Shown here: positions 1 to 38,870 of the stretch, one piece after another
Position numbering within the stretch: position 1 is the stretch's first letter
Layout: the number at the start of each line of letters is the position of its first letter
IMG/VR virus record: IMGVR_UViG_3300005613_000180
Coordinates: 1-38,870 of that record
Length of the DNA stretch: 38,870 nt
Strand: one strand, 5' to 3'
Source: a virus
Made by a program: the position numbers and the translations under genes
Notes under the pieces: model-generated
The model's database searches: none
What the model was told of the DNA's origin: nothing
Seen by the model: the letters and a program-made list of their open reading frames with translations, nothing else

Positions 1-54
1 ATCCCCAGTGGAAACACCAGAAGCTGTGCGCTTAGTTTTTTGATAATTAGCCAT
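1..54 (-). CDS. N-terminus of a virion-type protein, cut by the window edge
   Basis: Eighteen codons are visible, reading MANYQKTKRTASGVSTGD, and the gene runs off the left edge. The ATG shares one base with the TAA stop of the upstream fibre-like gene (TAATG on the minus strand), the same tight coupling used throughout this genome, which is the main support for the start. The basic, Ser/Thr-rich N-terminus is not diagnostic. It is probably a further tail or fibre component because it continues the same transcription unit, but the function is unknown. Confidence 0.5.
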   Translation of the reverse strand, partial: MANYQKTKRTASGVSTGD

Positions 55-986
55 TAGTAGACACCTCCATCAATATCGATATCGACCCAATTAGATCCGT
101 CCCACACCTTCAGACGGTTTGTAATTGTATCAAACCATCCAGCGCCTTCAACACTAGGAGGCGGTGCTGATGAACTATAAGCAAAACTCCGCTGAGGTCC
201 AGTTTCGTACCAACCGCTAGTTGAAGAGTCGTAAATAAATAGTGAGCCCAGAAGAGAATTAAACCAGATCAGACCGTCTCTCGGGGGAGCATTCAACCCT
301 GTACCAGACGGAGGGACTTCACTCTTAATTGCGATGGCTTCAGCATTTGTCTGATACCACGCGGGGTCTGAAACCGTCGCGCCAGATGCATAGACAAAAA
401 GACGACCTTCGTTTGTGTCAAACCATAGACTTCCTGCGCCGTAGTTATCGCCTGGATCACCGGAAACAATTACTTCCGATCCTCCACCTCCACCTCCACC
501 TCCACTTGGAGCAGGAGCACCCGAGATTACATTAATCGTGCCGTCATACCCTGTTTCGACACTCCCTTGTCCTGATGTTATTACGTGGAAGACTGTTCCT
601 GCAGTAACACCTGTACCCGATGATTCAGGGGTAATACCAGATCCGGGATAAACAGGAAGAGCTGCAGAATTAATAATGAACGAATTGCCACTGATATTTA
701 CGTAAATTCCTGAACCACCGACAACCCCGGAAGCACTTCCGCCACCACCACCTCCACCAGCTTCAATCCCGCTTATGGTTGTGTTTAAGTCTTCCAGAAC
801 TCGAACGACGCCTTCGAAGTTACTTGGGTACCCGTATGGGCACCGAGAGAATGAAGTAGTTCCCACGCCGCTTACTGTGTTGATAATTCCTTCACAAACT
901 TCGATGATTCCGGCGAAGTTGTGGGTATGAAGAGCCCTAGGAGGTGCTCCATGTGTTGGGCAAGGCGGGATGTTTACTTCAGGCAT
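54..986 (-). CDS. Fibre-like virion protein with poly-Gly linkers and W-F-D repeats
   Basis: A 310-residue protein probably displayed on the virion (tail fibre or appendage). The middle is glycine/serine rich with two poly-Gly runs (about residues 77-83 and 163-170) that look like flexible linkers. The C-terminal 140 residues hold three copies of a short module: a glycine, W-F-D/N-T/S, then G-x-L-x-V/I-Y or K-V-W, then a Trp. This module is common in phage fibres and collars. The protein ends DIDGGVY; two other virion proteins here also end GG-x-Y. The N-terminus has C-P-T-H and several further cysteines, which may bind metal. It overlaps the next gene by one base. The assignment rests on composition and repeats, so the exact place in the particle is unknown. 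Confidence 0.7.
   Translation of the reverse strand: MPEVNIPPCPTHGAPPRALHTHNFAGIIEVCEGIINTVSGVGTTSFSRCPYGYPSNFEGVVRVLEDLNTTISGIEAGGGGGGGSASGVVGGSGIYVNISGNSFIINSAALPVYPGSGITPESSGTGVTAGTVFHVITSGQGSVETGYDGTINVISGAPAPSGGGGGGGGSEVIVSGDPGDNYGAGSLWFDTNEGRLFVYASGATVSDPAWYQTNAEAIAIKSEVPPSGTGLNAPPRDGLIWFNSLLGSLFIYDSSTSGWYETGPQRSFAYSSSAPPPSVEGAGWFDTITNRLKVWDGSNWVDIDIDGGVY
481..504. repeat. Short CCT/CCA microsatellite coding for poly-glycine
   Basis: A run of alternating cctcca units on the plus strand encodes an eight-glycine stretch in the fibre-like protein. Similar shorter tracts occur near 745-762 in the same gene and near 27855-27875 in an internal-protein gene. Such tracts are prone to slippage, and in-frame length changes would only alter linker length. 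Confidence 0.7.
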
Positions 987-1021
987 TCTAGAAAGATACC
1001 GCCTCCAATTTTCAGTTTAGC

Positions 1022-1195
1022 TTATTTGTGTGCTTCGTTTTCGTTTGCGACAACTAGCAGGTCACCATTTTTATCGTGGAAAGATAAGTTTTCAGCAAGT
1101 TGCCATGCTGGAATGCCCATGGCATTAGCACGTCGTCGGATCGCGCTCCAAGGCATAGATTCCTTTTGGGGCGGTAAAGTTACATCCATGTGCAT
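1022..1195 (-). CDS. Small protein of unknown function
   Basis: A 57-residue frame starting MHMDVTLPP and ending ANENEAHK, on the same strand as the fibre-like gene 35 bases downstream. The segment with MPWSAIRRRANAMGIPAW looks like real protein and could be a short helix-turn-helix. I chose the ATG at 1195 over a TTG at 1219; a second in-frame ATG lies at 1189. No good ribosome-binding site precedes any of them. A competing plus-strand frame over the same bases has an unnatural composition. I do not recognise the family. Confidence 0.45.
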   Translation of the reverse strand: MHMDVTLPPQKESMPWSAIRRRANAMGIPAWQLAENLSFHDKNGDLLVVANENEAHK

Positions 1196-1553
1196 AGTCG
1201 CTTTTAAAGATATTAACAAAGCTTTGCGAAATATGGTATAGGAAAAACTGGCTCTCGGAAGATCCCACGGAAAGCCCGCCGTTGATGTAGAGTTGAAAAC
1301 TTTTTCTAGATCACTTCGATATTTGACGAACTGTCGTCTAACTCCGAGTATTTAAATTGTATTAATATAAAAATTTTTAAGTAATACGTTTGACCGTTTG
1401 TCGCACTGTTCGAACAAGTTAAAAAACCCCTAGATCGCGACACTTCGTCAAGAAATTCCCCTTATACAGAAAAGTCTTAAATCTTGTTTTTCTGGGTTCT
1501 CGTGCGCACCATGCACTCTGTGCGCTAGACTCGGGGGTATAAGAACAAGAACA
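1196..1553. other. AT-rich intergenic control region between divergent genes
   Basis: No convincing gene. The stretch holds two similar motifs, ttgacgaactgtcg near 1322 and ttgaccgtttgtcg near 1390, each of which could be a -35 element or a repressor site. An inverted repeat gcgcac/gtgcgc sits at 1504-1525, just upstream of the plus-strand gene. A tataag box at about 1538 lies 10-15 bases before that gene's GTG. It probably carries the promoters for the divergent units at 1195 and 1554, but no element is certain. Confidence 0.4.
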
Positions 1554-2261
1554 GTGTCCACAACTTTGATCTCCCCCGTCTTACTGACGACTCTCTTCGG
1601 GATTCTCGAACCTCAACCATCGCCCACGCCTCTTGGACCAATCACTCGCACTAAACGAGAAGGCTTTTGGGACATCAGCAGTTACGAGAACGCCGTGGCT
1701 TACAGATGCCGGTGTGGCCGCTCTGAGCCCTTCCTGCTGACTCCAGAGGACGCTGACAAGGTTTGGGTAGCCGATGCCGACTCCGGCTGTCATATATGCC
1801 GTGATGAGAGCGACAGCGCTTCAACGAAGGAACAGAAGCTAATCGCGTGGATCGAGAAGCACCGTGCAACCCTCACGTTTGAGACTCACCTTGAGCTACC
1901 TAACGATTCTGGAATGGTGTATACCACAAGTGCTCACGAAAGCAAGGGTGCTGCTATGATTCGCACACGTCATTTTGTGTTCACCCATTTCTATAGAAAA
2001 CCCGTTCCTCCAGGTTCTTGCGTCAAAACCAGTTGTAGAAAGCCCTCATGCCTAAACCCTCTTCATTTATGGATCGCCCCGACCCACGCTGGGAAACTCT
2101 CGGCAGATCTGATACAGCTGATCCAGACACTCAGTTTGAAAGGAATCTCATCGAAAACGATCCAGAAGCTATTGCTAGAGGAGCGTTGCTGCGAGCTTTC
2201 ACTGCGATCGATTCAAAGAATAAGAAAAGAAACAAAAGAATCCAAAAGCTCAAATATTTGA
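1554..2261 (+). CDS. Zinc-binding HNH-like protein with C-terminal HTH
   Basis: A 235-residue protein, GTG start. The first zinc site uses C52-x-C54 and C79-x-x-C82. The second module, about residues 140-175, contains C156, C161, C166-L-N-P-L-H171-L, which matches the zinc-binding loop of His-Me finger (HNH) homing endonucleases, where the usual text is H-x-C-D-N-P-x-C-V-N-P-x-H-L. The residue two before C161, where the catalytic His normally sits, is Thr159, so nuclease activity is doubtful. Residues 185-225 (LSLKGISSKTIQKLL...LSLRSIQRI) form a probable HTH. Together these suggest a DNA-binding regulator derived from an endonuclease, or a divergent free-standing endonuclease. Its 3' end overlaps the next frame by 214 bases. 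Confidence 0.65.
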   Translation: MSTTLISPVLLTTLFGILEPQPSPTPLGPITRTKREGFWDISSYENAVAYRCRCGRSEPFLLTPEDADKVWVADADSGCHICRDESDSASTKEQKLIAWIEKHRATLTFETHLELPNDSGMVYTTSAHESKGAAMIRTRHFVFTHFYRKPVPPGSCVKTSCRKPSCLNPLHLWIAPTHAGKLSADLIQLIQTLSLKGISSKTIQKLLLEERCCELSLRSIQRIRKETKESKSSNI

Positions 2262-2470
2262 TTTGTGAGCTACAGTCGATTCAACCCGCTGAGCTTACAG
2301 AGATTTCTGCATCACTTGGACAGTCCCTAAACACAACGCGACAACAAATTCAAAAACTCGTCAAAGTCGATTTGGTTGTGCGGGTGTCTTTTGAAGAAAA
2401 CACTTTGTACTGTATCAACGGACATTTCAACAGATTCATTTCAGACATTATCAATGACATTTACGACTGA
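2048..2470 (+). CDS. Small winged-helix-like protein, start uncertain
   Basis: The C-terminal half (about residues 70-140) has the pattern of a winged helix: ELTEISASLGQSLNTTRQQI, then KLVKVDLVVRVSFEENTLYCI, as in MarR/ArsR-like regulators. The first 70 residues from the ATG at 2048 overlap the upstream gene by 214 bases and look less natural, so translation may begin later, for example at TTG codons around 2186 or 2258. No strong ribosome-binding site decides this. It is read -1 relative to the upstream gene, and I see no classic slippery heptamer. A phage regulator is the likely role; no partner is known. The downstream gene starts inside its last codons. Confidence 0.55.
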   Translation: MPKPSSFMDRPDPRWETLGRSDTADPDTQFERNLIENDPEAIARGALLRAFTAIDSKNKKRNKRIQKLKYLICELQSIQPAELTEISASLGQSLNTTRQQIQKLVKVDLVVRVSFEENTLYCINGHFNRFISDIINDIYD

Positions 2471-2879
2471 CACCGATTCTTATCACACAGAGTGTGCCTG
2501 GGATAGAAAGTATATCATCGACAACCTTCCGCCCTGGGTGTACACAAAGCACGAGCAGCCACGTTCAGTCGCTGAGGCTAAAGCAAAGATCTCTGCTTTG
2601 GAGCATACTTTAAAAGATATGGACCTCCAGATAGAAGTTCGTGATATCGAAGTTAAAATCGGTGAGTCGCGCCATGCGACATCCTTTGAACACGACAAGT
2701 GGAAAGCTAAAATTCTGAGGGCAAAGCAAAGCAGTTTGTACGTTCTAAATGCCTACAAATACTGGCTTATCTTGAACACCGAAGATCACTACTCCAATAA
2801 AAAGTTTTGCGATCTTGTAGAGCTTCTCATTGAAGATCCGACTGATTTTGTTCAAAAAGCTAAGAAGCTTTTAGACTAA
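2454..2879 (+). CDS. Coiled-coil protein of unknown function
   Basis: A 141-residue protein starting MTFTTDTDSYHTECAW. I chose the ATG at 2454, which overlaps the end of the previous gene by 17 bases, rather than an upstream ATG at 2376 whose translation (MCGCLLKK...) looks like out-of-frame read of the previous gene. Residues 35-75 (AKAKISALEHTLKDMDLQIE...) form a charged helix likely to be a coiled coil. A motif YVLNAYKYWLI near residue 95 suggests a helical bundle. It is the last gene before a 128-base leader region. Not recognised. Confidence 0.6.
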   Translation: MTFTTDTDSYHTECAWDRKYIIDNLPPWVYTKHEQPRSVAEAKAKISALEHTLKDMDLQIEVRDIEVKIGESRHATSFEHDKWKAKILRAKQSSLYVLNAYKYWLILNTEDHYSNKKFCDLVELLIEDPTDFVQKAKKLLD

Positions 2880-2883
2880 GTTC

Positions 2884-3007
2884 GGTTGCCATGCAAGAAC
2901 TACCTTGGCAACCACGAGGGGTTAGGGTATCCTTTTTGTAGTTTCGGACCCTACGTAAGTCGCTCTGGTTGCCTAGCGCTGGGTGATCAAGAGGGGCCTC
3001 TCTTTCT
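2884..3007 (+). promoter_or_regulatory. Repeat-rich leader upstream of the gene at 3008
   Basis: This gap contains GGTTGCCA (2884-2891) and its inverted copy TGGCAACC (2906-2913), which can form an eight-pair hairpin, plus a direct GGTTGCC copy at 2967-2973. Next to the start codon, AGAGG-GG-CCTCT (2990-3001) can fold over the only Shine-Dalgarno-like purine run. It could be an operator or a structured 5' leader. There is no U-run after the first hairpin, so it is not a standard terminator. Confidence 0.4.
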
Positions 3008-3334
3008 ATGGACATCACAGGACTTACAAAACTTCTTAGAGAAGTCTCTGACTCATTGAACAGCATCGATGCATCTCTTCAGATGCTTGCTTTTAAAGGA
3101 GATAGAGAAACCAAGGCATTCGTTAGTAAAAGAACGATCTGTCAACGCTTAAATCTTCCTTCTGTTTCTTTAGATAAGCTGATTTATCAAGGCATTATGT
3201 CCCACGGTGAGTCAGGTTTGGTTGAGGGCATCCACTATTGCAAAGCTGACCCAGAAGAAACCAACAGCTCCAAATTCCTCTATGATGCTCATCGGATCCT
3301 AAGCTCTGCCTGGAACAATTTTAAAAATGTTTGA
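3008..3334 (+). CDS. Small putative DNA-binding protein
   Basis: A 108-residue protein. The N-terminus is an amphipathic helix (LTKLLREVSDSLNSIDASLQ). Residues 38-60 (FVSKRTICQRLNLPSVSLDKL) fit an HTH similar to excisionase or MerR-type readers, followed by a wing-like GIHYCKADPEETNSS. It overlaps the next gene by 8 bases, so the two are probably co-translated. It could be a small transcription or excision-like regulator. There is no integrase in the window to pair with, so excision is not implied. Confidence 0.55.
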   Translation: MDITGLTKLLREVSDSLNSIDASLQMLAFKGDRETKAFVSKRTICQRLNLPSVSLDKLIYQGIMSHGESGLVEGIHYCKADPEETNSSKFLYDAHRILSSAWNNFKNV

Positions 3335-3743
3335 TTCTAAAAAGACTAACGACCTCAGGAAACTTCTCTTCAAGGGAAATGAGCAGGAGAGGATGATCTC
3401 AGCTGGAGTGCTTCGCACTATTTTTGCTGATATCACTCGTCTGTACTTCGAGAACAAACAGGCAAGGGGTAAAGGTATTTTGATTTTTAACGGAGATGAT
3501 CCTGAAAAATCAAAGTACATCACCAAAGAAGAACTTCAAGACGACCTTGCCCTCGCACAAGAGGACTGTCTAGATGATTTTGCTGAAGGTTTTAAAAAAA
3601 TGATTAATGTTATCGATAAAGAAAGCGATAACGACCTTGCCTTAGTTGCAATGGTTTACCCTGACGGGATTGCAGTAAACATTATTAACCCAGATGAAAT
3701 TAACGAAAAGATCGATGAATTAAGCAATGGTCTTATCTTCTGA
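3327..3743 (+). CDS. Acidic protein of unknown function
   Basis: A 138-residue, strongly acidic protein (MFDSKKTNDLRKLL...). The central region is helical (QERMISAGVLRTIFADITRL), followed by D/E-rich segments. It overlaps the genes on both sides (8 and 17 bases), which supports the start and shows it belongs to the 2454-4308 accessory operon. No motif is recognised. Small acidic phage proteins are often host-takeover factors, but nothing here proves that. Confidence 0.6.
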   Translation: MFDSKKTNDLRKLLFKGNEQERMISAGVLRTIFADITRLYFENKQARGKGILIFNGDDPEKSKYITKEELQDDLALAQEDCLDDFAEGFKKMINVIDKESDNDLALVAMVYPDGIAVNIINPDEINEKIDELSNGLIF

Positions 3744-4308
3744 GGATTTTGTATCTCCAGTTGATTTAATTGCAACAACCACGGTGTTTTTTGGGGGCGA
3801 GATTGATTTAGATCCCGCTTCCAGCAAGAATGCAAATCAAGTTGTTCAAGCTCATAAATTTTTTAACTGGAAGCATAACGGACTCAACCAGAGTTGGAAA
3901 TGTAAAAACCTATATCTTTTTCCTCCAAGGGAGTCTCTTTTAAAATCAGAGCAACCTAAACCAACTACGCTTTTTAAAAAAAACCTTCAATATAAAAAGT
4001 CAGCACAGTGTGTTTGGCTTGAGCTTTGCTATCACAAATGGATAAGAAGAGAATTCGATCAAGCGATTGTTTTAATTACTTCAACTGATGTAGCTCTTTT
4101 ATCGACCCAAAGACTAGGGATCGATGTACCTGTTTGCATACTTAAGCAAAAACCTAAACTTCTGTATGACCGTGAAGATTTAAAACCTTTAAAAAACAAT
4201 AGAGTTTATGGATTTGTGTTTTACTTTCCTCCTGTATCTGATGTTGACTTAAATATCAGAAAGTTTTTTGAGACATATAGTAATCTGGGACGGGTTTATA
4301 TTCAATAG
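3727..4308 (+). CDS. Dam-like (phage N6A) methyltransferase homologue with a degenerate catalytic motif
   Basis: A 193-residue protein. The N-terminal pattern V-S-P-V-D-L-I, then E-I-D-L-D-P-A-S-S-x-x-N (about residues 26-37) and F-x-W-x-x-N-G-L-N-Q-S-W matches phage Dam-type N6-adenine methylases (Dam_2 style), which normally continue to an N-P-P-Y/F catalytic motif. Here the corresponding place reads L-Y-L-F-P-P-R (about residues 62-68), so Asn and Tyr are both lost. The later segment with DQAIVLITSTDVALL is typical of the family. It may be a catalytically dead DNA-binding decoy or have altered chemistry. It ends convergently, overlapping the minus-strand gene at 4256 by 53 bases. Confidence 0.65.
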   Translation: MVLSSEDFVSPVDLIATTTVFFGGEIDLDPASSKNANQVVQAHKFFNWKHNGLNQSWKCKNLYLFPPRESLLKSEQPKPTTLFKKNLQYKKSAQCVWLELCYHKWIRREFDQAIVLITSTDVALLSTQRLGIDVPVCILKQKPKLLYDREDLKPLKNNRVYGFVFYFPPVSDVDLNIRKFFETYSNLGRVYIQ

Positions 4309-4552
4309 TTTCTCTGCTGTCCCAACTTTCGTCTGGACCATACTTATCTTTAGTGCCAAAGCCTACTCCCACGGGGCGGACCGACTGAGTATTTCGTGCT
4401 CTTTCTTTTGCTTTACTTATAGTTTTTTCTTTTAAATCCAAACCAAATAACTCACCGGCAAACCGATGAGACTTTGGTTCTTTATCAACGTGGTGAGATC
4501 TTCTGAACAGACGAGAATCTGCTTTTTTTTCACCGCCGTGTTTGCGTAACAT
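4256..4552 (-). CDS. Small basic protein, possibly virion-associated
   Basis: A 98-residue Lys/Arg/His-rich protein (MLRKHGGEKKADSRLFRRS...). The ATG overlaps the stop of the upstream virion gene (TGATG), which fixes the start. A segment HRFAGELFGLD resembles the N-terminal R-x-A-G-E of two other small genes (6210 and 35151). Its last 17 codons are antisense to the end of the Dam-like gene. The function is unknown; a DNA-binding or structural accessory role is possible from charge alone. Confidence 0.55.
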   Translation of the reverse strand: MLRKHGGEKKADSRLFRRSHHVDKEPKSHRFAGELFGLDLKEKTISKAKERARNTQSVRPVGVGFGTKDKYGPDESWDSRETIEYKPVPDYYMSQKTF

Positions 4553-5106
4553 CAGACGCCGTAATTACTGAACTCACTCACAGCAGAGGATAGATCACCA
4601 GTAAATTGCTCAGTCGCACCTTTTAAGAATGCACCGAGTTTGGCTGACCTAAGAGGATCTCTGCCATAGATCAGTGCTTGCGTTGCACTGTCTTCATAAT
4701 TGTAAAGGTCTCTATTACTAGGGTCTCTATAAGACGTGCGGACAGGATCGCTAATCGCAAATTGATTTACTTTCACAGTTGACGGGTCCTTGGCTTGCTC
4801 CATGAAACCAGGGCGATTTAAAAGACTGTATTCACCCAAGCCTCTTCCGATGTCTGACTGCATTAATGCAGTGTTAGGAGAAAAACCTGCAGTCTCAAAC
4901 TCATACAGATAAGGTTTGTACTCCCCTTTAGTGTCAGACATATAAGAATTGTATAAATTCGCGGCTTGAGTCACCCAGTCGGCGGTCGATGTACCTGTTA
5001 AATTACCGATACGCCCAAACACATCCATAAGATCGGACATTGTGTCATCGGTCTTATCTTCAAGGTAGTCAACAGTACGTTCACCAAAACGACTAGGGAA
5101 ACTCAT
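4552..5106 (-). CDS. Putative virion protein of unknown function
   Basis: A 184-residue protein with mixed helical and loop content, many Tyr/Asp/Ser, no membrane segment and no enzyme motif. It lies between a lysozyme gene and small genes on the minus strand, in the register of the structural operon, so a minor virion or assembly role is plausible. The start MSFPSRFGERTVDYLED is a clean ATG; the stop overlaps the next start by one base. Not recognised. Confidence 0.5.
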   Translation of the reverse strand: MSFPSRFGERTVDYLEDKTDDTMSDLMDVFGRIGNLTGTSTADWVTQAANLYNSYMSDTKGEYKPYLYEFETAGFSPNTALMQSDIGRGLGEYSLLNRPGFMEQAKDPSTVKVNQFAISDPVRTSYRDPSNRDLYNYEDSATQALIYGRDPLRSAKLGAFLKGATEQFTGDLSSAVSEFSNYGV

Positions 5107-5137
5107 GTCTACTTAAAATCCTTCTCTGATTATAAAT

Positions 5138-5956
5138 CTAAAGCACAGATTTTCCTGGTCTGAATGCAGACATTGCCTGAGAGGCTAATTTTTGTATGTC
5201 TTCCACAGTGGAATCAAACATAGTTTTTGGTAGTGATCGTTCCACAGGCATCTGTTTTGACGAGGCGTTTTCTCCAGAAGCATATCTTTGCAAAAGACTA
5301 GCAAGTGCTTTCTCGTTGTTTTGATCTTCTACTATCGGCTCGGGGTCTCCTAGATAAAAAGCAGTATTTTCAATCCCTCCCTGAGAAAGACCTAAACCTA
5401 AGCTCTTTAAAAGAGCAGAAACATCAGCTTCGTTTAAACCACTAGATATATTTTCGTCCTTAAGAGGTGCGGGTACATTCGGAGTTGTACGCTGAGTGGT
5501 GGTATACCCAGGATCAACTTGAGGTTGAGTAACCCCAGAAAACTTAGACAACTCCTCAAAGGAACGAACGGGCTGACCGTAATAGCTTTTACCTTCAATA
5601 GTTGGAAGGGAGGCCCATTCGGGAGATAATTTTGCGACAGTTCTAGGATTGATCGGATCTACATCTGGGTCTACGCCACGGCGGCGAATGAGTTCCAGTG
5701 CAGCTGTATCCTGTCTTTCAGGAGACATTGCTCCGCCACCGGTTGATGCCCAGGTGGCAGGCATAAACTGATACGCACCTGCAGCGGCGCTGTTATAGCC
5801 GCCAGCGCTTACAACAGTATCGGGGTGGCGACTTAGATCTTTAAACCTACCTCCACCAAACATAATGTCGTATTGACGACCACCACGATTTGGATCGTAA
5901 GTACCTTCAGCGTATGAGATTAAGTCAAGCCACGCATTTGCGTTAGGGGAAATCAT
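5138..5956 (-). CDS. GH104-type lysozyme with C-terminal tail tag
   Basis: A 272-residue peptidoglycan hydrolase. Residues 8-95 carry the family pattern: LDLISYAEGT with the probable catalytic Glu17, MFGGGRFKDLSRHP, SAGGYNSAAAGAYQF and MSPERQDTAALELIRRRG, as in GH104 lytic transglycosylases and endolysins. After about residue 130 comes a long Pro/Thr/Ser-rich linker, then a C-terminal helix ending QAMSAFRPGKSVL. That last segment recurs at the end of the proteins at 27961 and 35361. There is no signal peptide, so release needs a holin or the enzyme is carried in the virion. The upstream NblA-like gene overlaps its ATG by 4 bases. Confidence 0.85.
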   Translation of the reverse strand: MISPNANAWLDLISYAEGTYDPNRGGRQYDIMFGGGRFKDLSRHPDTVVSAGGYNSAAAGAYQFMPATWASTGGGAMSPERQDTAALELIRRRGVDPDVDPINPRTVAKLSPEWASLPTIEGKSYYGQPVRSFEELSKFSGVTQPQVDPGYTTTQRTTPNVPAPLKDENISSGLNEADVSALLKSLGLGLSQGGIENTAFYLGDPEPIVEDQNNEKALASLLQRYASGENASSKQMPVERSLPKTMFDSTVEDIQKLASQAMSAFRPGKSVL

Positions 5957-6183
5957 TTTTCTGCTTCAAATTCGTCGAATATATCAATATTAGGATCAAC
6001 TATGACTCCTAGTTCGTCGGCAACAGCTTTATAAGCTCTTTCTCTGCACACAAATCGATATATTCGCTGCCATAAGTACTGATCTCGGTCCTTCCCTTTG
6101 AGTTCTCTAGCGTCGTTTCGAATCCGAGTAAGAACAAATTCGTCTTCGAGAGTTAAGGCGAGGGTAAGATGTTCATTTTCCAC
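5953..6183 (-). CDS. NblA-like phycobilisome degradation protein
   Basis: A 76-residue protein. LTLEDEFVLTRI near the start and the later R-x-Y-R-F-V-C-R-E-R-A-Y-K align without gaps to the NblA pattern: L-x-L-E-x-E-F-x-L, then L, then R-E-x-x-Y-K. NblA adaptors deliver phycobilisomes for proteolysis in cyanobacteria, and NblA homologues are known in some cyanophages. Its acidic tail (IFDEFEAEK) is longer than in host NblA. It overlaps the lysozyme start by 4 bases. The match is short and by eye, so a different small helical-hairpin protein remains possible. Confidence 0.5.
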   Translation of the reverse strand: MENEHLTLALTLEDEFVLTRIRNDARELKGKDRDQYLWQRIYRFVCRERAYKAVADELGVIVDPNIDIFDEFEAEK

Positions 6184-6209
6184 GGGGGGGAAGATCCGCT
6201 GACTCTACT

Positions 6210-6494
6210 TTAACTCGCTAAGAGTAGTAGAAAAGGTAACACCGCCCATGCCTTACACGACCAGTAACCTGCAGTCAGTTTTGATTTTTTTTCGTCGCAC
6301 TTGTGTCTAGCTCTGAAACTCTTTCTCCTTTCAGGGTCGTTCTTTTTAATCGTCATATTGGCATCACCAAAGCGCACTAGCTTCACCTTGTCACCTTCTT
6401 TCGCTGCTACGGCAAATTTCTTACCACCCTGCACGTCACGCTTGGGTTTGTTGTAGCCAGAGAACACTTCTCCGGCGAGCCTAATCCTAGCCAT
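6210..6494 (-). CDS. Conserved small cyanophage-type protein with hydrophobic tail
   Basis: A 94-residue basic protein with the pattern KVKLVRFGDANMTIKKN, then R-x-R-H-x-C-D and Y-W-S-C-K-A-W, a combination I associate with small uncharacterised proteins of large cyanophages and giant viruses. The two cysteines and His could bind zinc. It ends in a hydrophobic stretch (AVLPFLLLLAS), which may tether it to a membrane or partner. It starts MARIRLAGE; the small gene at 35151 starts MARVRMAGE. A TATACT box lies 23 bases upstream of the ATG. Confidence 0.6.
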   Translation of the reverse strand: MARIRLAGEVFSGYNKPKRDVQGGKKFAVAAKEGDKVKLVRFGDANMTIKKNDPERRKSFRARHKCDEKKSKLTAGYWSCKAWAVLPFLLLLAS

Positions 6495-6516
6495 CTGTTA
6501 ACACTGCGATAACCTC

Positions 6517-6522
6517 AGTATA
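6517..6522 (-). promoter_or_regulatory. Candidate -10 element (TATACT) for the gene starting at 6494
   Basis: On the minus strand the text reads gagTATACTGAGG about 23 bases before the ATG at 6494. The same TATACTG core precedes starts at 24406, 31811, 33092 and 37311. No good -35 is visible, so it may be an extended -10 or phage-modified promoter. Confidence 0.4.
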
Positions 6523-6627
6523 CTCAATATAAATCTAAAGAAAATAAAAGTAGTTCATTCACTGTTTAATTTCGCGTAAATCCCTGCTAATCTCTTTACG
6601 TTGCGATTACTAAGCACGCAATCTTTC

Positions 6628-6912
6628 ATGGATAGCTTCAAACTTCTGACCATCGCCCAGGCCGCAGAGCACCTGAACTGCTCAACCGGTTTCATCCGAA
6701 AGCGAATCTCTCTTACAGAGGCCAACCAGCCAGGAGGCTGGCCTAAGAACGTCTATGTCAATCTTCAACCCAAGGGAGCCAAGAAACTCTATCGAGTGCG
6801 AAAAGAAGCTCTCGATCAGTATATTTCTGGACAGCTCGAGCAAGCTAAAATGGAGGAGGTTGCAAGCCCTACGTCTTCTGAGGTCTGCAGCACCGGAACC
6901 TGCACTTTCTGA
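6628..6912 (+). CDS. Excisionase-family HTH DNA-binding protein
   Basis: A 94-residue protein starting MDSFKLLTIAQAAEHL. Residues 5-65 match the excisionase-type HTH_17 fold: LLTIAQAAEHLNCSTGFIRKRI, a wing with GWPKNVYVNL, then YRVRKEALDQYI. The ATG at 6628 is preferred to an upstream TTG at 6601 because it begins right at the domain. The tail ends C-S-T-G-T-C, which could be a redox or metal site. It lies 6 bases before the Dps-like gene, so it may regulate that pair. Confidence 0.7.
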   Translation: MDSFKLLTIAQAAEHLNCSTGFIRKRISLTEANQPGGWPKNVYVNLQPKGAKKLYRVRKEALDQYISGQLEQAKMEEVASPTSSEVCSTGTCTF

Positions 6913-6918
6913 TAAGCG

Positions 6919-7458
6919 ATGACTTCTTCTAACCTTCAAGATCTTTTCCAGGCAGCAACAACTGCTCCCACGGAAGAAATTGTCACTGAAGAAGTCGTGC
7001 TCGTAAAAGAAGCGAGCATCGATAACTTTATCTATAAGCTTGTCGAGTTCGCTTCTTACAACTACCAGCTCAATATTCAGGCGCATATGTTGCATCTAAA
7101 TATTGAGGCACCTTTCTTTTTAGCAGTACACAAGTTTCTTAAGAAACAGTACGAGCAGCACGTCGAAGACTTCGACACTCTGGCTGAATTAGTCCGTTCT
7201 ATGGATTACCTCATGCCTATGTGTCAAAAAGGTCTTCTCGGTGCTTGCAAAGGATTTAATAACGTAAAGACTTACGACGCTATTCCTGGTCTCACAACCT
7301 ACATCAAAAACCTAGAAGACGGAGGTTATATGGGAAAAGATCTTGTAACTTTAGCTCGCGAAGTCGAGTGCCCTGACGGCGAAAACGAACTCGCTGAGAT
7401 CGTCAACCACATGTTTAAATCCGCGTGGATGCTTAAGGCTACGCTCCGTAACTCCTAA
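6919..7458 (+). CDS. Dps-like mini-ferritin
   Basis: A 179-residue protein whose residues 35-175 look like a Dps/ferritin four-helix bundle. The spacing of the ferroxidase ligands is kept: H59, H71 (12 later), D86 (15 later) and E90 (4 later), in HLNIEAPFFLAVH and DFDTLAE, against E. coli Dps H51/H63/D78/E82. The extra Asp found four residues after the second His in Dps is Lys75 here, so iron oxidation may be weakened. Dps proteins make 12-subunit cages that oxidise Fe(II) with H2O2 and can coat DNA. A phage copy could protect DNA or handle iron during infection. The N-terminal 30 residues are acidic rather than lysine-rich, so direct DNA binding is less certain. Confidence 0.7.
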   Translation: MTSSNLQDLFQAATTAPTEEIVTEEVVLVKEASIDNFIYKLVEFASYNYQLNIQAHMLHLNIEAPFFLAVHKFLKKQYEQHVEDFDTLAELVRSMDYLMPMCQKGLLGACKGFNNVKTYDAIPGLTTYIKNLEDGGYMGKDLVTLAREVECPDGENELAEIVNHMFKSAWMLKATLRNS

Positions 7459-7946
7459 ATCAAAACCCAAGCAGCGCCGTTGGACATATAGAATGCACCC
7501 GTAGCGGTGTTAAATGCTGCAGACCCTGCAACTCCCACGGGGGGCAATGCACCTGTAAATGTAGTCGCAATTTTTCCTAGGCACTCGTCTGCACTCAACG
7601 CTGTGTCTGCTGTTTGAGCATTACCCGCATTATCAGCAAAACCAGCGCCTACTTTGATCCAAGCAGCTCCATTCCACACTCTGAGGTAATTATTGACTGC
7701 TGTATCTGCCCACAACTCACCAACCGAGTTACCTACTTGACCCTGTGGAGTTGAATTAGGAGCAGTAGCAGAATACTGAGAGCCTCCTACCTTACGAACT
7801 GAATTAGCTGAATCTAGAAAATATAAACCTGGGTCTGCAGCACCAAAGCCGAGAGCTAACTGACCTTGAGTTATAGACGAAGAGAAAGGTCTATCAGATG
7901 CCTGACCAGATCTGAACGAGAGAAGAGTTACAGGAGTTGATGTCAT
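7455..7946 (-). CDS. Fibre/collar-like virion protein
   Basis: A 163-residue protein. GQLALGFGAADPGLYFLDS and NSVGELWADT...LRVWNGAAWIKVG are typical of cyanophage tail-fibre and collar modules; a second degenerate module (AAFNTATGAFYMSNGAAWVLI) closes the protein. The repeated G-x-x-W/F-x-D/N-T then V/Y-x-N-G-A-A-W links it to the fibre-like gene at 54-986. It converges on the Dps-like gene with a 4-base overlap, and its ATG shares one base with the stop of the large virion gene upstream. Confidence 0.75.
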   Translation of the reverse strand: MTSTPVTLLSFRSGQASDRPFSSSITQGQLALGFGAADPGLYFLDSANSVRKVGGSQYSATAPNSTPQGQVGNSVGELWADTAVNNYLRVWNGAAWIKVGAGFADNAGNAQTADTALSADECLGKIATTFTGALPPVGVAGSAAFNTATGAFYMSNGAAWVLI

Positions 7947-9511
7947 TAATAAGTACCTCCGTTGATAGAGGGTCTGAATAACGGAGGTTGGTTGACTCCG
8001 TTTATAAAAGTGCCACCATCATAAATTATTAATGCCCCACTTCCAACTGGGATACCATCTTCGTACTGCCCTCCATCGTACTTAGGTCTATTTTCGGGGG
8101 GAACGGGAATAAGAGGGTTGTATTCGTCAATATCAAACATGGCGAAACCACTAGCTTTTAAAGCAGAAACACCTCCCGATGCAAGAGTGTCAAAGTTTAA
8201 AACTTTAACGACAACAGGGTTCATATCTGAATACAACATATGAGTAGGAGTATCTTCACGAGAAGGAGAATATCTTTCCCACCAGGCGAGGTTGTCAGAA
8301 CGCTTCAAAAACGTCGTCTGTTTATCTAAATTTTTCTGGAAGTATTCTCTGTATTTGGGGTCTAAAGGCTCATCAGAGGGTTGAGCTAAAAACGGAGTAA
8401 TAAAGTCTTGAGACTGAAACCTATTCTGCATATCCCACCACGAGGCATAAATATGTTTGCAAAATTTAGGTTGATAGTAGAAAAGATTAGGATCTGAGTA
8501 ACTCGCTTCCTTTCCGTCTTGATAAGTGGGAAGCCCTAAAAGATTCTTTGTGTATATAAAACCGAAGTCTCTCGCGAAACCTGGTAAATCTCTCGTTTCT
8601 ACAGGTCTATCCCCAGAAAAAGTATTAGTACCCGCATCGTATGTACCAGGTTTTAAATCTTGGACTTTTGTATAAGGATAATTCCTATTTCTTGAGTATT
8701 TATATAAATTAAAATCTTCACGATTTAAATAATCAGGACAGTTGCAACCGAATCGCATAGCTGTCGTAAAAAACTCTCCAGGGGTAGGGTTTAAAGCTGC
8801 AGGACTAGACAGAGAAGAAGTACCAAAAACAGTCCAACTCGTGTCTTTAGTTATGGATATAAAAAGACTATCTTGAAGGGGTATTGGACTAGGAAAGGCA
8901 GGACCGCTTGCTTTAGTTCCAACGCCAACCACTGTGTAGTTGTTGTAAATACTTTTTTCGTTTCCATTTGCATCGAATCGATCTTGTACAACTTCTCCAG
9001 TAAAGAAAGATACTGGAGCACCGAATCTCTGCGATAGCTCTACACCATAAACGCCATTTTCAGCGTCCCAAACGAACACACTCTTAATAGATATACCAAA
9101 GTCAAGAAAATTAAAACTATCGCGAGGACGTATAACGGTCATCCTCATTGCCATATCTTGACTTGTGGACGGGTACATCCAACAAAGACCAGGGAGTTCT
9201 ACGCCTCCTGATCCCGCTTGTCCATTAATCGCATAGCGAAAAGTGTAATTTAAACCAACGTAAGCTTGGTTGGTATACATATAAAGTTCATAACCTCGTC
9301 TCCACCGCGACCACAGGGACGAGTAGTTGTAATCAAAAAGAACACTGAAATCTTTTAAATTAAAGTCTGGTCGAAATCTCTGTTCAAAGGGTTGAGGATT
9401 TGCTAGTTGATAAGCATTCTGAGCGCCTCGAACTGCTCCAAAGCCAAACTTGCTTTGTTTCGGTTGGAAGTCTCTAAACCCCCATTGATCCGACCCCTTT
9501 TTTCGTGCCAC
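7946..9511 (-). CDS. Large virion structural protein with SWIM-like Cys/His motif
   Basis: A 521-residue protein rich in aromatic residues and beta-structure signals, in the structural operon. It carries C256-N-C258-P-D-Y and, 93 residues later, C351-K-H353-I-Y-A, the two halves of a SWIM zinc finger (C-x-C then C-x-H) split by a long insertion. It ends S-I-N-G-G-T-Y, like the C-termini of the proteins at 54 and 9515. It is probably a tail or baseplate component. The zinc site is inferred from residue spacing only. The start MARKKGSDQWGFRD lies 3 bases after the upstream stop. Confidence 0.65.
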   Translation of the reverse strand: MARKKGSDQWGFRDFQPKQSKFGFGAVRGAQNAYQLANPQPFEQRFRPDFNLKDFSVLFDYNYSSLWSRWRRGYELYMYTNQAYVGLNYTFRYAINGQAGSGGVELPGLCWMYPSTSQDMAMRMTVIRPRDSFNFLDFGISIKSVFVWDAENGVYGVELSQRFGAPVSFFTGEVVQDRFDANGNEKSIYNNYTVVGVGTKASGPAFPSPIPLQDSLFISITKDTSWTVFGTSSLSSPAALNPTPGEFFTTAMRFGCNCPDYLNREDFNLYKYSRNRNYPYTKVQDLKPGTYDAGTNTFSGDRPVETRDLPGFARDFGFIYTKNLLGLPTYQDGKEASYSDPNLFYYQPKFCKHIYASWWDMQNRFQSQDFITPFLAQPSDEPLDPKYREYFQKNLDKQTTFLKRSDNLAWWERYSPSREDTPTHMLYSDMNPVVVKVLNFDTLASGGVSALKASGFAMFDIDEYNPLIPVPPENRPKYDGGQYEDGIPVGSGALIIYDGGTFINGVNQPPLFRPSINGGTY

Positions 9512-9514
9512 TTA

Positions 9515-10069
9515 TCAATAGAATCCGCCTTGGGCTAACCAGGTCACACCAGATCCACTCAAGCCACCAGAAACTGCGTTAGGGCCATTACCTAAGTAAC
9601 CAACACAGAGAATGTAACCTTTTTCGAGATATAAGCCTTCCATTTTGCCGAACTCGATAGGTCGAGCAAGGTTGGTGTCGCCCACACCGGGCACAGGGGC
9701 ATTAGTAGCAGGAAGTTCAATCCGTTGAATTAAGCCTTCAGTTCCTCCTGACAACCCAACCTCAAACTTTCCAAGCAGCATCGCAGCTGATGTAGAAGGA
9801 GCTGCCTGGTTAGGAGCATATACATAGATACCAAAAGCTGAAGTGTAGAGTCCACCATTATCGGGATAACCTTCGTTAGAGACCACGAAGATATCTTCGA
9901 CTAAAGCAGCGTCTTCGGAAGGGATGTCTCCCACACGGACGAGTTGGATGAGACTCCCAAAGTCAGGATTAGCTGGACTAACCGTGGGCGTGCCGTCGTT
10001 AAACCGAGCACCCCTTAAAAAGGGGCGATCGATCATTAATGGTTGCTTGTTGGTGCTGGTAGATGCCAC
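9515..10069 (-). CDS. Virion structural protein
   Basis: A 184-residue protein with beta-rich text (GLYTSAFGIYVYAPNQ, AMLLGKFEVGLSG) and no enzyme motif. It resembles small head/tail-surface proteins of cyanophages in composition and ends AQGGFY, the third member of the GG-x-Y C-termini. It lies 3 bases upstream of the large virion gene and 40 bases downstream of the previous one, so it is co-transcribed. The exact role is unknown. Confidence 0.6.
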   Translation of the reverse strand: MASTSTNKQPLMIDRPFLRGARFNDGTPTVSPANPDFGSLIQLVRVGDIPSEDAALVEDIFVVSNEGYPDNGGLYTSAFGIYVYAPNQAAPSTSAAMLLGKFEVGLSGGTEGLIQRIELPATNAPVPGVGDTNLARPIEFGKMEGLYLEKGYILCVGYLGNGPNAVSGGLSGSGVTWLAQGGFY

Positions 10070-10109
10070 TTAATAACTCCTGCTGGTTTCTAGTTTAATC
10101 TGTTACTAT

Positions 10110-10787
10110 TCAGATCCTAGGGATATTCAAACCTGAAAGATCAGGAAGATTTTTTATCCTGAAAGGATCATCAGTATTATAAATTCCTGGCGCTGGGTCA
10201 GCAGACACTCCAGGAACTCTAAACATAGGTTCAGCAGTTTCTTGCATAACTAGACCCGCCTCGGGTTGTTCTTCCTGCCTAGGAGCATCGTCGGTTGCAG
10301 TAACGTCTTGCTTCAAATTGAGAGCACTTTTAAGTTCGTCAATTTGCTTTTGCATATTTTCGATCAATGAGTCTCTTGACTCAGTAGCGCCACGGCTATC
10401 TGTGGCTTTGTAATAACCGCCTAATCGTCGTCCGGCAGGTCTAAAATTGCTACTCGGCCTTCCTTTAAATGCGTTAACAATGTCAGAGATACCTGCGGCT
10501 GCAGGTCCAATTGCTCTGATGTAATCCAGTACAGAGGGTTCTGGGGTAGCTATTTCAGTCGCTTGCCCAACGCTTTGTCCAGGTGCTTGACTTTGGAAGA
10601 TATCTCCCACGAGGCCACCTCCGAAACCGCCCCCAAAAGTTTCAGCGACACCTAAATTTGGTGCGTTAAAAGTGGAGGGGGTGTCGAAACTACCTTGAAA
10701 GTTGACCGTAGGAGATCCACCTAACCCTGAGTAATCACCAAAAGAACCAAAGTTAGTTCCATTTGGGGGTAAGAAACTGGATGTCAT
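10110..10787 (-). CDS. Glycine/proline-rich virion protein with coiled coil
   Basis: A 225-residue protein. Residues 1-60 are Gly/Ser/Phe-rich and disordered (FGGGFGGGLVGD). Residues 75-95 (VLDYIRAIGPAAAGISDIVNAF) form a hydrophobic helix. Around 140-160 a short coiled coil (ENMQKQIDELKSALNLK) appears. Proline-rich text follows. Such mixtures occur in internal or ejected virion proteins and connector accessories. Not recognised as a named family. Confidence 0.55.
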   Translation of the reverse strand: MTSSFLPPNGTNFGSFGDYSGLGGSPTVNFQGSFDTPSTFNAPNLGVAETFGGGFGGGLVGDIFQSQAPGQSVGQATEIATPEPSVLDYIRAIGPAAAGISDIVNAFKGRPSSNFRPAGRRLGGYYKATDSRGATESRDSLIENMQKQIDELKSALNLKQDVTATDDAPRQEEQPEAGLVMQETAEPMFRVPGVSADPAPGIYNTDDPFRIKNLPDLSGLNIPRI

Positions 10788-10795
10788 GGTTTAAC

Positions 10796-12508
10796 TCAGT
10801 AGAAAGGGTTGTACATGGGAGCGTTCTCTCGAACGAACTCCTCACGACGTTGAAGCTTGGGTTGAATTTGAGGACGAGTTGCATCCCTCATTTCAACAGC
10901 TTGTTGAAGAAGTCCGTTGACTGCCTGACCCAAGCGAGGATTTTCAAAAGCGGTTTGGCCCACAGCTTCAGAATTTCCGATTGCATTGGCCTCGTTGTCA
11001 GAACCCATAGGAGAAGTGACTTCTGTGGTGGTCACACTTTCGGGGTTTTGTTGGTTAGCAGTCGGGTCAGCCATCGAACGCTGGACTAACTGATAAGCCA
11101 GAGCGGGGTTGGCCTTAGCCCACTGGTCGAGCTGGACAGCATTCTCGCGGTCTTTAGTGATCTCACGCGCTTGACTAACGATCTCGTTTGCAACAGCAGG
11201 ATTAGAAACGTACCTTGCGCGATCTGCGTAATAGTCACCAATGTTCTTATAGGTGCTCGGATCGCGTGGTTCAAGTGCCCTTTCGACCATACCGCGAGCG
11301 GGGTCGGCTTGCTGCATTGCAGCCCGACGATTGCTGTCACGCTCATCACCACGGGTGGTGTAACTTCCAGGAGCGTTATTAAGAGGCGTCATCGGCACGT
11401 TCGCTGTCGATTGACTTTCCCCAAGAGGTGCGCCGTCGTTTTCAGTAAAAAGAACAGCAGGATCTTCGGACATTGAACCATCGAAATCCGACATCGAAGG
11501 AGATTTTGAAGGAGCTTCTTCGGTGTTGTTAAAAGTGCGTTCAAGACCTAACCCAGCCAATCCCAAGCCAACAGGGAGTGCTCCCGCTGCTACAAGCTTC
11601 TTTAAATCCATAAGGCGGGCACCTGTGTTTGCTGCTCTTGTGCTTGCACGGAGAGCATCATCAACGTCTATGACATTTACATCAACAGGGATGTTTGTGA
11701 ACTCAGAACCAGTGGACATCTCGCCACCTTGACCGCGACGTGCAAGTGCTCCACCTCGCGTTGATTGAGTCATTCCAGTAGGAGCGCGTCCTGCGGGAGG
11801 AACCATCCCGCCGCCTCTGGACACCATGTTTCTGGCATTCTCAAGAGACATGCCTTCATCCAACAAGCGAATAATATCTGTGCCGCCGGGCTCAACTAAA
11901 TCATTAACTAAGCCGCCACGGGGGATGCCGTAGTAATCTTCGGCGCGACCTGCCATCTCACGAATCGCAGAGAAAGTTCCAGGATCGCTCTTAGCTAAAC
12001 CGATAGCAGTTTCAGAGTAAGCAACCGGTGCGGTGTTTCCTCGCGGCATAGATGCCGGAAGTCCAAACTCAGGCTCTGGGGCACCTTGATCGAACAGACG
12101 ACCTTGACGAGGATCGGTAACGCCAGTGGTGGGTACAGCGCCACGGCTCATTTGAGGGCCAGACTCACTGACGATCTCAGTAGTACGAATGAAGGGACGA
12201 CGACCACCTGTAAAGTTCTGAGCTGCTCCTGTACGGGTAAGCATTTCGCCCTGCCTCATGGCAGGAGTTGAAGTAGGGATCGGGCGAGTAGGGGGAGTAA
12301 TTCTCCGCGTGGCGTCAGCAGCTTCTCTTAGTGCGGCTGCCCGAGCAGGATCTAAACCTTTTAAAAGTGGAGCAATGCCTTCTTCAATGCCCGCCCCACG
12401 GACGGCCATATCTAACACGGGAAGAAGATTATCGCCTTGTCGTGCTAATTGGCTTGTTCCTCGTTGAAAAGCTTCGCCACCTAGCTGCTTTAATAGAGAT
12501 GTAATCAC
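10796..12508 (-). CDS. Large putative internal/ejected virion protein
   Basis: A 570-residue, largely disordered, Ala/Pro/Arg-rich protein with one hydrophobic segment (VAAGALPVGLGLAGLGL, about residues 307-323), compatible with membrane insertion. The N-terminus is helical (ITSLLKQLGGEAFQRG). The C-terminus ends NAPMYNPFY. Similar composition occurs in phage internal core or ejection proteins. It starts at GTG 12508. The G+C is higher than in neighbouring accessory genes. It is the longest virion gene after the portal. No catalytic motif is seen. Confidence 0.6.
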   Translation of the reverse strand: MITSLLKQLGGEAFQRGTSQLARQGDNLLPVLDMAVRGAGIEEGIAPLLKGLDPARAAALREAADATRRITPPTRPIPTSTPAMRQGEMLTRTGAAQNFTGGRRPFIRTTEIVSESGPQMSRGAVPTTGVTDPRQGRLFDQGAPEPEFGLPASMPRGNTAPVAYSETAIGLAKSDPGTFSAIREMAGRAEDYYGIPRGGLVNDLVEPGGTDIIRLLDEGMSLENARNMVSRGGGMVPPAGRAPTGMTQSTRGGALARRGQGGEMSTGSEFTNIPVDVNVIDVDDALRASTRAANTGARLMDLKKLVAAGALPVGLGLAGLGLERTFNNTEEAPSKSPSMSDFDGSMSEDPAVLFTENDGAPLGESQSTANVPMTPLNNAPGSYTTRGDERDSNRRAAMQQADPARGMVERALEPRDPSTYKNIGDYYADRARYVSNPAVANEIVSQAREITKDRENAVQLDQWAKANPALAYQLVQRSMADPTANQQNPESVTTTEVTSPMGSDNEANAIGNSEAVGQTAFENPRLGQAVNGLLQQAVEMRDATRPQIQPKLQRREEFVRENAPMYNPFY

Positions 12509-12533
12509 GAGCGTTAAGTCCTTTACTTACACT

Positions 12534-13154
12534 TTAACGCCATTTTGCTTGGAAGTATAAGCGGTCAGATCGTGAAACGTCAGGTGGTCCTGGTATCGCC
12601 TGTATGAATTCACCTCCAGATCTTTCGAACCTATATCTGGCGGCCACGGGGTCTCGGTAATTAGGGACGTACAGCATGTGGGCTAGACGATCACACTCGT
12701 AGATGTAGTTCTCACGCCAAACTCTCGTGACCTCCCTCTTGTCCTGGATGCTGATTGAACGAGAAACGTCACCCAAAATTGTTTCTTGGCGACTCGTTGC
12801 GTCTCCCGCAGCAAGTTCTGTTAAACGCTCAGCTTCTTCACATCGCTCGATCTGCTGAACAATTTTATCGAAGTAATATTCACTAGGAATGCTATTTGAT
12901 GCCTCCAGAAGCCTCGCATAATCACCTGCAGGCACAGTAGCTATGTTATAGCCTAGATGATATGCTACGCGGCTAAAGTTAAAATCATCTAGGCGGTAGC
13001 CAAAAACCTGAGCAGGATTACGTGTTAGCTGGTTAACTGCTGCATAAATTGTCTCTCTTTTACTCGCATCCGTGCTGGTAGCGTCAAACGTTACGCCTTG
13101 TTGTGCGAGATACGATTGTATCTGTTCGAGTTCGTTCTGGGAAAGTTGAGCCAC
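12534..13154 (-). CDS. Virion protein, possible head-tail connector or adaptor
   Basis: A 206-residue protein with long helices (SQNELEQIQSYLAQQG; YYFDKIVQQIERCEEAERL) and a basic C-terminus. The text around residues 145-170 (REVTRVWRENYIYECDRLAHML) is typical of tail or head-completion proteins in cyanophages. It lies within the structural operon between the HhH protein and the large internal-protein gene. The assignment is by position and composition only. Confidence 0.45.
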   Translation of the reverse strand: MAQLSQNELEQIQSYLAQQGVTFDATSTDASKRETIYAAVNQLTRNPAQVFGYRLDDFNFSRVAYHLGYNIATVPAGDYARLLEASNSIPSEYYFDKIVQQIERCEEAERLTELAAGDATSRQETILGDVSRSISIQDKREVTRVWRENYIYECDRLAHMLYVPNYRDPVAARYRFERSGGEFIQAIPGPPDVSRSDRLYFQAKWR

Positions 13155-13175
13155 TTATTAATACCCAAGTTATCC

Positions 13176-13649
13176 TTATTCTACGTAAACTTCTCCAGAC
13201 TCAAAAACTGCTTCCCACTCAACCCTTTTGATCGAAGTTAGTTGTTCCAATTTCGTAAACTTTTCACCAGGAAGAGACTGTCGAAGTTCAACAATTTCTT
13301 TAGCGGTTTTAATTCCCACACCGGGTAAAACTTGAGTTAGACCCTCAGGAGTCAAGTTATTTAAATTGATCCTGTTATCGGTTGGAACCTGCGGTTTCAC
13401 TACAGAAACTTTTCTGCGGGAACGGCGTGATCTTGACGGTTTGGCGCTCTCAGAAAGGTTTTTAACTTCCTGCTCTTCTACTTGATCCTTGTGGGCAAAG
13501 AAAACTTTTCCTGAGGTATTAGAACGTACCATCAGATATTCACCGTCGTCGTGCTTCGAGAGCACATCTACTTTGATGCCGCTCGGTTTATAGATGGTGT
13601 TAGGCATAAACAAACAGTATGTAGACAGTAGTTTAATGCATATTTTCAC
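13176..13649 (-). CDS. Helix-hairpin-helix DNA-binding protein
   Basis: About 157 residues from the GTG at 13649, which overlaps the upstream TGA (GTGA), or 143 residues from the ATG at 13607 (MPNTIYKPSGIKV), which may be the true start of the fold. The C-terminal 65 residues are a tandem HhH of ComEA type: INLNNLTPEGLTQVLPGVG, KTAKEIVELRQ, FTKLEQLTSIKRV. The middle is a basic linker (SRSRRSRRKVSVVK). The N-terminal domain may be a small beta barrel. It probably binds duplex DNA non-specifically; whether it is packaged is unknown. Confidence 0.7.
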   Translation of the reverse strand: MKICIKLLSTYCLFMPNTIYKPSGIKVDVLSKHDDGEYLMVRSNTSGKVFFAHKDQVEEQEVKNLSESAKPSRSRRSRRKVSVVKPQVPTDNRINLNNLTPEGLTQVLPGVGIKTAKEIVELRQSLPGEKFTKLEQLTSIKRVEWEAVFESGEVYVE

Positions 13650-13939
13650 TCAAATCCAAAAATTCCAGCGTCCCACTCTGGTTTTCCATAATTTTTTATT
13701 TCTATCTGAAGCGAATCTAATTTTTTAGCTCTTGCTTCCCAAGTGTCGCCACCCTCCACTCCTTTTTTGGGGTTAATACAAAGCTCGCTTAAGACCATGT
13801 TACAAACTAAACCCGCAAGATCTTTTTCGTTTCCTAAGGCTCCTGTGGCCCAGATGTGCTGACTATTAAGCCAGACAGCACCACATTTGGAGCATTCCTT
13901 TCTTTCAAGACTAAGGTCAGAAAGATCACTCATGGTCAC
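13646..13939 (-). CDS. Zinc-ribbon-like small protein
   Basis: A 97-residue protein. ECSKCGAVWLNSQHIWATG (C16, C19) and C46 and C54 (LVCN, LCINP) form a likely zinc site, followed by GGDTWEARAKKLD. I recall this arrangement as a conserved uncharacterised cyanophage protein. It precedes the HhH gene with a 4-base overlap and follows the capsid-region terminator, so it is expressed with the downstream tail genes. Confidence 0.6.
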   Translation of the reverse strand: MTMSDLSDLSLERKECSKCGAVWLNSQHIWATGALGNEKDLAGLVCNMVLSELCINPKKGVEGGDTWEARAKKLDSLQIEIKNYGKPEWDAGIFGFE

Positions 13940-13978
13940 TATGAGAATACTTTAATTCTAAGAAGCACTGTCAATAGT

Positions 13979-14006
13979 AAAAAAAAGCCCCTCCCGAAGG
14001 AGAGGC
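13979..14006 (-). terminator. Intrinsic terminator after the capsid genes
   Basis: Read on the minus strand: GCCTCTCC-TTCG-GGAGGGGC followed by eight T. The stem has eight pairs (one G-U) closed by a UUCG tetraloop. It sits 23 bases after the stop of the 14029 gene, separating the highly expressed capsid unit from the tail genes. Confidence 0.9.
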
Positions 14007-14028
14007 TAGATATTGAGTCAAAGCTGAC

Positions 14029-14892
14029 TCAACTTGGCGATGTACTTGTGTACACTGAGGACTCCACAAGGCCGTCGGGTTGCAGAGCAACGTCCTGACG
14101 CTCGGGGGGCTCATCAGGGATGATCCAGCAGACTTCGCAGATTGCGAGAGCCTTGTCGTCACCGGCCAGTTTGTTGGCAGATGCACGAGGATCGTACACA
14201 CCAGAACCCTGAGCAAGACCAGAAGCAGCAACACCACCAAGATCGGTGGTAGCAAACAACTGCCACTGAGTTTCTGTGGAAAGAGCAGCCAGGGAGCTGG
14301 AATCGATGATGTTCACAGAAGCAGTGCTTCCGTTAGCGATCCGGCTATCAGAACCGGTAACAGACACACCGAACTGACCAGAGACCACGGTGCCATCGTC
14401 GAGAAGACCTTCGCCCACAGCGGGAACGAGGGAAATCTTAGGAGTAGCAGAGCCTCCGGCAATACCGGAACTCACCACATCACCACCGTCAACACGCAGA
14501 GAAGCGCGATAGACAAAAGCACCGGCAGGGGCTCCGATACCGTTAGAGATATCAGCCCGGACATCCTTGTGGAAGTCAGGGGAGGGGATGATGACGGAAG
14601 CGCTAGAGAAAGGCTGACCAGAGCCATAAGGCTGGGTGTAGTAGGACAGCTGGTTGACAGTGCCGAGAGCTTGGTAGCTCAGGTCCACATAACCGACTGC
14701 CTGCTGAGCAATCCAACCGGGGCGGAAAACCACGCCGACAGGACCGCCGATGGGCTGGTTGGCCAGGTTCTGAGACACGCCATTGGCGTTGTCATACTGA
14801 ACCGTCTTTTCTTCGTGCCAGTAACGAAGAACATTCGTGTAGTTGCCAGGATAGATCTTGGCAACGTGAAGCTGGTTGGGATTAATTGCCAT
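14029..14892 (-). CDS. Capsid-associated (decoration or minor capsid) protein
   Basis: A 287-residue beta-rich protein directly downstream of the major capsid gene (11-base gap) and ended by a strong terminator, so it is made from the same abundant message. Text such as VGVVFRPGWIAQQAVGYVDL and GQFGVSVTGSD suggests a surface beta-sandwich. Codons are more G/C-ending than in flanking genes, as in the capsid gene, consistent with high expression. A decoration or head-stabilising role is inferred from position; no family is recognised. Confidence 0.6.
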   Translation of the reverse strand: MAINPNQLHVAKIYPGNYTNVLRYWHEEKTVQYDNANGVSQNLANQPIGGPVGVVFRPGWIAQQAVGYVDLSYQALGTVNQLSYYTQPYGSGQPFSSASVIIPSPDFHKDVRADISNGIGAPAGAFVYRASLRVDGGDVVSSGIAGGSATPKISLVPAVGEGLLDDGTVVSGQFGVSVTGSDSRIANGSTASVNIIDSSSLAALSTETQWQLFATTDLGGVAASGLAQGSGVYDPRASANKLAGDDKALAICEVCWIIPDEPPERQDVALQPDGLVESSVYTSTSPS

Positions 14893-14903
14893 TGTCAGTT
14901 ACC

Positions 14904-16019
14904 TCAAGCGTCGAAGGAGTAACCAACGGTCACGAAGTCTGCATTAAGCAGTTCGAAACCAGCGTACAGGCTCCAGATCATCATGATGAAACGTGAGAAG
15001 TCATCATTGTTGTTCAGGAGAACCTGAGCGTTGTTGCCGCCGATGCCGACGCCAACAGACTGAGGACCGAAGAACATGCCGATCGCAGCGTTGTAATCCT
15101 GCGTATTACCGGCAATAGTTGCGTTCTGAGTCTGGGAAGGCATGTTGGTGGATTCGAAGAATCGCACACCCTCGAAGACAAAGCCCGTGGGCATAATCGG
15201 TTCGCCAGCCACGAAGGTAGCCTGACCGAAGCCCTGACCCATGTACAGAGCAGCGTTGGGCTGCATTGCTGACATGAGGGGATTGATTTGACCGTTACCG
15301 GGGTAGCGAGCCACCTCACGGAAGTCACTGTTCTGACGCAGGTGCATCAGGAAAGTGGGGTCACAAACGCAACGATAGAAGCCGTCCTGGTAGGTCGGGG
15401 TGTTGCGCTTACGCAGGGACTTGACCACGCGGAGGAGGTCGTCCTTAACGTCGAACTTAGCTTGCTCGGCGTTGGTGTAGGTGAGTGCGCCAGTGGCGAG
15501 ATCTCCGGGGAAGTAGTAACCACCCTGAGAATCAGAAGCTTGACCCTTGGAGACAGCTTTCAGGAGTTCGTTGATGAACACCCGATCGCGCCAACGACGA
15601 TAGTCATCCAGCAGAGTCAGTGAACCGATGCTCTGGTGGAAGGTGGTCAGGTTACCTGTATCAAGCAGCAAACGCTGTGCAGTGATCAGGGTTTCCCGAG
15701 CAATCTTGAAAGTAGAAGGCTGGGTGGGATCCGAAGGGTCTGCAGGACCGGTGTACTCGCGAAGGGTGACGAGCACCTTATCCTTCACGATGTTCCGGCT
15801 GTTTGCAGTACCAATGGTCTGCTCAGCGGTACGCTCACGTGACTCTTTAGAGCCAGGATTGCCGAAGAACCGGTAGCGATCGAGCTGTACAGTCTGACCC
15901 GGTTGCTTACTAAAATCGTGAACGATGACCGGCTCAGCAGCCATCTCTACGATGTAAGCGGGGTGAGGACGGTAGAGTTCCGCACCGAGAATCTTCGGGA
16001 AATCGTTGTCAATAAACAA
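14904..16019 (-). CDS. Major capsid protein
   Basis: A 371-residue protein, a typical size for an HK97-fold coat. The motif Y-Q-D-G-F-Y-R-C-V-C-D-P-T-F-L-M-H-L-R (about residue 213) followed by REVARYPG and later GFVFEGVRFFESTNMP matches the N4-gp56/P22-like group of coat proteins. It lies downstream of scaffold and portal and has its own noncoding leader. The start appears to be TTG at 16019, 7 bases after a GGAG ribosome-binding site; no ATG fits the same signal. Codon use is biased to G/C-ending codons, as for an abundant protein. Confidence 0.85.
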   Translation of the reverse strand: MFIDNDFPKILGAELYRPHPAYIVEMAAEPVIVHDFSKQPGQTVQLDRYRFFGNPGSKESRERTAEQTIGTANSRNIVKDKVLVTLREYTGPADPSDPTQPSTFKIARETLITAQRLLLDTGNLTTFHQSIGSLTLLDDYRRWRDRVFINELLKAVSKGQASDSQGGYYFPGDLATGALTYTNAEQAKFDVKDDLLRVVKSLRKRNTPTYQDGFYRCVCDPTFLMHLRQNSDFREVARYPGNGQINPLMSAMQPNAALYMGQGFGQATFVAGEPIMPTGFVFEGVRFFESTNMPSQTQNATIAGNTQDYNAAIGMFFGPQSVGVGIGGNNAQVLLNNNDDFSRFIMMIWSLYAGFELLNADFVTVGYSFDA

Positions 16020-16099
16020 CGTATGTCTCCGAAAAAACTACTTTTAAATTCTACGTTCAATTAACAACAAATTAACAGAAAAGTGTCGCAAATTTAGCG

Positions 16100-16912
16100 T
16101 TATACACCTTTCTGGTTTGAACTATTCACACTGGAGCTAAAGGTGCGAACCATGCCCCTAACGCCTTCGCCTAAGACTCCGTAGATAGAGCCGTAATTTG
16201 AAACATAACGAGATGATTTACCTCGATACATTCGCCTAATAACACTGCTCAAGTTTCCCGGAACACCAGACCTGACAGACTCAACAAAAGTCTCACAGTA
16301 AACAGGTTGGTGATAAACCCACGCTGCTCTAGAGCCTGAAGTGTCGTTTGTTGGGTTAGTTAAAGCTGGAAACTGTGCTCTCGGGTAACTATTGGGACCT
16401 CCAGTGCTTCCTTCTGCTGCAGTGTTTCCTTCAGGAGTTAGGAAGGGTTGATAACGCTGATTATCAGGAACAGAAGCCCCAAACCATGTGTATGGGCCTC
16501 GGTCAGACAACCCTGGTTCAGGTCCGAAAGCAGTTTGTACCGTTGCATTTGCTGTCTTGATCAGACCCTGATACCTAAACCCATCACGAATATTTAACGC
16601 GCCTGAAATGTGCGGCCAGATTTCATTGTAGTTATTCCAAAAACCCGAGACAGCTGTGGGAACAGAGCGCCATTCAGTGTTCAAATATCCACTTGAGTTA
16701 GGTGGCCCAGGAGTAACAATTCCAAAATCAGTTCCTTGACTTTGGATTGTGTAATAAGTCTGTTGATAACCCCAAGGGGTCCTGTATCCACTGGATATAA
16801 GTTGATAAGTATCAATTAAATTTAAGTCACTAGCTGTTCTTTGAGGACCAGATTGTATATTGTGATAAAGATTTTTATCGTACTTCCAGTTTGTCAGAGC
16901 CGCATAAGTCAT
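16100..16912 (-). CDS. Virion protein of unknown function
   Basis: A 270-residue Tyr/Asn/Gly/Ser-rich, beta-type protein (MTYAALTNWKYDKNLYHN...), encoded between the capsid gene and the holin-like gene. The C-terminal part is basic and helical (SVIRRMYRGKSSRYV). The text resembles surface or adaptor proteins but no family is recognised. On the minus strand its leader includes a TATTCT box near 16950. Confidence 0.5.
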   Translation of the reverse strand: MTYAALTNWKYDKNLYHNIQSGPQRTASDLNLIDTYQLISSGYRTPWGYQQTYYTIQSQGTDFGIVTPGPPNSSGYLNTEWRSVPTAVSGFWNNYNEIWPHISGALNIRDGFRYQGLIKTANATVQTAFGPEPGLSDRGPYTWFGASVPDNQRYQPFLTPEGNTAAEGSTGGPNSYPRAQFPALTNPTNDTSGSRAAWVYHQPVYCETFVESVRSGVPGNLSSVIRRMYRGKSSRYVSNYGSIYGVLGEGVRGMVRTFSSSVNSSNQKGV

Positions 16913-16974
16913 TTTTATACCGCTGATATAACAATTTTAAAGCAATTTAGAATACTGGAAGAAGGGGGGAACTC

Positions 16975-17352
16975 ATGAATTCTTTTTCTCAGAAAGTTCT
17001 TACCGTCCTTACTGACGACCCTGAAGCATTTCTCGCAGCAATTTCGGGTTCTGTGGCTGATTCTATACTTCACCCACAAAACCTGAGAAAATTAATTCCT
17101 CACATGGTTAAAGCCGCTATTGTTGGCTTTCTTTTAGCCGAGTTTATAAGTCCCGCTATTGCAGAGCAACTGAATTTATCTCGCAGACAATCGATTGCTT
17201 TATCGTTCGTCTGTGGCTTTGCAGGAATCAAACTTCTTCGAGCAGGAGAGAACCTAATCGAAAAGAAAATTCAGCTAATGGGAGGGACAGAAGGAATTTC
17301 CACGCTCTCTTCAAAACCTTCCGAAGGTGAAGATTCAGAAGAATCAGACTGA
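16975..17352 (+). CDS. Holin-like membrane protein
   Basis: A 125-residue protein with a strong ribosome-binding site (a GGGGGG run ending 6 bases before the ATG). Two hydrophobic helices (AAIVGFLLAEFISPAIA, about residues 43-59; SIALSFVCGFAGIKLL, about 70-85) are separated by a short polar loop, followed by a charged tail ending EGEDSEESD. This layout fits a two-helix holin. It is the only plus-strand gene inside the minus-strand head block, so it can be expressed separately. Other small membrane roles cannot be excluded. The endolysin is encoded 11 kb away at 5138. Confidence 0.55.
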   Translation: MNSFSQKVLTVLTDDPEAFLAAISGSVADSILHPQNLRKLIPHMVKAAIVGFLLAEFISPAIAEQLNLSRRQSIALSFVCGFAGIKLLRAGENLIEKKIQLMGGTEGISTLSSKPSEGEDSEESD

Positions 17353-17432
17353 GGAGCACTCTGTTCTTGAGCGGGTTGAGAAGCGCGGTTACGAACACGT
17401 CCGCGATCAGCTAACCATTCGAGTGAACGCAT
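17271..17432 (-). CDS. Candidate 53-residue protein antisense to the holin tail
   Basis: The frame starts MRSLEWLADRGRVRNR and continues Ser/Glu/Pro-rich to a TGA at 17271. The first 26 codons lie outside the holin gene and read like real protein; the rest is antisense to its acidic tail, where Ser/Glu codons easily keep both strands open. No good ribosome-binding site is seen. It may be a small gene or chance. Confidence 0.3.
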   Translation of the reverse strand: MRSLEWLADRGRVRNRASQPAQEQSAPQSDSSESSPSEGFEESVEIPSVPPIS

Positions 17433-17464
17433 AACTAATAAGTCAATAAGAAAACAATAGCAAC

Positions 17465-17490
17465 AAAAAACCCCGGTGGCTAACCGGGGT
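17465..17490 (-). terminator. Intrinsic terminator after the scaffold gene
   Basis: Minus strand: ACCCCGGT-TAGCC-ACCGGGGT followed by five further T, a perfect eight-pair stem with a 5-base loop. It sits 25 bases after the stop of the 17515 gene and ends the portal-scaffold transcript before the separate capsid unit. Confidence 0.9.
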
Positions 17491-17514
17491 GACGCATTCC
17501 ACGAAGGAAATATA

Positions 17515-18417
17515 TCAGGCTCCTTCCATGAACAAGAGCTTGGAGCGCATTGCCTCAGGACCCATGTTTTGCAGGTAACGCCAAGCGTTTTCGGGATTAC
17601 GGTTCATCACTTCACCGAAAGTGTCCCATTGCTGCTGAGGAGCGGCTTGGACTTGCTGACCACCAACGTTTGCAGGGGGAGCAGGCATGTCGTAAGTCTG
17701 CTGATAAGCCGTAGGAGCCACGGTGGGCTCATCGATATCAACGGGATACACTTCAGTGAAGAAACGATCGGTGTAATCAGCCAAGTGGTCAGGGTTGGTG
17801 AGGATGGTTTGCATCGCACCAGCACGCTCGTTAAGGGCGTCATAACGAGTTGCCTGATCAATCAGCATGTCCTCAAGGGCACAGGAATACTGATTGAGAA
17901 TTCCAGGTGCTTCGAGTCCGAAGTGATTAACGACCTCTGCGCTTACCGCGCTGAGTTGGGGTGCCGTAGAAGCCTGAGAGGAACCCTGGGTCGGTGAGGC
18001 GCTGGTAGACGAGATCGGCGCTGCCTGCTGTTCCTGGTAAGCCCAGGGCTGGGCCTGTAAAGGCTGACTCTGTGGTTGAGTAACCGTCGCGGGAGCCTGG
18101 CTGGGCGACCACTGAGTCTGGCTGGGGGATTGAGATGGCAAAGTCTGAAGCACCCGCTCCAGGCTGCCCATCGCCGACTCCCACGGATTGGTCGGGGAGG
18201 ATTGCGACGTTAACGGGTTGAACTGGTTGCTGGTAGTAGGCTCCGTAATTGGAGCTACCTGCTGAGGCTGTTGGACTGTAGGTGCCGAAGCTACCGCCGG
18301 GGTAGCCCCCTGTGCTACCCACTGCGGGTAGGCGGTTGAGCCCTGGTCGTTGGTTACCGCCGGGGCTGCCGCCGGGGAGACCGGGCTCGGGGTCGAAGCT
18401 TGGATCTGCTGGCTCAT
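17515..18417 (-). CDS. Probable scaffolding protein, 5' half overprinted on portal gene
   Basis: A 300-residue protein between portal and capsid genes, the usual place for a scaffold. Residues 1-160 are Pro/Gln/Ser/Thr-rich and disordered. Residues 165-235 are helical (VVNHFGLEAPGILNQYSCALEDMLIDQATRYDAL, in parts), and the C-terminus (NPENAWRYLQNMGPEAMRSKLLF) forms a short helical cap like scaffold capsid-binding tails. Its first 163 codons lie inside the portal gene, read +1 relative to it. A terminator follows at once. Start MSQQIQAS is an ATG; an internal start after the overlap is possible but none stands out. Confidence 0.65.
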   Translation of the reverse strand: MSQQIQASTPSPVSPAAAPAVTNDQGSTAYPQWVAQGATPAVASAPTVQQPQQVAPITEPTTSNQFNPLTSQSSPTNPWESAMGSLERVLQTLPSQSPSQTQWSPSQAPATVTQPQSQPLQAQPWAYQEQQAAPISSTSASPTQGSSQASTAPQLSAVSAEVVNHFGLEAPGILNQYSCALEDMLIDQATRYDALNERAGAMQTILTNPDHLADYTDRFFTEVYPVDIDEPTVAPTAYQQTYDMPAPPANVGGQQVQAAPQQQWDTFGEVMNRNPENAWRYLQNMGPEAMRSKLLFMEGA

Positions 18418-20143
18418 AGCTACCCGAGTAGGTTAATTCTTCCGCGAGATGATCGAACGTCCTGTACAGGAGCGGAGTGATATTCAGTCTAGGATCAGCC
18501 GCTAATGGTTGATCAGGCGCAAGAGGATGCGGAGACTGCAACATCTGGCTTAATAATACCAGAAATTGCTGCATTGCTGCTTGGGTTTGTTGAACCATTC
18601 GGAAAGGAAAACCCTGCAACATTTCCGCCCTTTCGCTGTCAGTTTTCTCAGGAAATAAGAACTTCAGTGCTTCAACACTATCCACACCTAGTTCTTGTAA
18701 ATTCCTGACGACGATTGACTTTTGGTTTATATCGTATGCAGTATCTTCATACACATCGCCTTGGAAGCGATAAGAGACATCACGGTCGCCGTCCTCAGGT
18801 AAACCCACGACACCGGGCGGTACTTTGTTTTCTGCAAGGGCTTTCCGCATTGCAGCATCCACTTTCTGCTCAAAGCGGATGATTGCTTTTTGATACTTTT
18901 CAAGAGATTCAGGTTCTGCATCCTTAGGTGGGTTGGGTTCTTTCATACCTGAAGCGGCAATAAAAGATTCTCTAAAGATCTGCTCTTGATGATAAATAAT
19001 CATCTCCAACAAACGGCAAAAACCGTAAGTTAAAAACGACTTATTTTTCCTTAGAGCAGTCGCTTGTGCTCGACCCATGAGACCTTTGATCTCAGTCGCC
19101 GTTGCACCTGCTGAGATAGAGATTTCATCAACACCGCCAAGCGCAGTGCGGATTTCTTCCCGCAAAAGAAGCGCATAGCGATTCATATCGCCACTAACTG
19201 GATCAGGGGTCATGTAACCCACACGATCTGTGGGCTCCACGTTCGCAATAATACGAGGGACACGTAGTCCTCCTCCCATTGCAGCGCCAAAAGGCTCACT
19301 AACCCTTGTTGAAGGGGTATCGGGACCTGAAAAACCGCTCTGACTGCTAATTGTGGGCCTAAATCCACTTTGAGCGTCGTTGGCTTCTACAAGATCACTG
19401 CGTGGACGCGAACTAATCAGCGTTGGGTTGCCGAAAAACTCGATATTTTTAGCAACATTGCGAATAATTTGATCATGAAGAACAATTTGCTCCATGAACG
19501 GGTCAAATTCACCCTCTCCCTCAGTTCCACTAGCGTTTGGCTTGTTTAAAACCTCAACAGCTGGAACAAAACCGAGTGTATTAGGTCTTGTCTTAGCAGG
19601 ACTAAGAACGCTTCCTGGTTCAAGCTCAAAACTAAGCTCAGTATCGGCCTCTACTTCGTTGATCTCGTCAGCTGTGATCGCCAGACGCACATATCTTTTA
19701 TTTTGACCATAGGTATCGGAAGGTAATCCGAGATTATTGTTCTTAACCTTGTAGCTATAGAGAATAACGACTTCCTCAACGTCGCCATTTAAGTCGTGAT
19801 AAACACGATATTGGTTTTTGTTGAAAAAATAGATTTGATACTTAAGTTTTTTATCTGGTCGAAAGTAAAAAAGACCACAACCGTCGATTAAAAAGTTCCG
19901 AATAATCGCCGGGAAGCGAATATCTAGCTTATTAAGAGTGATGAGGTTGTTAATAAACCTATTTCTTCCTTTGTAAGTGTCCTGATCGCAGTAAAAAGTT
20001 AGACCCTTTTTGATCATCAAAAGGGTCATTTGTTGGATGTGGCTAAGCACAACCATTGTGGCGGATTGATTCGATCGATCCTGAGTCCTAGCGGCCTCAA
20101 GAACCTCTTCGTACCTATTCCTTGTTTCGATTTGAGACGACAT
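17927..20143 (-). CDS. Portal protein with long disordered tail
   Basis: A 738-residue protein. Residues 1-560 read as a phage portal: a helical N-terminus (TLLMIKKGLTFYCDQD), FLIDGCGLFYFRPD, a central ISAGATATEIKGLMGRAQAT segment and long C-terminal helices (RLLEMIIYHQEQIFRES). It forms the dodecameric DNA channel of the head and docks terminase. After about residue 576 the text becomes Gly/Pro/Ser/Gln-rich and ends TQRGKRRGR. This 163-residue tail shares its DNA with the scaffold N-terminus in another frame. Upstream is a 50-residue charged protein. Confidence 0.9.
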   Translation of the reverse strand: MSSQIETRNRYEEVLEAARTQDRSNQSATMVVLSHIQQMTLLMIKKGLTFYCDQDTYKGRNRFINNLITLNKLDIRFPAIIRNFLIDGCGLFYFRPDKKLKYQIYFFNKNQYRVYHDLNGDVEEVVILYSYKVKNNNLGLPSDTYGQNKRYVRLAITADEINEVEADTELSFELEPGSVLSPAKTRPNTLGFVPAVEVLNKPNASGTEGEGEFDPFMEQIVLHDQIIRNVAKNIEFFGNPTLISSRPRSDLVEANDAQSGFRPTISSQSGFSGPDTPSTRVSEPFGAAMGGGLRVPRIIANVEPTDRVGYMTPDPVSGDMNRYALLLREEIRTALGGVDEISISAGATATEIKGLMGRAQATALRKNKSFLTYGFCRLLEMIIYHQEQIFRESFIAASGMKEPNPPKDAEPESLEKYQKAIIRFEQKVDAAMRKALAENKVPPGVVGLPEDGDRDVSYRFQGDVYEDTAYDINQKSIVVRNLQELGVDSVEALKFLFPEKTDSERAEMLQGFPFRMVQQTQAAMQQFLVLLSQMLQSPHPLAPDQPLAADPRLNITPLLYRTFDHLAEELTYSGSYEPADPSFDPEPGLPGGSPGGNQRPGLNRLPAVGSTGGYPGGSFGTYSPTASAGSSNYGAYYQQPVQPVNVAILPDQSVGVGDGQPGAGASDFAISIPQPDSVVAQPGSRDGYSTTESAFTGPALGLPGTAGSADLVYQRLTDPGFLSGFYGTPTQRGKRRGR

Positions 20144-20154
20144 TAAAAGTCACT

Positions 20155-20307
20155 TCAGTCTTTTTTACGCATTTCCTTGGCTTTACGAGCTTTGTCACGA
20201 GCAGACTTGCGCTTGTCGTTTTTAAGCTCTTCGCCGCTGGGCGCTTTGTTTTCTTCCCGATCTTTTTTGAATTTCTCTAAAAGCTCGGCGGGCATCTTAT
20301 CAGCCAT
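20155..20307 (-). CDS. Small highly charged helical protein
   Basis: A 50-residue protein (MADKMPAELLEKFKKD..., ending EMRKKD) that fills the gap between portal and glycosyltransferase genes. Almost every residue is charged, with a repeated K/R-A-R-K-A-K pattern, so it is likely a single long helix binding nucleic acid or an acidic partner. Its ATG overlaps the stop of the upstream gene by 8 bases, which supports it. Cyanophages often carry such a gene near the portal, but I do not know its role. Confidence 0.65.
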   Translation of the reverse strand: MADKMPAELLEKFKKDREENKAPSGEELKNDKRKSARDKARKAKEMRKKD

Positions 20308-21112
20308 CGGGTAACAAATACTTTTTGACTCTCTCTATTTTAAGCACCCCTTCGGGTAAATCCTCTACCGGATATGAAGTTAAAAGATGATCTTCTCTGC
20401 CGAGCATGTCAGTTTTACCTTCCTCAGGCACAAAGTCCTCACAGAGTTTTTGTACTTCCGGTCGATCCCAGATGTAATACTCGGCAATCGAACGAAGTTT
20501 AGTCTTGCGCTTGTCGGCATCACCCATCCAGGAGAAGTGCCATCCTGCATTGCGAACGCCAACGTAGTAATTATTGGTACTCGCTCTCATCGAAGAAAGA
20601 GTTCCATGCTCTTTAAGTTTTTCCACCGTGGACGCCACGCCGCAACGCCAGTCGAAAAGCTCTCCCTCAGGTGAAACAAGCTGACGATCTGCACGCCCAT
20701 AGTGCATAGACATACTCAACCTGACGATTTTGTCTTCTTCCATATCGATAGAAGTTTTGATAGCTTCAAGCGCAGCTGGGTTAGTAAGCTCATCACAATC
20801 AGAGCAGATAAAATAACAATCGTCACCGAGCATATGCAAACCAACGCCCAGAGCATCTCGCTGACCTCGTTCACGAACCCAAGGGTCAGGTGCTTCTTCA
20901 TAGGAAGGCAATTCAACGTGTAAGACCTGAATTTTATCTTCGGGAAGTCCTAGCTCTCTGAGGGTGTCCACGCAGGTGAAGGGCTTTGGTTCCCCTCTGT
21001 GCGTCATATTCGCATCAGCAATTAGAAAACCATCTACATGGTCCTCTAGAGTACGAACACGCAGTTCAAGCAACTCCTTCTCGTTGAAGTAAGGAAAGCT
21101 GTCAATAATCAC
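20300..21112 (-). CDS. GT17-family glycosyltransferase
   Basis: A 270-residue protein matching family 17: MIIDSFPYFNEKELLELRV, VDGFLIADANMTHRGEPKP, then C-S-D105-C-D107-E108-L-T-N-P as the metal-binding D-x-D-E, and RLSMSMHYGR and GWHFSWMGD later. Members transfer GlcNAc to beta-linked mannose in eukaryotes; in phages they probably modify a phage structural glycan or host surface sugar. It is embedded between packaging genes, co-transcribed with the portal. Acceptor and donor cannot be told from sequence. Confidence 0.8.
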   Translation of the reverse strand: MIIDSFPYFNEKELLELRVRTLEDHVDGFLIADANMTHRGEPKPFTCVDTLRELGLPEDKIQVLHVELPSYEEAPDPWVRERGQRDALGVGLHMLGDDCYFICSDCDELTNPAALEAIKTSIDMEEDKIVRLSMSMHYGRADRQLVSPEGELFDWRCGVASTVEKLKEHGTLSSMRASTNNYYVGVRNAGWHFSWMGDADKRKTKLRSIAEYYIWDRPEVQKLCEDFVPEEGKTDMLGREDHLLTSYPVEDLPEGVLKIERVKKYLLPDG

Positions 21113-21141
21113 AGGTAAGTTGCCAATAGCAACATACTACC

Positions 21142-21444
21142 TTAAAAATCGCTGGGAGCCATTCGTTCTAAACGACTCTTGGACTCAGACATCAGCCCAT
21201 TCTTCATGGCTTCGACTTTGTCAATCTGATCATCCATCTCAGGATCGAATCCAGATTCAGCTTCTCCATTCTGAGGAGGAACAGGAGGTGTGGGCGCACC
21301 GGAAACATAGCCTTCGCTCTGCTGGACATAATCGCCAAACCGAGCTTCGTCCTTTTCAGAACTTCGACGCATCCCGTCTTGCGCCGCTAATTGATTTTTG
21401 TAAGCTTTGTTAAAAGCAGATGCAGCCCTTTCGTAGGCGTCCAT
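21142..21444 (-). CDS. Small helical protein of unknown function
   Basis: A 100-residue protein: an N-terminal helix (YERAASAFNKAYKNQLAAQ), a Pro-rich middle (GAPTPPVPPQNG) and an acidic then basic C-terminus. Its ATG shares one base with the stop of the previous gene. It may be a small virion or assembly factor given its place between DUF3310/jelly-roll-like genes and the portal. No family is recognised. Confidence 0.5.
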   Translation of the reverse strand: MDAYERAASAFNKAYKNQLAAQDGMRRSSEKDEARFGDYVQQSEGYVSGAPTPPVPPQNGEAESGFDPEMDDQIDKVEAMKNGLMSESKSRLERMAPSDF

Positions 21445-21731
21445 TAATACAACACCAAGATAGCGTTTACAGATCCTCCACTAAGTGTAACTGCACCAAA
21501 AGGCAGCTCAATATCGCCTGCAACATTTTCTACGTGTAAAAACTGATTTTCACCCATATCGTTTAGACGTACATAAAAATCGTCTCGGTCGTTTGTGCCT
21601 TTGTTTTCGACAAAAATAGCTCGACAGGTTGAAAATGTTTTTTGCCCATCAGAAGGTTGCCAATGGAACCCACTGGCGTAAGGCAGATTAGCTTGCTGCC
21701 CATAAACAGAACCAAAAGCCTTAATATCCAT
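21444..21731 (-). CDS. Small beta-rich protein, possible virion surface component
   Basis: A 95-residue protein with strands (FSTCRAIFVENKG, DFYVRLNDMGENQFLHVEN, VNAILVLY) and no enzyme motif, looking like a compact beta sandwich or a short head-decoration domain. It is the partner of the preceding small gene with a one-base overlap. The assignment is tentative. Confidence 0.5.
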   Translation of the reverse strand: MDIKAFGSVYGQQANLPYASGFHWQPSDGQKTFSTCRAIFVENKGTNDRDDFYVRLNDMGENQFLHVENVAGDIELPFGAVTLSGGSVNAILVLY

Positions 21732-21748
21732 AAAGATTCAAATAATCA

Positions 21749-21964
21749 TCATTCTACATCTGTCTCTTCGATCAGGAGATGTAGATACCACGCTGCTTTC
21801 TTTAGAGACTCAACCCCTCCTTTGTGATTACTCCTCCAGACGTATTTCAGCACATTTCCTTTGCAGAAGCCCTGAAACTCTTCATTAGTTAGTGCAGCAC
21901 GAATACCTTCGATCGTCTCTATGCCGCCTTGGTTGTAGTGGCTGGGGTGGTTTACGTTGTTCAT
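21749..21964 (-). CDS. DUF3310 family protein
   Basis: A 71-residue protein matching DUF3310 almost end to end: VNHPSHYNQGGIETIEGI, FQGFCKGNVLKYVWR, then GGVESLKKAAWYLHLLIEE. The family is widespread in phages, including T7-like ones; some members are annotated as nucleotide-kinase-like fragments, but the function is not settled. It overlaps the end of the upstream glycosyltransferase by 4 bases. Confidence 0.85.
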   Translation of the reverse strand: MNNVNHPSHYNQGGIETIEGIRAALTNEEFQGFCKGNVLKYVWRSNHKGGVESLKKAAWYLHLLIEETDVE

Positions 21965-22833
21965 ACGAACATATTTTCCGTGGTTATACAGTCTGAGGCT
22001 TTCACAAGAGGATCGCTATATTTTGTATCCAAATGTTGAATCAAACCCTCATTCGCAATGACAACCTTACCTTCTCTCTTAACCAACGGAACCACACGGC
22101 GATGATCTTGCCCGTCTTTCAAGTTTTCAAACGCAAGGCCCATAGAGGATCTGTCAGCAACAGGCCAGTTTCTGTGCCCTGTAAGCATGTGACTGATATT
22201 TATGTGCGCACTAGGTGAAGCTATGTACTCAGCAGCTTGATCTTGATCGAGAATCATCATGCCTGAGTAAGGGTTACCCAACAGAATAAAACCAATAAAA
22301 TTATCGTCTTCTGGGGTTAGATATACAGACGCTTTATGAGGTATATCATGCCATACGTCTTCTGTAAGCTCTGTGAGGTTATATCTTTTATAGTTGTCAA
22401 ATGGAATTTTTAAATCTCCTTGCCGCTCAAACCGACAAAAGGACGGTTCAAGATTTAATTTTTTAAGTTTATCCTTATATCTAAACCAGTAATCAAAGTG
22501 TTTCCTAGTGAAAAGCATATCGTTTTCACTGTAAATGTAGTAATCGTATGCTTCTTGTACGACTGAAAGTCTTAGTAAGTCTTTATGAGCCCAGCAAAGA
22601 TAATAATCTTTAAACTCTGGTCCAGCAATTTGGATCTCAACTTTTAAACCTTCAAAGAGGTTGGCTTCCAAAAGCTCTTCTAAGTCGTACACATCGTCCC
22701 TGTGGTCGTGATCAACATAAAGAACTACAAATTTGTCACCAGGAAGACCTGCGTACTCCTTTAAACACCTCATAAGAGGATCAAAACGAGCAAGAGGGTT
22801 GTGTGCAGTGACAAGAATAAGTGCCTTAGTCAT
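21961..22833 (-). CDS. GT-A-type glycosyltransferase
   Basis: A 290-residue protein. The N-terminus MTKALILVTAHN begins a nucleotide-binding Rossmann-like fold; YYIYSENDMLFTRKHF (about residues 98-113) supplies the acidic E-N-D metal motif of GT-A enzymes. Later FIGFILLGNPYSGMMIL and HINISHMLTGHRNWP are typical of bacterial glycan transferases. It sits between TerL and DUF3310 with 1- and 4-base overlaps. Probably soluble; the substrate is unknown. Confidence 0.65.
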   Translation of the reverse strand: MTKALILVTAHNPLARFDPLMRCLKEYAGLPGDKFVVLYVDHDHRDDVYDLEELLEANLFEGLKVEIQIAGPEFKDYYLCWAHKDLLRLSVVQEAYDYYIYSENDMLFTRKHFDYWFRYKDKLKKLNLEPSFCRFERQGDLKIPFDNYKRYNLTELTEDVWHDIPHKASVYLTPEDDNFIGFILLGNPYSGMMILDQDQAAEYIASPSAHINISHMLTGHRNWPVADRSSMGLAFENLKDGQDHRRVVPLVKREGKVVIANEGLIQHLDTKYSDPLVKASDCITTENMFV

Positions 22834-24359
22834 CAGTATTCAATAGAAAAGTTGCCGCGTTTCTGGAGGAAGGTCATAAGCCAAGTGTACGCATCTAGAA
22901 GATCATCATGTGATGTCGCTCCAATGTTGATGAGCTGATCTGACAGAGCTTCGAATTTACGGTACTTATTAAAAATAACCTTTTTATTCTCAAGCAAACC
23001 TAGAGTACCTCTAAATCTTGCAACTTTATCTCCTCTGAAGCCTTTGACTTCGTGGATATGAATGTTATGAAGGCCACGCTCGTTCAGAAGCACTCTTCTA
23101 AGGTCTGCGGCGAGTGACGCCTGGTACGCAACTGCTTCCACAACGAGTGTCACGGTTGAGTACGTGGGAAAGTACTCACCGTTCTGGAGTGCGAGAATCC
23201 CCCACTCAACAAGCATGTCGCATAAAAGATCTATTTTCTCAAGGTTCCCAATTGATCTAACCTGATGAGCATCGACAATGTAGTAATTATCTTTAAGTCT
23301 GCCCCCCAGAACAAAAGCTGTGTAGTCCGAAGTTTCATTTTTACTAGCTGATAAATCAATACCAACAGCAAGAGAATCAAACTCGGTGACGACTTCACCT
23401 TTAACTATGAGATCTGGAGATAAGACCAGATCAGATGTCATAACAGGTGACTGTTGGTACTGATATGCAAACGCAACAGGATCAAGTTCCTTTTGCTGCA
23501 TTAGGTAGTCAACTGACCACTGTTCAGGCCAGTAACTGATCGGTTCTCCTACATCGTTATACGTAATCGCCTCTTGAACCACCTGCTTCCAGCCCTTCTG
23601 AGGGATAAACATCGTTTTATGGATATCCAACGGGTGGAAACGAGTACCAAGACATATGCAACGACCGCCCTCAAAAACAATAGGTGCAATAACAGAACTC
23701 CAGTTAGATTCCATCTCACTTCTGATCGTCGGGTTGCGTATATCAGCACTAGACTTGATTGGATCATCGACCAAAACTAAATGGCTTCGCTTACTTGTAA
23801 TACTACCGCGCAAACCTGCCGCACGAAGTGTATATTCTTCATCACCCACACGGGGTATTCCTGCATACTCAAAATCAATTGACCAACCGATATCACTTTG
23901 CATACCAGGCTTAAGCCTGCAAGAAGGAAAAATTTTTTTGAAAGTTGAACTATCTACAATTTGTTTAATAATGCGACTCTTAGGAATTGCCGTAGCGATG
24001 TTATATGAAACATAAATTATCTGCAGCGGCCTCTGTGCAGCTGTGTGACGACCAATACACCAAGCAGTAAACAAATTCAGGCAAGTACTTTTTGCAGAGC
24101 CCCTTGCGCTAAGTATATCCGTATTGGGGCCAGCAATATCAAGCAAGTACCTGTTACTTTCTCCAGTCACAAGCTCCCTGTGCCATTGAAGCATATGCTG
24201 TGCTGGAGGTTTATCCATAAGCGTACAAAAAGTTGCAAAATCATTCTGTGCACGACTAAAAACGTTATCTACCGCTGAGTCGTTTCCTGAATCCTCCACG
24301 GCTCGTTGAGCGCGAAGCTTCAAAGCACGGCGATAAGCAAATGTCTCTCTACTTGGCAT
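22833..24359 (-). CDS. Terminase large subunit (TerL)
   Basis: A 508-residue packaging motor and nuclease. The ATPase half has a Walker A-like S-A-R-G-S-A-K-S-T (about 84-92), Walker B L-V-L-V-D-D (194-199) and coupling motif C-L-G-T-R-F (236-241). The nuclease half has G-I-D335-L-S, V-V-E408-A and H-D-D486-L-L-D-A for two-metal cleavage. It acts at the portal to fill the prohead and cut concatemers. The divergent plus-strand glycosyltransferase starts 47 bases away, with a shared promoter region between. The Walker A is atypical, as common in phage TerL. Confidence 0.92.
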   Translation of the reverse strand: MPSRETFAYRRALKLRAQRAVEDSGNDSAVDNVFSRAQNDFATFCTLMDKPPAQHMLQWHRELVTGESNRYLLDIAGPNTDILSARGSAKSTCLNLFTAWCIGRHTAAQRPLQIIYVSYNIATAIPKSRIIKQIVDSSTFKKIFPSCRLKPGMQSDIGWSIDFEYAGIPRVGDEEYTLRAAGLRGSITSKRSHLVLVDDPIKSSADIRNPTIRSEMESNWSSVIAPIVFEGGRCICLGTRFHPLDIHKTMFIPQKGWKQVVQEAITYNDVGEPISYWPEQWSVDYLMQQKELDPVAFAYQYQQSPVMTSDLVLSPDLIVKGEVVTEFDSLAVGIDLSASKNETSDYTAFVLGGRLKDNYYIVDAHQVRSIGNLEKIDLLCDMLVEWGILALQNGEYFPTYSTVTLVVEAVAYQASLAADLRRVLLNERGLHNIHIHEVKGFRGDKVARFRGTLGLLENKKVIFNKYRKFEALSDQLINIGATSHDDLLDAYTWLMTFLQKRGNFSIEY

Positions 24360-24377
24360 AAAACTAAAAACTGTCTG

Positions 24378-24383
24378 TATACT
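24378..24383 (+). promoter_or_regulatory. Candidate -10 (TATACT) in a divergent promoter
   Basis: The 46-base gap between TerL and the GT4 gene contains ctgTATACTG. On the plus strand TATACT lies 22 bases before the ATG, with TTGGCA 19 bases upstream of it. The reverse strand reads TATACA, a possible -10 for TerL. Confidence 0.5.
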
Positions 24384-24405
24384 GTTAGCAAGATTCTAAC
24401 TCTTT

Positions 24406-25578
24406 ATGGCAAAAATTCTCTGGTACGGAGACGCGGTTTCTCACACAGGATTCGCACGTGTTACGCATAGCGTTCTCAACCATCTGAGTGAGAATAACGA
24501 AATTGTAGTCTTTGGTATAAATTACACCGGAGATCCTCATACTTATCCTTTTAAGATCTACCCCGCTTCTGCGCTTAACCCTTCCGACAGGTTTGGGTTA
24601 CAGAGGCTCCCACAGGTTGTAGAAAGTGAAAAACCAGATTTTATTATCTGCCTTAACGACATTTGGATCGTAAATCAAGTCTGGGAAAGGATTCATTTTC
24701 TTCAACCTCAACTTAAATTCAAGTTTATTCCTTACTTTCCTATTGACTCTGAGAGGTACGTTGACTCGATGCTTCGCTTTGTTAAGGATTGGGATTTCTC
24801 AATAACTTTTACGATCGAGCAAGCACAAAGGATTCAAAAGCATAATGTGCAGCCCAAGATGCTGGGCGTGCTTCCTCACGGCATCGACGAGGGTAAGTTC
24901 TTCCCGATAGATCGAGATGAGGCACGTAAGCAACTAGGGCTTCCAACCGATAAATTTATCGTCCTCAATGGGAACAGAAATCAACCTCGTAAACGAATTG
25001 ATTTAACCATTCAAGCCTTTGCAGAGTTTGCAAAAGATAAGCCAGATACGATGCTGTATCTGCACATGAGCGAAAAAGATCTTGGATGGTCAGTAAGAGA
25101 AGTTTTTGATTCAGAAATGAAGAGACGCGATGTAGACCCTACGAATAGGTTGATTATGACTTCACGCAACATCAACTATATGGCAGCTCCCTCTGACGAA
25201 ACTCTTAATCTTATTTATAACTCATGTGATGTAGGAATAAACACAGCTGACGGTGAAGGATGGGGGCTTGTACCTTTTGAGCACGCATCATGCCGTCGTG
25301 CGCAGCTCGTCCCCAACCACACTTCATGTCGAGATATCTGGAAAAACAAAGCACCTCTTATCGATATTGCAACTTGGGTCAGGGATAAAGATCTCAGCGT
25401 CGAAAGAGGAATTATTAGTGTCGAAAGCGCTGTAGAGCATTTAAATACCCTTTACGAAGACGAAACGTACAGAGAACATATTGCATCAGAGTGTTTTGAA
25501 GTGACTCAAAATCCCTCCTATCGGTGGGATAAAGTTGCTCTTGGTTTCGAAAAAGCTATGGAGGAGATCTCGAAATGA
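24406..25578 (+). CDS. GT4-family glycosyltransferase
   Basis: A 390-residue GT-B enzyme: N-terminal domain with GDAVSHTGFARVTHSVL, the hinge HGIDEGKFFPIDR, donor-binding FIVLNGNRNQPRKRID, and the family-4 signature N-T-A-D-G-E-G-W-G-L-V-P-F-E (about residues 284-297). Such enzymes add sugars from nucleotide donors. It heads a two-gene operon with a GH130-like enzyme (4-base overlap). A role in modifying phage or host surface glycans is inferred from the surrounding enzymes. Confidence 0.85.
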   Translation: MAKILWYGDAVSHTGFARVTHSVLNHLSENNEIVVFGINYTGDPHTYPFKIYPASALNPSDRFGLQRLPQVVESEKPDFIICLNDIWIVNQVWERIHFLQPQLKFKFIPYFPIDSERYVDSMLRFVKDWDFSITFTIEQAQRIQKHNVQPKMLGVLPHGIDEGKFFPIDRDEARKQLGLPTDKFIVLNGNRNQPRKRIDLTIQAFAEFAKDKPDTMLYLHMSEKDLGWSVREVFDSEMKRRDVDPTNRLIMTSRNINYMAAPSDETLNLIYNSCDVGINTADGEGWGLVPFEHASCRRAQLVPNHTSCRDIWKNKAPLIDIATWVRDKDLSVERGIISVESAVEHLNTLYEDETYREHIASECFEVTQNPSYRWDKVALGFEKAMEEISK

Positions 25579-26663
25579 GCACACAGCATTTTCGTTTCCA
25601 CTCATCTCTCAGTAACACCTGCTACCCAACTTCGCTGAGAGATAGCGATCGAGGGGCACCTTCTGTTTACTTACAAGCAAAGGATCTTGGAGGAGTTTTC
25701 ACACGTATATCTCGTGGTCTTCCTTTTCGTTCAGTTGCTAATTTCAGTCCTTCACTAATCAAACACAAAGGGCACGACTTAATTGCTTTTAGATCCCAAC
25801 CAGAGCCGTTTTGCTTTAGGTGGGATATGAAGTATTTCTACTACAACAGCACCCCCACGGAGGTTTATGTTGGCGAGCTACTGAACGACGAAACCATCGT
25901 CGGTGCAAAAAACATTAGAGAAAGAAAGCATCGTTTGAGTTACGAGGATCCTCGGCTCTTTATTGATGCAGAGGACAATCTGATGTGTCAGTTTGTGACG
26001 AGCAGCTATGCTTCCAGATGGGATAGCAGCAAACACAAAATGATCAAGAGCCCCAAGGTGTGCGTGGGTTCATTTGATGATTTTGGTAATTGCATCGATG
26101 CTTTCTATCCACCCATCGGACTTAATCACCAGGAGGGCGGAGCTGAGAAAAATTGGTGCTTCTTTGCTGATGGGGACGTTACACGTCTTCTATACTCTAC
26201 TAAGCCGATAGTCATCAAAACGCCAGGTGAGGAGCAGAAAACTATTGATGCCACAGTGTTGAAAAAATGCACTGGAGAGCATCCTACATTCAACTCAACA
26301 GCACCTGTAAAAGTTGGTGACGAGTGGTTAGTTTTCTACCACTATAAATTTATGGGGATGGTCAGAGGGGAGCCACGGCCTGTGCTTTTTTACATGCTCT
26401 CTGCTTACACCCTCGATGATAACCTCACCAAGATCGTCAGGTACATGCCTGAGCCGCTATTCACTGGATCACTCGATGACGAGCTGATTATGTGGACAGA
26501 TTATCAAGGGCAGCCAATCTCGAAACAACCTGCTTGTATCCTTCCTTTCGGATGCGTTGCAGATGAAAACGAAATTGCACTTTCTTTAGGAGTCAATGAT
26601 TCCTTCATGGGCATTTTCAGATGTGCAACAAACAACATCCTGAGCCTGATGACAAAAGTTTAA
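25575..26663 (+). CDS. GH130-like five-bladed beta-propeller enzyme
   Basis: A 362-residue protein. NFSPSLIKHKGHDLIAFRS, then SYEDPRLFIDAED, EHPTFNSTAPVKV, WLVFYHYKFMG and ILPFGCVADENEIALSLG follow the blade order of GH130 and related mannoside phosphorylases, in which the E-D-P-R and an acidic residue late in the fold are important. It overlaps the GT4 gene by 4 bases, so synthesis and trimming of one glycan are plausible. The activity could equally be a glycosyltransferase of propeller fold; the substrate is not readable. Confidence 0.6.
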   Translation: MSTQHFRFHSSLSNTCYPTSLRDSDRGAPSVYLQAKDLGGVFTRISRGLPFRSVANFSPSLIKHKGHDLIAFRSQPEPFCFRWDMKYFYYNSTPTEVYVGELLNDETIVGAKNIRERKHRLSYEDPRLFIDAEDNLMCQFVTSSYASRWDSSKHKMIKSPKVCVGSFDDFGNCIDAFYPPIGLNHQEGGAEKNWCFFADGDVTRLLYSTKPIVIKTPGEEQKTIDATVLKKCTGEHPTFNSTAPVKVGDEWLVFYHYKFMGMVRGEPRPVLFYMLSAYTLDDNLTKIVRYMPEPLFTGSLDDELIMWTDYQGQPISKQPACILPFGCVADENEIALSLGVNDSFMGIFRCATNNILSLMTKV

Positions 26664-27190
26664 CTCTTTTCTTCTCGCTCAATCGTGCTCCAAATAACCA
26701 GCGATGCCTCTTCCAAGAGAGACAGCATCGCTGGGACATCCTCAAACGAATTATTCAACTCACGTAGACAACGATCCGCGCCAGCAAGTAAAAGGCCACG
26801 GCGATCAACACCGTCCGTGAGTTGTCTGACCGCCTGGATGTGGGACCTAAGTTCTTTCTGAAGGACTGAAATTTTTGTTGCTGCCGTGGCATAGTCAAGC
26901 ATCCCAGTAGATGTCATCTGCCTGACGTTATCCAGATCAAGCTTAAGAGAATCGATCTCAATCAATAAAACCTTTCGGAGGTCTTCTTTGGGGTATTTTT
27001 CTTGAACATAAGCTGTCAAGTCTGAAATAGAGCCCTTATAGCCAGGTTTTAAAAACCTCGCATACAAAAAAGCTTCGATATCGCTAACGCTATTTTTGCA
27101 GTAATAGGTGAAAGCGTCTTTCTGCGTTTTATCGAGCGAATCAAGCCACGAACCAACCGTGGTTGAATCTCCAATTGTTGACTTGATCAT
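26660..27190 (-). CDS. Helical protein, candidate terminase small subunit
   Basis: A 176-residue helical protein. The N-terminal part (TQKDAFTYYCKNSVSDIEAFLYARFLKPG, in pieces) plus YVQEKYPKED may form an HTH. The central ILQKELRSHIQ-type helices suggest an oligomer. Position near internal virion genes and helix layout fit a TerS, but the motif is weak and TerL is 2.3 kb away across a plus-strand operon. It converges with the GH130-like gene by 4 bases. Confidence 0.4.
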   Translation of the reverse strand: MIKSTIGDSTTVGSWLDSLDKTQKDAFTYYCKNSVSDIEAFLYARFLKPGYKGSISDLTAYVQEKYPKEDLRKVLLIEIDSLKLDLDNVRQMTSTGMLDYATAATKISVLQKELRSHIQAVRQLTDGVDRRGLLLAGADRCLRELNNSFEDVPAMLSLLEEASLVIWSTIEREEKS

Positions 27191-27957
27191 GCGAAAGCTC
27201 GTGTGCCTGCAAGCGCTTGGTTAGCTCCGAAGCGCTTCATAGCGAGCTGCGCTTTGGTTTGACCTTGAATTTGAGCTAGCTGAGACTTTGTGTTTGCGTT
27301 AATTTTGGCAAGATCTCCAAGTGTTCGTGCTTCGGTGAGTCTTAAATTCGACTCAAGGGTTTGAGCGCCACGGGCTAAAAGTCCTTCTGTGGCAGCACGA
27401 TCAGAGAAAACATCACCGTAAGTGTTCGCTTGGTCAAGGGCTGCATTTGCAGCAGCACTTTCTTGCGCTGAACGAATACCAAAATTTGTTGTAGCTAAGC
27501 CTCTAGCAAGATCATTCTCGCCTGTCAAAGCGGATGAACCCGCTTGGGCTAAGAAATTTGGTCCTGCTAATTCAACTCCAATACGACTGTTCGCAAGTTG
27601 AGTTGCTAATAAATTTCCTGCTTTAAAAAGGTTTGTAATTTCAGAAGCTTGAGTATTAGTTCTTGCTTTGAGATCGTTAGCAGAAGAAGCTAACTGAGTT
27701 AATTGGCCAGAGGAAAGTTGACTTGCTTCGAGCCCAAGGGAACCAAAAAGAGCACCAAGACCTAATGCGTAATTCTGCTGAGCTGCAGTAACCTTTGCGT
27801 TCTGAGCAGCCGCCTCAGCTGAGTCTCTAATTAAGTCATTCTGTCGTTGCGATACTCCTCCACCTCCACCACCACCGAAGGAATTAATCAGACTCCCGAT
27901 ACCACCTGCTGCTGATCCAACAGCACTAATCCCACCTAAGATTCCAGTAAGAGACAT
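27187..27957 (-). CDS. Alanine-rich internal/ejected virion protein
   Basis: A 256-residue protein. The N-terminus is Gly-rich and hydrophobic (LTGILGGISAVGSAAGGIGSLI, then a seven-glycine run), compatible with membrane insertion. The rest is Ala/Gln/Asn-rich helix (about 45-250), as in podovirus internal core proteins. The start overlaps neither neighbour but lies 3 bases from the previous stop. It is read with two further likely internal proteins (27961 and 28629). Function inferred from composition. Confidence 0.6.
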   Translation of the reverse strand: MSLTGILGGISAVGSAAGGIGSLINSFGGGGGGGVSQRQNDLIRDSAEAAAQNAKVTAAQQNYALGLGALFGSLGLEASQLSSGQLTQLASSANDLKARTNTQASEITNLFKAGNLLATQLANSRIGVELAGPNFLAQAGSSALTGENDLARGLATTNFGIRSAQESAAANAALDQANTYGDVFSDRAATEGLLARGAQTLESNLRLTEARTLGDLAKINANTKSQLAQIQGQTKAQLAMKRFGANQALAGTRAFA

Positions 27958-27960
27958 AGA

Positions 27961-28629
27961 TCACCTTCCTCCTGGGAATACAGATTTTCCAGGCTGGAAT
28001 GCAGCCATGACTTGCCGCTGCGAAGGTCCTAAAGCGGATAGCACATTCGCGTTTGGCGTCCCTGCAATGTATGCAGTTTGAGCGAGTTGCGTGGCCATAA
28101 GAGTGTCGCGCATAATTTGTGCTTTTTCTATCTCTTTCCACGAGCGGATGTTTTCCAGCTCAAGTTCCCGCTGGCTCTTCTCTCGGCTCTTAGCGAGAGC
28201 AGCTGCTTCTGAAAGTGCTAGCTTTTCTTTGTATAACTGTAAGTTTAAATCTGCTTCGAATTTACGTCTTTCCTCAGACGTGGTCTGTTTCAGTATGTCG
28301 AGAAGATCCGAAGGAATGCCTCGTAAAACAGCTTCACTTGCTTCTCGTGAAGGTCCTGGTGCTTGAGTGCTTCCAGTGGTTTCAACAGCGGGGATCGGAA
28401 AGCGACCACCGGCAGTAACATCGGGATAGTTTGAAGGATCGTTAGGGTTTGGTGGTTCTATATCAGCATCTTCCCTACGAGGTGGTTCTGGAGCATAACT
28501 CAGCTCTGGCTTATCTGATTGACCTTTTTTGTCGTCAGAAGAAAGCCCATAAGACAGGTTGGGACCCGCGAGGCGACCCAAGCCTTTCAGAAAATCAAGA
28601 AGAAAATTGGTTTCTTTGGTTTCCTCCAT
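27961..28629 (-). CDS. Coiled-coil virion protein with shared C-terminal tail tag
   Basis: A 222-residue protein: a short hydrophobic start (FLLDFLKGLGRLAG), a Pro-rich acidic linker (about 35-95) and a long charged coiled coil (about 110-175, ERRKFEADLNLQLYKEKLAL and onward). It closes SQRQVMAAFQPGKSVFPGGR. The QPGKSV part matches the ends of the lysozyme at 5138 and the M23-like protein at 35361, and the DNA there is also similar to the lysozyme (acagattttcc then ggaatgcag). It may hold a hydrolase-docking site or be docked by the same partner. Non-enzymatic. Confidence 0.6.
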   Translation of the reverse strand: MEETKETNFLLDFLKGLGRLAGPNLSYGLSSDDKKGQSDKPELSYAPEPPRREDADIEPPNPNDPSNYPDVTAGGRFPIPAVETTGSTQAPGPSREASEAVLRGIPSDLLDILKQTTSEERRKFEADLNLQLYKEKLALSEAAALAKSREKSQRELELENIRSWKEIEKAQIMRDTLMATQLAQTAYIAGTPNANVLSALGPSQRQVMAAFQPGKSVFPGGR

Positions 28630-29312
28630 CAGACTGCCCTCCCGACTTCGACTAAGATTGTTTGATCTTGTGCTCCAGGGTCAGTGATAACTCGTGAAAT
28701 CGCCTCTTCTAAGACTTTTCCAGCAGTTTGACCAGCTGTACCTAAACCCATCATAGCCTGCCTTTGACTTTGGCCTTCTTCAGAGATGTTCTGCAAACCA
28801 AACTGGAGAGCCCTCTCTCGCTCACCGGCCTGAGCTGCCTGCATATTCACGCGGTCCACGGCTTTTTGGAACTCTCTATCGGGGTCAAGCATTTCAAGTT
28901 GCAATTCAGGAAAAACTTTATTTAAAATACGTCGATTTTGATTCTCCTTAAAGATACTGTTCATGAAATTAGCCTGTTCACCAGGGCCAATCATGAATTT
29001 TGAACCTGTTCCTTGGAGCTGAGGATCTCTGGAACTTCCAATATTTCCAGCGATTAACTCACCAAGAATTGGAGCTGCGACATTAGCACCCAATCCAACT
29101 GCAGTACCAAGACCCCCAAATAGAGCTTTGCGTCCTATACCTTTAGTCGCAGCTTGTGCAGCCATACGCGCTGCATCATCACCTTGGCTTCTGATAAGTT
29201 GATTAATAACAGAAGCAGTTCCAGGATCTACCTTGCCCCCAGTCGTGCGGAGGATGTCCTGAAGCATGTCATACCCTAATTTTTGAGCGCCGCCCGCAAA
29301 ACTACTTGCCAT
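28629..29312 (-). CDS. Membrane-active internal virion protein candidate
   Basis: A 227-residue protein. Residues 62-92 (ALFGGLGTAVGLGANVAAPILGELIAGN, in parts) form a long hydrophobic, Gly/Ala-rich helix pair suited to bilayer insertion. The flanks are helical and charged. It overlaps genes on both sides by one base. Probably ejected with DNA, by analogy to internal proteins; there is no catalytic motif. A phrase SQRQAM near residue 185 echoes the SQRQVM of the neighbour but without the tail tag. Confidence 0.55.
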   Translation of the reverse strand: MASSFAGGAQKLGYDMLQDILRTTGGKVDPGTASVINQLIRSQGDDAARMAAQAATKGIGRKALFGGLGTAVGLGANVAAPILGELIAGNIGSSRDPQLQGTGSKFMIGPGEQANFMNSIFKENQNRRILNKVFPELQLEMLDPDREFQKAVDRVNMQAAQAGERERALQFGLQNISEEGQSQRQAMMGLGTAGQTAGKVLEEAISRVITDPGAQDQTILVEVGRAV

Positions 29313-29542
29313 TAGAACCCTCCAGGGTTGTCGTACTTAGTGCCACTAAGAGGCTTCTTCATCAATTTTAGAGTATTATCCTCTTGATTCATAGGAATAA
29401 GCCCTTCTTTTTGAGACTTTGACGCATGTGCCACAGTCTGAGGGAAGTTAGATAATAAATACCGACGAAGAAAATCGCCAGGATGTGTATCTTGGGATAA
29501 CTGTCGAACGTCACGTTCCTTAAGTTGTTTAGCTCTATCCAT
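29312..29542 (-). CDS. Small basic protein
   Basis: A 76-residue Lys/Gln/Asp-rich protein (MDRAKQLKERDVRQL...KYDNPGGF) in the internal-protein operon with one-base overlaps at both ends. The order HPGDFLRRYLLSNFPQTV may form a small helical domain. The overlaps make the start secure; the role is unknown. Confidence 0.55.
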   Translation of the reverse strand: MDRAKQLKERDVRQLSQDTHPGDFLRRYLLSNFPQTVAHASKSQKEGLIPMNQEDNTLKLMKKPLSGTKYDNPGGF

Positions 29543-30063
29543 CAGCTTAAGGGTTGATACTCTTCAGAAGGCGCGATACCGTTAGAGCAAGGTGCATTTA
29601 ACATTGAATAGTTAGCACCCAAGTTCGGAGTATCAAACTCAGCAGGCCGTTGAGAAGAAAGACGATCCATATGCTCGTCAGACTGAGTATCTAACTTTTC
29701 CAGAACCGCGAGTAGCATATCCGCAATCTCGGGGTTTCCCTCCACAAGGCTCAGAAGAGCAATCAGATACTCGTCCATGCGTGGGTCCATTGTCTCAGTG
29801 CGGAGACGGGAAGCCAGCTGGGCTTTCTCCATCGGCATGTCCACATCGGGGTAGCCGTTCAATGAGTGAGTTGCACCGGTATAGAGACCTTCTGGCTCCA
29901 TACCAGGCATGGGAGCAGCGCCGCCACGGCTGAAATCGCGCATGAAACGAGCAACCATCGGAGTCGCAGCAGCCATTTCAGCCTGAGTGCGAGGCACAGG
30001 CATCTGGAGAACACGTGCCGCTAACTCATAATCAGCAGGAGAAAACACCAGAAACCATCGCAA
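29542..30063 (-). CDS. Virion or assembly protein of unknown function
   Basis: A protein of 173 residues if started at TTG 30063, or 168 from GTG 30048, which cuts the overlap with the Cro-like gene to 17 bases. The middle is Met/Pro-rich (GGAAPMPGMEPEGLYTGATH), then helical (LIALLSLVEGNPEIADMLLAVLEKL). It heads the internal-protein group transcribed toward 27187. The function cannot be told. Confidence 0.5.
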   Translation of the reverse strand: MRWFLVFSPADYELAARVLQMPVPRTQAEMAAATPMVARFMRDFSRGGAAPMPGMEPEGLYTGATHSLNGYPDVDMPMEKAQLASRLRTETMDPRMDEYLIALLSLVEGNPEIADMLLAVLEKLDTQSDEHMDRLSSQRPAEFDTPNLGANYSMLNAPCSNGIAPSEEYQPLS

Positions 30064-30310
30064 CTTCTGGTTCCATTGTACTCCTTATGTTCAAAAGGTC
30101 GCCAGGCTGACACTCAAGCGAAAGACATATTTTTTCGAGAACATCAGGAGACGGAATGTAAGATTCGTCGGTATAAATCTTTCTTGTGGTGGTCGGAGAT
30201 AAATCTGCAGCTTTACTTAATGCGAAAGAAGATAACCCCTTACCCTCTAGAAGGCTCCTTAGATTATTAAACAGCCTTCCTTTAGATGGATGCGAAGAGT
30301 AAAAGGGCAT
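30032..30310 (-). CDS. Cro/C1-type HTH regulator
   Basis: A 92-residue protein with an XRE-family HTH at about residues 14-70: NNLRSLLEGKGLSSFALSKAADLSPTTTRKIYTDE, then SPDVLEKICLSLECQPGDLL, like small Cro/YozG-type repressors. It lies just after the methyltransferase gene. It could control the internal-protein genes or act as a host-type repressor. There is no integrase in the window, so it is not evidence for lysogeny by itself. Confidence 0.8.
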   Translation of the reverse strand: MPFYSSHPSKGRLFNNLRSLLEGKGLSSFALSKAADLSPTTTRKIYTDESYIPSPDVLEKICLSLECQPGDLLNIRSTMEPEVAMVSGVFSC

Positions 30311-30314
30311 AATC

Positions 30315-31001
30315 TCACTGGAGAAAGTTAAGACCTTCGCAAATATCCACGAGGCCAGTACCGCTAAAGTGGCCGAACGAAGTCAGATCAATCTTTTTAT
30401 TTTGGATCCGACGCCAGTTGATGAGTTCGCTCATAAAACGAATATCATCAAGAAACAGCCAGCGGGTTTTGTACTCCATATTAATACCACTAAGTAGAGA
30501 ATAAAATTTTTCTTCAAACTTATCGTCCTTGGGACCATCGCACATTATGAAGTCCGCCTGGCCTAGAAGTGCAGAAAATTTATTAAATTCAGCTTCATCA
30601 CTGAGGTCACTAATATGTTGAGTTAAGTTTCCTCCGTTACCAACAAAATCTCGTTCATCAAGATAAGTTTTTTCAAAACTGCTCCACTTGAGAACATCGA
30701 ATGTATCAACTTTCGCCCTAGGGGCGAAGTCGAGCATAACTCTAGTTCCGGTGCCGTAGTGCGTACCAATATCTACGATTCGTTTCGGACGAAGCACAGT
30801 CATCAGACCAGCAAGAATTCTATAGTGATCCCCAGGGAAAGCGTTCGCAAAGGGATTATCTATATAAGAGAGGTCAGTTCCTGCTGCCACAGTAACGGCC
30901 TGAGTAACCAAACCGTATTCGTCAAAGTTCTGTACTGCAGGATCATCATCCTGAGACAGACAACGACTTTCGATTACCTGGCGAACGGTTAAGCTCATCA
31001 A
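30315..31001 (-). CDS. Class I SAM-dependent methyltransferase
   Basis: A 228-residue Rossmann methyltransferase: motif I I-V-D-I-G-T-H-Y-G-T-G-T (about 74-85), an acidic end of beta2 (VDTFDVL), and DFIMCDGPKDD, as in the Methyltransf_24 and sugar-modifying group. With the nearby GT2-like gene it may methylate a sugar or cell-surface compound. A TATTCT box precedes it at about 31010 on the minus strand. The substrate is unknown; a DNA methylase is unlikely since no N/D-P-P-Y is present. Confidence 0.7.
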   Translation of the reverse strand: MMSLTVRQVIESRCLSQDDDPAVQNFDEYGLVTQAVTVAAGTDLSYIDNPFANAFPGDHYRILAGLMTVLRPKRIVDIGTHYGTGTRVMLDFAPRAKVDTFDVLKWSSFEKTYLDERDFVGNGGNLTQHISDLSDEAEFNKFSALLGQADFIMCDGPKDDKFEEKFYSLLSGINMEYKTRWLFLDDIRFMSELINWRRIQNKKIDLTSFGHFSGTGLVDICEGLNFLQ

Positions 31002-31040
31002 TCGATGTCAGAATAGTGGCACTATAACAGTTTTTCGGTA

Positions 31041-31811
31041 TTAAAACCCTAAATGTTTTTTCCTCACAAACTCAAGATCATAGGTTGTAAAGCTTTTGGG
31101 GAATGAAGGTTCGTTAAAAGGATGATCGTACGTTTCTTCATCCACGTGGGCTTGCCAGCCAGGACCCCACTTCATCGTGACGTACTTCTTATTTAATTCG
31201 TGCGCGAGGTGTATACCCTGAGCAATAGCAGGTTCTGAGCGCCAAGTCTGAGAACCATCGCTGTAGTCGTTTTTCTTAGTTCCGTGGTAGTAACCTGACT
31301 TCATAGATAGCACTCGTTTTACATCGTCCTTAATAAACCTCATGCCCATTTCGAGGTCCTCAACATACGCAGGGTAAAGTTGCTCGTCAAATAACCCATA
31401 ACGCATGATCATCCAATCTTTAATCGCGAACACGTCCCAGCCACCACCAGAGCCATGAGCAGTACCCACTTCAGGGTCAGCCATAGCCTCTGCCATTTCT
31501 TCGAGGAAGCCTGGTTCGTACATAACGTCGTGGTTACTAATCAACCACCAAGGCGACTTCATGAAGCACTTAATAATTAGATTCCACGCGCCAGAGCAAC
31601 CTACGTTCGCTGGGAGGTGGCAAACATGGACCTTTTTGACAAATCGATTTGGGATCTCTTTAATCAATTCAACTTCGTGGGTGATCTGACCCCTTCCGTT
31701 GTTATTGAAAACAACAAAATTGTCCACCGGATAATCGATGGACATATAGAGCCTATGGAGCCAGTAAGGGGTATTGACAATTGCTGTGCCAAGAACAGGA
31801 ATTGAGTTCAT
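31041..31811 (-). CDS. GT2-like glycosyltransferase
   Basis: A 256-residue GT-A enzyme: MNSIPVLGTAIVNTPYWL, VGCSGAWNLIIKCFM and the metal motif S-N-H-D-V-M (about 92-97), then V-E-D-L-E-M-G-M-R-F as the base/acceptor region. These correspond to bacterial and phage family-2-type enzymes that build surface polysaccharide or modify virion proteins. A TATACT box lies 19 bases upstream. The DxD is reduced to N-H-D, which still can hold metal. Confidence 0.75.
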   Translation of the reverse strand: MNSIPVLGTAIVNTPYWLHRLYMSIDYPVDNFVVFNNNGRGQITHEVELIKEIPNRFVKKVHVCHLPANVGCSGAWNLIIKCFMKSPWWLISNHDVMYEPGFLEEMAEAMADPEVGTAHGSGGGWDVFAIKDWMIMRYGLFDEQLYPAYVEDLEMGMRFIKDDVKRVLSMKSGYYHGTKKNDYSDGSQTWRSEPAIAQGIHLAHELNKKYVTMKWGPGWQAHVDEETYDHPFNEPSFPKSFTTYDLEFVRKKHLGF

Positions 31812-31829
31812 AGCTTTTACGTTTATGTC

Positions 31830-31835
31830 AGTATA
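31830..31835 (-). promoter_or_regulatory. Candidate -10 (TATACT) for the GT2-like gene
   Basis: The minus-strand text tagTATACTGACATAA lies about 19 bases before the ATG at 31811, using the same TATACTG core seen at other gene starts. No clear -35 is visible. Confidence 0.4.
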
Positions 31836-32288
31836 CTACTTCATTAAAAGACCAACTTCTAATTTTTTAATTCCGTCTTTGTACTGGTATTGGTAAAGAT
31901 TACAATCAGCTGAATCAGCTGAAAAAGCCTCTGGGAGATCGAATGAACAAACTCGTTTGTGCTTCTTTAAACTGCAGTGAGCGCAGGTGTAACACTTAAA
32001 GTCACTACGTGTTCGATCTTTCTTATCTATGAATCCCATGTCTTTTGCATTAAAATATTCACCCGCCAGCTTCTGAAACTTAGAGAAGCCTTCACGAGAT
32101 CTTTCTAAACTTTTAAATTCTTCGAGCGAGATCTCTATAGTGGTTTCTCTGTGGCCGCAGTCACTATTGGTGCATTGGCGTCTGCGGCGGACAGAACCAT
32201 TTACATTCCTTGTCGTTTCAATAGTGATTAAGCGGCCTTCGTGACATTTGTCGCAAACCAGCTCAGATTGGGCTCGATGTTGTTTCAT
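31836..32288 (-). CDS. Two-module zinc-binding protein
   Basis: A 150-residue protein. N-terminal module: C12-x-x-C15 and C39-x4-C44 with RRRRQCTNSDCGHRETT, resembling the NrdR or Ogr-type zinc ribbon, but without the ATP-cone domain of NrdR. C-terminal module: C99-x-x-C102-x-x-C105 and C114 and C129. It begins 13 bases after the tRNA-Leu and is likely co-transcribed with it. It may bind nucleic acid; phage transcription activators of the Ogr group have similar ribbons. Confidence 0.65.
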   Translation of the reverse strand: MKQHRAQSELVCDKCHEGRLITIETTRNVNGSVRRRRQCTNSDCGHRETTIEISLEEFKSLERSREGFSKFQKLAGEYFNAKDMGFIDKKDRTRSDFKCYTCAHCSLKKHKRVCSFDLPEAFSADSADCNLYQYQYKDGIKKLEVGLLMK

Positions 32289-32301
32289 AGTTTTGAGTGA
32301 T

Positions 32302-32390
32302 TGGTGCCTGAGGAGGGACTTGAACCCTCACGACCTTTGCGGGTCAACGGATTTTAAGTCCGGCGCGTCTACCGATTCCGCCACTCAGGC
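32302..32390 (-). tRNA. tRNA-Leu (UAA)
   Basis: Minus strand: acceptor GCCTGAG pairs with CTCAGGC, followed by discriminator A and an encoded CCA. The anticodon loop CTTAAAA gives UAA, which reads UUA. A long variable arm (class II, as expected for Leu) and GGTTCAA T-loop are present. The outer anticodon-stem pair is a C-U mismatch. A TATTCT box lies about 23 bases upstream. Confidence 0.92.
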
Positions 32391-32412
32391 TTAAAGGCAA
32401 AAGCCTTGTGGC

Positions 32413-32418
32413 AGAATA
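32413..32418 (-). promoter_or_regulatory. Candidate -10 (TATTCT) upstream of tRNA-Leu
   Basis: The minus-strand text agTATTCTGCC falls between the stop codon of the zinc-ribbon gene and the tRNA, 23 bases before its 5' end. It shares the box-plus-G form with the other candidate promoters. No -35 is identified. Confidence 0.35.
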
Positions 32419-32622
32419 CTACTTCTTTGAGTCGCTTTTAGCCTTTTTTGCTTTCCTCGCTTTATTAATGTTGTGTTTACCTGAGCACTCGTAACCACAG
32501 AAGGGTCCGGGCATCGATGCCTTCTTACTCTTTTTATTTAACCAACTTTTTAACTTGGCTCCTCTAAGCGTAAACGCTTTGTGGCACTGAGGGCATTTGT
32601 ACCACACCTCTTTGGGGTTCAT
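32419..32622 (-). CDS. Small zinc-ribbon protein
   Basis: A 67-residue, very basic protein. C10-P-Q-C13 and F-C42-G-Y-E-C46-S-G-K-H form a treble-clef-type site like those in HNH nuclease partners and transcription-associated ribbons, with a Lys/Ser/Ala tail (KARKAKKAKSDSKK). It probably binds nucleic acid. It is the gene just upstream of tRNA-Leu on the same strand. No endonuclease residues are seen. Confidence 0.6.
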   Translation of the reverse strand: MNPKEVWYKCPQCHKAFTLRGAKLKSWLNKKSKKASMPGPFCGYECSGKHNINKARKAKKAKSDSKK

Positions 32623-32681
32623 ACGTCTTGCGTGTTGCGGACACAGTATGCGCTATAAAACTCTAAGTAACAACCCCTGCC

Positions 32682-32996
32682 TCACATGTCATATACGGGG
32701 TAGTAAGCATTCGCCCATTTCTTGCAAGCGACAGTGTCGTAGCGGCCATGCTTCTCCATTTGAGAAACCTTGCACTTCTGAACTAACCGCTCAAATCCTT
32801 GCTTTTTGGCGGCATAAGTTTCATTGTATTTTTTTTCTTTTTCCGCCCACGAGTTGAAAAAGCTAAAGAGCATCAGTAAGAGAACGATTTTCCATACATT
32901 TCCGATAACGATTTTCAAAAGCTCGGGGCTTTTCCAAACAGCGGCAGCACCGATGATGTGTTTTCCGTTGACTTTTAGGTCCAAGTTGGAAGTCAT
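32682..32996 (-). CDS. Small single-pass membrane protein
   Basis: A 104-residue protein starting MTSNLDLKVNGKHI; I prefer the ATG at 32996 to an upstream one at 33035 because the natural N-terminus begins there. One hydrophobic helix (LLKIVIGNVWKIVLLLMLFSFF, in parts) is followed by a charged coiled region and two cysteines (KCKVSQ, VACKKWANAYY). It could be a spanin-like or other lysis accessory, but it lacks a lipobox and signal peptidase site. Confidence 0.55.
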   Translation of the reverse strand: MTSNLDLKVNGKHIIGAAAVWKSPELLKIVIGNVWKIVLLLMLFSFFNSWAEKEKKYNETYAAKKQGFERLVQKCKVSQMEKHGRYDTVACKKWANAYYPVYDM

Positions 32997-33067
32997 AGTG
33001 TTGTTCTTGTGACTTAGTAAGCATACAGCATACAAAACTGTTTTGCAACCCCCGAAAAAGCTGCTAC

Positions 33068-33073
33068 TATACT
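33068..33073 (+). promoter_or_regulatory. Candidate promoter for the methyltransferase operon at 33092
   Basis: TATACT (33068-33073) lies 18 bases before the ATG, and TTGCAA (33043-33048) lies 19 bases upstream, the same 19-base spacing seen at 24378. The spacing is longer than the usual 17. Confidence 0.45.
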
Positions 33074-33091
33074 GGCAACTTCTAAATTCTT

Positions 33092-33814
33092 ATGTCCTCC
33101 AAGTTCAAAGAGCTTATGCAACAGCTGGGAACAGAAGACGTAAAGGTAAACGCTCCTCAAGGTCAACCTCAAGGGGTCCCAGTAACTGTTGAGAATAAGA
33201 AAAAACTCGACGATCGCTATACGTTTAACCAAGGGTGGTATGACGCCCTTCTTAATACCGAAGCGATTGTCAATGAGAGAGAAGAATTAGAAATTTTCCG
33301 TTTAGATCCCTCCAAAAAACGTCAGATTGTCGAAATCGGGGTTTACGAAGGCGCATCCAGCTGTTTCTGGAGTGATTTTTACCTTGATCATCCCGAATCA
33401 CGCTTGATCTCTATCGATCCGTTTACTGGAAGCGAAGAGCACCACGAAAATCCTCAAAATTATCCAGAATTAGAGAATATTGAATTAACAGCTCGCGGAA
33501 ATATCGCGAAGTCCAAAAATGCCGCCAAAGTCTCAATACTTAAGGGTTTTTCACAGTTCGTATACAAAGACCTTATCCTCGAAAACGGTGACCTTCCATG
33601 GATTGACCTCCTATACATTGATGGGGCACATGATTCTACCTCTGTTGCGCGTGATGTTTGCATGTATGTTCCTCTGGTTAAGTCTGGCGGCGTTGTAATT
33701 TTTGATGATTACGCCCATCCCGATGTCCGTAGGGCAGTCGATATGGCTCTAAATGCATTCGCCACAGCGGAAAAGGCGGCATTCACTGGTTGGCAGTTGA
33801 TCGTTAAGTTCTAG
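33092..33814 (+). CDS. Class I SAM-dependent methyltransferase (Methyltransf_24-like)
   Basis: A 240-residue enzyme: V-E-I-G-V-Y-E-G-A-S (about 86-95) as motif I, I-S-I-D-P-F (about 108-113), L-L-Y-I-D-G-A-H-D (about 171-179) and V-V-I-F-D-D-Y-A-H-P, the pattern of Methyltransf_24 proteins that act on glycans or small molecules. The N-terminal 50 residues are variable. It is followed after 2 bases by the YkgJ-type gene, so they form one operon. The second methyltransferase in this window (30315) is from the same broad group. Confidence 0.75.
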   Translation: MSSKFKELMQQLGTEDVKVNAPQGQPQGVPVTVENKKKLDDRYTFNQGWYDALLNTEAIVNEREELEIFRLDPSKKRQIVEIGVYEGASSCFWSDFYLDHPESRLISIDPFTGSEEHHENPQNYPELENIELTARGNIAKSKNAAKVSILKGFSQFVYKDLILENGDLPWIDLLYIDGAHDSTSVARDVCMYVPLVKSGGVVIFDDYAHPDVRRAVDMALNAFATAEKAAFTGWQLIVKF

Positions 33815-33816
33815 TT

Positions 33817-34176
33817 ATGGGTTTTCCTTGCACCCAGTGCGGCATCTGCTGCCGTTCCGTTGGTTTGTGGCTAAAAGAAACCGAAAACCAGCAGGAGCCT
33901 GCATTTAAATATGCGATGGAAACTTTTCCCTATAAAACCGACGAACTTGGAGTCTGCGAAAAGTTCATATCCGAGGGAGATCATCCGGGTTGCTCTGTCT
34001 ACGAAGATAGACCTCTGTTATGTGACTCGGACAAAATGGCTGTTCTCATGGGAATACAACCAGAGGAACTATATAAACTCAATGCCATAATGTGTAACTA
34101 CATGATTCGGGCTGCCGGTTTACCGGCAAGTTATCTCATCGACGAAGATCAGTTCAACGGCTCTGCCACAGAATAA
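33817..34176 (+). CDS. YkgJ-type cysteine-cluster (metal-binding) protein
   Basis: A 119-residue protein with the signature P-C5-x-x-C8-G-x-C11-C12, C47, G-C59-S-V-Y-x-D-R-P-x-x-C69 of the YkgJ/CxxCxxCC family (zinc or iron chelating). Family members are often partners of oxygenases or methyltransferases and occur widely. The gene directly follows the methyltransferase (stop and start 2 bases apart). Role unknown; a metal-dependent modification with its neighbour is one possibility. Confidence 0.8.
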   Translation: MGFPCTQCGICCRSVGLWLKETENQQEPAFKYAMETFPYKTDELGVCEKFISEGDHPGCSVYEDRPLLCDSDKMAVLMGIQPEELYKLNAIMCNYMIRAAGLPASYLIDEDQFNGSATE

Positions 34177-34250
34177 TATCCACAAGCTCGCCTGATATAT
34201 TGGCTTCTTTTCTTTCACTTTTTTGCACTCCCCCTGTCCCTTTACCCATT

Positions 34251-34269
34251 GTTAACCTGTTCTTAACTT
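34251..34269 (+). promoter_or_regulatory. Weak two-copy Pho-box-like repeat
   Basis: GTTAACCT-gtt-CTTAACTT has the 8+3 spacing of the cyanobacterial Pho box, with a G instead of a pyrimidine at the first position. It lies between convergent genes, so there is no obvious downstream target on the plus strand. Confidence 0.25.
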
Positions 34270-34281
34270 TGGCCCTGGGTT

Positions 34282-34518
34282 TTATTCTCTTCGTCCAGTC
34301 CCAAGCAAACTTAACACTGTCGCCGTCGCGATCCCAAACAAATTTTCCGTGCGACTTCCTAGCTTAGGACATGTGTTTGCCATCGTCGCTTCTTCCTTGG
34401 TTTCTATTACATTTGCACATTTAATAAAACTAAAGCCCAACAACACAAACTGACAAAAGAACACTGCCACGAGTGCCCTCAACAAAAAGACTTCCCTCCT
34501 GAATGGAGAGTTAGCCAA
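34282..34518 (-). CDS. Small membrane protein, holin-like
   Basis: A 78-residue protein with two hydrophobic helices (FLLRALVAVFFCQFVLLGFSF and LFGIATATVLSLLG, in parts) around a C-P-K-L-G-S-R-T-E-N turn. The pattern C-A-N, acidic, then C-P-x-x-x-x-R-x-x-x-x-F recalls small proteins near lysis or virion genes of cyanophages. It overlaps the upstream gene by 8 bases. A second holin or antiholin is possible. Confidence 0.5.
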   Translation of the reverse strand: MANSPFRREVFLLRALVAVFFCQFVLLGFSFIKCANVIETKEEATMANTCPKLGSRTENLFGIATATVLSLLGTGRRE

Positions 34519-35146
34519 ACCTCTTTCTTAGGATATCTTCTTGTGCGCCACGAAGAGCCTCACGGAGTCGATCGCTTTTAATGCTTTCATAACCTCCGAC
34601 TGGCCCCATCTGAGCCATCGCCCGATCTAATGCACTGACCGCATTACGTTCTACAGCATCTACTTCATTCATAGGGTTCCCACCCGTGGCCACTGCAGGA
34701 ACTGGGGAAGATACAGGCACTGGAGTATCAACAGTGGCTGGACCTGTTTCCCTTGCTGCTCGTGGTGGGATTACATCTACATCCGTTTCAGACCGCCTTG
34801 GCGGTGTTTCAGACAAAGTTGCAGTAGGAACTTGACCTGGCTGAATCCCACGCTCAAGGAGTTTTCGATCCTCCTCACGCGCTTTTCTCAACATTTCGTC
34901 TTCCCCTGCATTTACAGGGTTATACATATCCGCACCGATCAAAGCGCCAACAGGCATTAAAACCGGATTGGGTGCGGACAATGCACCATACATAGCGCCG
35001 CGAATAGGATCAGGAAGATTTAACTTATCTGCAACAATATCCGCAGCAGCTCCATAAAGGAGACCGCCTCGTACTCCAAGAGGATTTAGAAGTCTCTTCG
35101 GATCTTGATAGATCCTACGAGGATCTAACCAGCGTGGAAATTCCAT
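34511..35146 (-). CDS. Virion-associated protein of unknown function
   Basis: A 211-residue protein. The first 80 residues are amphipathic and hydrophobic in part (GVRGGLLYGAAADIVADKL; LMPVGALIGADMY); the middle is Pro/Thr/Val-rich linker; the end is helical and basic (LREALRGAQEDILRKRFG). Composition matches internal or ejected proteins. Transcribed with the M23-like and metalloprotease genes. Not recognised. Confidence 0.5.
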   Translation of the reverse strand: MEFPRWLDPRRIYQDPKRLLNPLGVRGGLLYGAAADIVADKLNLPDPIRGAMYGALSAPNPVLMPVGALIGADMYNPVNAGEDEMLRKAREEDRKLLERGIQPGQVPTATLSETPPRRSETDVDVIPPRAARETGPATVDTPVPVSSPVPAVATGGNPMNEVDAVERNAVSALDRAMAQMGPVGGYESIKSDRLREALRGAQEDILRKRFG

Positions 35147-35150
35147 TTAA

Positions 35151-35336
35151 TTAGCGAGGTGCGCGAACACCCATCATCTGGTTACCGCCGGTTTCGATCA
35201 TCATGTTGCGAAACCCTTCGGTATCAGCTTCCTTACGAGGACCGCTACCGGGCATTTGCTCGTTGCCTTGACGCATTTCATTGCGCTTGGCTCTGCGATT
35301 CTTCATTTTCTCGCCAGCCATGCGAACGCGAGCCAT
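35151..35336 (-). CDS. Small Met/Arg-rich protein with MARxRxAGE start
   Basis: A 61-residue protein starting MARVRMAGEKMKNRRAKR and ending MMGVRAPR, with many Met and Arg. The N-terminus matches that of the gene at 6210 (MARIRLAGE). It lies 4 bases upstream of the next virion gene and 24 after the M23-like gene, so it is in the same operon. It is likely nucleic-acid-binding from charge, otherwise unknown. Confidence 0.5.
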   Translation of the reverse strand: MARVRMAGEKMKNRRAKRNEMRQGNEQMPGSGPRKEADTEGFRNMMIETGGNQMMGVRAPR

Positions 35337-35360
35337 AACCTTTATACCAATATGCCTTAA

Positions 35361-36188
35361 TTATAAAACAGACCGTCCAGGTTTAAAGCTTGACATCGCT
35401 TGCTGTGCTAATTCAGCGATCATATTTGAAGTCCTCTGTGTTTCAGTAATACCGGCTTGCTGAATCTCTTTTTCCACGGGGTTAGCTTGACGTTGTTTTC
35501 TCTCACTTACCACTTGTCTTAACGCTTGTTCAATTCGACTGGTATCACTGTCCTCGCTAGATATAGGGGCTGGGTCAGTTCCACTAAAATCAGACGCTCC
35601 CTTCGCTGAAGCCATCAAACCACTTAAAAGGTTAGTCAAAACAGTGGACCTAGTCGATCCATCGGACTTAGTCGAGTAATTATCGATCCGAGCCACATCA
35701 CCCTGGTACTCAGATCCCCAAACAGGTGCGGGTTTTTCCGATGATGGCGTACTCGTTTGCGTGGGAGGTGCAGAAAGATTCGCACTGGACACCGCAGCAC
35801 CACTCAAAACCTTATTTTTCGGGCTTCCATGCAAAAGAAGCGCCTCATACGTCTTTCCGTTGCGTTCAAAAGCATATTGGGACATGATACCGCCCCCTTT
35901 ATCGCGAAAAGTCGTTAAATAACGACCTCCAACGACTTCAACTGGCGTATTTTCAGGCGTGGCGTAATCTAAACCCTTGTGAAACCGCGAAGCTCCAGGG
36001 ATACCAGTGTCGCGTGGGCCATATCCACTGGTTTGACGATACAGATCGACTAAGGGCTTGTCTCCAACGCGCAAAACATCCTCAAAACCACGCGGGTCGA
36101 TGTAGTCACCGACTTCTGGGTCGTAAATACGAAAATCTAAATGTGGACCAGAGCCAACTCCAGTAGCGCCAGTGTAGAAAACAGACAT
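35361..36188 (-). CDS. M23-like peptidase in permuted order, with shared tail tag
   Basis: A 275-residue protein. Residues 10-33 (G-S-G-P-H16-L-D18-F-R-I, then GDYIDPRGF) match what normally ends an M23/LytM domain (G-P-H-L-H-F then D-P). They are followed by S-R-F-H70-K-G-L-D74-Y-A-T-P and L-L-L-H120-G, which normally begin and continue the domain, so the halves are swapped. The usual second His of H-x-H is Asp18. If active it would cut peptide cross-links of peptidoglycan. A Ser/Pro linker leads to the tail SFKPGRSVL, shared with the lysozyme at 5138. It is probably virion-borne. Confidence 0.7.
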   Translation of the reverse strand: MSVFYTGATGVGSGPHLDFRIYDPEVGDYIDPRGFEDVLRVGDKPLVDLYRQTSGYGPRDTGIPGASRFHKGLDYATPENTPVEVVGGRYLTTFRDKGGGIMSQYAFERNGKTYEALLLHGSPKNKVLSGAAVSSANLSAPPTQTSTPSSEKPAPVWGSEYQGDVARIDNYSTKSDGSTRSTVLTNLLSGLMASAKGASDFSGTDPAPISSEDSDTSRIEQALRQVVSERKQRQANPVEKEIQQAGITETQRTSNMIAELAQQAMSSFKPGRSVL

Positions 36189-36196
36189 TTTTGTGT

Positions 36197-37135
36197 TTAA
36201 TAAGAAACAGGGTAAGGATAACGAGATGCCTGAATATCTAAATAAGGATCCTTATCTATAAACTTACCAGCTTCAGTTGCATCGCCTAACGTTTTCTCCG
36301 TAAGCTCAAAAGCCCGTTTAAGTTGAGCTTGCCTCGCAGTTTGATACTCATTATTTAAACCAAGACTCATTAATCTGCGAGCATAATCATCCCTAACGTC
36401 TACCATAGTGTTTGCATCACCGCGTATAACAGGAGAAAAACCCTTAGGGCCAAAAACTTGAGCACTACCGTAATAATCAGGATTAAATTTATCGTAGGCA
36501 CTTTCAGGGATATTAGGGACTGTAAAACCACGTTCGGCTGCCTCTGTACCTTTAAATATGTATTGCATAGGGTACATCCCTAAATCTTCTTTACTACTGT
36601 TATCTTCTAAACCCTGAGATTTATAATAGTCATCTGCATACTTCTGAGCTTTTAACTCAGCCCTAAGCCTGCCTCTAGGACCTTGAGTAGCTAAATACTG
36701 ACCTAAAAACTCAGCAGGATTATCAAAATACGGACTCATTATCTCACCAAAGTTTTCCTGGCCTTGTCTTTCAGACATCATTTCTTTGGGAAGAGTTGGG
36801 TCAAGCGCGTGACCTGCTTCATGAGCAAGGGTAAAAAGACTCCCTGTTTTAGGATTTAAGTGAATAACTCGTTTATCGAGGTCCGAATGACCACCCTCAG
36901 GATTAAGAGGTGTGTAGTAACCCGCAGAATCCTTAGGGGCTTCGAGACTGTTGGGCCGAATATCTATATTTAAATTTTTAGTACTACGAATAAAATCTAC
37001 TAACTGCTGCGCTTCCGTAGAAGGCACAAAAGAATAAGGTTGGTTTGCTGAACTAACAGGATATTTGTCACTAAAAATAAACTCACCGGCAGATATGGGT
37101 TCACTCTCTGGAGTATAAAAAACGTTCTTAGCCAC
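36197..37135 (-). CDS. Virion-associated zinc metalloprotease (HExxH)
   Basis: A 312-residue protein with T-L-A-H105-E106-A-G-H109-A-L-D, the HExxH zinc site of gluzincin-type proteases, and N-P-A-E142-F as the likely third ligand. The C-terminal half is Tyr/Asn-rich and ends YPYPVSY. It lies 8 bases upstream of the M23-like gene. It could process virion or host proteins at entry. The fold around the motif is not clearly ImmA/IrrE or other known type. No signal peptide. Confidence 0.7.
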   Translation of the reverse strand: MAKNVFYTPESEPISAGEFIFSDKYPVSSANQPYSFVPSTEAQQLVDFIRSTKNLNIDIRPNSLEAPKDSAGYYTPLNPEGGHSDLDKRVIHLNPKTGSLFTLAHEAGHALDPTLPKEMMSERQGQENFGEIMSPYFDNPAEFLGQYLATQGPRGRLRAELKAQKYADDYYKSQGLEDNSSKEDLGMYPMQYIFKGTEAAERGFTVPNIPESAYDKFNPDYYGSAQVFGPKGFSPVIRGDANTMVDVRDDYARRLMSLGLNNEYQTARQAQLKRAFELTEKTLGDATEAGKFIDKDPYLDIQASRYPYPVSY

Positions 37136-37200
37136 GTGGCTACTACAAACAACCTCAACAAATTCTAAATCAAATTTTCCGCGCCAAAAATTTTTTTAAA

Positions 37201-37274
37201 TAGGGGTCGCGAGGATCGAACTCGCCTTCGGCAAATTATGAGTTTGCTGCATTCCTCCAGATTGCTAGACCCCC
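37201..37274 (-). tRNA. tRNA with CAU anticodon (elongator Met or Ile2)
   Basis: Minus strand: GGGGGTC / GACCCCT acceptor (the outer pair G-U), D-stem GCA/TGC, anticodon stem GCAAA/TTTGC with loop CTCATAA, T-stem GCGAG/CTCGC with TTCGATC. Discriminator A; CCA is not encoded. The anticodon stem lacks the three G-C pairs of initiator tRNA, so it is elongator Met, or Ile if C34 becomes lysidine. Confidence 0.9.
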
Positions 37275-37290
37275 GCTCAGTTATTATACT
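37262..37290 (+). promoter_or_regulatory. Sigma70-type promoter for the HNH gene
   Basis: TTGCTA (37262-37267), a 17-base spacer and TATACT (37285-37290) precede the GTG at 37311 by 20 bases. The -35 overlaps the 5' end of the tRNA on the other strand. It is the best-formed of the TATACT promoters here. Confidence 0.65.
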
Positions 37291-37310
37291 GCTACTTACA
37301 TATTCGAGGC

Positions 37311-37832
37311 GTGGTTGAAACCTGGGTGCCTATAAAAGGCTACGAAGGACTCTATGAGGTTAGTGACTTAGGAAGAGTCTATAGCTTAGGTAGAACCATT
37401 CGCGGTGTGCGACGTGGAACAGAGTGTGACATCACGTATAAACCCAAAATCTTAAAGGCTCGTAACAACAGAGGGTACAAGTACGTATCTCTCTGCAAAG
37501 ATGGTGTCTTAAAGATAGCAAAGGTTCATTTACTTGTCGCAAAAAATTTTTTAGAACCTGTTCCTGGGAAACCGTTTGTCCTCCACGGGCGGCGTGGATC
37601 TCTTTGTAATGAAGTCTCGAACCTTAGATACGGCACACAAAGTGAAAACGCGCTCGACAAACACTTAGACGGGACTTTCCCAAATACTATACCTGATGAA
37701 ACTGTTGCTGAAATTAGACATATTTACGCAAACTCTGAATTAAATTATGCACAGCTTGCTGATCTGTATTCAATAAGCATCAGAACAGTAGGTCGAATAG
37801 TACGCCGTGACTCTTACAAACACTTAGTGTAA
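37311..37832 (+). CDS. HNH homing-type endonuclease (NUMOD4 + HNH + HTH)
   Basis: A 173-residue, GTG-started protein. NUMOD4 at 3-30 (TWVPIKGYEGLYEVSDLGRVYSL), HNH at about 70-115 (K-V-H73-L-L-V-A, then V-L-H92-G-R-R-G-x-x-x-N100, V-S-N104-L-R-Y-G-T-Q-S-E-N), and a C-terminal HTH (ETVAEIRHIY, AQLADLYSISIRTVGRI). The usual H-x-D-G is H-G-R-R-G, so activity is uncertain. Such genes move as free-standing endonucleases in phages. It lies between the CAU tRNA and a long intergenic region, oriented opposite to the virion genes. Confidence 0.8.
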   Translation: MVETWVPIKGYEGLYEVSDLGRVYSLGRTIRGVRRGTECDITYKPKILKARNNRGYKYVSLCKDGVLKIAKVHLLVAKNFLEPVPGKPFVLHGRRGSLCNEVSNLRYGTQSENALDKHLDGTFPNTIPDETVAEIRHIYANSELNYAQLADLYSISIRTVGRIVRRDSYKHLV

Positions 37833-38229
37833 CTCTATGCACGAACTCCCCAAGCTGAGTTTACCTGGAAGATACCCAAACCCTTCTCGCCCACCACGTC
37901 GGTAAGCCCGCGCATTTAAAAAAAAGCGACAAAATTGCGGTCCTATCATGCGCGTGCGTGCGGATGCGGGGGTGGGGGCGTGGCTTAGTTAAATACTATG
38001 TGTTAATTATCAAGAATTAATCACGATTAAGTTTGCATTATTAACCAACTGGGCGGGCAGTTAATTTTACTTTTTAGTTTAAGTTTATTCGTATTAGTTA
38101 CACGATCTAGTCACTGTTAATTAGTAACAATCAACAATCATTAATTAATACTATTTATTTATAATTATATTTTAGTTTTTATTTATATCACTTAGTCTTA
38201 CAATACTTTTAAGATCGCCCAGTGAATAG
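37833..38229. other. Gene-free region: G-run segment then AT-rich segment
   Basis: No frame looks coding. At 37968-37978 GGGGG-t-GGGGG lies in a GC-rich patch (gcgcgtgcgtgcgg before, gcgtgg after) that could form a G-quadruplex. From about 37985 to 38215 the sequence is AT-rich, with many TTAAT/ATTAA motifs, including TTAATT-atcaag-AATTAA near 38003. The low melting temperature and position next to the Pho-box array make it a candidate control or replication region, but nothing proves it. Confidence 0.4.
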
Positions 38230-38270
38230 CTTAACCAGATCTTAACCTAACCTTAACCAGTTCTTAGTTG
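38230..38270 (+). promoter_or_regulatory. Four-copy Pho-box-like array (PhoB/SphR site)
   Basis: CTTAACCA-gat-CTTAACCT-aac-CTTAACCA-gtt-CTTAGTTG: 8-base units with 3-base spacers, so an exact 11-base period. The cyanobacterial Pho box (site of SphR/PhoB, the phosphate-starvation response regulator) is described as tandem Y-T-T-A-A-Y-Y-T/A units with this spacing. Three units match fully and the fourth in part. Orientation points to the right, toward the structured region and the partial gene at 38791. Pho boxes are known upstream of pstS and phoA in some cyanophages; neither is visible here. Confidence 0.75.
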
Positions 38271-38302
38271 TACCTGGTGCCGTTTGGATTTACCTTTAGG
38301 TC

Positions 38303-38770
38303 ATGGAGATCAGGGACGTGCAGCGCTGCTGCAACGATCCTCTCTCTCCTGACAGTTCCCAAACTGTCTCCCTAACGTCCCAATCACGATCATCCAATGG
38401 TGTAGGATTGGCAAGCCGGTGAACGAGGCCGGAGCTATAACCCGACAGGGCTTAACTGAGAGTTCGAACCTGGCCACGCGCCGCTAGCTTTCTCTCGCCC
38501 GATCCCTGACGTGTCGATACTGCCTCCATAGGTAGCCAGAGACCTAGGCCGAAAGCCCTAGGATCCCTGCAAGTGTCCGTTCGCCCCGAGTTAAATGCCG
38601 AGGGTTGATGCGAACCAGACTAACTTGCGGCCAACGTGGATGTGCTCTCGATGCGCACTGGTTAGTTAACTTTGTAGATTGCGTGCAAGTTAACTAAATT
38701 GTACCTAGTTTGCCTGCAATGTATGGCGATGTGGTTACAGCACGATGAGACTTGTATCTCACCCTGTAAC
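38303..38770 (+). other. Hairpin-rich non-coding stretch, possible structured RNA or long leader
   Basis: No protein frame is convincing (the longest plus-strand ATG frame, 38303-38422, has 39 codons of low-complexity text). The stretch is GC-rich and holds many self-complementary pieces: GGGACGT (about 38315) with ACGTCCC (about 38374), enclosing GCAGCGCTGC and GACAGTT-ccca-AACTGTC; CCAAT...ATTGG near 38396-38414; CCTAGG-c-CGAAAG-c-CCTAGG near 38543-38562 with a GAAA tetraloop; and a nested GTTACAG/TGAGA...TCTCA/CTGTAAC at 38734-38770. It may be a Pho-controlled small RNA or 5' leader. Confidence 0.4.
38662..38697. repeat. 11-base perfect inverted repeat
   Basis: TTAGTTAACTT (38662-38672), 14 bases, then AAGTTAACTAA (38687-38697). 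Each arm includes the palindrome AGTTAACT, so it may be a dyad operator or a hairpin. A related CGTGCAA-x-TTAACTA text recurs at 38683 and 38777, and CGTGCAA again at 38820. Confidence 0.65.
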
Positions 38771-38790
38771 TGATACGTGCAAACTTAACT

Positions 38791-38870
38791 ATGTCTGTAA
38801 GTCCCACCGGTTTCGGGGGCGTGCAACCTGTCACCATTCGCGTACCTGTGTTTAATGCAGTTACGCGACA
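38791..38870 (+). CDS. N-terminus of an unknown protein, cut by the window edge
   Basis: Twenty-six codons from an ATG read MSVSPTGFGGVQPVTIRVPV then FNAVTR, open to the window end, with natural alternation of hydrophobic and polar residues. It could be a virion or cargo gene. There is no Shine-Dalgarno sequence upstream, and a minus-strand frame also stays open here, so the call is tentative. It lies 520 bases downstream of the Pho-box array and may be its target. Confidence 0.4.
   Translation, partial: MSVSPTGFGGVQPVTIRVPVFNAVTR

Follow-up and report, generated by a model that had tools for sequence, protein, structure and literature searches.

Three proteins encoded by the virus record IMGVR_UViG_3300005613_000180 (positions 1 to 38,870; this stretch of 38,870 bases is referred to here as the window), a lysozyme, a coiled-coil protein and an M23-like peptidase, end with a common short tail. 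Similar tails, spelled in a genome-specific way, are found on seven kinds of protein in a group of widespread, mostly uncultured phages related to a cyanobacterial virus. We propose, with a probability of roughly 0.55, that the tail is a docking peptide by which a fast-evolving, phage-encoded partner recruits the hydrolases and the coiled-coil protein, most likely to the virion. The observation of the first-pass annotation, that three window proteins have this ending in common, is real and larger than first described.

Results

The portal (43-47%), terminase (50-53%) and head protein (60%) correspond to orthologues of Synechococcus phage S-EIVl (S-EIV1; KJ410740), and the M23 peptidase and several more genes are likewise orthologous. 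The window portal (17927..20143, minus strand; phrog_20475, 5.6e-166), a marker of this lineage, is 47% identical to that of S-EIV1. Judged by these genes, the window virus is a member of the S-EIV1 cyanophage lineage. Portal relatives are encoded on 276 viral contigs; the tail families were gathered from about 150 contig groups, and entire relatives were also read. A search of isolated phages (50,697 phage records) with one member of the coiled-coil family returned no relative.

All three tailed genes lie on the minus strand of the window. The first (5138..5956) encodes a lambda-R-type, lytic transglycosylase-like lysozyme of 272 aa (phrog_90 endolysin, E=1.2e-25; tail HMM, 6.5e-10), which has both the family profile and the conserved glutamate, E17 in an EGT motif, invariant in 10 relatives; it ends with QAMSAFRPGKSVL (5141..5179). 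The second (27961..28629) encodes a coiled-coil protein of 222 aa without a match in Pfam or PHROGs, belonging to a family without known relative that is present in most tail genomes and several members of which have Gly/Ala-rich hydrophobic N-termini. Its tail, QVMAAFQPGKSVF (27976..28014), is followed by PGGR, so that the ORF end reads QVMAAFQPGKSVFPGGR. The third (35361..36188) encodes the M23-like peptidase of 275 aa, 33% identical to the S-EIV1 'peptidase M23', with the tail QAMSSFKPGRSVL at 35364..35402. When the last 24 residues of the 51 window ORFs were compared all against all, the three tail pairs ranked as the top three (scores of 66, 48 and 43), the next-best of the 1275 pairs scoring 29. 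A six-frame scan of the whole window for the motif, which had been suggested as a check, found no further ORF end carrying it, and the motif arose once in 200,000 trials with shuffled ends. The lysozyme and the M23-like protein also have a longer, weak C-terminal likeness (30% over 134 aa), while the likeness of the coiled-coil protein to the other two is limited to the short tail.

Overlapping DNA signals were considered as a source of the tail and rejected: read directly from the DNA, only the PGGR codons and stop of the coiled-coil gene (27961..27975) hold the likely Shine-Dalgarno sequence, AGGAGGAAGG, of the next gene (ATG at 27957), and the lysozyme and M23-like tails both stop ahead of separate downstream leaders. 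That next gene (27187..27957, minus strand) encodes a Gly/Ala-rich protein, a putative candidate partner of the tail, which is found in 16 of the 17 relatives examined and was not detected in S-EIV1. Conserved ends of their own are seen on this protein and on that of 4552-5106, and on their relatives (ALAGTRxFA; LMSYSSY), and these may be further docking ends. Adjoining the M23 gene, 36197-37135 (minus strand) encodes a weak M78/IrrE-like metallopeptidase match (Pfam, 0.0028; phrog_87, 6e-4).

Across the relatives, the tail takes the form [F/Y]-x-x-[P/G]-x-[S/P]-[V/T/L]-[I/V/L/F], preceded by a short helix and placed at the C-terminus or a few residues before it; coiled-coil tails often carry 1-5 extra residues after the motif. 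A profile of the tail matches 31 contig groups at E<1e-3; because it was built from part of the matched sequences, the scores of those sequences are not independent, and L196, L172, L105, L107, L068 and L215 are among the matches not used in building. The carriers comprise the lambda-R lysozyme, glycosidases of other types that occupy its gene slot, the permuted M23 protein and its probable degenerate relative, the HIDLK protein, as well as the coiled-coil protein and small proteins. Elsewhere among the 6663 ORFs of about 150 contig groups the tail is hardly seen: at E<1e-3, the seven families aside, only G018 (a protein of 126 aa) and L004 (a split lysozyme) gave a match. In L004 (9905-10835), the lysozyme is in one frame and the tail in another that overlaps it, for which a contig frameshift is the simplest reading. 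An unbiased C-terminal comparison recovered the same gene families, with other spellings, in most clade members. In five of five further genomes, outside the sample, in which a coiled-coil protein and a lysozyme were both found, both were tailed; of the 1596 C-terminal pairs in G031 this one ranks first, and the two spellings agree only partly in G039 and G041. The first-pass annotation had named tail-less homologues in related phages as a refuting observation. Most homologues within the clade keep the tail; in two clade members, G011 and G016, the hydrolase in the lysozyme slot is tail-less, and outside the clade the tail is absent, S-EIV1 and sister-clade contigs being without it.

The protein parts ahead of the tail are exchangeable. 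In the lysozyme slot, lambda-R-type, SLT (PF01464, 4e-28), SLT_3 (PF18896, 1e-11) and glycosidase-like (L169) catalytic domains are all followed by the tail, and two proteins with dissimilar heads, SLT in G008 and lambda-R in G003, are 53% identical over the last 103 residues. In many genomes the M23 gene is replaced by an HIDLK relative without HxGxD, which is also tailed. Catalytic heads are exchanged, and the C-terminal part is retained.

The M23 domain itself looks circularly permuted. In the window protein (35361-36188) and in L333, L332, L248, L243 and others, the strand VGSTGxSTGPHxHF, which comes last in a normal M23 domain, comes first, and a PDB profile comparison matched 3slu in swapped order (query 61-147 to 213-302, query 8-38 to 311-338). 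Of the zinc motifs, HKGLD is present, and HxH, on the N-terminal strand, reads HLD (HxD in the window clade). A scan with the single window protein found no relatives. The HIDLK family, without HxGxD (L144:16371-17207, minus strand, and relatives; also T4-like cyanophage S-WAM2, 7396-7941, 40%), is probably a degenerate relative of the permuted M23 protein. AlphaFold2 (AF2) predicts for the coiled-coil protein one helix at 119-189, a second at 194-210 and then a flexible tail, and for the M23-like protein a domain at 1-130, a disordered linker at 131-213, a helix at 249-267 and a flexible tail; the mean pLDDT is 68, and good prediction is limited to the helices and the M23 domain. Foldseek returned nothing significant with either model, a sequence-order search being ill-suited to reveal a permutation.

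Within a genome, the tails of different families resemble one another. Examples are G001 (AFTAGKSVI, AFQGGKSVI, AFKPGASVL), G008 (SFTTPSSVI, SFGTPKSTI, GFSAPKSQI, SFETPKSTI), G014 (NYQMGKSVL, AYKMGSSVLK) and G017 (SFATPKSII, QYKTPKSVI, GYGTPTSVL, SFKEPRSVI). The cross-family similarity within a genome was 26.2, compared with 19.9 ± 1.1 when genomes were shuffled within families; no value as high was reached in 10,000 permutations, one in 10,000 with one genome per lineage and none in 10,000 with the last 9 residues only and one genome per lineage, figures which, the genomes being related, are not exact probabilities. Common descent within each family does not, on its own, explain why lysozyme tails look like coiled-coil tails. 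At identical residues of 42 within-genome tail pairs, codons agreed in 35% of cases, compared with 33% expected and 37% between genomes; since codons agree at chance only, the likeness is one of peptide and not of DNA, and a recent copying or gene conversion of tails was rejected on this ground. The recent duplication that the first-pass annotation had read from the window, between the lysozyme and coiled-coil tails, is not supported: their DNA is identical at 28 of 39 positions, but third positions agree at only 7 of 13. Among close relatives, pN/pS is 0.21 for the tail and 0.24-0.29 for the remaining protein, which indicates that the tail is under purifying selection, not clearly stronger than elsewhere in the proteins.

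The tail is not a general hydrolase ending. A separate GH24 endolysin is encoded by nine of the ten relatives larger than 43 kb, the exception being G014, and none of the GH24 ends read in eight genomes carries it. By eye, the tailed SLT_3 protein of G014 and G015 starts with a Sec-like signal peptide, and no signal peptide was seen on tailed lambda-R-type lysozymes. Both L156:2853-3710 and L185:5197-6021 encode SLT_3 proteins that carry the tail and a Sec-like signal peptide (MKLYSLLASLLFAFPLGAMANS).

The M23/HIDLK and slot-hydrolase genes of S-EIV1 and sister contigs lie inside the structural module. Ends of sister-clade M23 and slot-hydrolase proteins resemble each other above chance (2/5000), a score to which a single group of near relatives (L277, L296-L303) probably contributes most, so that a shared ending across the sister clade is only suggestive in these sequences. 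In that group, L298:1284-2018 and L298:3554-4237, as well as L277, L296, L299, L301 and L303, have LG[VI]xxNP[ML]S on an HIDLK protein and on an unrelated glycosidase-like protein; sister lineages may use other spellings, such as this one in L296-L303.

Discussion

The earlier suggestion of a docking signal recognised by one partner has gained good indirect support from the occurrence of the tail in about 30 contig groups, on unrelated and swapped domains and in genome-matched spelling, and from a GH24 endolysin that is without it. We propose the following hypothetical scenario, in which (i) the tail serves as a docking peptide; (ii) in each virus, a single fast-evolving, phage-encoded partner would read it; (iii) rapid change of this partner would make all tails of a genome shift together; (iv) through the tail, several peptidoglycan hydrolases would join an internal coiled-coil protein in one assembly; (v) this assembly would most likely be part of the virion, at the portal vertex or in an internal core; and (vi) the wall-cutting enzymes would travel in the particle and may aid DNA entry. 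A partner encoded by the phage is proposed because the spelling is genome-specific. A partner search by gene presence returned too many clade-specific genes to single one out. Recruitment to the virion is the most economical destination, since the carriers are wall hydrolases other than the presumed GH24 endolysin and a helical protein, and since the corresponding genes of S-EIV1 and its sisters lie among structural genes. Counting against the scenario are the tail-less slot hydrolases of G011 and G016, the partial match of the two spellings in G039 and G041, the Sec-like signal peptide on the tailed SLT_3 protein of G014 and G015, and a tail pN/pS close to that of the remaining protein. We consider somewhat less probable, and hold tentatively, the broader notion of a modular, genome-specific C-terminal address code, in which a co-evolving receptor would direct any tailed protein, swapped peptidoglycan hydrolases included, to a single internal assembly site; if so, cargo would be freely exchanged while the code drifts.

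Other explanations account for part of these observations. The tails might bind one another or the coiled-coil protein, as a co-assembly element without a separate receptor, which would likewise make the tails of a genome co-vary. The coiled-coil protein is itself tailed and has a long helix, and a helix precedes each modelled tail; however, the tail is unstructured in the AF2 single chains, and we regard this arrangement as unlikely. Still less likely is a late action at the envelope, in which wall enzymes and an envelope protein, instead of entering virions, would be gathered by the tail in a lysis complex. The Gly/Ala-rich hydrophobic N-termini of several coiled-coil proteins would fit such a complex, and in G014 the signal peptide on the SLT_3 protein, together with the lack of a GH24 endolysin, suggests that the tailed protein there may act in lysis. 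However, a dedicated GH24 endolysin, tail-less where read, is retained in most of the large genomes with the tail, and the tailed lambda-R-type lysozymes lack a signal peptide recognisable by eye.

Two further explanations appear very improbable. Many tails end in S-x-hydrophobic, and such C-termini resemble PDZ ligands, which could point to a host factor, such as a PDZ-type protease or a chaperone, as the reader of the tail, but genome-specific spelling is unexpected with one conserved host factor, and the residues that often follow the motif on coiled-coil proteins (1-5) also argue against it. Nor does the tail behave as a functionless, recently copied or gene-converted piece of DNA: the longer likeness between the lysozyme and the M23-like protein makes an old duplication of the C-terminal region likely for those two, but synonymous codons agree at chance level, selection is purifying, the tail survives head swaps and the coiled-coil protein has the tail alone in common with them.

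With regard to known systems, the docking peptide that we propose, being a short tag at one end of phage proteins that otherwise differ, resembles the capsid targeting sequence (CTS) of T4, a tag on internal proteins that suffices to carry foreign proteins into the head (PMC3012670, PMC9024508, PMC5694885), and the signal of P1 DarB. However, the DarB signal is N-terminal (PMC9024508), and the T4 CTS is an N-terminal propeptide of 10-20 residues removed by the prohead protease (PMC5694885), whereas the tail is C-terminal in all carriers, and the proteins it marks are wall hydrolases and a coiled-coil protein. Within the conserved tail, the window proteins also have no Glu, the residue after which the T4 CTS is cleaved by the prohead protease. 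Encapsulin cargo peptides are, like the tail, short C-terminal peptides on different enzymes, and are bound by an HK97-fold shell of viral origin; their consensus, SDGSLGIGSLKRS (PMC8346489), is unlike [FY]xx[PG]x[SP][VTL][IVLF], and the setting of the tail is a phage. The tail belongs to none of these tag classes, because either position or sequence fails; if our reading is right, it would work like the T4 CTS or the encapsulin cargo peptides, but it is related to neither. A virion-borne SLT domain is found in the internal virion protein family phrog_342, which is among the matches of the G008 SLT head; there, a large internal protein includes the hydrolase domain (the profile has 1235 positions), in contrast to the small tailed enzymes. 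S-EIV1, despite sharing orthologues of the portal, terminase, head protein and M23 peptidase with the window, is without the tail. A literature search for shared C-terminal virion tags returned no matching paper.

The tail helps to annotate hydrolases of unclear role as probable virion enzymes and could be used to load foreign proteins into phage heads. To our knowledge, the route of small enzymes into tailed-phage virions is known for few systems, such as the T4 CTS and P1 DarB. A co-varying C-terminal tag on exchangeable enzymes opens the question of virion entry to direct tests in a lineage for which hundreds of contigs have been sequenced.

Follow-up and report, generated by a model that had tools for sequence, protein, structure and literature searches.

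An out-of-frame overlap of portal and probable scaffold genes conserved in phages related to Synechococcus phage S-EIV1

This locus raises the question of whether a virus reads the same 491 bases both as the end of its portal gene and as the beginning of a second head-assembly gene and, if so, how the second product is made from inside the first gene. Overlapping genes are a known kind of arrangement, and annotators usually discount those that are long and out of frame. The part of PMC3887535 that deals with overlap length states that overlaps above 59 bp were omitted, because many misannotations are possible there.

The two genes and the DNA they share

The stretch of DNA that was analysed (the window) is a virus record of 38,870 bases, and its nearest isolate is Synechococcus phage S-EIV1. 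The features at and around the overlap are as follows.

17927..20143, (-): portal gene, 738 aa; core of about residues 1-576, tail 577-738 disordered and Gly/Pro/Ser-rich, with a basic C-terminus
17515..18417, (-): probable scaffolding protein gene, 300 aa; head 1-163 disordered and Ser/Gln/Pro/Ala-rich, C-terminal part 157-297 helical
17927..18417, (-): overlap of 491 nt in two frames, the scaffold frame being +1 of the portal frame
14904..16019, (-): major capsid protein gene, given as context (phrog_1357, 1.5e-22)
17470..17490, (-): terminator-like hairpin with a T-run, directly past the scaffold stop

Both open reading frames are present on the same strand, as the first-pass annotation had described, and the second is in the +1 frame. 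The scaffold ATG straddles the portal codons for Tyr576 and Glu577 (T-ATG-AG), and the shared bases encode the last 162 portal residues and the first 163 scaffold residues. Both products of the shared DNA are rich in Pro, Ser and Gly or in Gln and are mostly predicted to be coil, also in line with that description.

For the window sequence alone, chance is not a negligible explanation of the open frame, which is only moderately unlikely. The +1 frame was open in 20 of 2000 draws when synonymous codons were redrawn by core codon usage, and in 200 of 2000 when its own codons were shuffled. The arrangement was therefore judged in a comparison set of 162 records, which consists of the window, S-EIV1 and 160 IMG/VR loci (80 in the lineage of the window and 80 in that of S-EIV1). 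Portals of the two lineages are on average 44% identical. The scaffold frame has no stop codon across the overlap in any of the 161 usable sequences (81 from the window lineage, 80 from the S-EIV1 lineage), a count that excludes L107, whose contig stops within the overlap. The +1 frame of the portal core contains 5.60 stops per 100 codons in the window lineage and 3.89 in the S-EIV1 lineage. Because the frame is open in every usable relative and the same frame of the core is rich in stops, the overlap is real rather than fortuitous. The portal frame is also open through the tail in relatives, and the proposed check for two open frames thus turned out positive.

Overlap lengths range from 488 to 515 nt among window-lineage sequences and from 554 to 641 nt among those of the S-EIV1 lineage, S-EIV1 itself having 554 nt. 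The same arrangement is found in L163, a genome-collection contig of the S-EIV1 lineage. These comparisons indicate that the overlap is genuine, out of frame and old, predating the split of the two lineages. Counts of overlap length modulo 3 were discarded as evidence, being trivial by construction.

An assembly or sequencing frameshift had been named as an event that could undo the overlap. Indels that break the frame are indeed scattered through the portal region of two window-lineage loci, L252 and L267, but the arrangement is repeated in 161 sequences, including an isolate genome, and also in the genome-collection contig. The comparison rules out such an artefact, to which we assign a negligible probability.

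The identity of the 738-aa product as a portal protein is well supported, as had been proposed. It matches phrog_20475 (virion structural protein, 5.6e-166) and phrog_64 (portal, 4.4e-6); the S-EIV1 portal reaches only 0.082 against phrog_64. The AlphaFold model is of low confidence (mean pLDDT 44.5), and its tail is predicted coil. When this low-confidence model was compared with the PDB by using Foldseek, ranks 1-33 were all portal or portal-containing entries. The matches listed by VIA-align for the same low-confidence model are also portal or portal-containing entries, with a best Z of 8.2, where a Z near 8 is not strong by itself. PDB sequence profiles gave no match for portal or scaffold.

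The description of the 300-aa product as a scaffold stands with regard to position and predicted structure, but not with regard to family. The product is probably a scaffold, as judged by the position of its gene and by its predicted disorder and helices. In the window, the gene is located between the portal and major capsid genes, and the gene order in L163 is portal, scaffold candidate, one further gene, major capsid. The scaffold model (mean pLDDT 45.4) is coil to residue 156, except for a helix at 78-91, and helical after that; the last three helices (260-297) have a pLDDT of about 79, and the remainder is low. Family profiles (PHROGs and Pfam) gave no match, and neither did profile comparison with T7 gp9 or Syn5 gp38, although a profile non-match does not exclude scaffold homology. 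A terminator-like site lies at most 80 nt past the scaffold stop in 49 of 80 window-lineage loci and in 0 of 71 S-EIV1-lineage loci.

Selection on the portal and scaffold frames

Selection was assessed in disjoint closest pairs of sequences, and each change was classed by its effect in the portal frame and then in the scaffold frame. Substitution rates are expressed relative to the portal-core synonymous rate, and the figures are bootstrap means. Before the test, L001 (a copy of the window itself) was removed along with loci that were redundant or had an incomplete scaffold, leaving 52 of 80 sequences in the window lineage and 48 of 71 in the S-EIV1 lineage.

In 16 pairs of the window lineage, the rates are 0.92 (syn/syn), 0.34 (syn/non), 0.23 (non/syn) and 0.05 (non/non). 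The corresponding rates in 14 pairs of the S-EIV1 lineage are 0.79, 0.17, 0.30 and 0.10. As a control, a pseudo +1 frame applied to the portal core gave syn/non rates of 1.02 (window lineage) and 1.03 (S-EIV1 lineage), and a pseudo-portal frame applied to scaffold-only DNA gave non/syn rates of 1.20 and 0.75, respectively. Constraint on two frames at once is specific to the overlap, because the pseudo-frame controls do not have it. The near-neutral rate of the doubly silent class, which is small (6.5 observed changes in the window lineage and 13.5 in the S-EIV1 lineage), argues against a general constraint at the nucleotide level. Diversity by base position agrees with the pair-based test. A check of synonymous sites in each frame had been suggested, and the reduced syn/non and non/syn classes in both lineages bear out the dual coding that it was meant to probe. 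These substitution patterns indicate that the portal and scaffold frames in the overlap are both under purifying selection, in two lineages.

The GenBank annotation of S-EIV1 presents another reading, in which the downstream gene starts past the portal stop (AHV82225.1) and the open frame upstream of it is fortuitous. A Met is conserved in the scaffold frame directly past the portal stop (LEDML / LEGML), and between 1 and 10% of redraws leave the window frame open by chance. However, changes that are silent in the portal and nonsilent in the scaffold occur at 0.34 and 0.17 of the core rate while the doubly silent class is near neutral, the scaffold frame is open in 161 of 161 sequences, and the S-EIV1 lineage has a conserved ATG with a Shine-Dalgarno sequence at the upstream start. 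A late start as the only start is very unlikely on this evidence. The conserved Met past the portal stop might give rise to a possible shorter second product.

Similarly, the portal could effectively stop near residue 576, with a tail frame that is not functional. The portals at Foldseek ranks 1-33 are shorter (392-564 residues), and the tail is predicted coil. Against this, changes that alter the portal and are silent in the scaffold occur at 0.23 and 0.30, compared with 1.20 and 0.75 in the scaffold-only control, and relatives keep the tail frame open. We consider a short portal even slightly less probable than the late scaffold start.

Two pairs in the window lineage, L043/L047 and L044/L063, have portal cores 0.2% apart and scaffold parts 13-14% apart, with a shift in divergence near -110 or within the overlap. 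These pairs look chimeric or recombinant, through either recombination or assembly switching. Because they depress the pooled core baseline, the reported constraint is conservative.

Which of the two frames is the younger was also considered. Codon usage and GC content by position do not discriminate between an older and a younger frame, and protein divergence between the lineages is similar in the portal and scaffold frames. With regard to an outgroup without the overlap, phage records gave only S-EIV1 for the portal, scaffold and full-length capsid proteins (besides weak partial matches), and genome-collection contigs gave one locus, L163, which belongs to the S-EIV1 lineage. A simulation in PMC3887535 found 3' extension of an upstream gene to be twice as frequent as 5' extension of a downstream gene. 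The simulation and the extra length of the portal would favour a younger portal tail.

The scaffold start and the conserved DNA upstream of it

Conserved sequence is found at the scaffold start and also upstream of it, in the part of the portal gene that encodes only portal. The latter constraint on synonymous sites is a new observation.

18401..18427, (-): scaffold start region, near-invariant TCGGGTAGCTATGAGCCAGCAGATCCA, with the ATG at 18417-18415
18418..18562, (-): putative cis-regulatory leader in portal-only coding sequence, with synonymous-site constraint; begins with CTGGTATTATTA (18562-18551)
18537..18573, (-): possible hairpin at the leader's upstream edge; its loop, UAUUAUUAAG, is AU-rich

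At the window-lineage start, all 52 non-redundant sequences share GGT AGC TAT unchanged, and no clear Shine-Dalgarno sequence was seen there. In the S-EIV1 lineage, the ATG is preceded by a strong Shine-Dalgarno sequence (AAAGGAG), and the start block TACAAAAGGAGATGAGTTATGCAGGAC is found in 80 of 81 records. By portal alignment, the ATG of the S-EIV1 lineage is located 12 nt upstream of that of the window lineage.

The conserved ATG is only 3 nt past a stop codon in the scaffold frame, which bears on the possibility that ribosomes shift from the portal frame and produce a portal-scaffold fusion. Capsid genes of other phages use frameshifting, for example T7 gene 10, which is annotated as a two-piece CDS, and the scaffold frame lies on the same strand, +1 of the portal. 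In contrast, an ATG that follows this stop so closely, with the strong Shine-Dalgarno sequence of the S-EIV1 lineage, points to independent initiation, and frameshifting appears highly improbable.

The constrained stretch before the scaffold ATG spans about 145 nt in the window lineage and about 260 nt in the S-EIV1 lineage. Among the last 110 portal-core codons, near-invariant degenerate codons number 12/106 in the window lineage versus 0/454 earlier, and 22/104 in the S-EIV1 lineage versus 2/457 earlier. The onset of constraint is sharp in both, at CTG GTA TTA TTA, codon -48 relative to the one containing the start (window lineage), and at TTA GGT GTT GAT AGC ATT, codon -87 (S-EIV1 lineage). 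Other window-lineage genes have no comparable 3'-end enrichment: the counts are 11/105 versus 19/254 for the major capsid gene, 0/108 versus 2/380 for TerL and 0/91 versus 0/165 for a 270-aa gene. The gene at 20300-21112 shows a weak 3'-end effect (4/99 versus 1/159). An additional ORF was rejected as the source of the constraint, the last 300 nt having stops in every other frame in 52 of 52 window-lineage sequences; in the S-EIV1 lineage, one antisense frame of the last 300 nt is stop-free in 13 of 48.

The leader motif is present in 50 of 51 loci and nowhere else within those loci. A search for the leader motif identified 105 loci, many of which are contigs of the window-lineage set and 32 of which lack room downstream. 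Of the other 73, 71 have an ATG at +145 and an overlap of at least 400 nt. The exceptions are L204, in which the motif is a chance match in an unrelated protein, and L252, with its frame-breaking indels. The indels in L252 and L267 are probably sequencing errors. In 23 of the 105 loci, the sequence runs out no more than about 300 nt from the motif, as though assembly tended to break at the conserved block.

The upstream constraint might reflect recombination or gene conversion that swept one segment, rather than a cis element. A few pairs have an abrupt change in divergence at -110 to -230 from the start or within the overlap, and loci often end near the block (23/105), as would fit a sweep. 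However, invariant codons alternate with codons whose synonymous diversity is near normal, and the constrained length differs between the two lineages. A sweep is thus an unlikely explanation, though not so improbable as frameshifting. A cis element is preferred, and we infer from these patterns that the upstream sequence comprises the scaffold's own expression signals inside the portal gene.

The form of the element was sought in RNA structure and promoter motifs. All 11 pairs of the hairpin at the leader edge form in 45 of 52 sequences, and the predicted fold of the 141-nt leader is more stable than those of shuffled sequences (z = -2.40). No compensatory changes were found for the hairpin stem, and leader folds are supported by one pair at most. 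The search of Rfam gave only a tRNA. The leader block contains TGGTATTAT, which we take to resemble an extended -10 box. A promoter is unproven, because the promoter scan called no sigma-70-type promoter at the leader and, in the loci tested, the motif has no second occurrence. Other genes gave no sign of a shared late promoter in front of them.

Proposed expression of the scaffold gene and comparison with known systems

We consider it likely that the locus is explained as a whole by an old out-of-frame overlap, internal initiation at the conserved ATG and scaffold signals embedded upstream. Translation of the portal frame would yield the 738-residue portal, including a disordered tail of 162 residues at its C-terminus. 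A second set of ribosomes would begin at the conserved ATG (18417), inside the portal message, and yield the probable scaffold, for whose first 163 residues the shared bases serve as +1-frame codons. The message used there, either a transcript or a processed one, would have its signals within the portal gene, and the upstream element could be a promoter, leader or processing element of the scaffold.

One head contains 12 portal subunits and many scaffold copies, so the scaffold would need signals of its own. The overlap had been proposed to tie the synthesis of portal and scaffold. This is doubtful: the scaffold has its own conserved start region and a constrained element upstream, and its ATG precedes the portal stop by about 490 nt, which means that termination-reinitiation at that stop cannot serve it, so that tied synthesis is not favoured. 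The arrangement suggests instead that scaffold dosage is controlled separately from that of the portal. More tentatively, the 3' part of the portal gene may combine a portal-encoding function, a built-in scaffold expression element (promoter, leader or RNA switch) and about 490-640 nt of dual coding, so that scaffold dosage would be set from inside the portal gene. The portal tail and the scaffold head, which share their bases, might be in contact during head assembly and have evolved jointly.

The gene order is like that of several phages. In T7, the scaffold gene (gene 9) is located between portal (gene 8) and major capsid genes and has its own annotated promoter, phi9, directly upstream, which makes an embedded promoter attractive here. 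However, the T7 portal and scaffold genes are 99 nt apart, without overlap, and scaffold homology is undetectable. The cyanopodovirus Syn5 has the same order of portal (gp37) and head assembly (gp38) genes, but with a 170-nt gap and no detected homology to gp38. P22 also has the portal (gene 1) before the scaffold (gene 8), with a 13-nt gap and no overlap. In lambda C/Nu3, a scaffold start is nested inside the upstream head gene in the same frame, whereas the scaffold in the window is in the +1 frame of the portal. A literature search of titles and abstract openings gave no case of portal and scaffold genes with a conserved out-of-frame overlap of this length (about 490-640 nt).

S-EIV1 itself has the overlap (554 nt), which is absent from its GenBank annotation; it differs from the window in its strong Shine-Dalgarno sequence, a start 12 nt further upstream and a longer leader. 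In that annotation, the scaffold begins only past the portal stop, and the major capsid protein is not given as one CDS: the region matching the window capsid protein at 68% covers one antisense CDS and a portion of a second CDS.

L002:8903-9304 and 9899-11026, equal to KJ410740 59863-60264 and 60859-61986: S-EIV1 scaffold and capsid annotation regions

The finding corrects the annotation of S-EIV1, the only isolate genome found. Throughout a widespread group of cyanophages, two genes probably involved in head assembly overlap in this way, and both frames are under selection. The overlap provides a natural test of how a phage sets its portal-to-scaffold ratio when the genes share DNA. A passage of PMC5332604 gives the group with S-EIV1 as 3.3% of marine cyanophage content.

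Other features of the window were noted. Two genes in the interval between terminase and portal, at 20300-21112 and 21961-22833 (-), encode putative glycosyltransferase-type proteins of 270 and 290 aa, by sequence impression. A tRNA gene is located at 32305-32390 (-) (Rfam tRNA, 60 bits).

What the first reader, a model, noticed from the sequence alone, without database searches (positions are those of the whole stretch)
38230..38270. Four-unit cyanobacterial Pho box in a phage intergenic region
Exact 11-base spacing of CTTAACC-type units matches the known binding site of the phosphate-stress regulator of cyanobacteria. Three full units and one partial make chance very unlikely. Cyanophages are known to use host PhoB/SphR to raise pstS and phoA, but no such gene follows within 520 bases; instead there is a hairpin-rich stretch and an unknown gene. 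This may be a new phosphate-controlled phage element, possibly an RNA.
Basis: partly seen in the sequence, partly recalled or inferred. Interest (0 to 1): 0.8.

Follow-up and report, generated by a model that had tools for sequence, protein, structure and literature searches.

The report
Host phosphate switch before phage genes
A virus of cyanobacteria carries a near-perfect copy of its host's phosphate-starvation switch exactly where its relatives carry the promoter for their DNA-copying genes, which suggests, but does not prove, that the virus lets the host's phosphate shortage control the start of its own replication programme.

Summary
At 38230-38259 lie three exact CTTAACC(A/T) units with 3-bp linkers (score 39/39; best of 4,000 Markov shuffles 34). 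The 'fourth unit' (CTTAGTTG) matches at only 4 of 8 positions. The window is half of a Synechococcus phage S-EIV1-like genome. A syntenic 81.6-kb relative (G001) shows that 37833-38870 is the divergent junction between leftward late genes and a rightward early operon (GP88, dCTP deaminase, PolA, primase). The box points at that operon, ahead of a 600+ nt noncoding leader sharing ordered sequence islands with G001's leader. Relatives have sigma-70-like promoters here and no Pho box. Best reading: a SphR/PhoB-dependent promoter has replaced the usual early promoter. Support: L137, another cyanophage contig, repeats the design; in other IMG/VR phages CTTAAC arrays lie upstream of GP88 operons (21 of 23 GP88 loci, 8 protein clusters). 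Weak points: the -10 is poor (TGTACC), close relatives lack the box, the operon lies beyond the contig end, and in-silico Pho boxes in phages are not always bound. Host-PhoB control of phage replication genes is known from S-PM2d, so this is a new variant of a known kind.

The parts
38230..38237 (+). Pho-box unit 1, CTTAACCA
   Evidence: sequence; 8 of 8 to CTTAACCW
38241..38248 (+). Pho-box unit 2, CTTAACCT
   Evidence: sequence; 8 of 8
38252..38259 (+). Pho-box unit 3, CTTAACCA
   Evidence: sequence; 8 of 8
38263..38270 (+). partial fourth unit CTTAGTTG; the CTTAGTNGTA stretch is shared with the look-alike site of L137
   Evidence: 4 of 8 to consensus; L137 has CTTAGTGGTAATGGGAGCC
38269..38274 (+). 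candidate -10 hexamer TGTACC, 9 nt after unit 3 (weak, 3 of 6)
   Evidence: L137 has GGTAAT (4 of 6) at the same offset; inference
38275..38870 (+). 5' part of a long structured noncoding leader of the early operon, cut by the contig end
   Evidence: no ORF of 60 aa or more; fold z -2.6; ordered islands shared with G001 leader
38482..38492 (+). leader island CGCTAGCTTTC shared with G001
38532..38541 (+). leader island GTAGCCAGAG shared with G001
38574..38594 (+). leader island TGTCCG..CGAGTTAA shared with G001
38618..38628 (+). leader island GACTAACTTGC (GACTAAYnTGC) shared with G001
37990..38225 (.). AT-rich stretch of the divergent late/early junction
   Evidence: sequence; G001 has an AT-rich stretch at the same place
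38164..38191 (-). promoter-like site GTGATA-16-TATAAT facing the late genes
   Evidence: 2 found, 1.7 expected, so weak
36197..37135 (-). first large late-side gene next to the junction (312 aa)
   Evidence: 82% identical relative in L002
35361..36188 (-). late gene that anchors synteny with G001 34154-34969

Best explanation
The element is a host-type SphR/PhoB binding site (Pho box) serving as the activator site of the promoter that starts the phage's early, DNA-replication operon. When the infected cyanobacterium is short of phosphate, phosphorylated SphR/PhoB binds the three direct repeats, recruits RNA polymerase to a poor -10 about 9 nt downstream, and drives a rightward transcript with a long structured 5' leader followed by small early ORFs and then replication and nucleotide genes. 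Shown here: the repeats, their non-chance nature, their position and direction at the divergent late/early junction by synteny, the homologous noncoding leader, and the presence of sigma-70-like promoters instead of a Pho box at the same place in relatives. Inferred: binding by the regulator, activation rather than repression, the start site, the genes beyond the contig end, and any phosphate effect.
For: Exact fit to the cyanobacterial Pho-box rule and chance statistics (PMC1906773, PMC13226834). S-EIV1-like phage. Window late genes run leftward; G001 has the same order, then a ~1-kb junction, then rightward genes from 36174 including DUF2786, GP88, dCTP deaminase, PolA and D5_N primase. Leader islands in the same order. 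Relatives have G044 TTAACA-16-TATGAT (10/12) and G010/L341 TTGACA-18-TTTAAT (11/12) at this spot; the window's best sigma-70 pair is 8/12. L137 repeats the design (Pho box, structured leader, small ORFs) and shares AAGCACCTAGACAA with G010's leader. CTTAAC arrays lie upstream of GP88 operons in other phages, with 0 GP88 in 80 portal loci, 26 other viral loci and 51 genome loci. Precedent: PhoB of Synechococcus WH7803 binds the S-PM2d DNA polymerase and uvsX promoters and these genes rise under P depletion (PMC10976474).
Against: The -10 is poor (TGTACC, 3/6). No Pho box (score 30 or less) in nine longer relatives, including G001, or in S-EIV1, so it is not conserved in the family. The operon is not in the window; only synteny gives it. 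GP88 loci fetched by similarity to G001's GP88 have no array upstream (0 of 21). PMC10976474 found predicted Pho boxes in S-PM2d that were not bound and a bound promoter without one. The contig of the window's nearest relative (L002) ends before the junction.
Confidence: 0.6

Rival explanations
1. Repression: the box lies over the promoter or early transcribed region, so SphR/PhoB bound during phosphate starvation blocks early transcription, holding replication back in starved hosts (like urtA).
For: In Synechocystis urtA, Pho boxes near the -10 repress (PMC13226834). In the alignment the window's box begins where relatives have their -10, and a TACAAT lies upstream at 38199-38204.
Against: TACAAT aligns with the -35 region of relatives, not with their -10; no convincing promoter upstream of the box is left to repress. 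The repeats-to-(-10) spacing of about 9 nt fits the activator layout.
Confidence: 0.13
2. Titration: the phage uses host-regulator sites as a sponge that draws SphR/PhoB away from the host's Pho genes; in other phages with 9-21 units this would be stronger.
For: Arrays of 9-21 CTTAACC units, partly interleaved with LexA-box-like AGTACAAATGTACT, in IMG/VR contigs; perfect triples are rare in prokaryotic genomes, 51 stretches in 84,980 genomes.
Against: Only three units in the window; arrays elsewhere are oriented towards GP88 operons, as promoters would be.
Confidence: 0.07
3. Iterons of a replication origin: 11-bp repeats next to an AT-rich unwinding stretch and hairpins.
For: AT-rich stretch, in-phase repeats and structured DNA side by side.
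Against: Repeats are absent from the same junction in G001, G044, G002, G010 and L341, which must also have an origin; sequence and linker fit the Pho box exactly.
Confidence: 0.07
4. A fortuitous or decaying Pho-box-like sequence without function.
For: Not conserved in relatives; in-silico boxes can be unbound (PMC10976474).
Against: 39/39 score, never reached in 4,000 simulations; sits at the early promoter position; same design in L137.
Confidence: 0.13

Closest known systems
Cyanobacterial SphR (PhoB) Pho box of sphX, pstS and phoA promoters (Synechocystis PCC 6803; PMC1906773, PMC13226834)
   Same: Three 8-bp repeats YTTAAYYW with 3-bp linkers, ahead of a transcript on the same strand
   Different: In a phage, nearer to consensus than the listed host sites, ahead of a long noncoding leader and (by synteny) replication genes, not phosphate uptake genes
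PhoB-controlled DNA polymerase/uvsX promoters of Synechococcus phage S-PM2d (PMC10976474)
   Same: Host phosphate regulator placed over phage replication genes
   Different: S-PM2d boxes are poor matches inside a T4-like replication cluster; here a perfect triple box stands at the divergent late/early junction of an unrelated S-EIV1-like phage
PhoB-controlled pstS of P-SSM2-type cyanophages (described in PMC10976474)
   Same: Phage promoter under the host two-component system
   Different: No pstS or phoA within reach here; the expected target is the early operon
CTTAACC arrays ahead of GP88 operons in IMG/VR phages (L160, L114, L192, L201, L164, L104, L199, L207)
   Same: Same unit and period, noncoding gap, GP88-type operon
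   Different: Up to 21 units, and LexA-like boxes in several; protein lineages other than S-EIV1

Membership tests
Cyanobacterial SphR/PhoB Pho box | three or more tandem 8-bp repeats YTTAAYYW/CTTAACCT | tested here: met
   three exact units; fourth is 4 of 8
Cyanobacterial SphR/PhoB Pho box | 3-bp linkers, 11-bp period | tested here: met
   start spacing 11, 11
Cyanobacterial SphR/PhoB Pho box | placed at or upstream of the -35 of a promoter | tested here: inconclusive
   TGTACC, 3/6, 9 nt after unit 3
Cyanobacterial SphR/PhoB Pho box | bound by SphR/PhoB; phosphate-responsive transcript | not testable with these tools
   needs gel shift, reporter, RNA-seq
S-EIV1-like cyanophages | homologous capsid, portal and terminase genes | tested here: met
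   major head protein 68%, portal 47%, TerL about 51% to S-EIV1; major head protein 94-97% to nine IMG/VR relatives
Early-operon leader of the G001 type | same position at the late/early junction and ordered sequence islands | tested here: met
Early-operon leader of the G001 type | conserved RNA secondary structure | tested here: inconclusive
   low energies (z -2.6 to -5.9; coding controls +0.7 to -2.5) but pairwise covariation not above null
Known structured RNA families (Rfam 15) | covariance-model match | tested here: not met
   no credible match in window 37800-38870, L330 or L331
Iteron-type replication origin | repeats kept at the same place in related phages | tested here: not met
   no such repeats in relatives

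The most novel reading that the evidence does not exclude
Several unrelated phage lineages have independently put the whole early/replication programme, not just phosphate-uptake genes, under the host's phosphate-starvation regulator, and in this phage the first product is a long structured noncoding leader RNA (conserved ends, hypervariable middle) that acts itself, so that the phage senses host phosphate state before replicating.
Probability: 0.15. Interest if true: 0.85.

Novelty: new variant of a known kind. Interest (0 to 1): 0.6.

Why it matters
If true, phosphate starvation of the host would decide how strongly a lytic cyanophage starts replication, in a cyanophage group seen often in IMG/VR (276 portal relatives in one scan). 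It would extend host-PhoB control of phage replication genes from T4-like S-PM2d to a separate lineage, with a promoter swap that can be tested directly: the same junction with a sigma-70 promoter in G001/G010 and a Pho box here. It also offers a lead on GP88, a gene of unknown function found behind such arrays in phages of different lineages.

Tried and rejected
DNA matches of the window end or of the box to annotated phages: none useful (for an L205 array). Rfam and ARAGORN on the leader: no known RNA or tRNA. Covariation on pairs G010/L341 and G001/G044: compensatory changes not above a null. Search for the junction through the late gene 35361-36188: apart from the already known L002 contig, only distant or unrelated hits. 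Pho boxes in nine S-EIV1-like records and S-EIV1: none; G009 has a 2-unit CTTAACAATTTCTTAAC pointing away from its early genes, judged incidental. Exact host sites: perfect CTTAACC pairs are rare in cyanobacterial genomes (27 matches against 8 for the reversed control in 117 genomes), so the host could not be identified this way. Structure of GP88: model pLDDT 75, no significant fold match.

Full report
What is there. The window is a 38,870-base linear virus record. At 38230-38259 it carries CTTAACCA gat CTTAACCT aac CTTAACCA, followed by CTTAGTTG. The three units fit the published cyanobacterial SphR/PhoB rule exactly: three or more 8-bp repeats of CTTAACCT or YTTAAYYW separated by 3 bp (PMC1906773; PMC13226834). 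A weighted three-unit score is 39 of 39; 4,000 Markov sequences of the same length reached at most 34. The fourth unit is only half a match, but the CTTAGTNGTA stretch recurs in another phage contig, L137.

What the window is. Major head protein, portal and large terminase are 68%, 47% and about 51% identical to Synechococcus phage S-EIV1, and the major head protein is 94-97% identical to nine long IMG/VR relatives. In the window nearly all late genes run leftward.

Where the site sits. The 81.6-kb record G001 keeps the window's gene order. Its leftward late genes end at 34969; then comes an AT-rich stretch and a noncoding leader of about 690-760 nt; then rightward early genes start at 36174. 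These include DUF2786, dCTP deaminase, a VWA protein, DNA polymerase A and a D5_N primase and GP88 (by homology to L160). Window 37833-38870 is the same junction: late gene 35361-36188 matches G001 34154-34969, and four short islands (CGCTAGCTTTC, GTAGCCAGAG, TGTCCG..CGAGTTAA, GACTAAYnTGC) occur in the same order in both leaders. The box therefore points at the early operon, which itself lies beyond the contig end: this step is inference from synteny.

A promoter swap. At this place G044 has TTAACA-16-TATGAT, G001 and G002 similar pairs, and G010 and L341 have TTGACA-18-TTTAAT. None of the long relatives nor S-EIV1 has a Pho box anywhere (scores 30 or less). The window has the Pho box and no good sigma-70 pair (best 8 of 12, whose -10 aligns with the relatives' -35 region). 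A candidate -10, TGTACC, lies 9 nt after unit 3; it is weak. Activator-dependent promoters tolerate poor core elements (general knowledge), but this remains the weakest link.

The leader. It has no ORF of 60 aa or more and no Rfam match. Its folding energy is low: z -2.6 in the window, -3.2 to -5.9 on the sense strand in G001, G044, L341 and G010; eight coding stretches gave +0.7 to -2.5. The window's sense and antisense strands score alike, so strand preference is not shown for it. In the pair G001/G044 the leader ends are 88-92% identical while the neighbouring coding DNA is 69-87%, and the middle is hypervariable. Pairwise covariation was not above a null. A constrained noncoding leader is supported; a specific RNA fold is not shown.

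Recurrence. The pattern CTTAACN5 x3 followed by CTTAG finds one other IMG/VR contig, L137: thyX, then CTTAACCAAAC CTTAACCAGAC CTTAACCAAAT CTTAGTGGTAATGG, about 300 nt of structured leader, then small ORFs and a DUF7227 gene. Its leader shares AAGCACCTAGACAA with G010's leader. Among 119 IMG/VR stretches with CTTAACN5 x3 (a truncated scan), 23 encode GP88; in 21 of these GP88 lies downstream of an array on the same strand, 20 of them within 2.3 kb, in eight protein clusters over all 23. GP88 was absent from 80 portal loci, 26 other viral loci and 51 genome loci. In eight perfect-triple loci it is among the first large genes after the array, with an RNR gene following in L160 and similar RNR-like proteins in L192 and L199. 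The reverse does not hold: 21 loci fetched by similarity to G001's GP88 have no array. So such boxes recur ahead of early, nucleotide-related operons, but are not universal.

Mechanism. Most likely the host's SphR/PhoB activates the phage's early operon in phosphate-starved cells. In S-PM2d, PhoB of Synechococcus WH7803 binds the DNA polymerase and uvsX promoters and these genes rise under P depletion (PMC10976474); the authors also warn that predicted boxes are unreliable. Repression by a box near the -10, as for urtA, is the main mechanistic rival; titration of the regulator, replication iterons and lack of function are others.

Verdict. Host-PhoB control of phage replication genes is known; the lineage, the promoter swap at the late/early junction and the leader are new.

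Noticed in passing
window 34240-34267 (+): Second Pho-like triple CTTTACCCATTGTTAACCTGTTCTTAAC (score 34, P about 0.001 for the window), between convergent genes; relative L002 has a two-unit remnant at about the same place (3403-3419, minus).
   Followed up: partly
L104 (minus strand), L160 8181-8308, L195 6266-6455, L199, L201 12264-12564, L205 11818-12059, L207 11590-11791: Arrays of 9-21 CTTAACC units, mostly 11 bp apart, in IMG/VR phage contigs; several interleaved with LexA-box-like AGTACAAATGTACT, and L162 with a Fur-box-like GATAATGATTCTCATT. Possible multi-regulator promoters or sponges.
   Followed up: partly
L097, L098, L102, L108, L121, L125, L143, L144, L149, L157, L176: CTTAAC triples, often followed by a Bacteroidetes-like TAnnTTTG element, upstream of GP88: the Pho-box/GP88 link may cross phyla (host not tested).
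   Followed up: partly
L340 5001-5858 (GP88 of G001): GP88 (PF17338) has invariant cysteines C-x5-C-x3-C and RLN(G)TSD and FYDYTK motifs; model pLDDT 75, weak best fold match to a radical SAM protein (E 0.058). Function unknown.
   Followed up: partly
L137 10600-11210: Small early ORFs are separated by repeated hairpin units with T-arm-like sequences (GGGATCGAATCCC, GCAGGTTTGAGTCCTGC), then GTTATT and a second hairpin before the ATG; they look like reduced tRNA-like elements, perhaps processing sites.
   Followed up: partly
S-EIV1 KJ410740 43497-43791 (minus): Repeat CTGATCCGTCAAAGCGGGT followed by a hairpin with loop TGCAAAC ahead of small early ORFs.
   Followed up: partly
L339 and L341 leaders; L336 and L297 leaders: Early-operon leaders keep both ends but have a hypervariable middle of roughly 240-450 nt between close relatives.
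   Followed up: partly
window 37201-37274 (-) and 37311-37832 (+): A tRNA-Met next to an HNH homing-endonuclease gene (NUMOD4/HNH_3) at the late side of the junction; L002 has the tRNA-Met at the same place.
   Followed up: no
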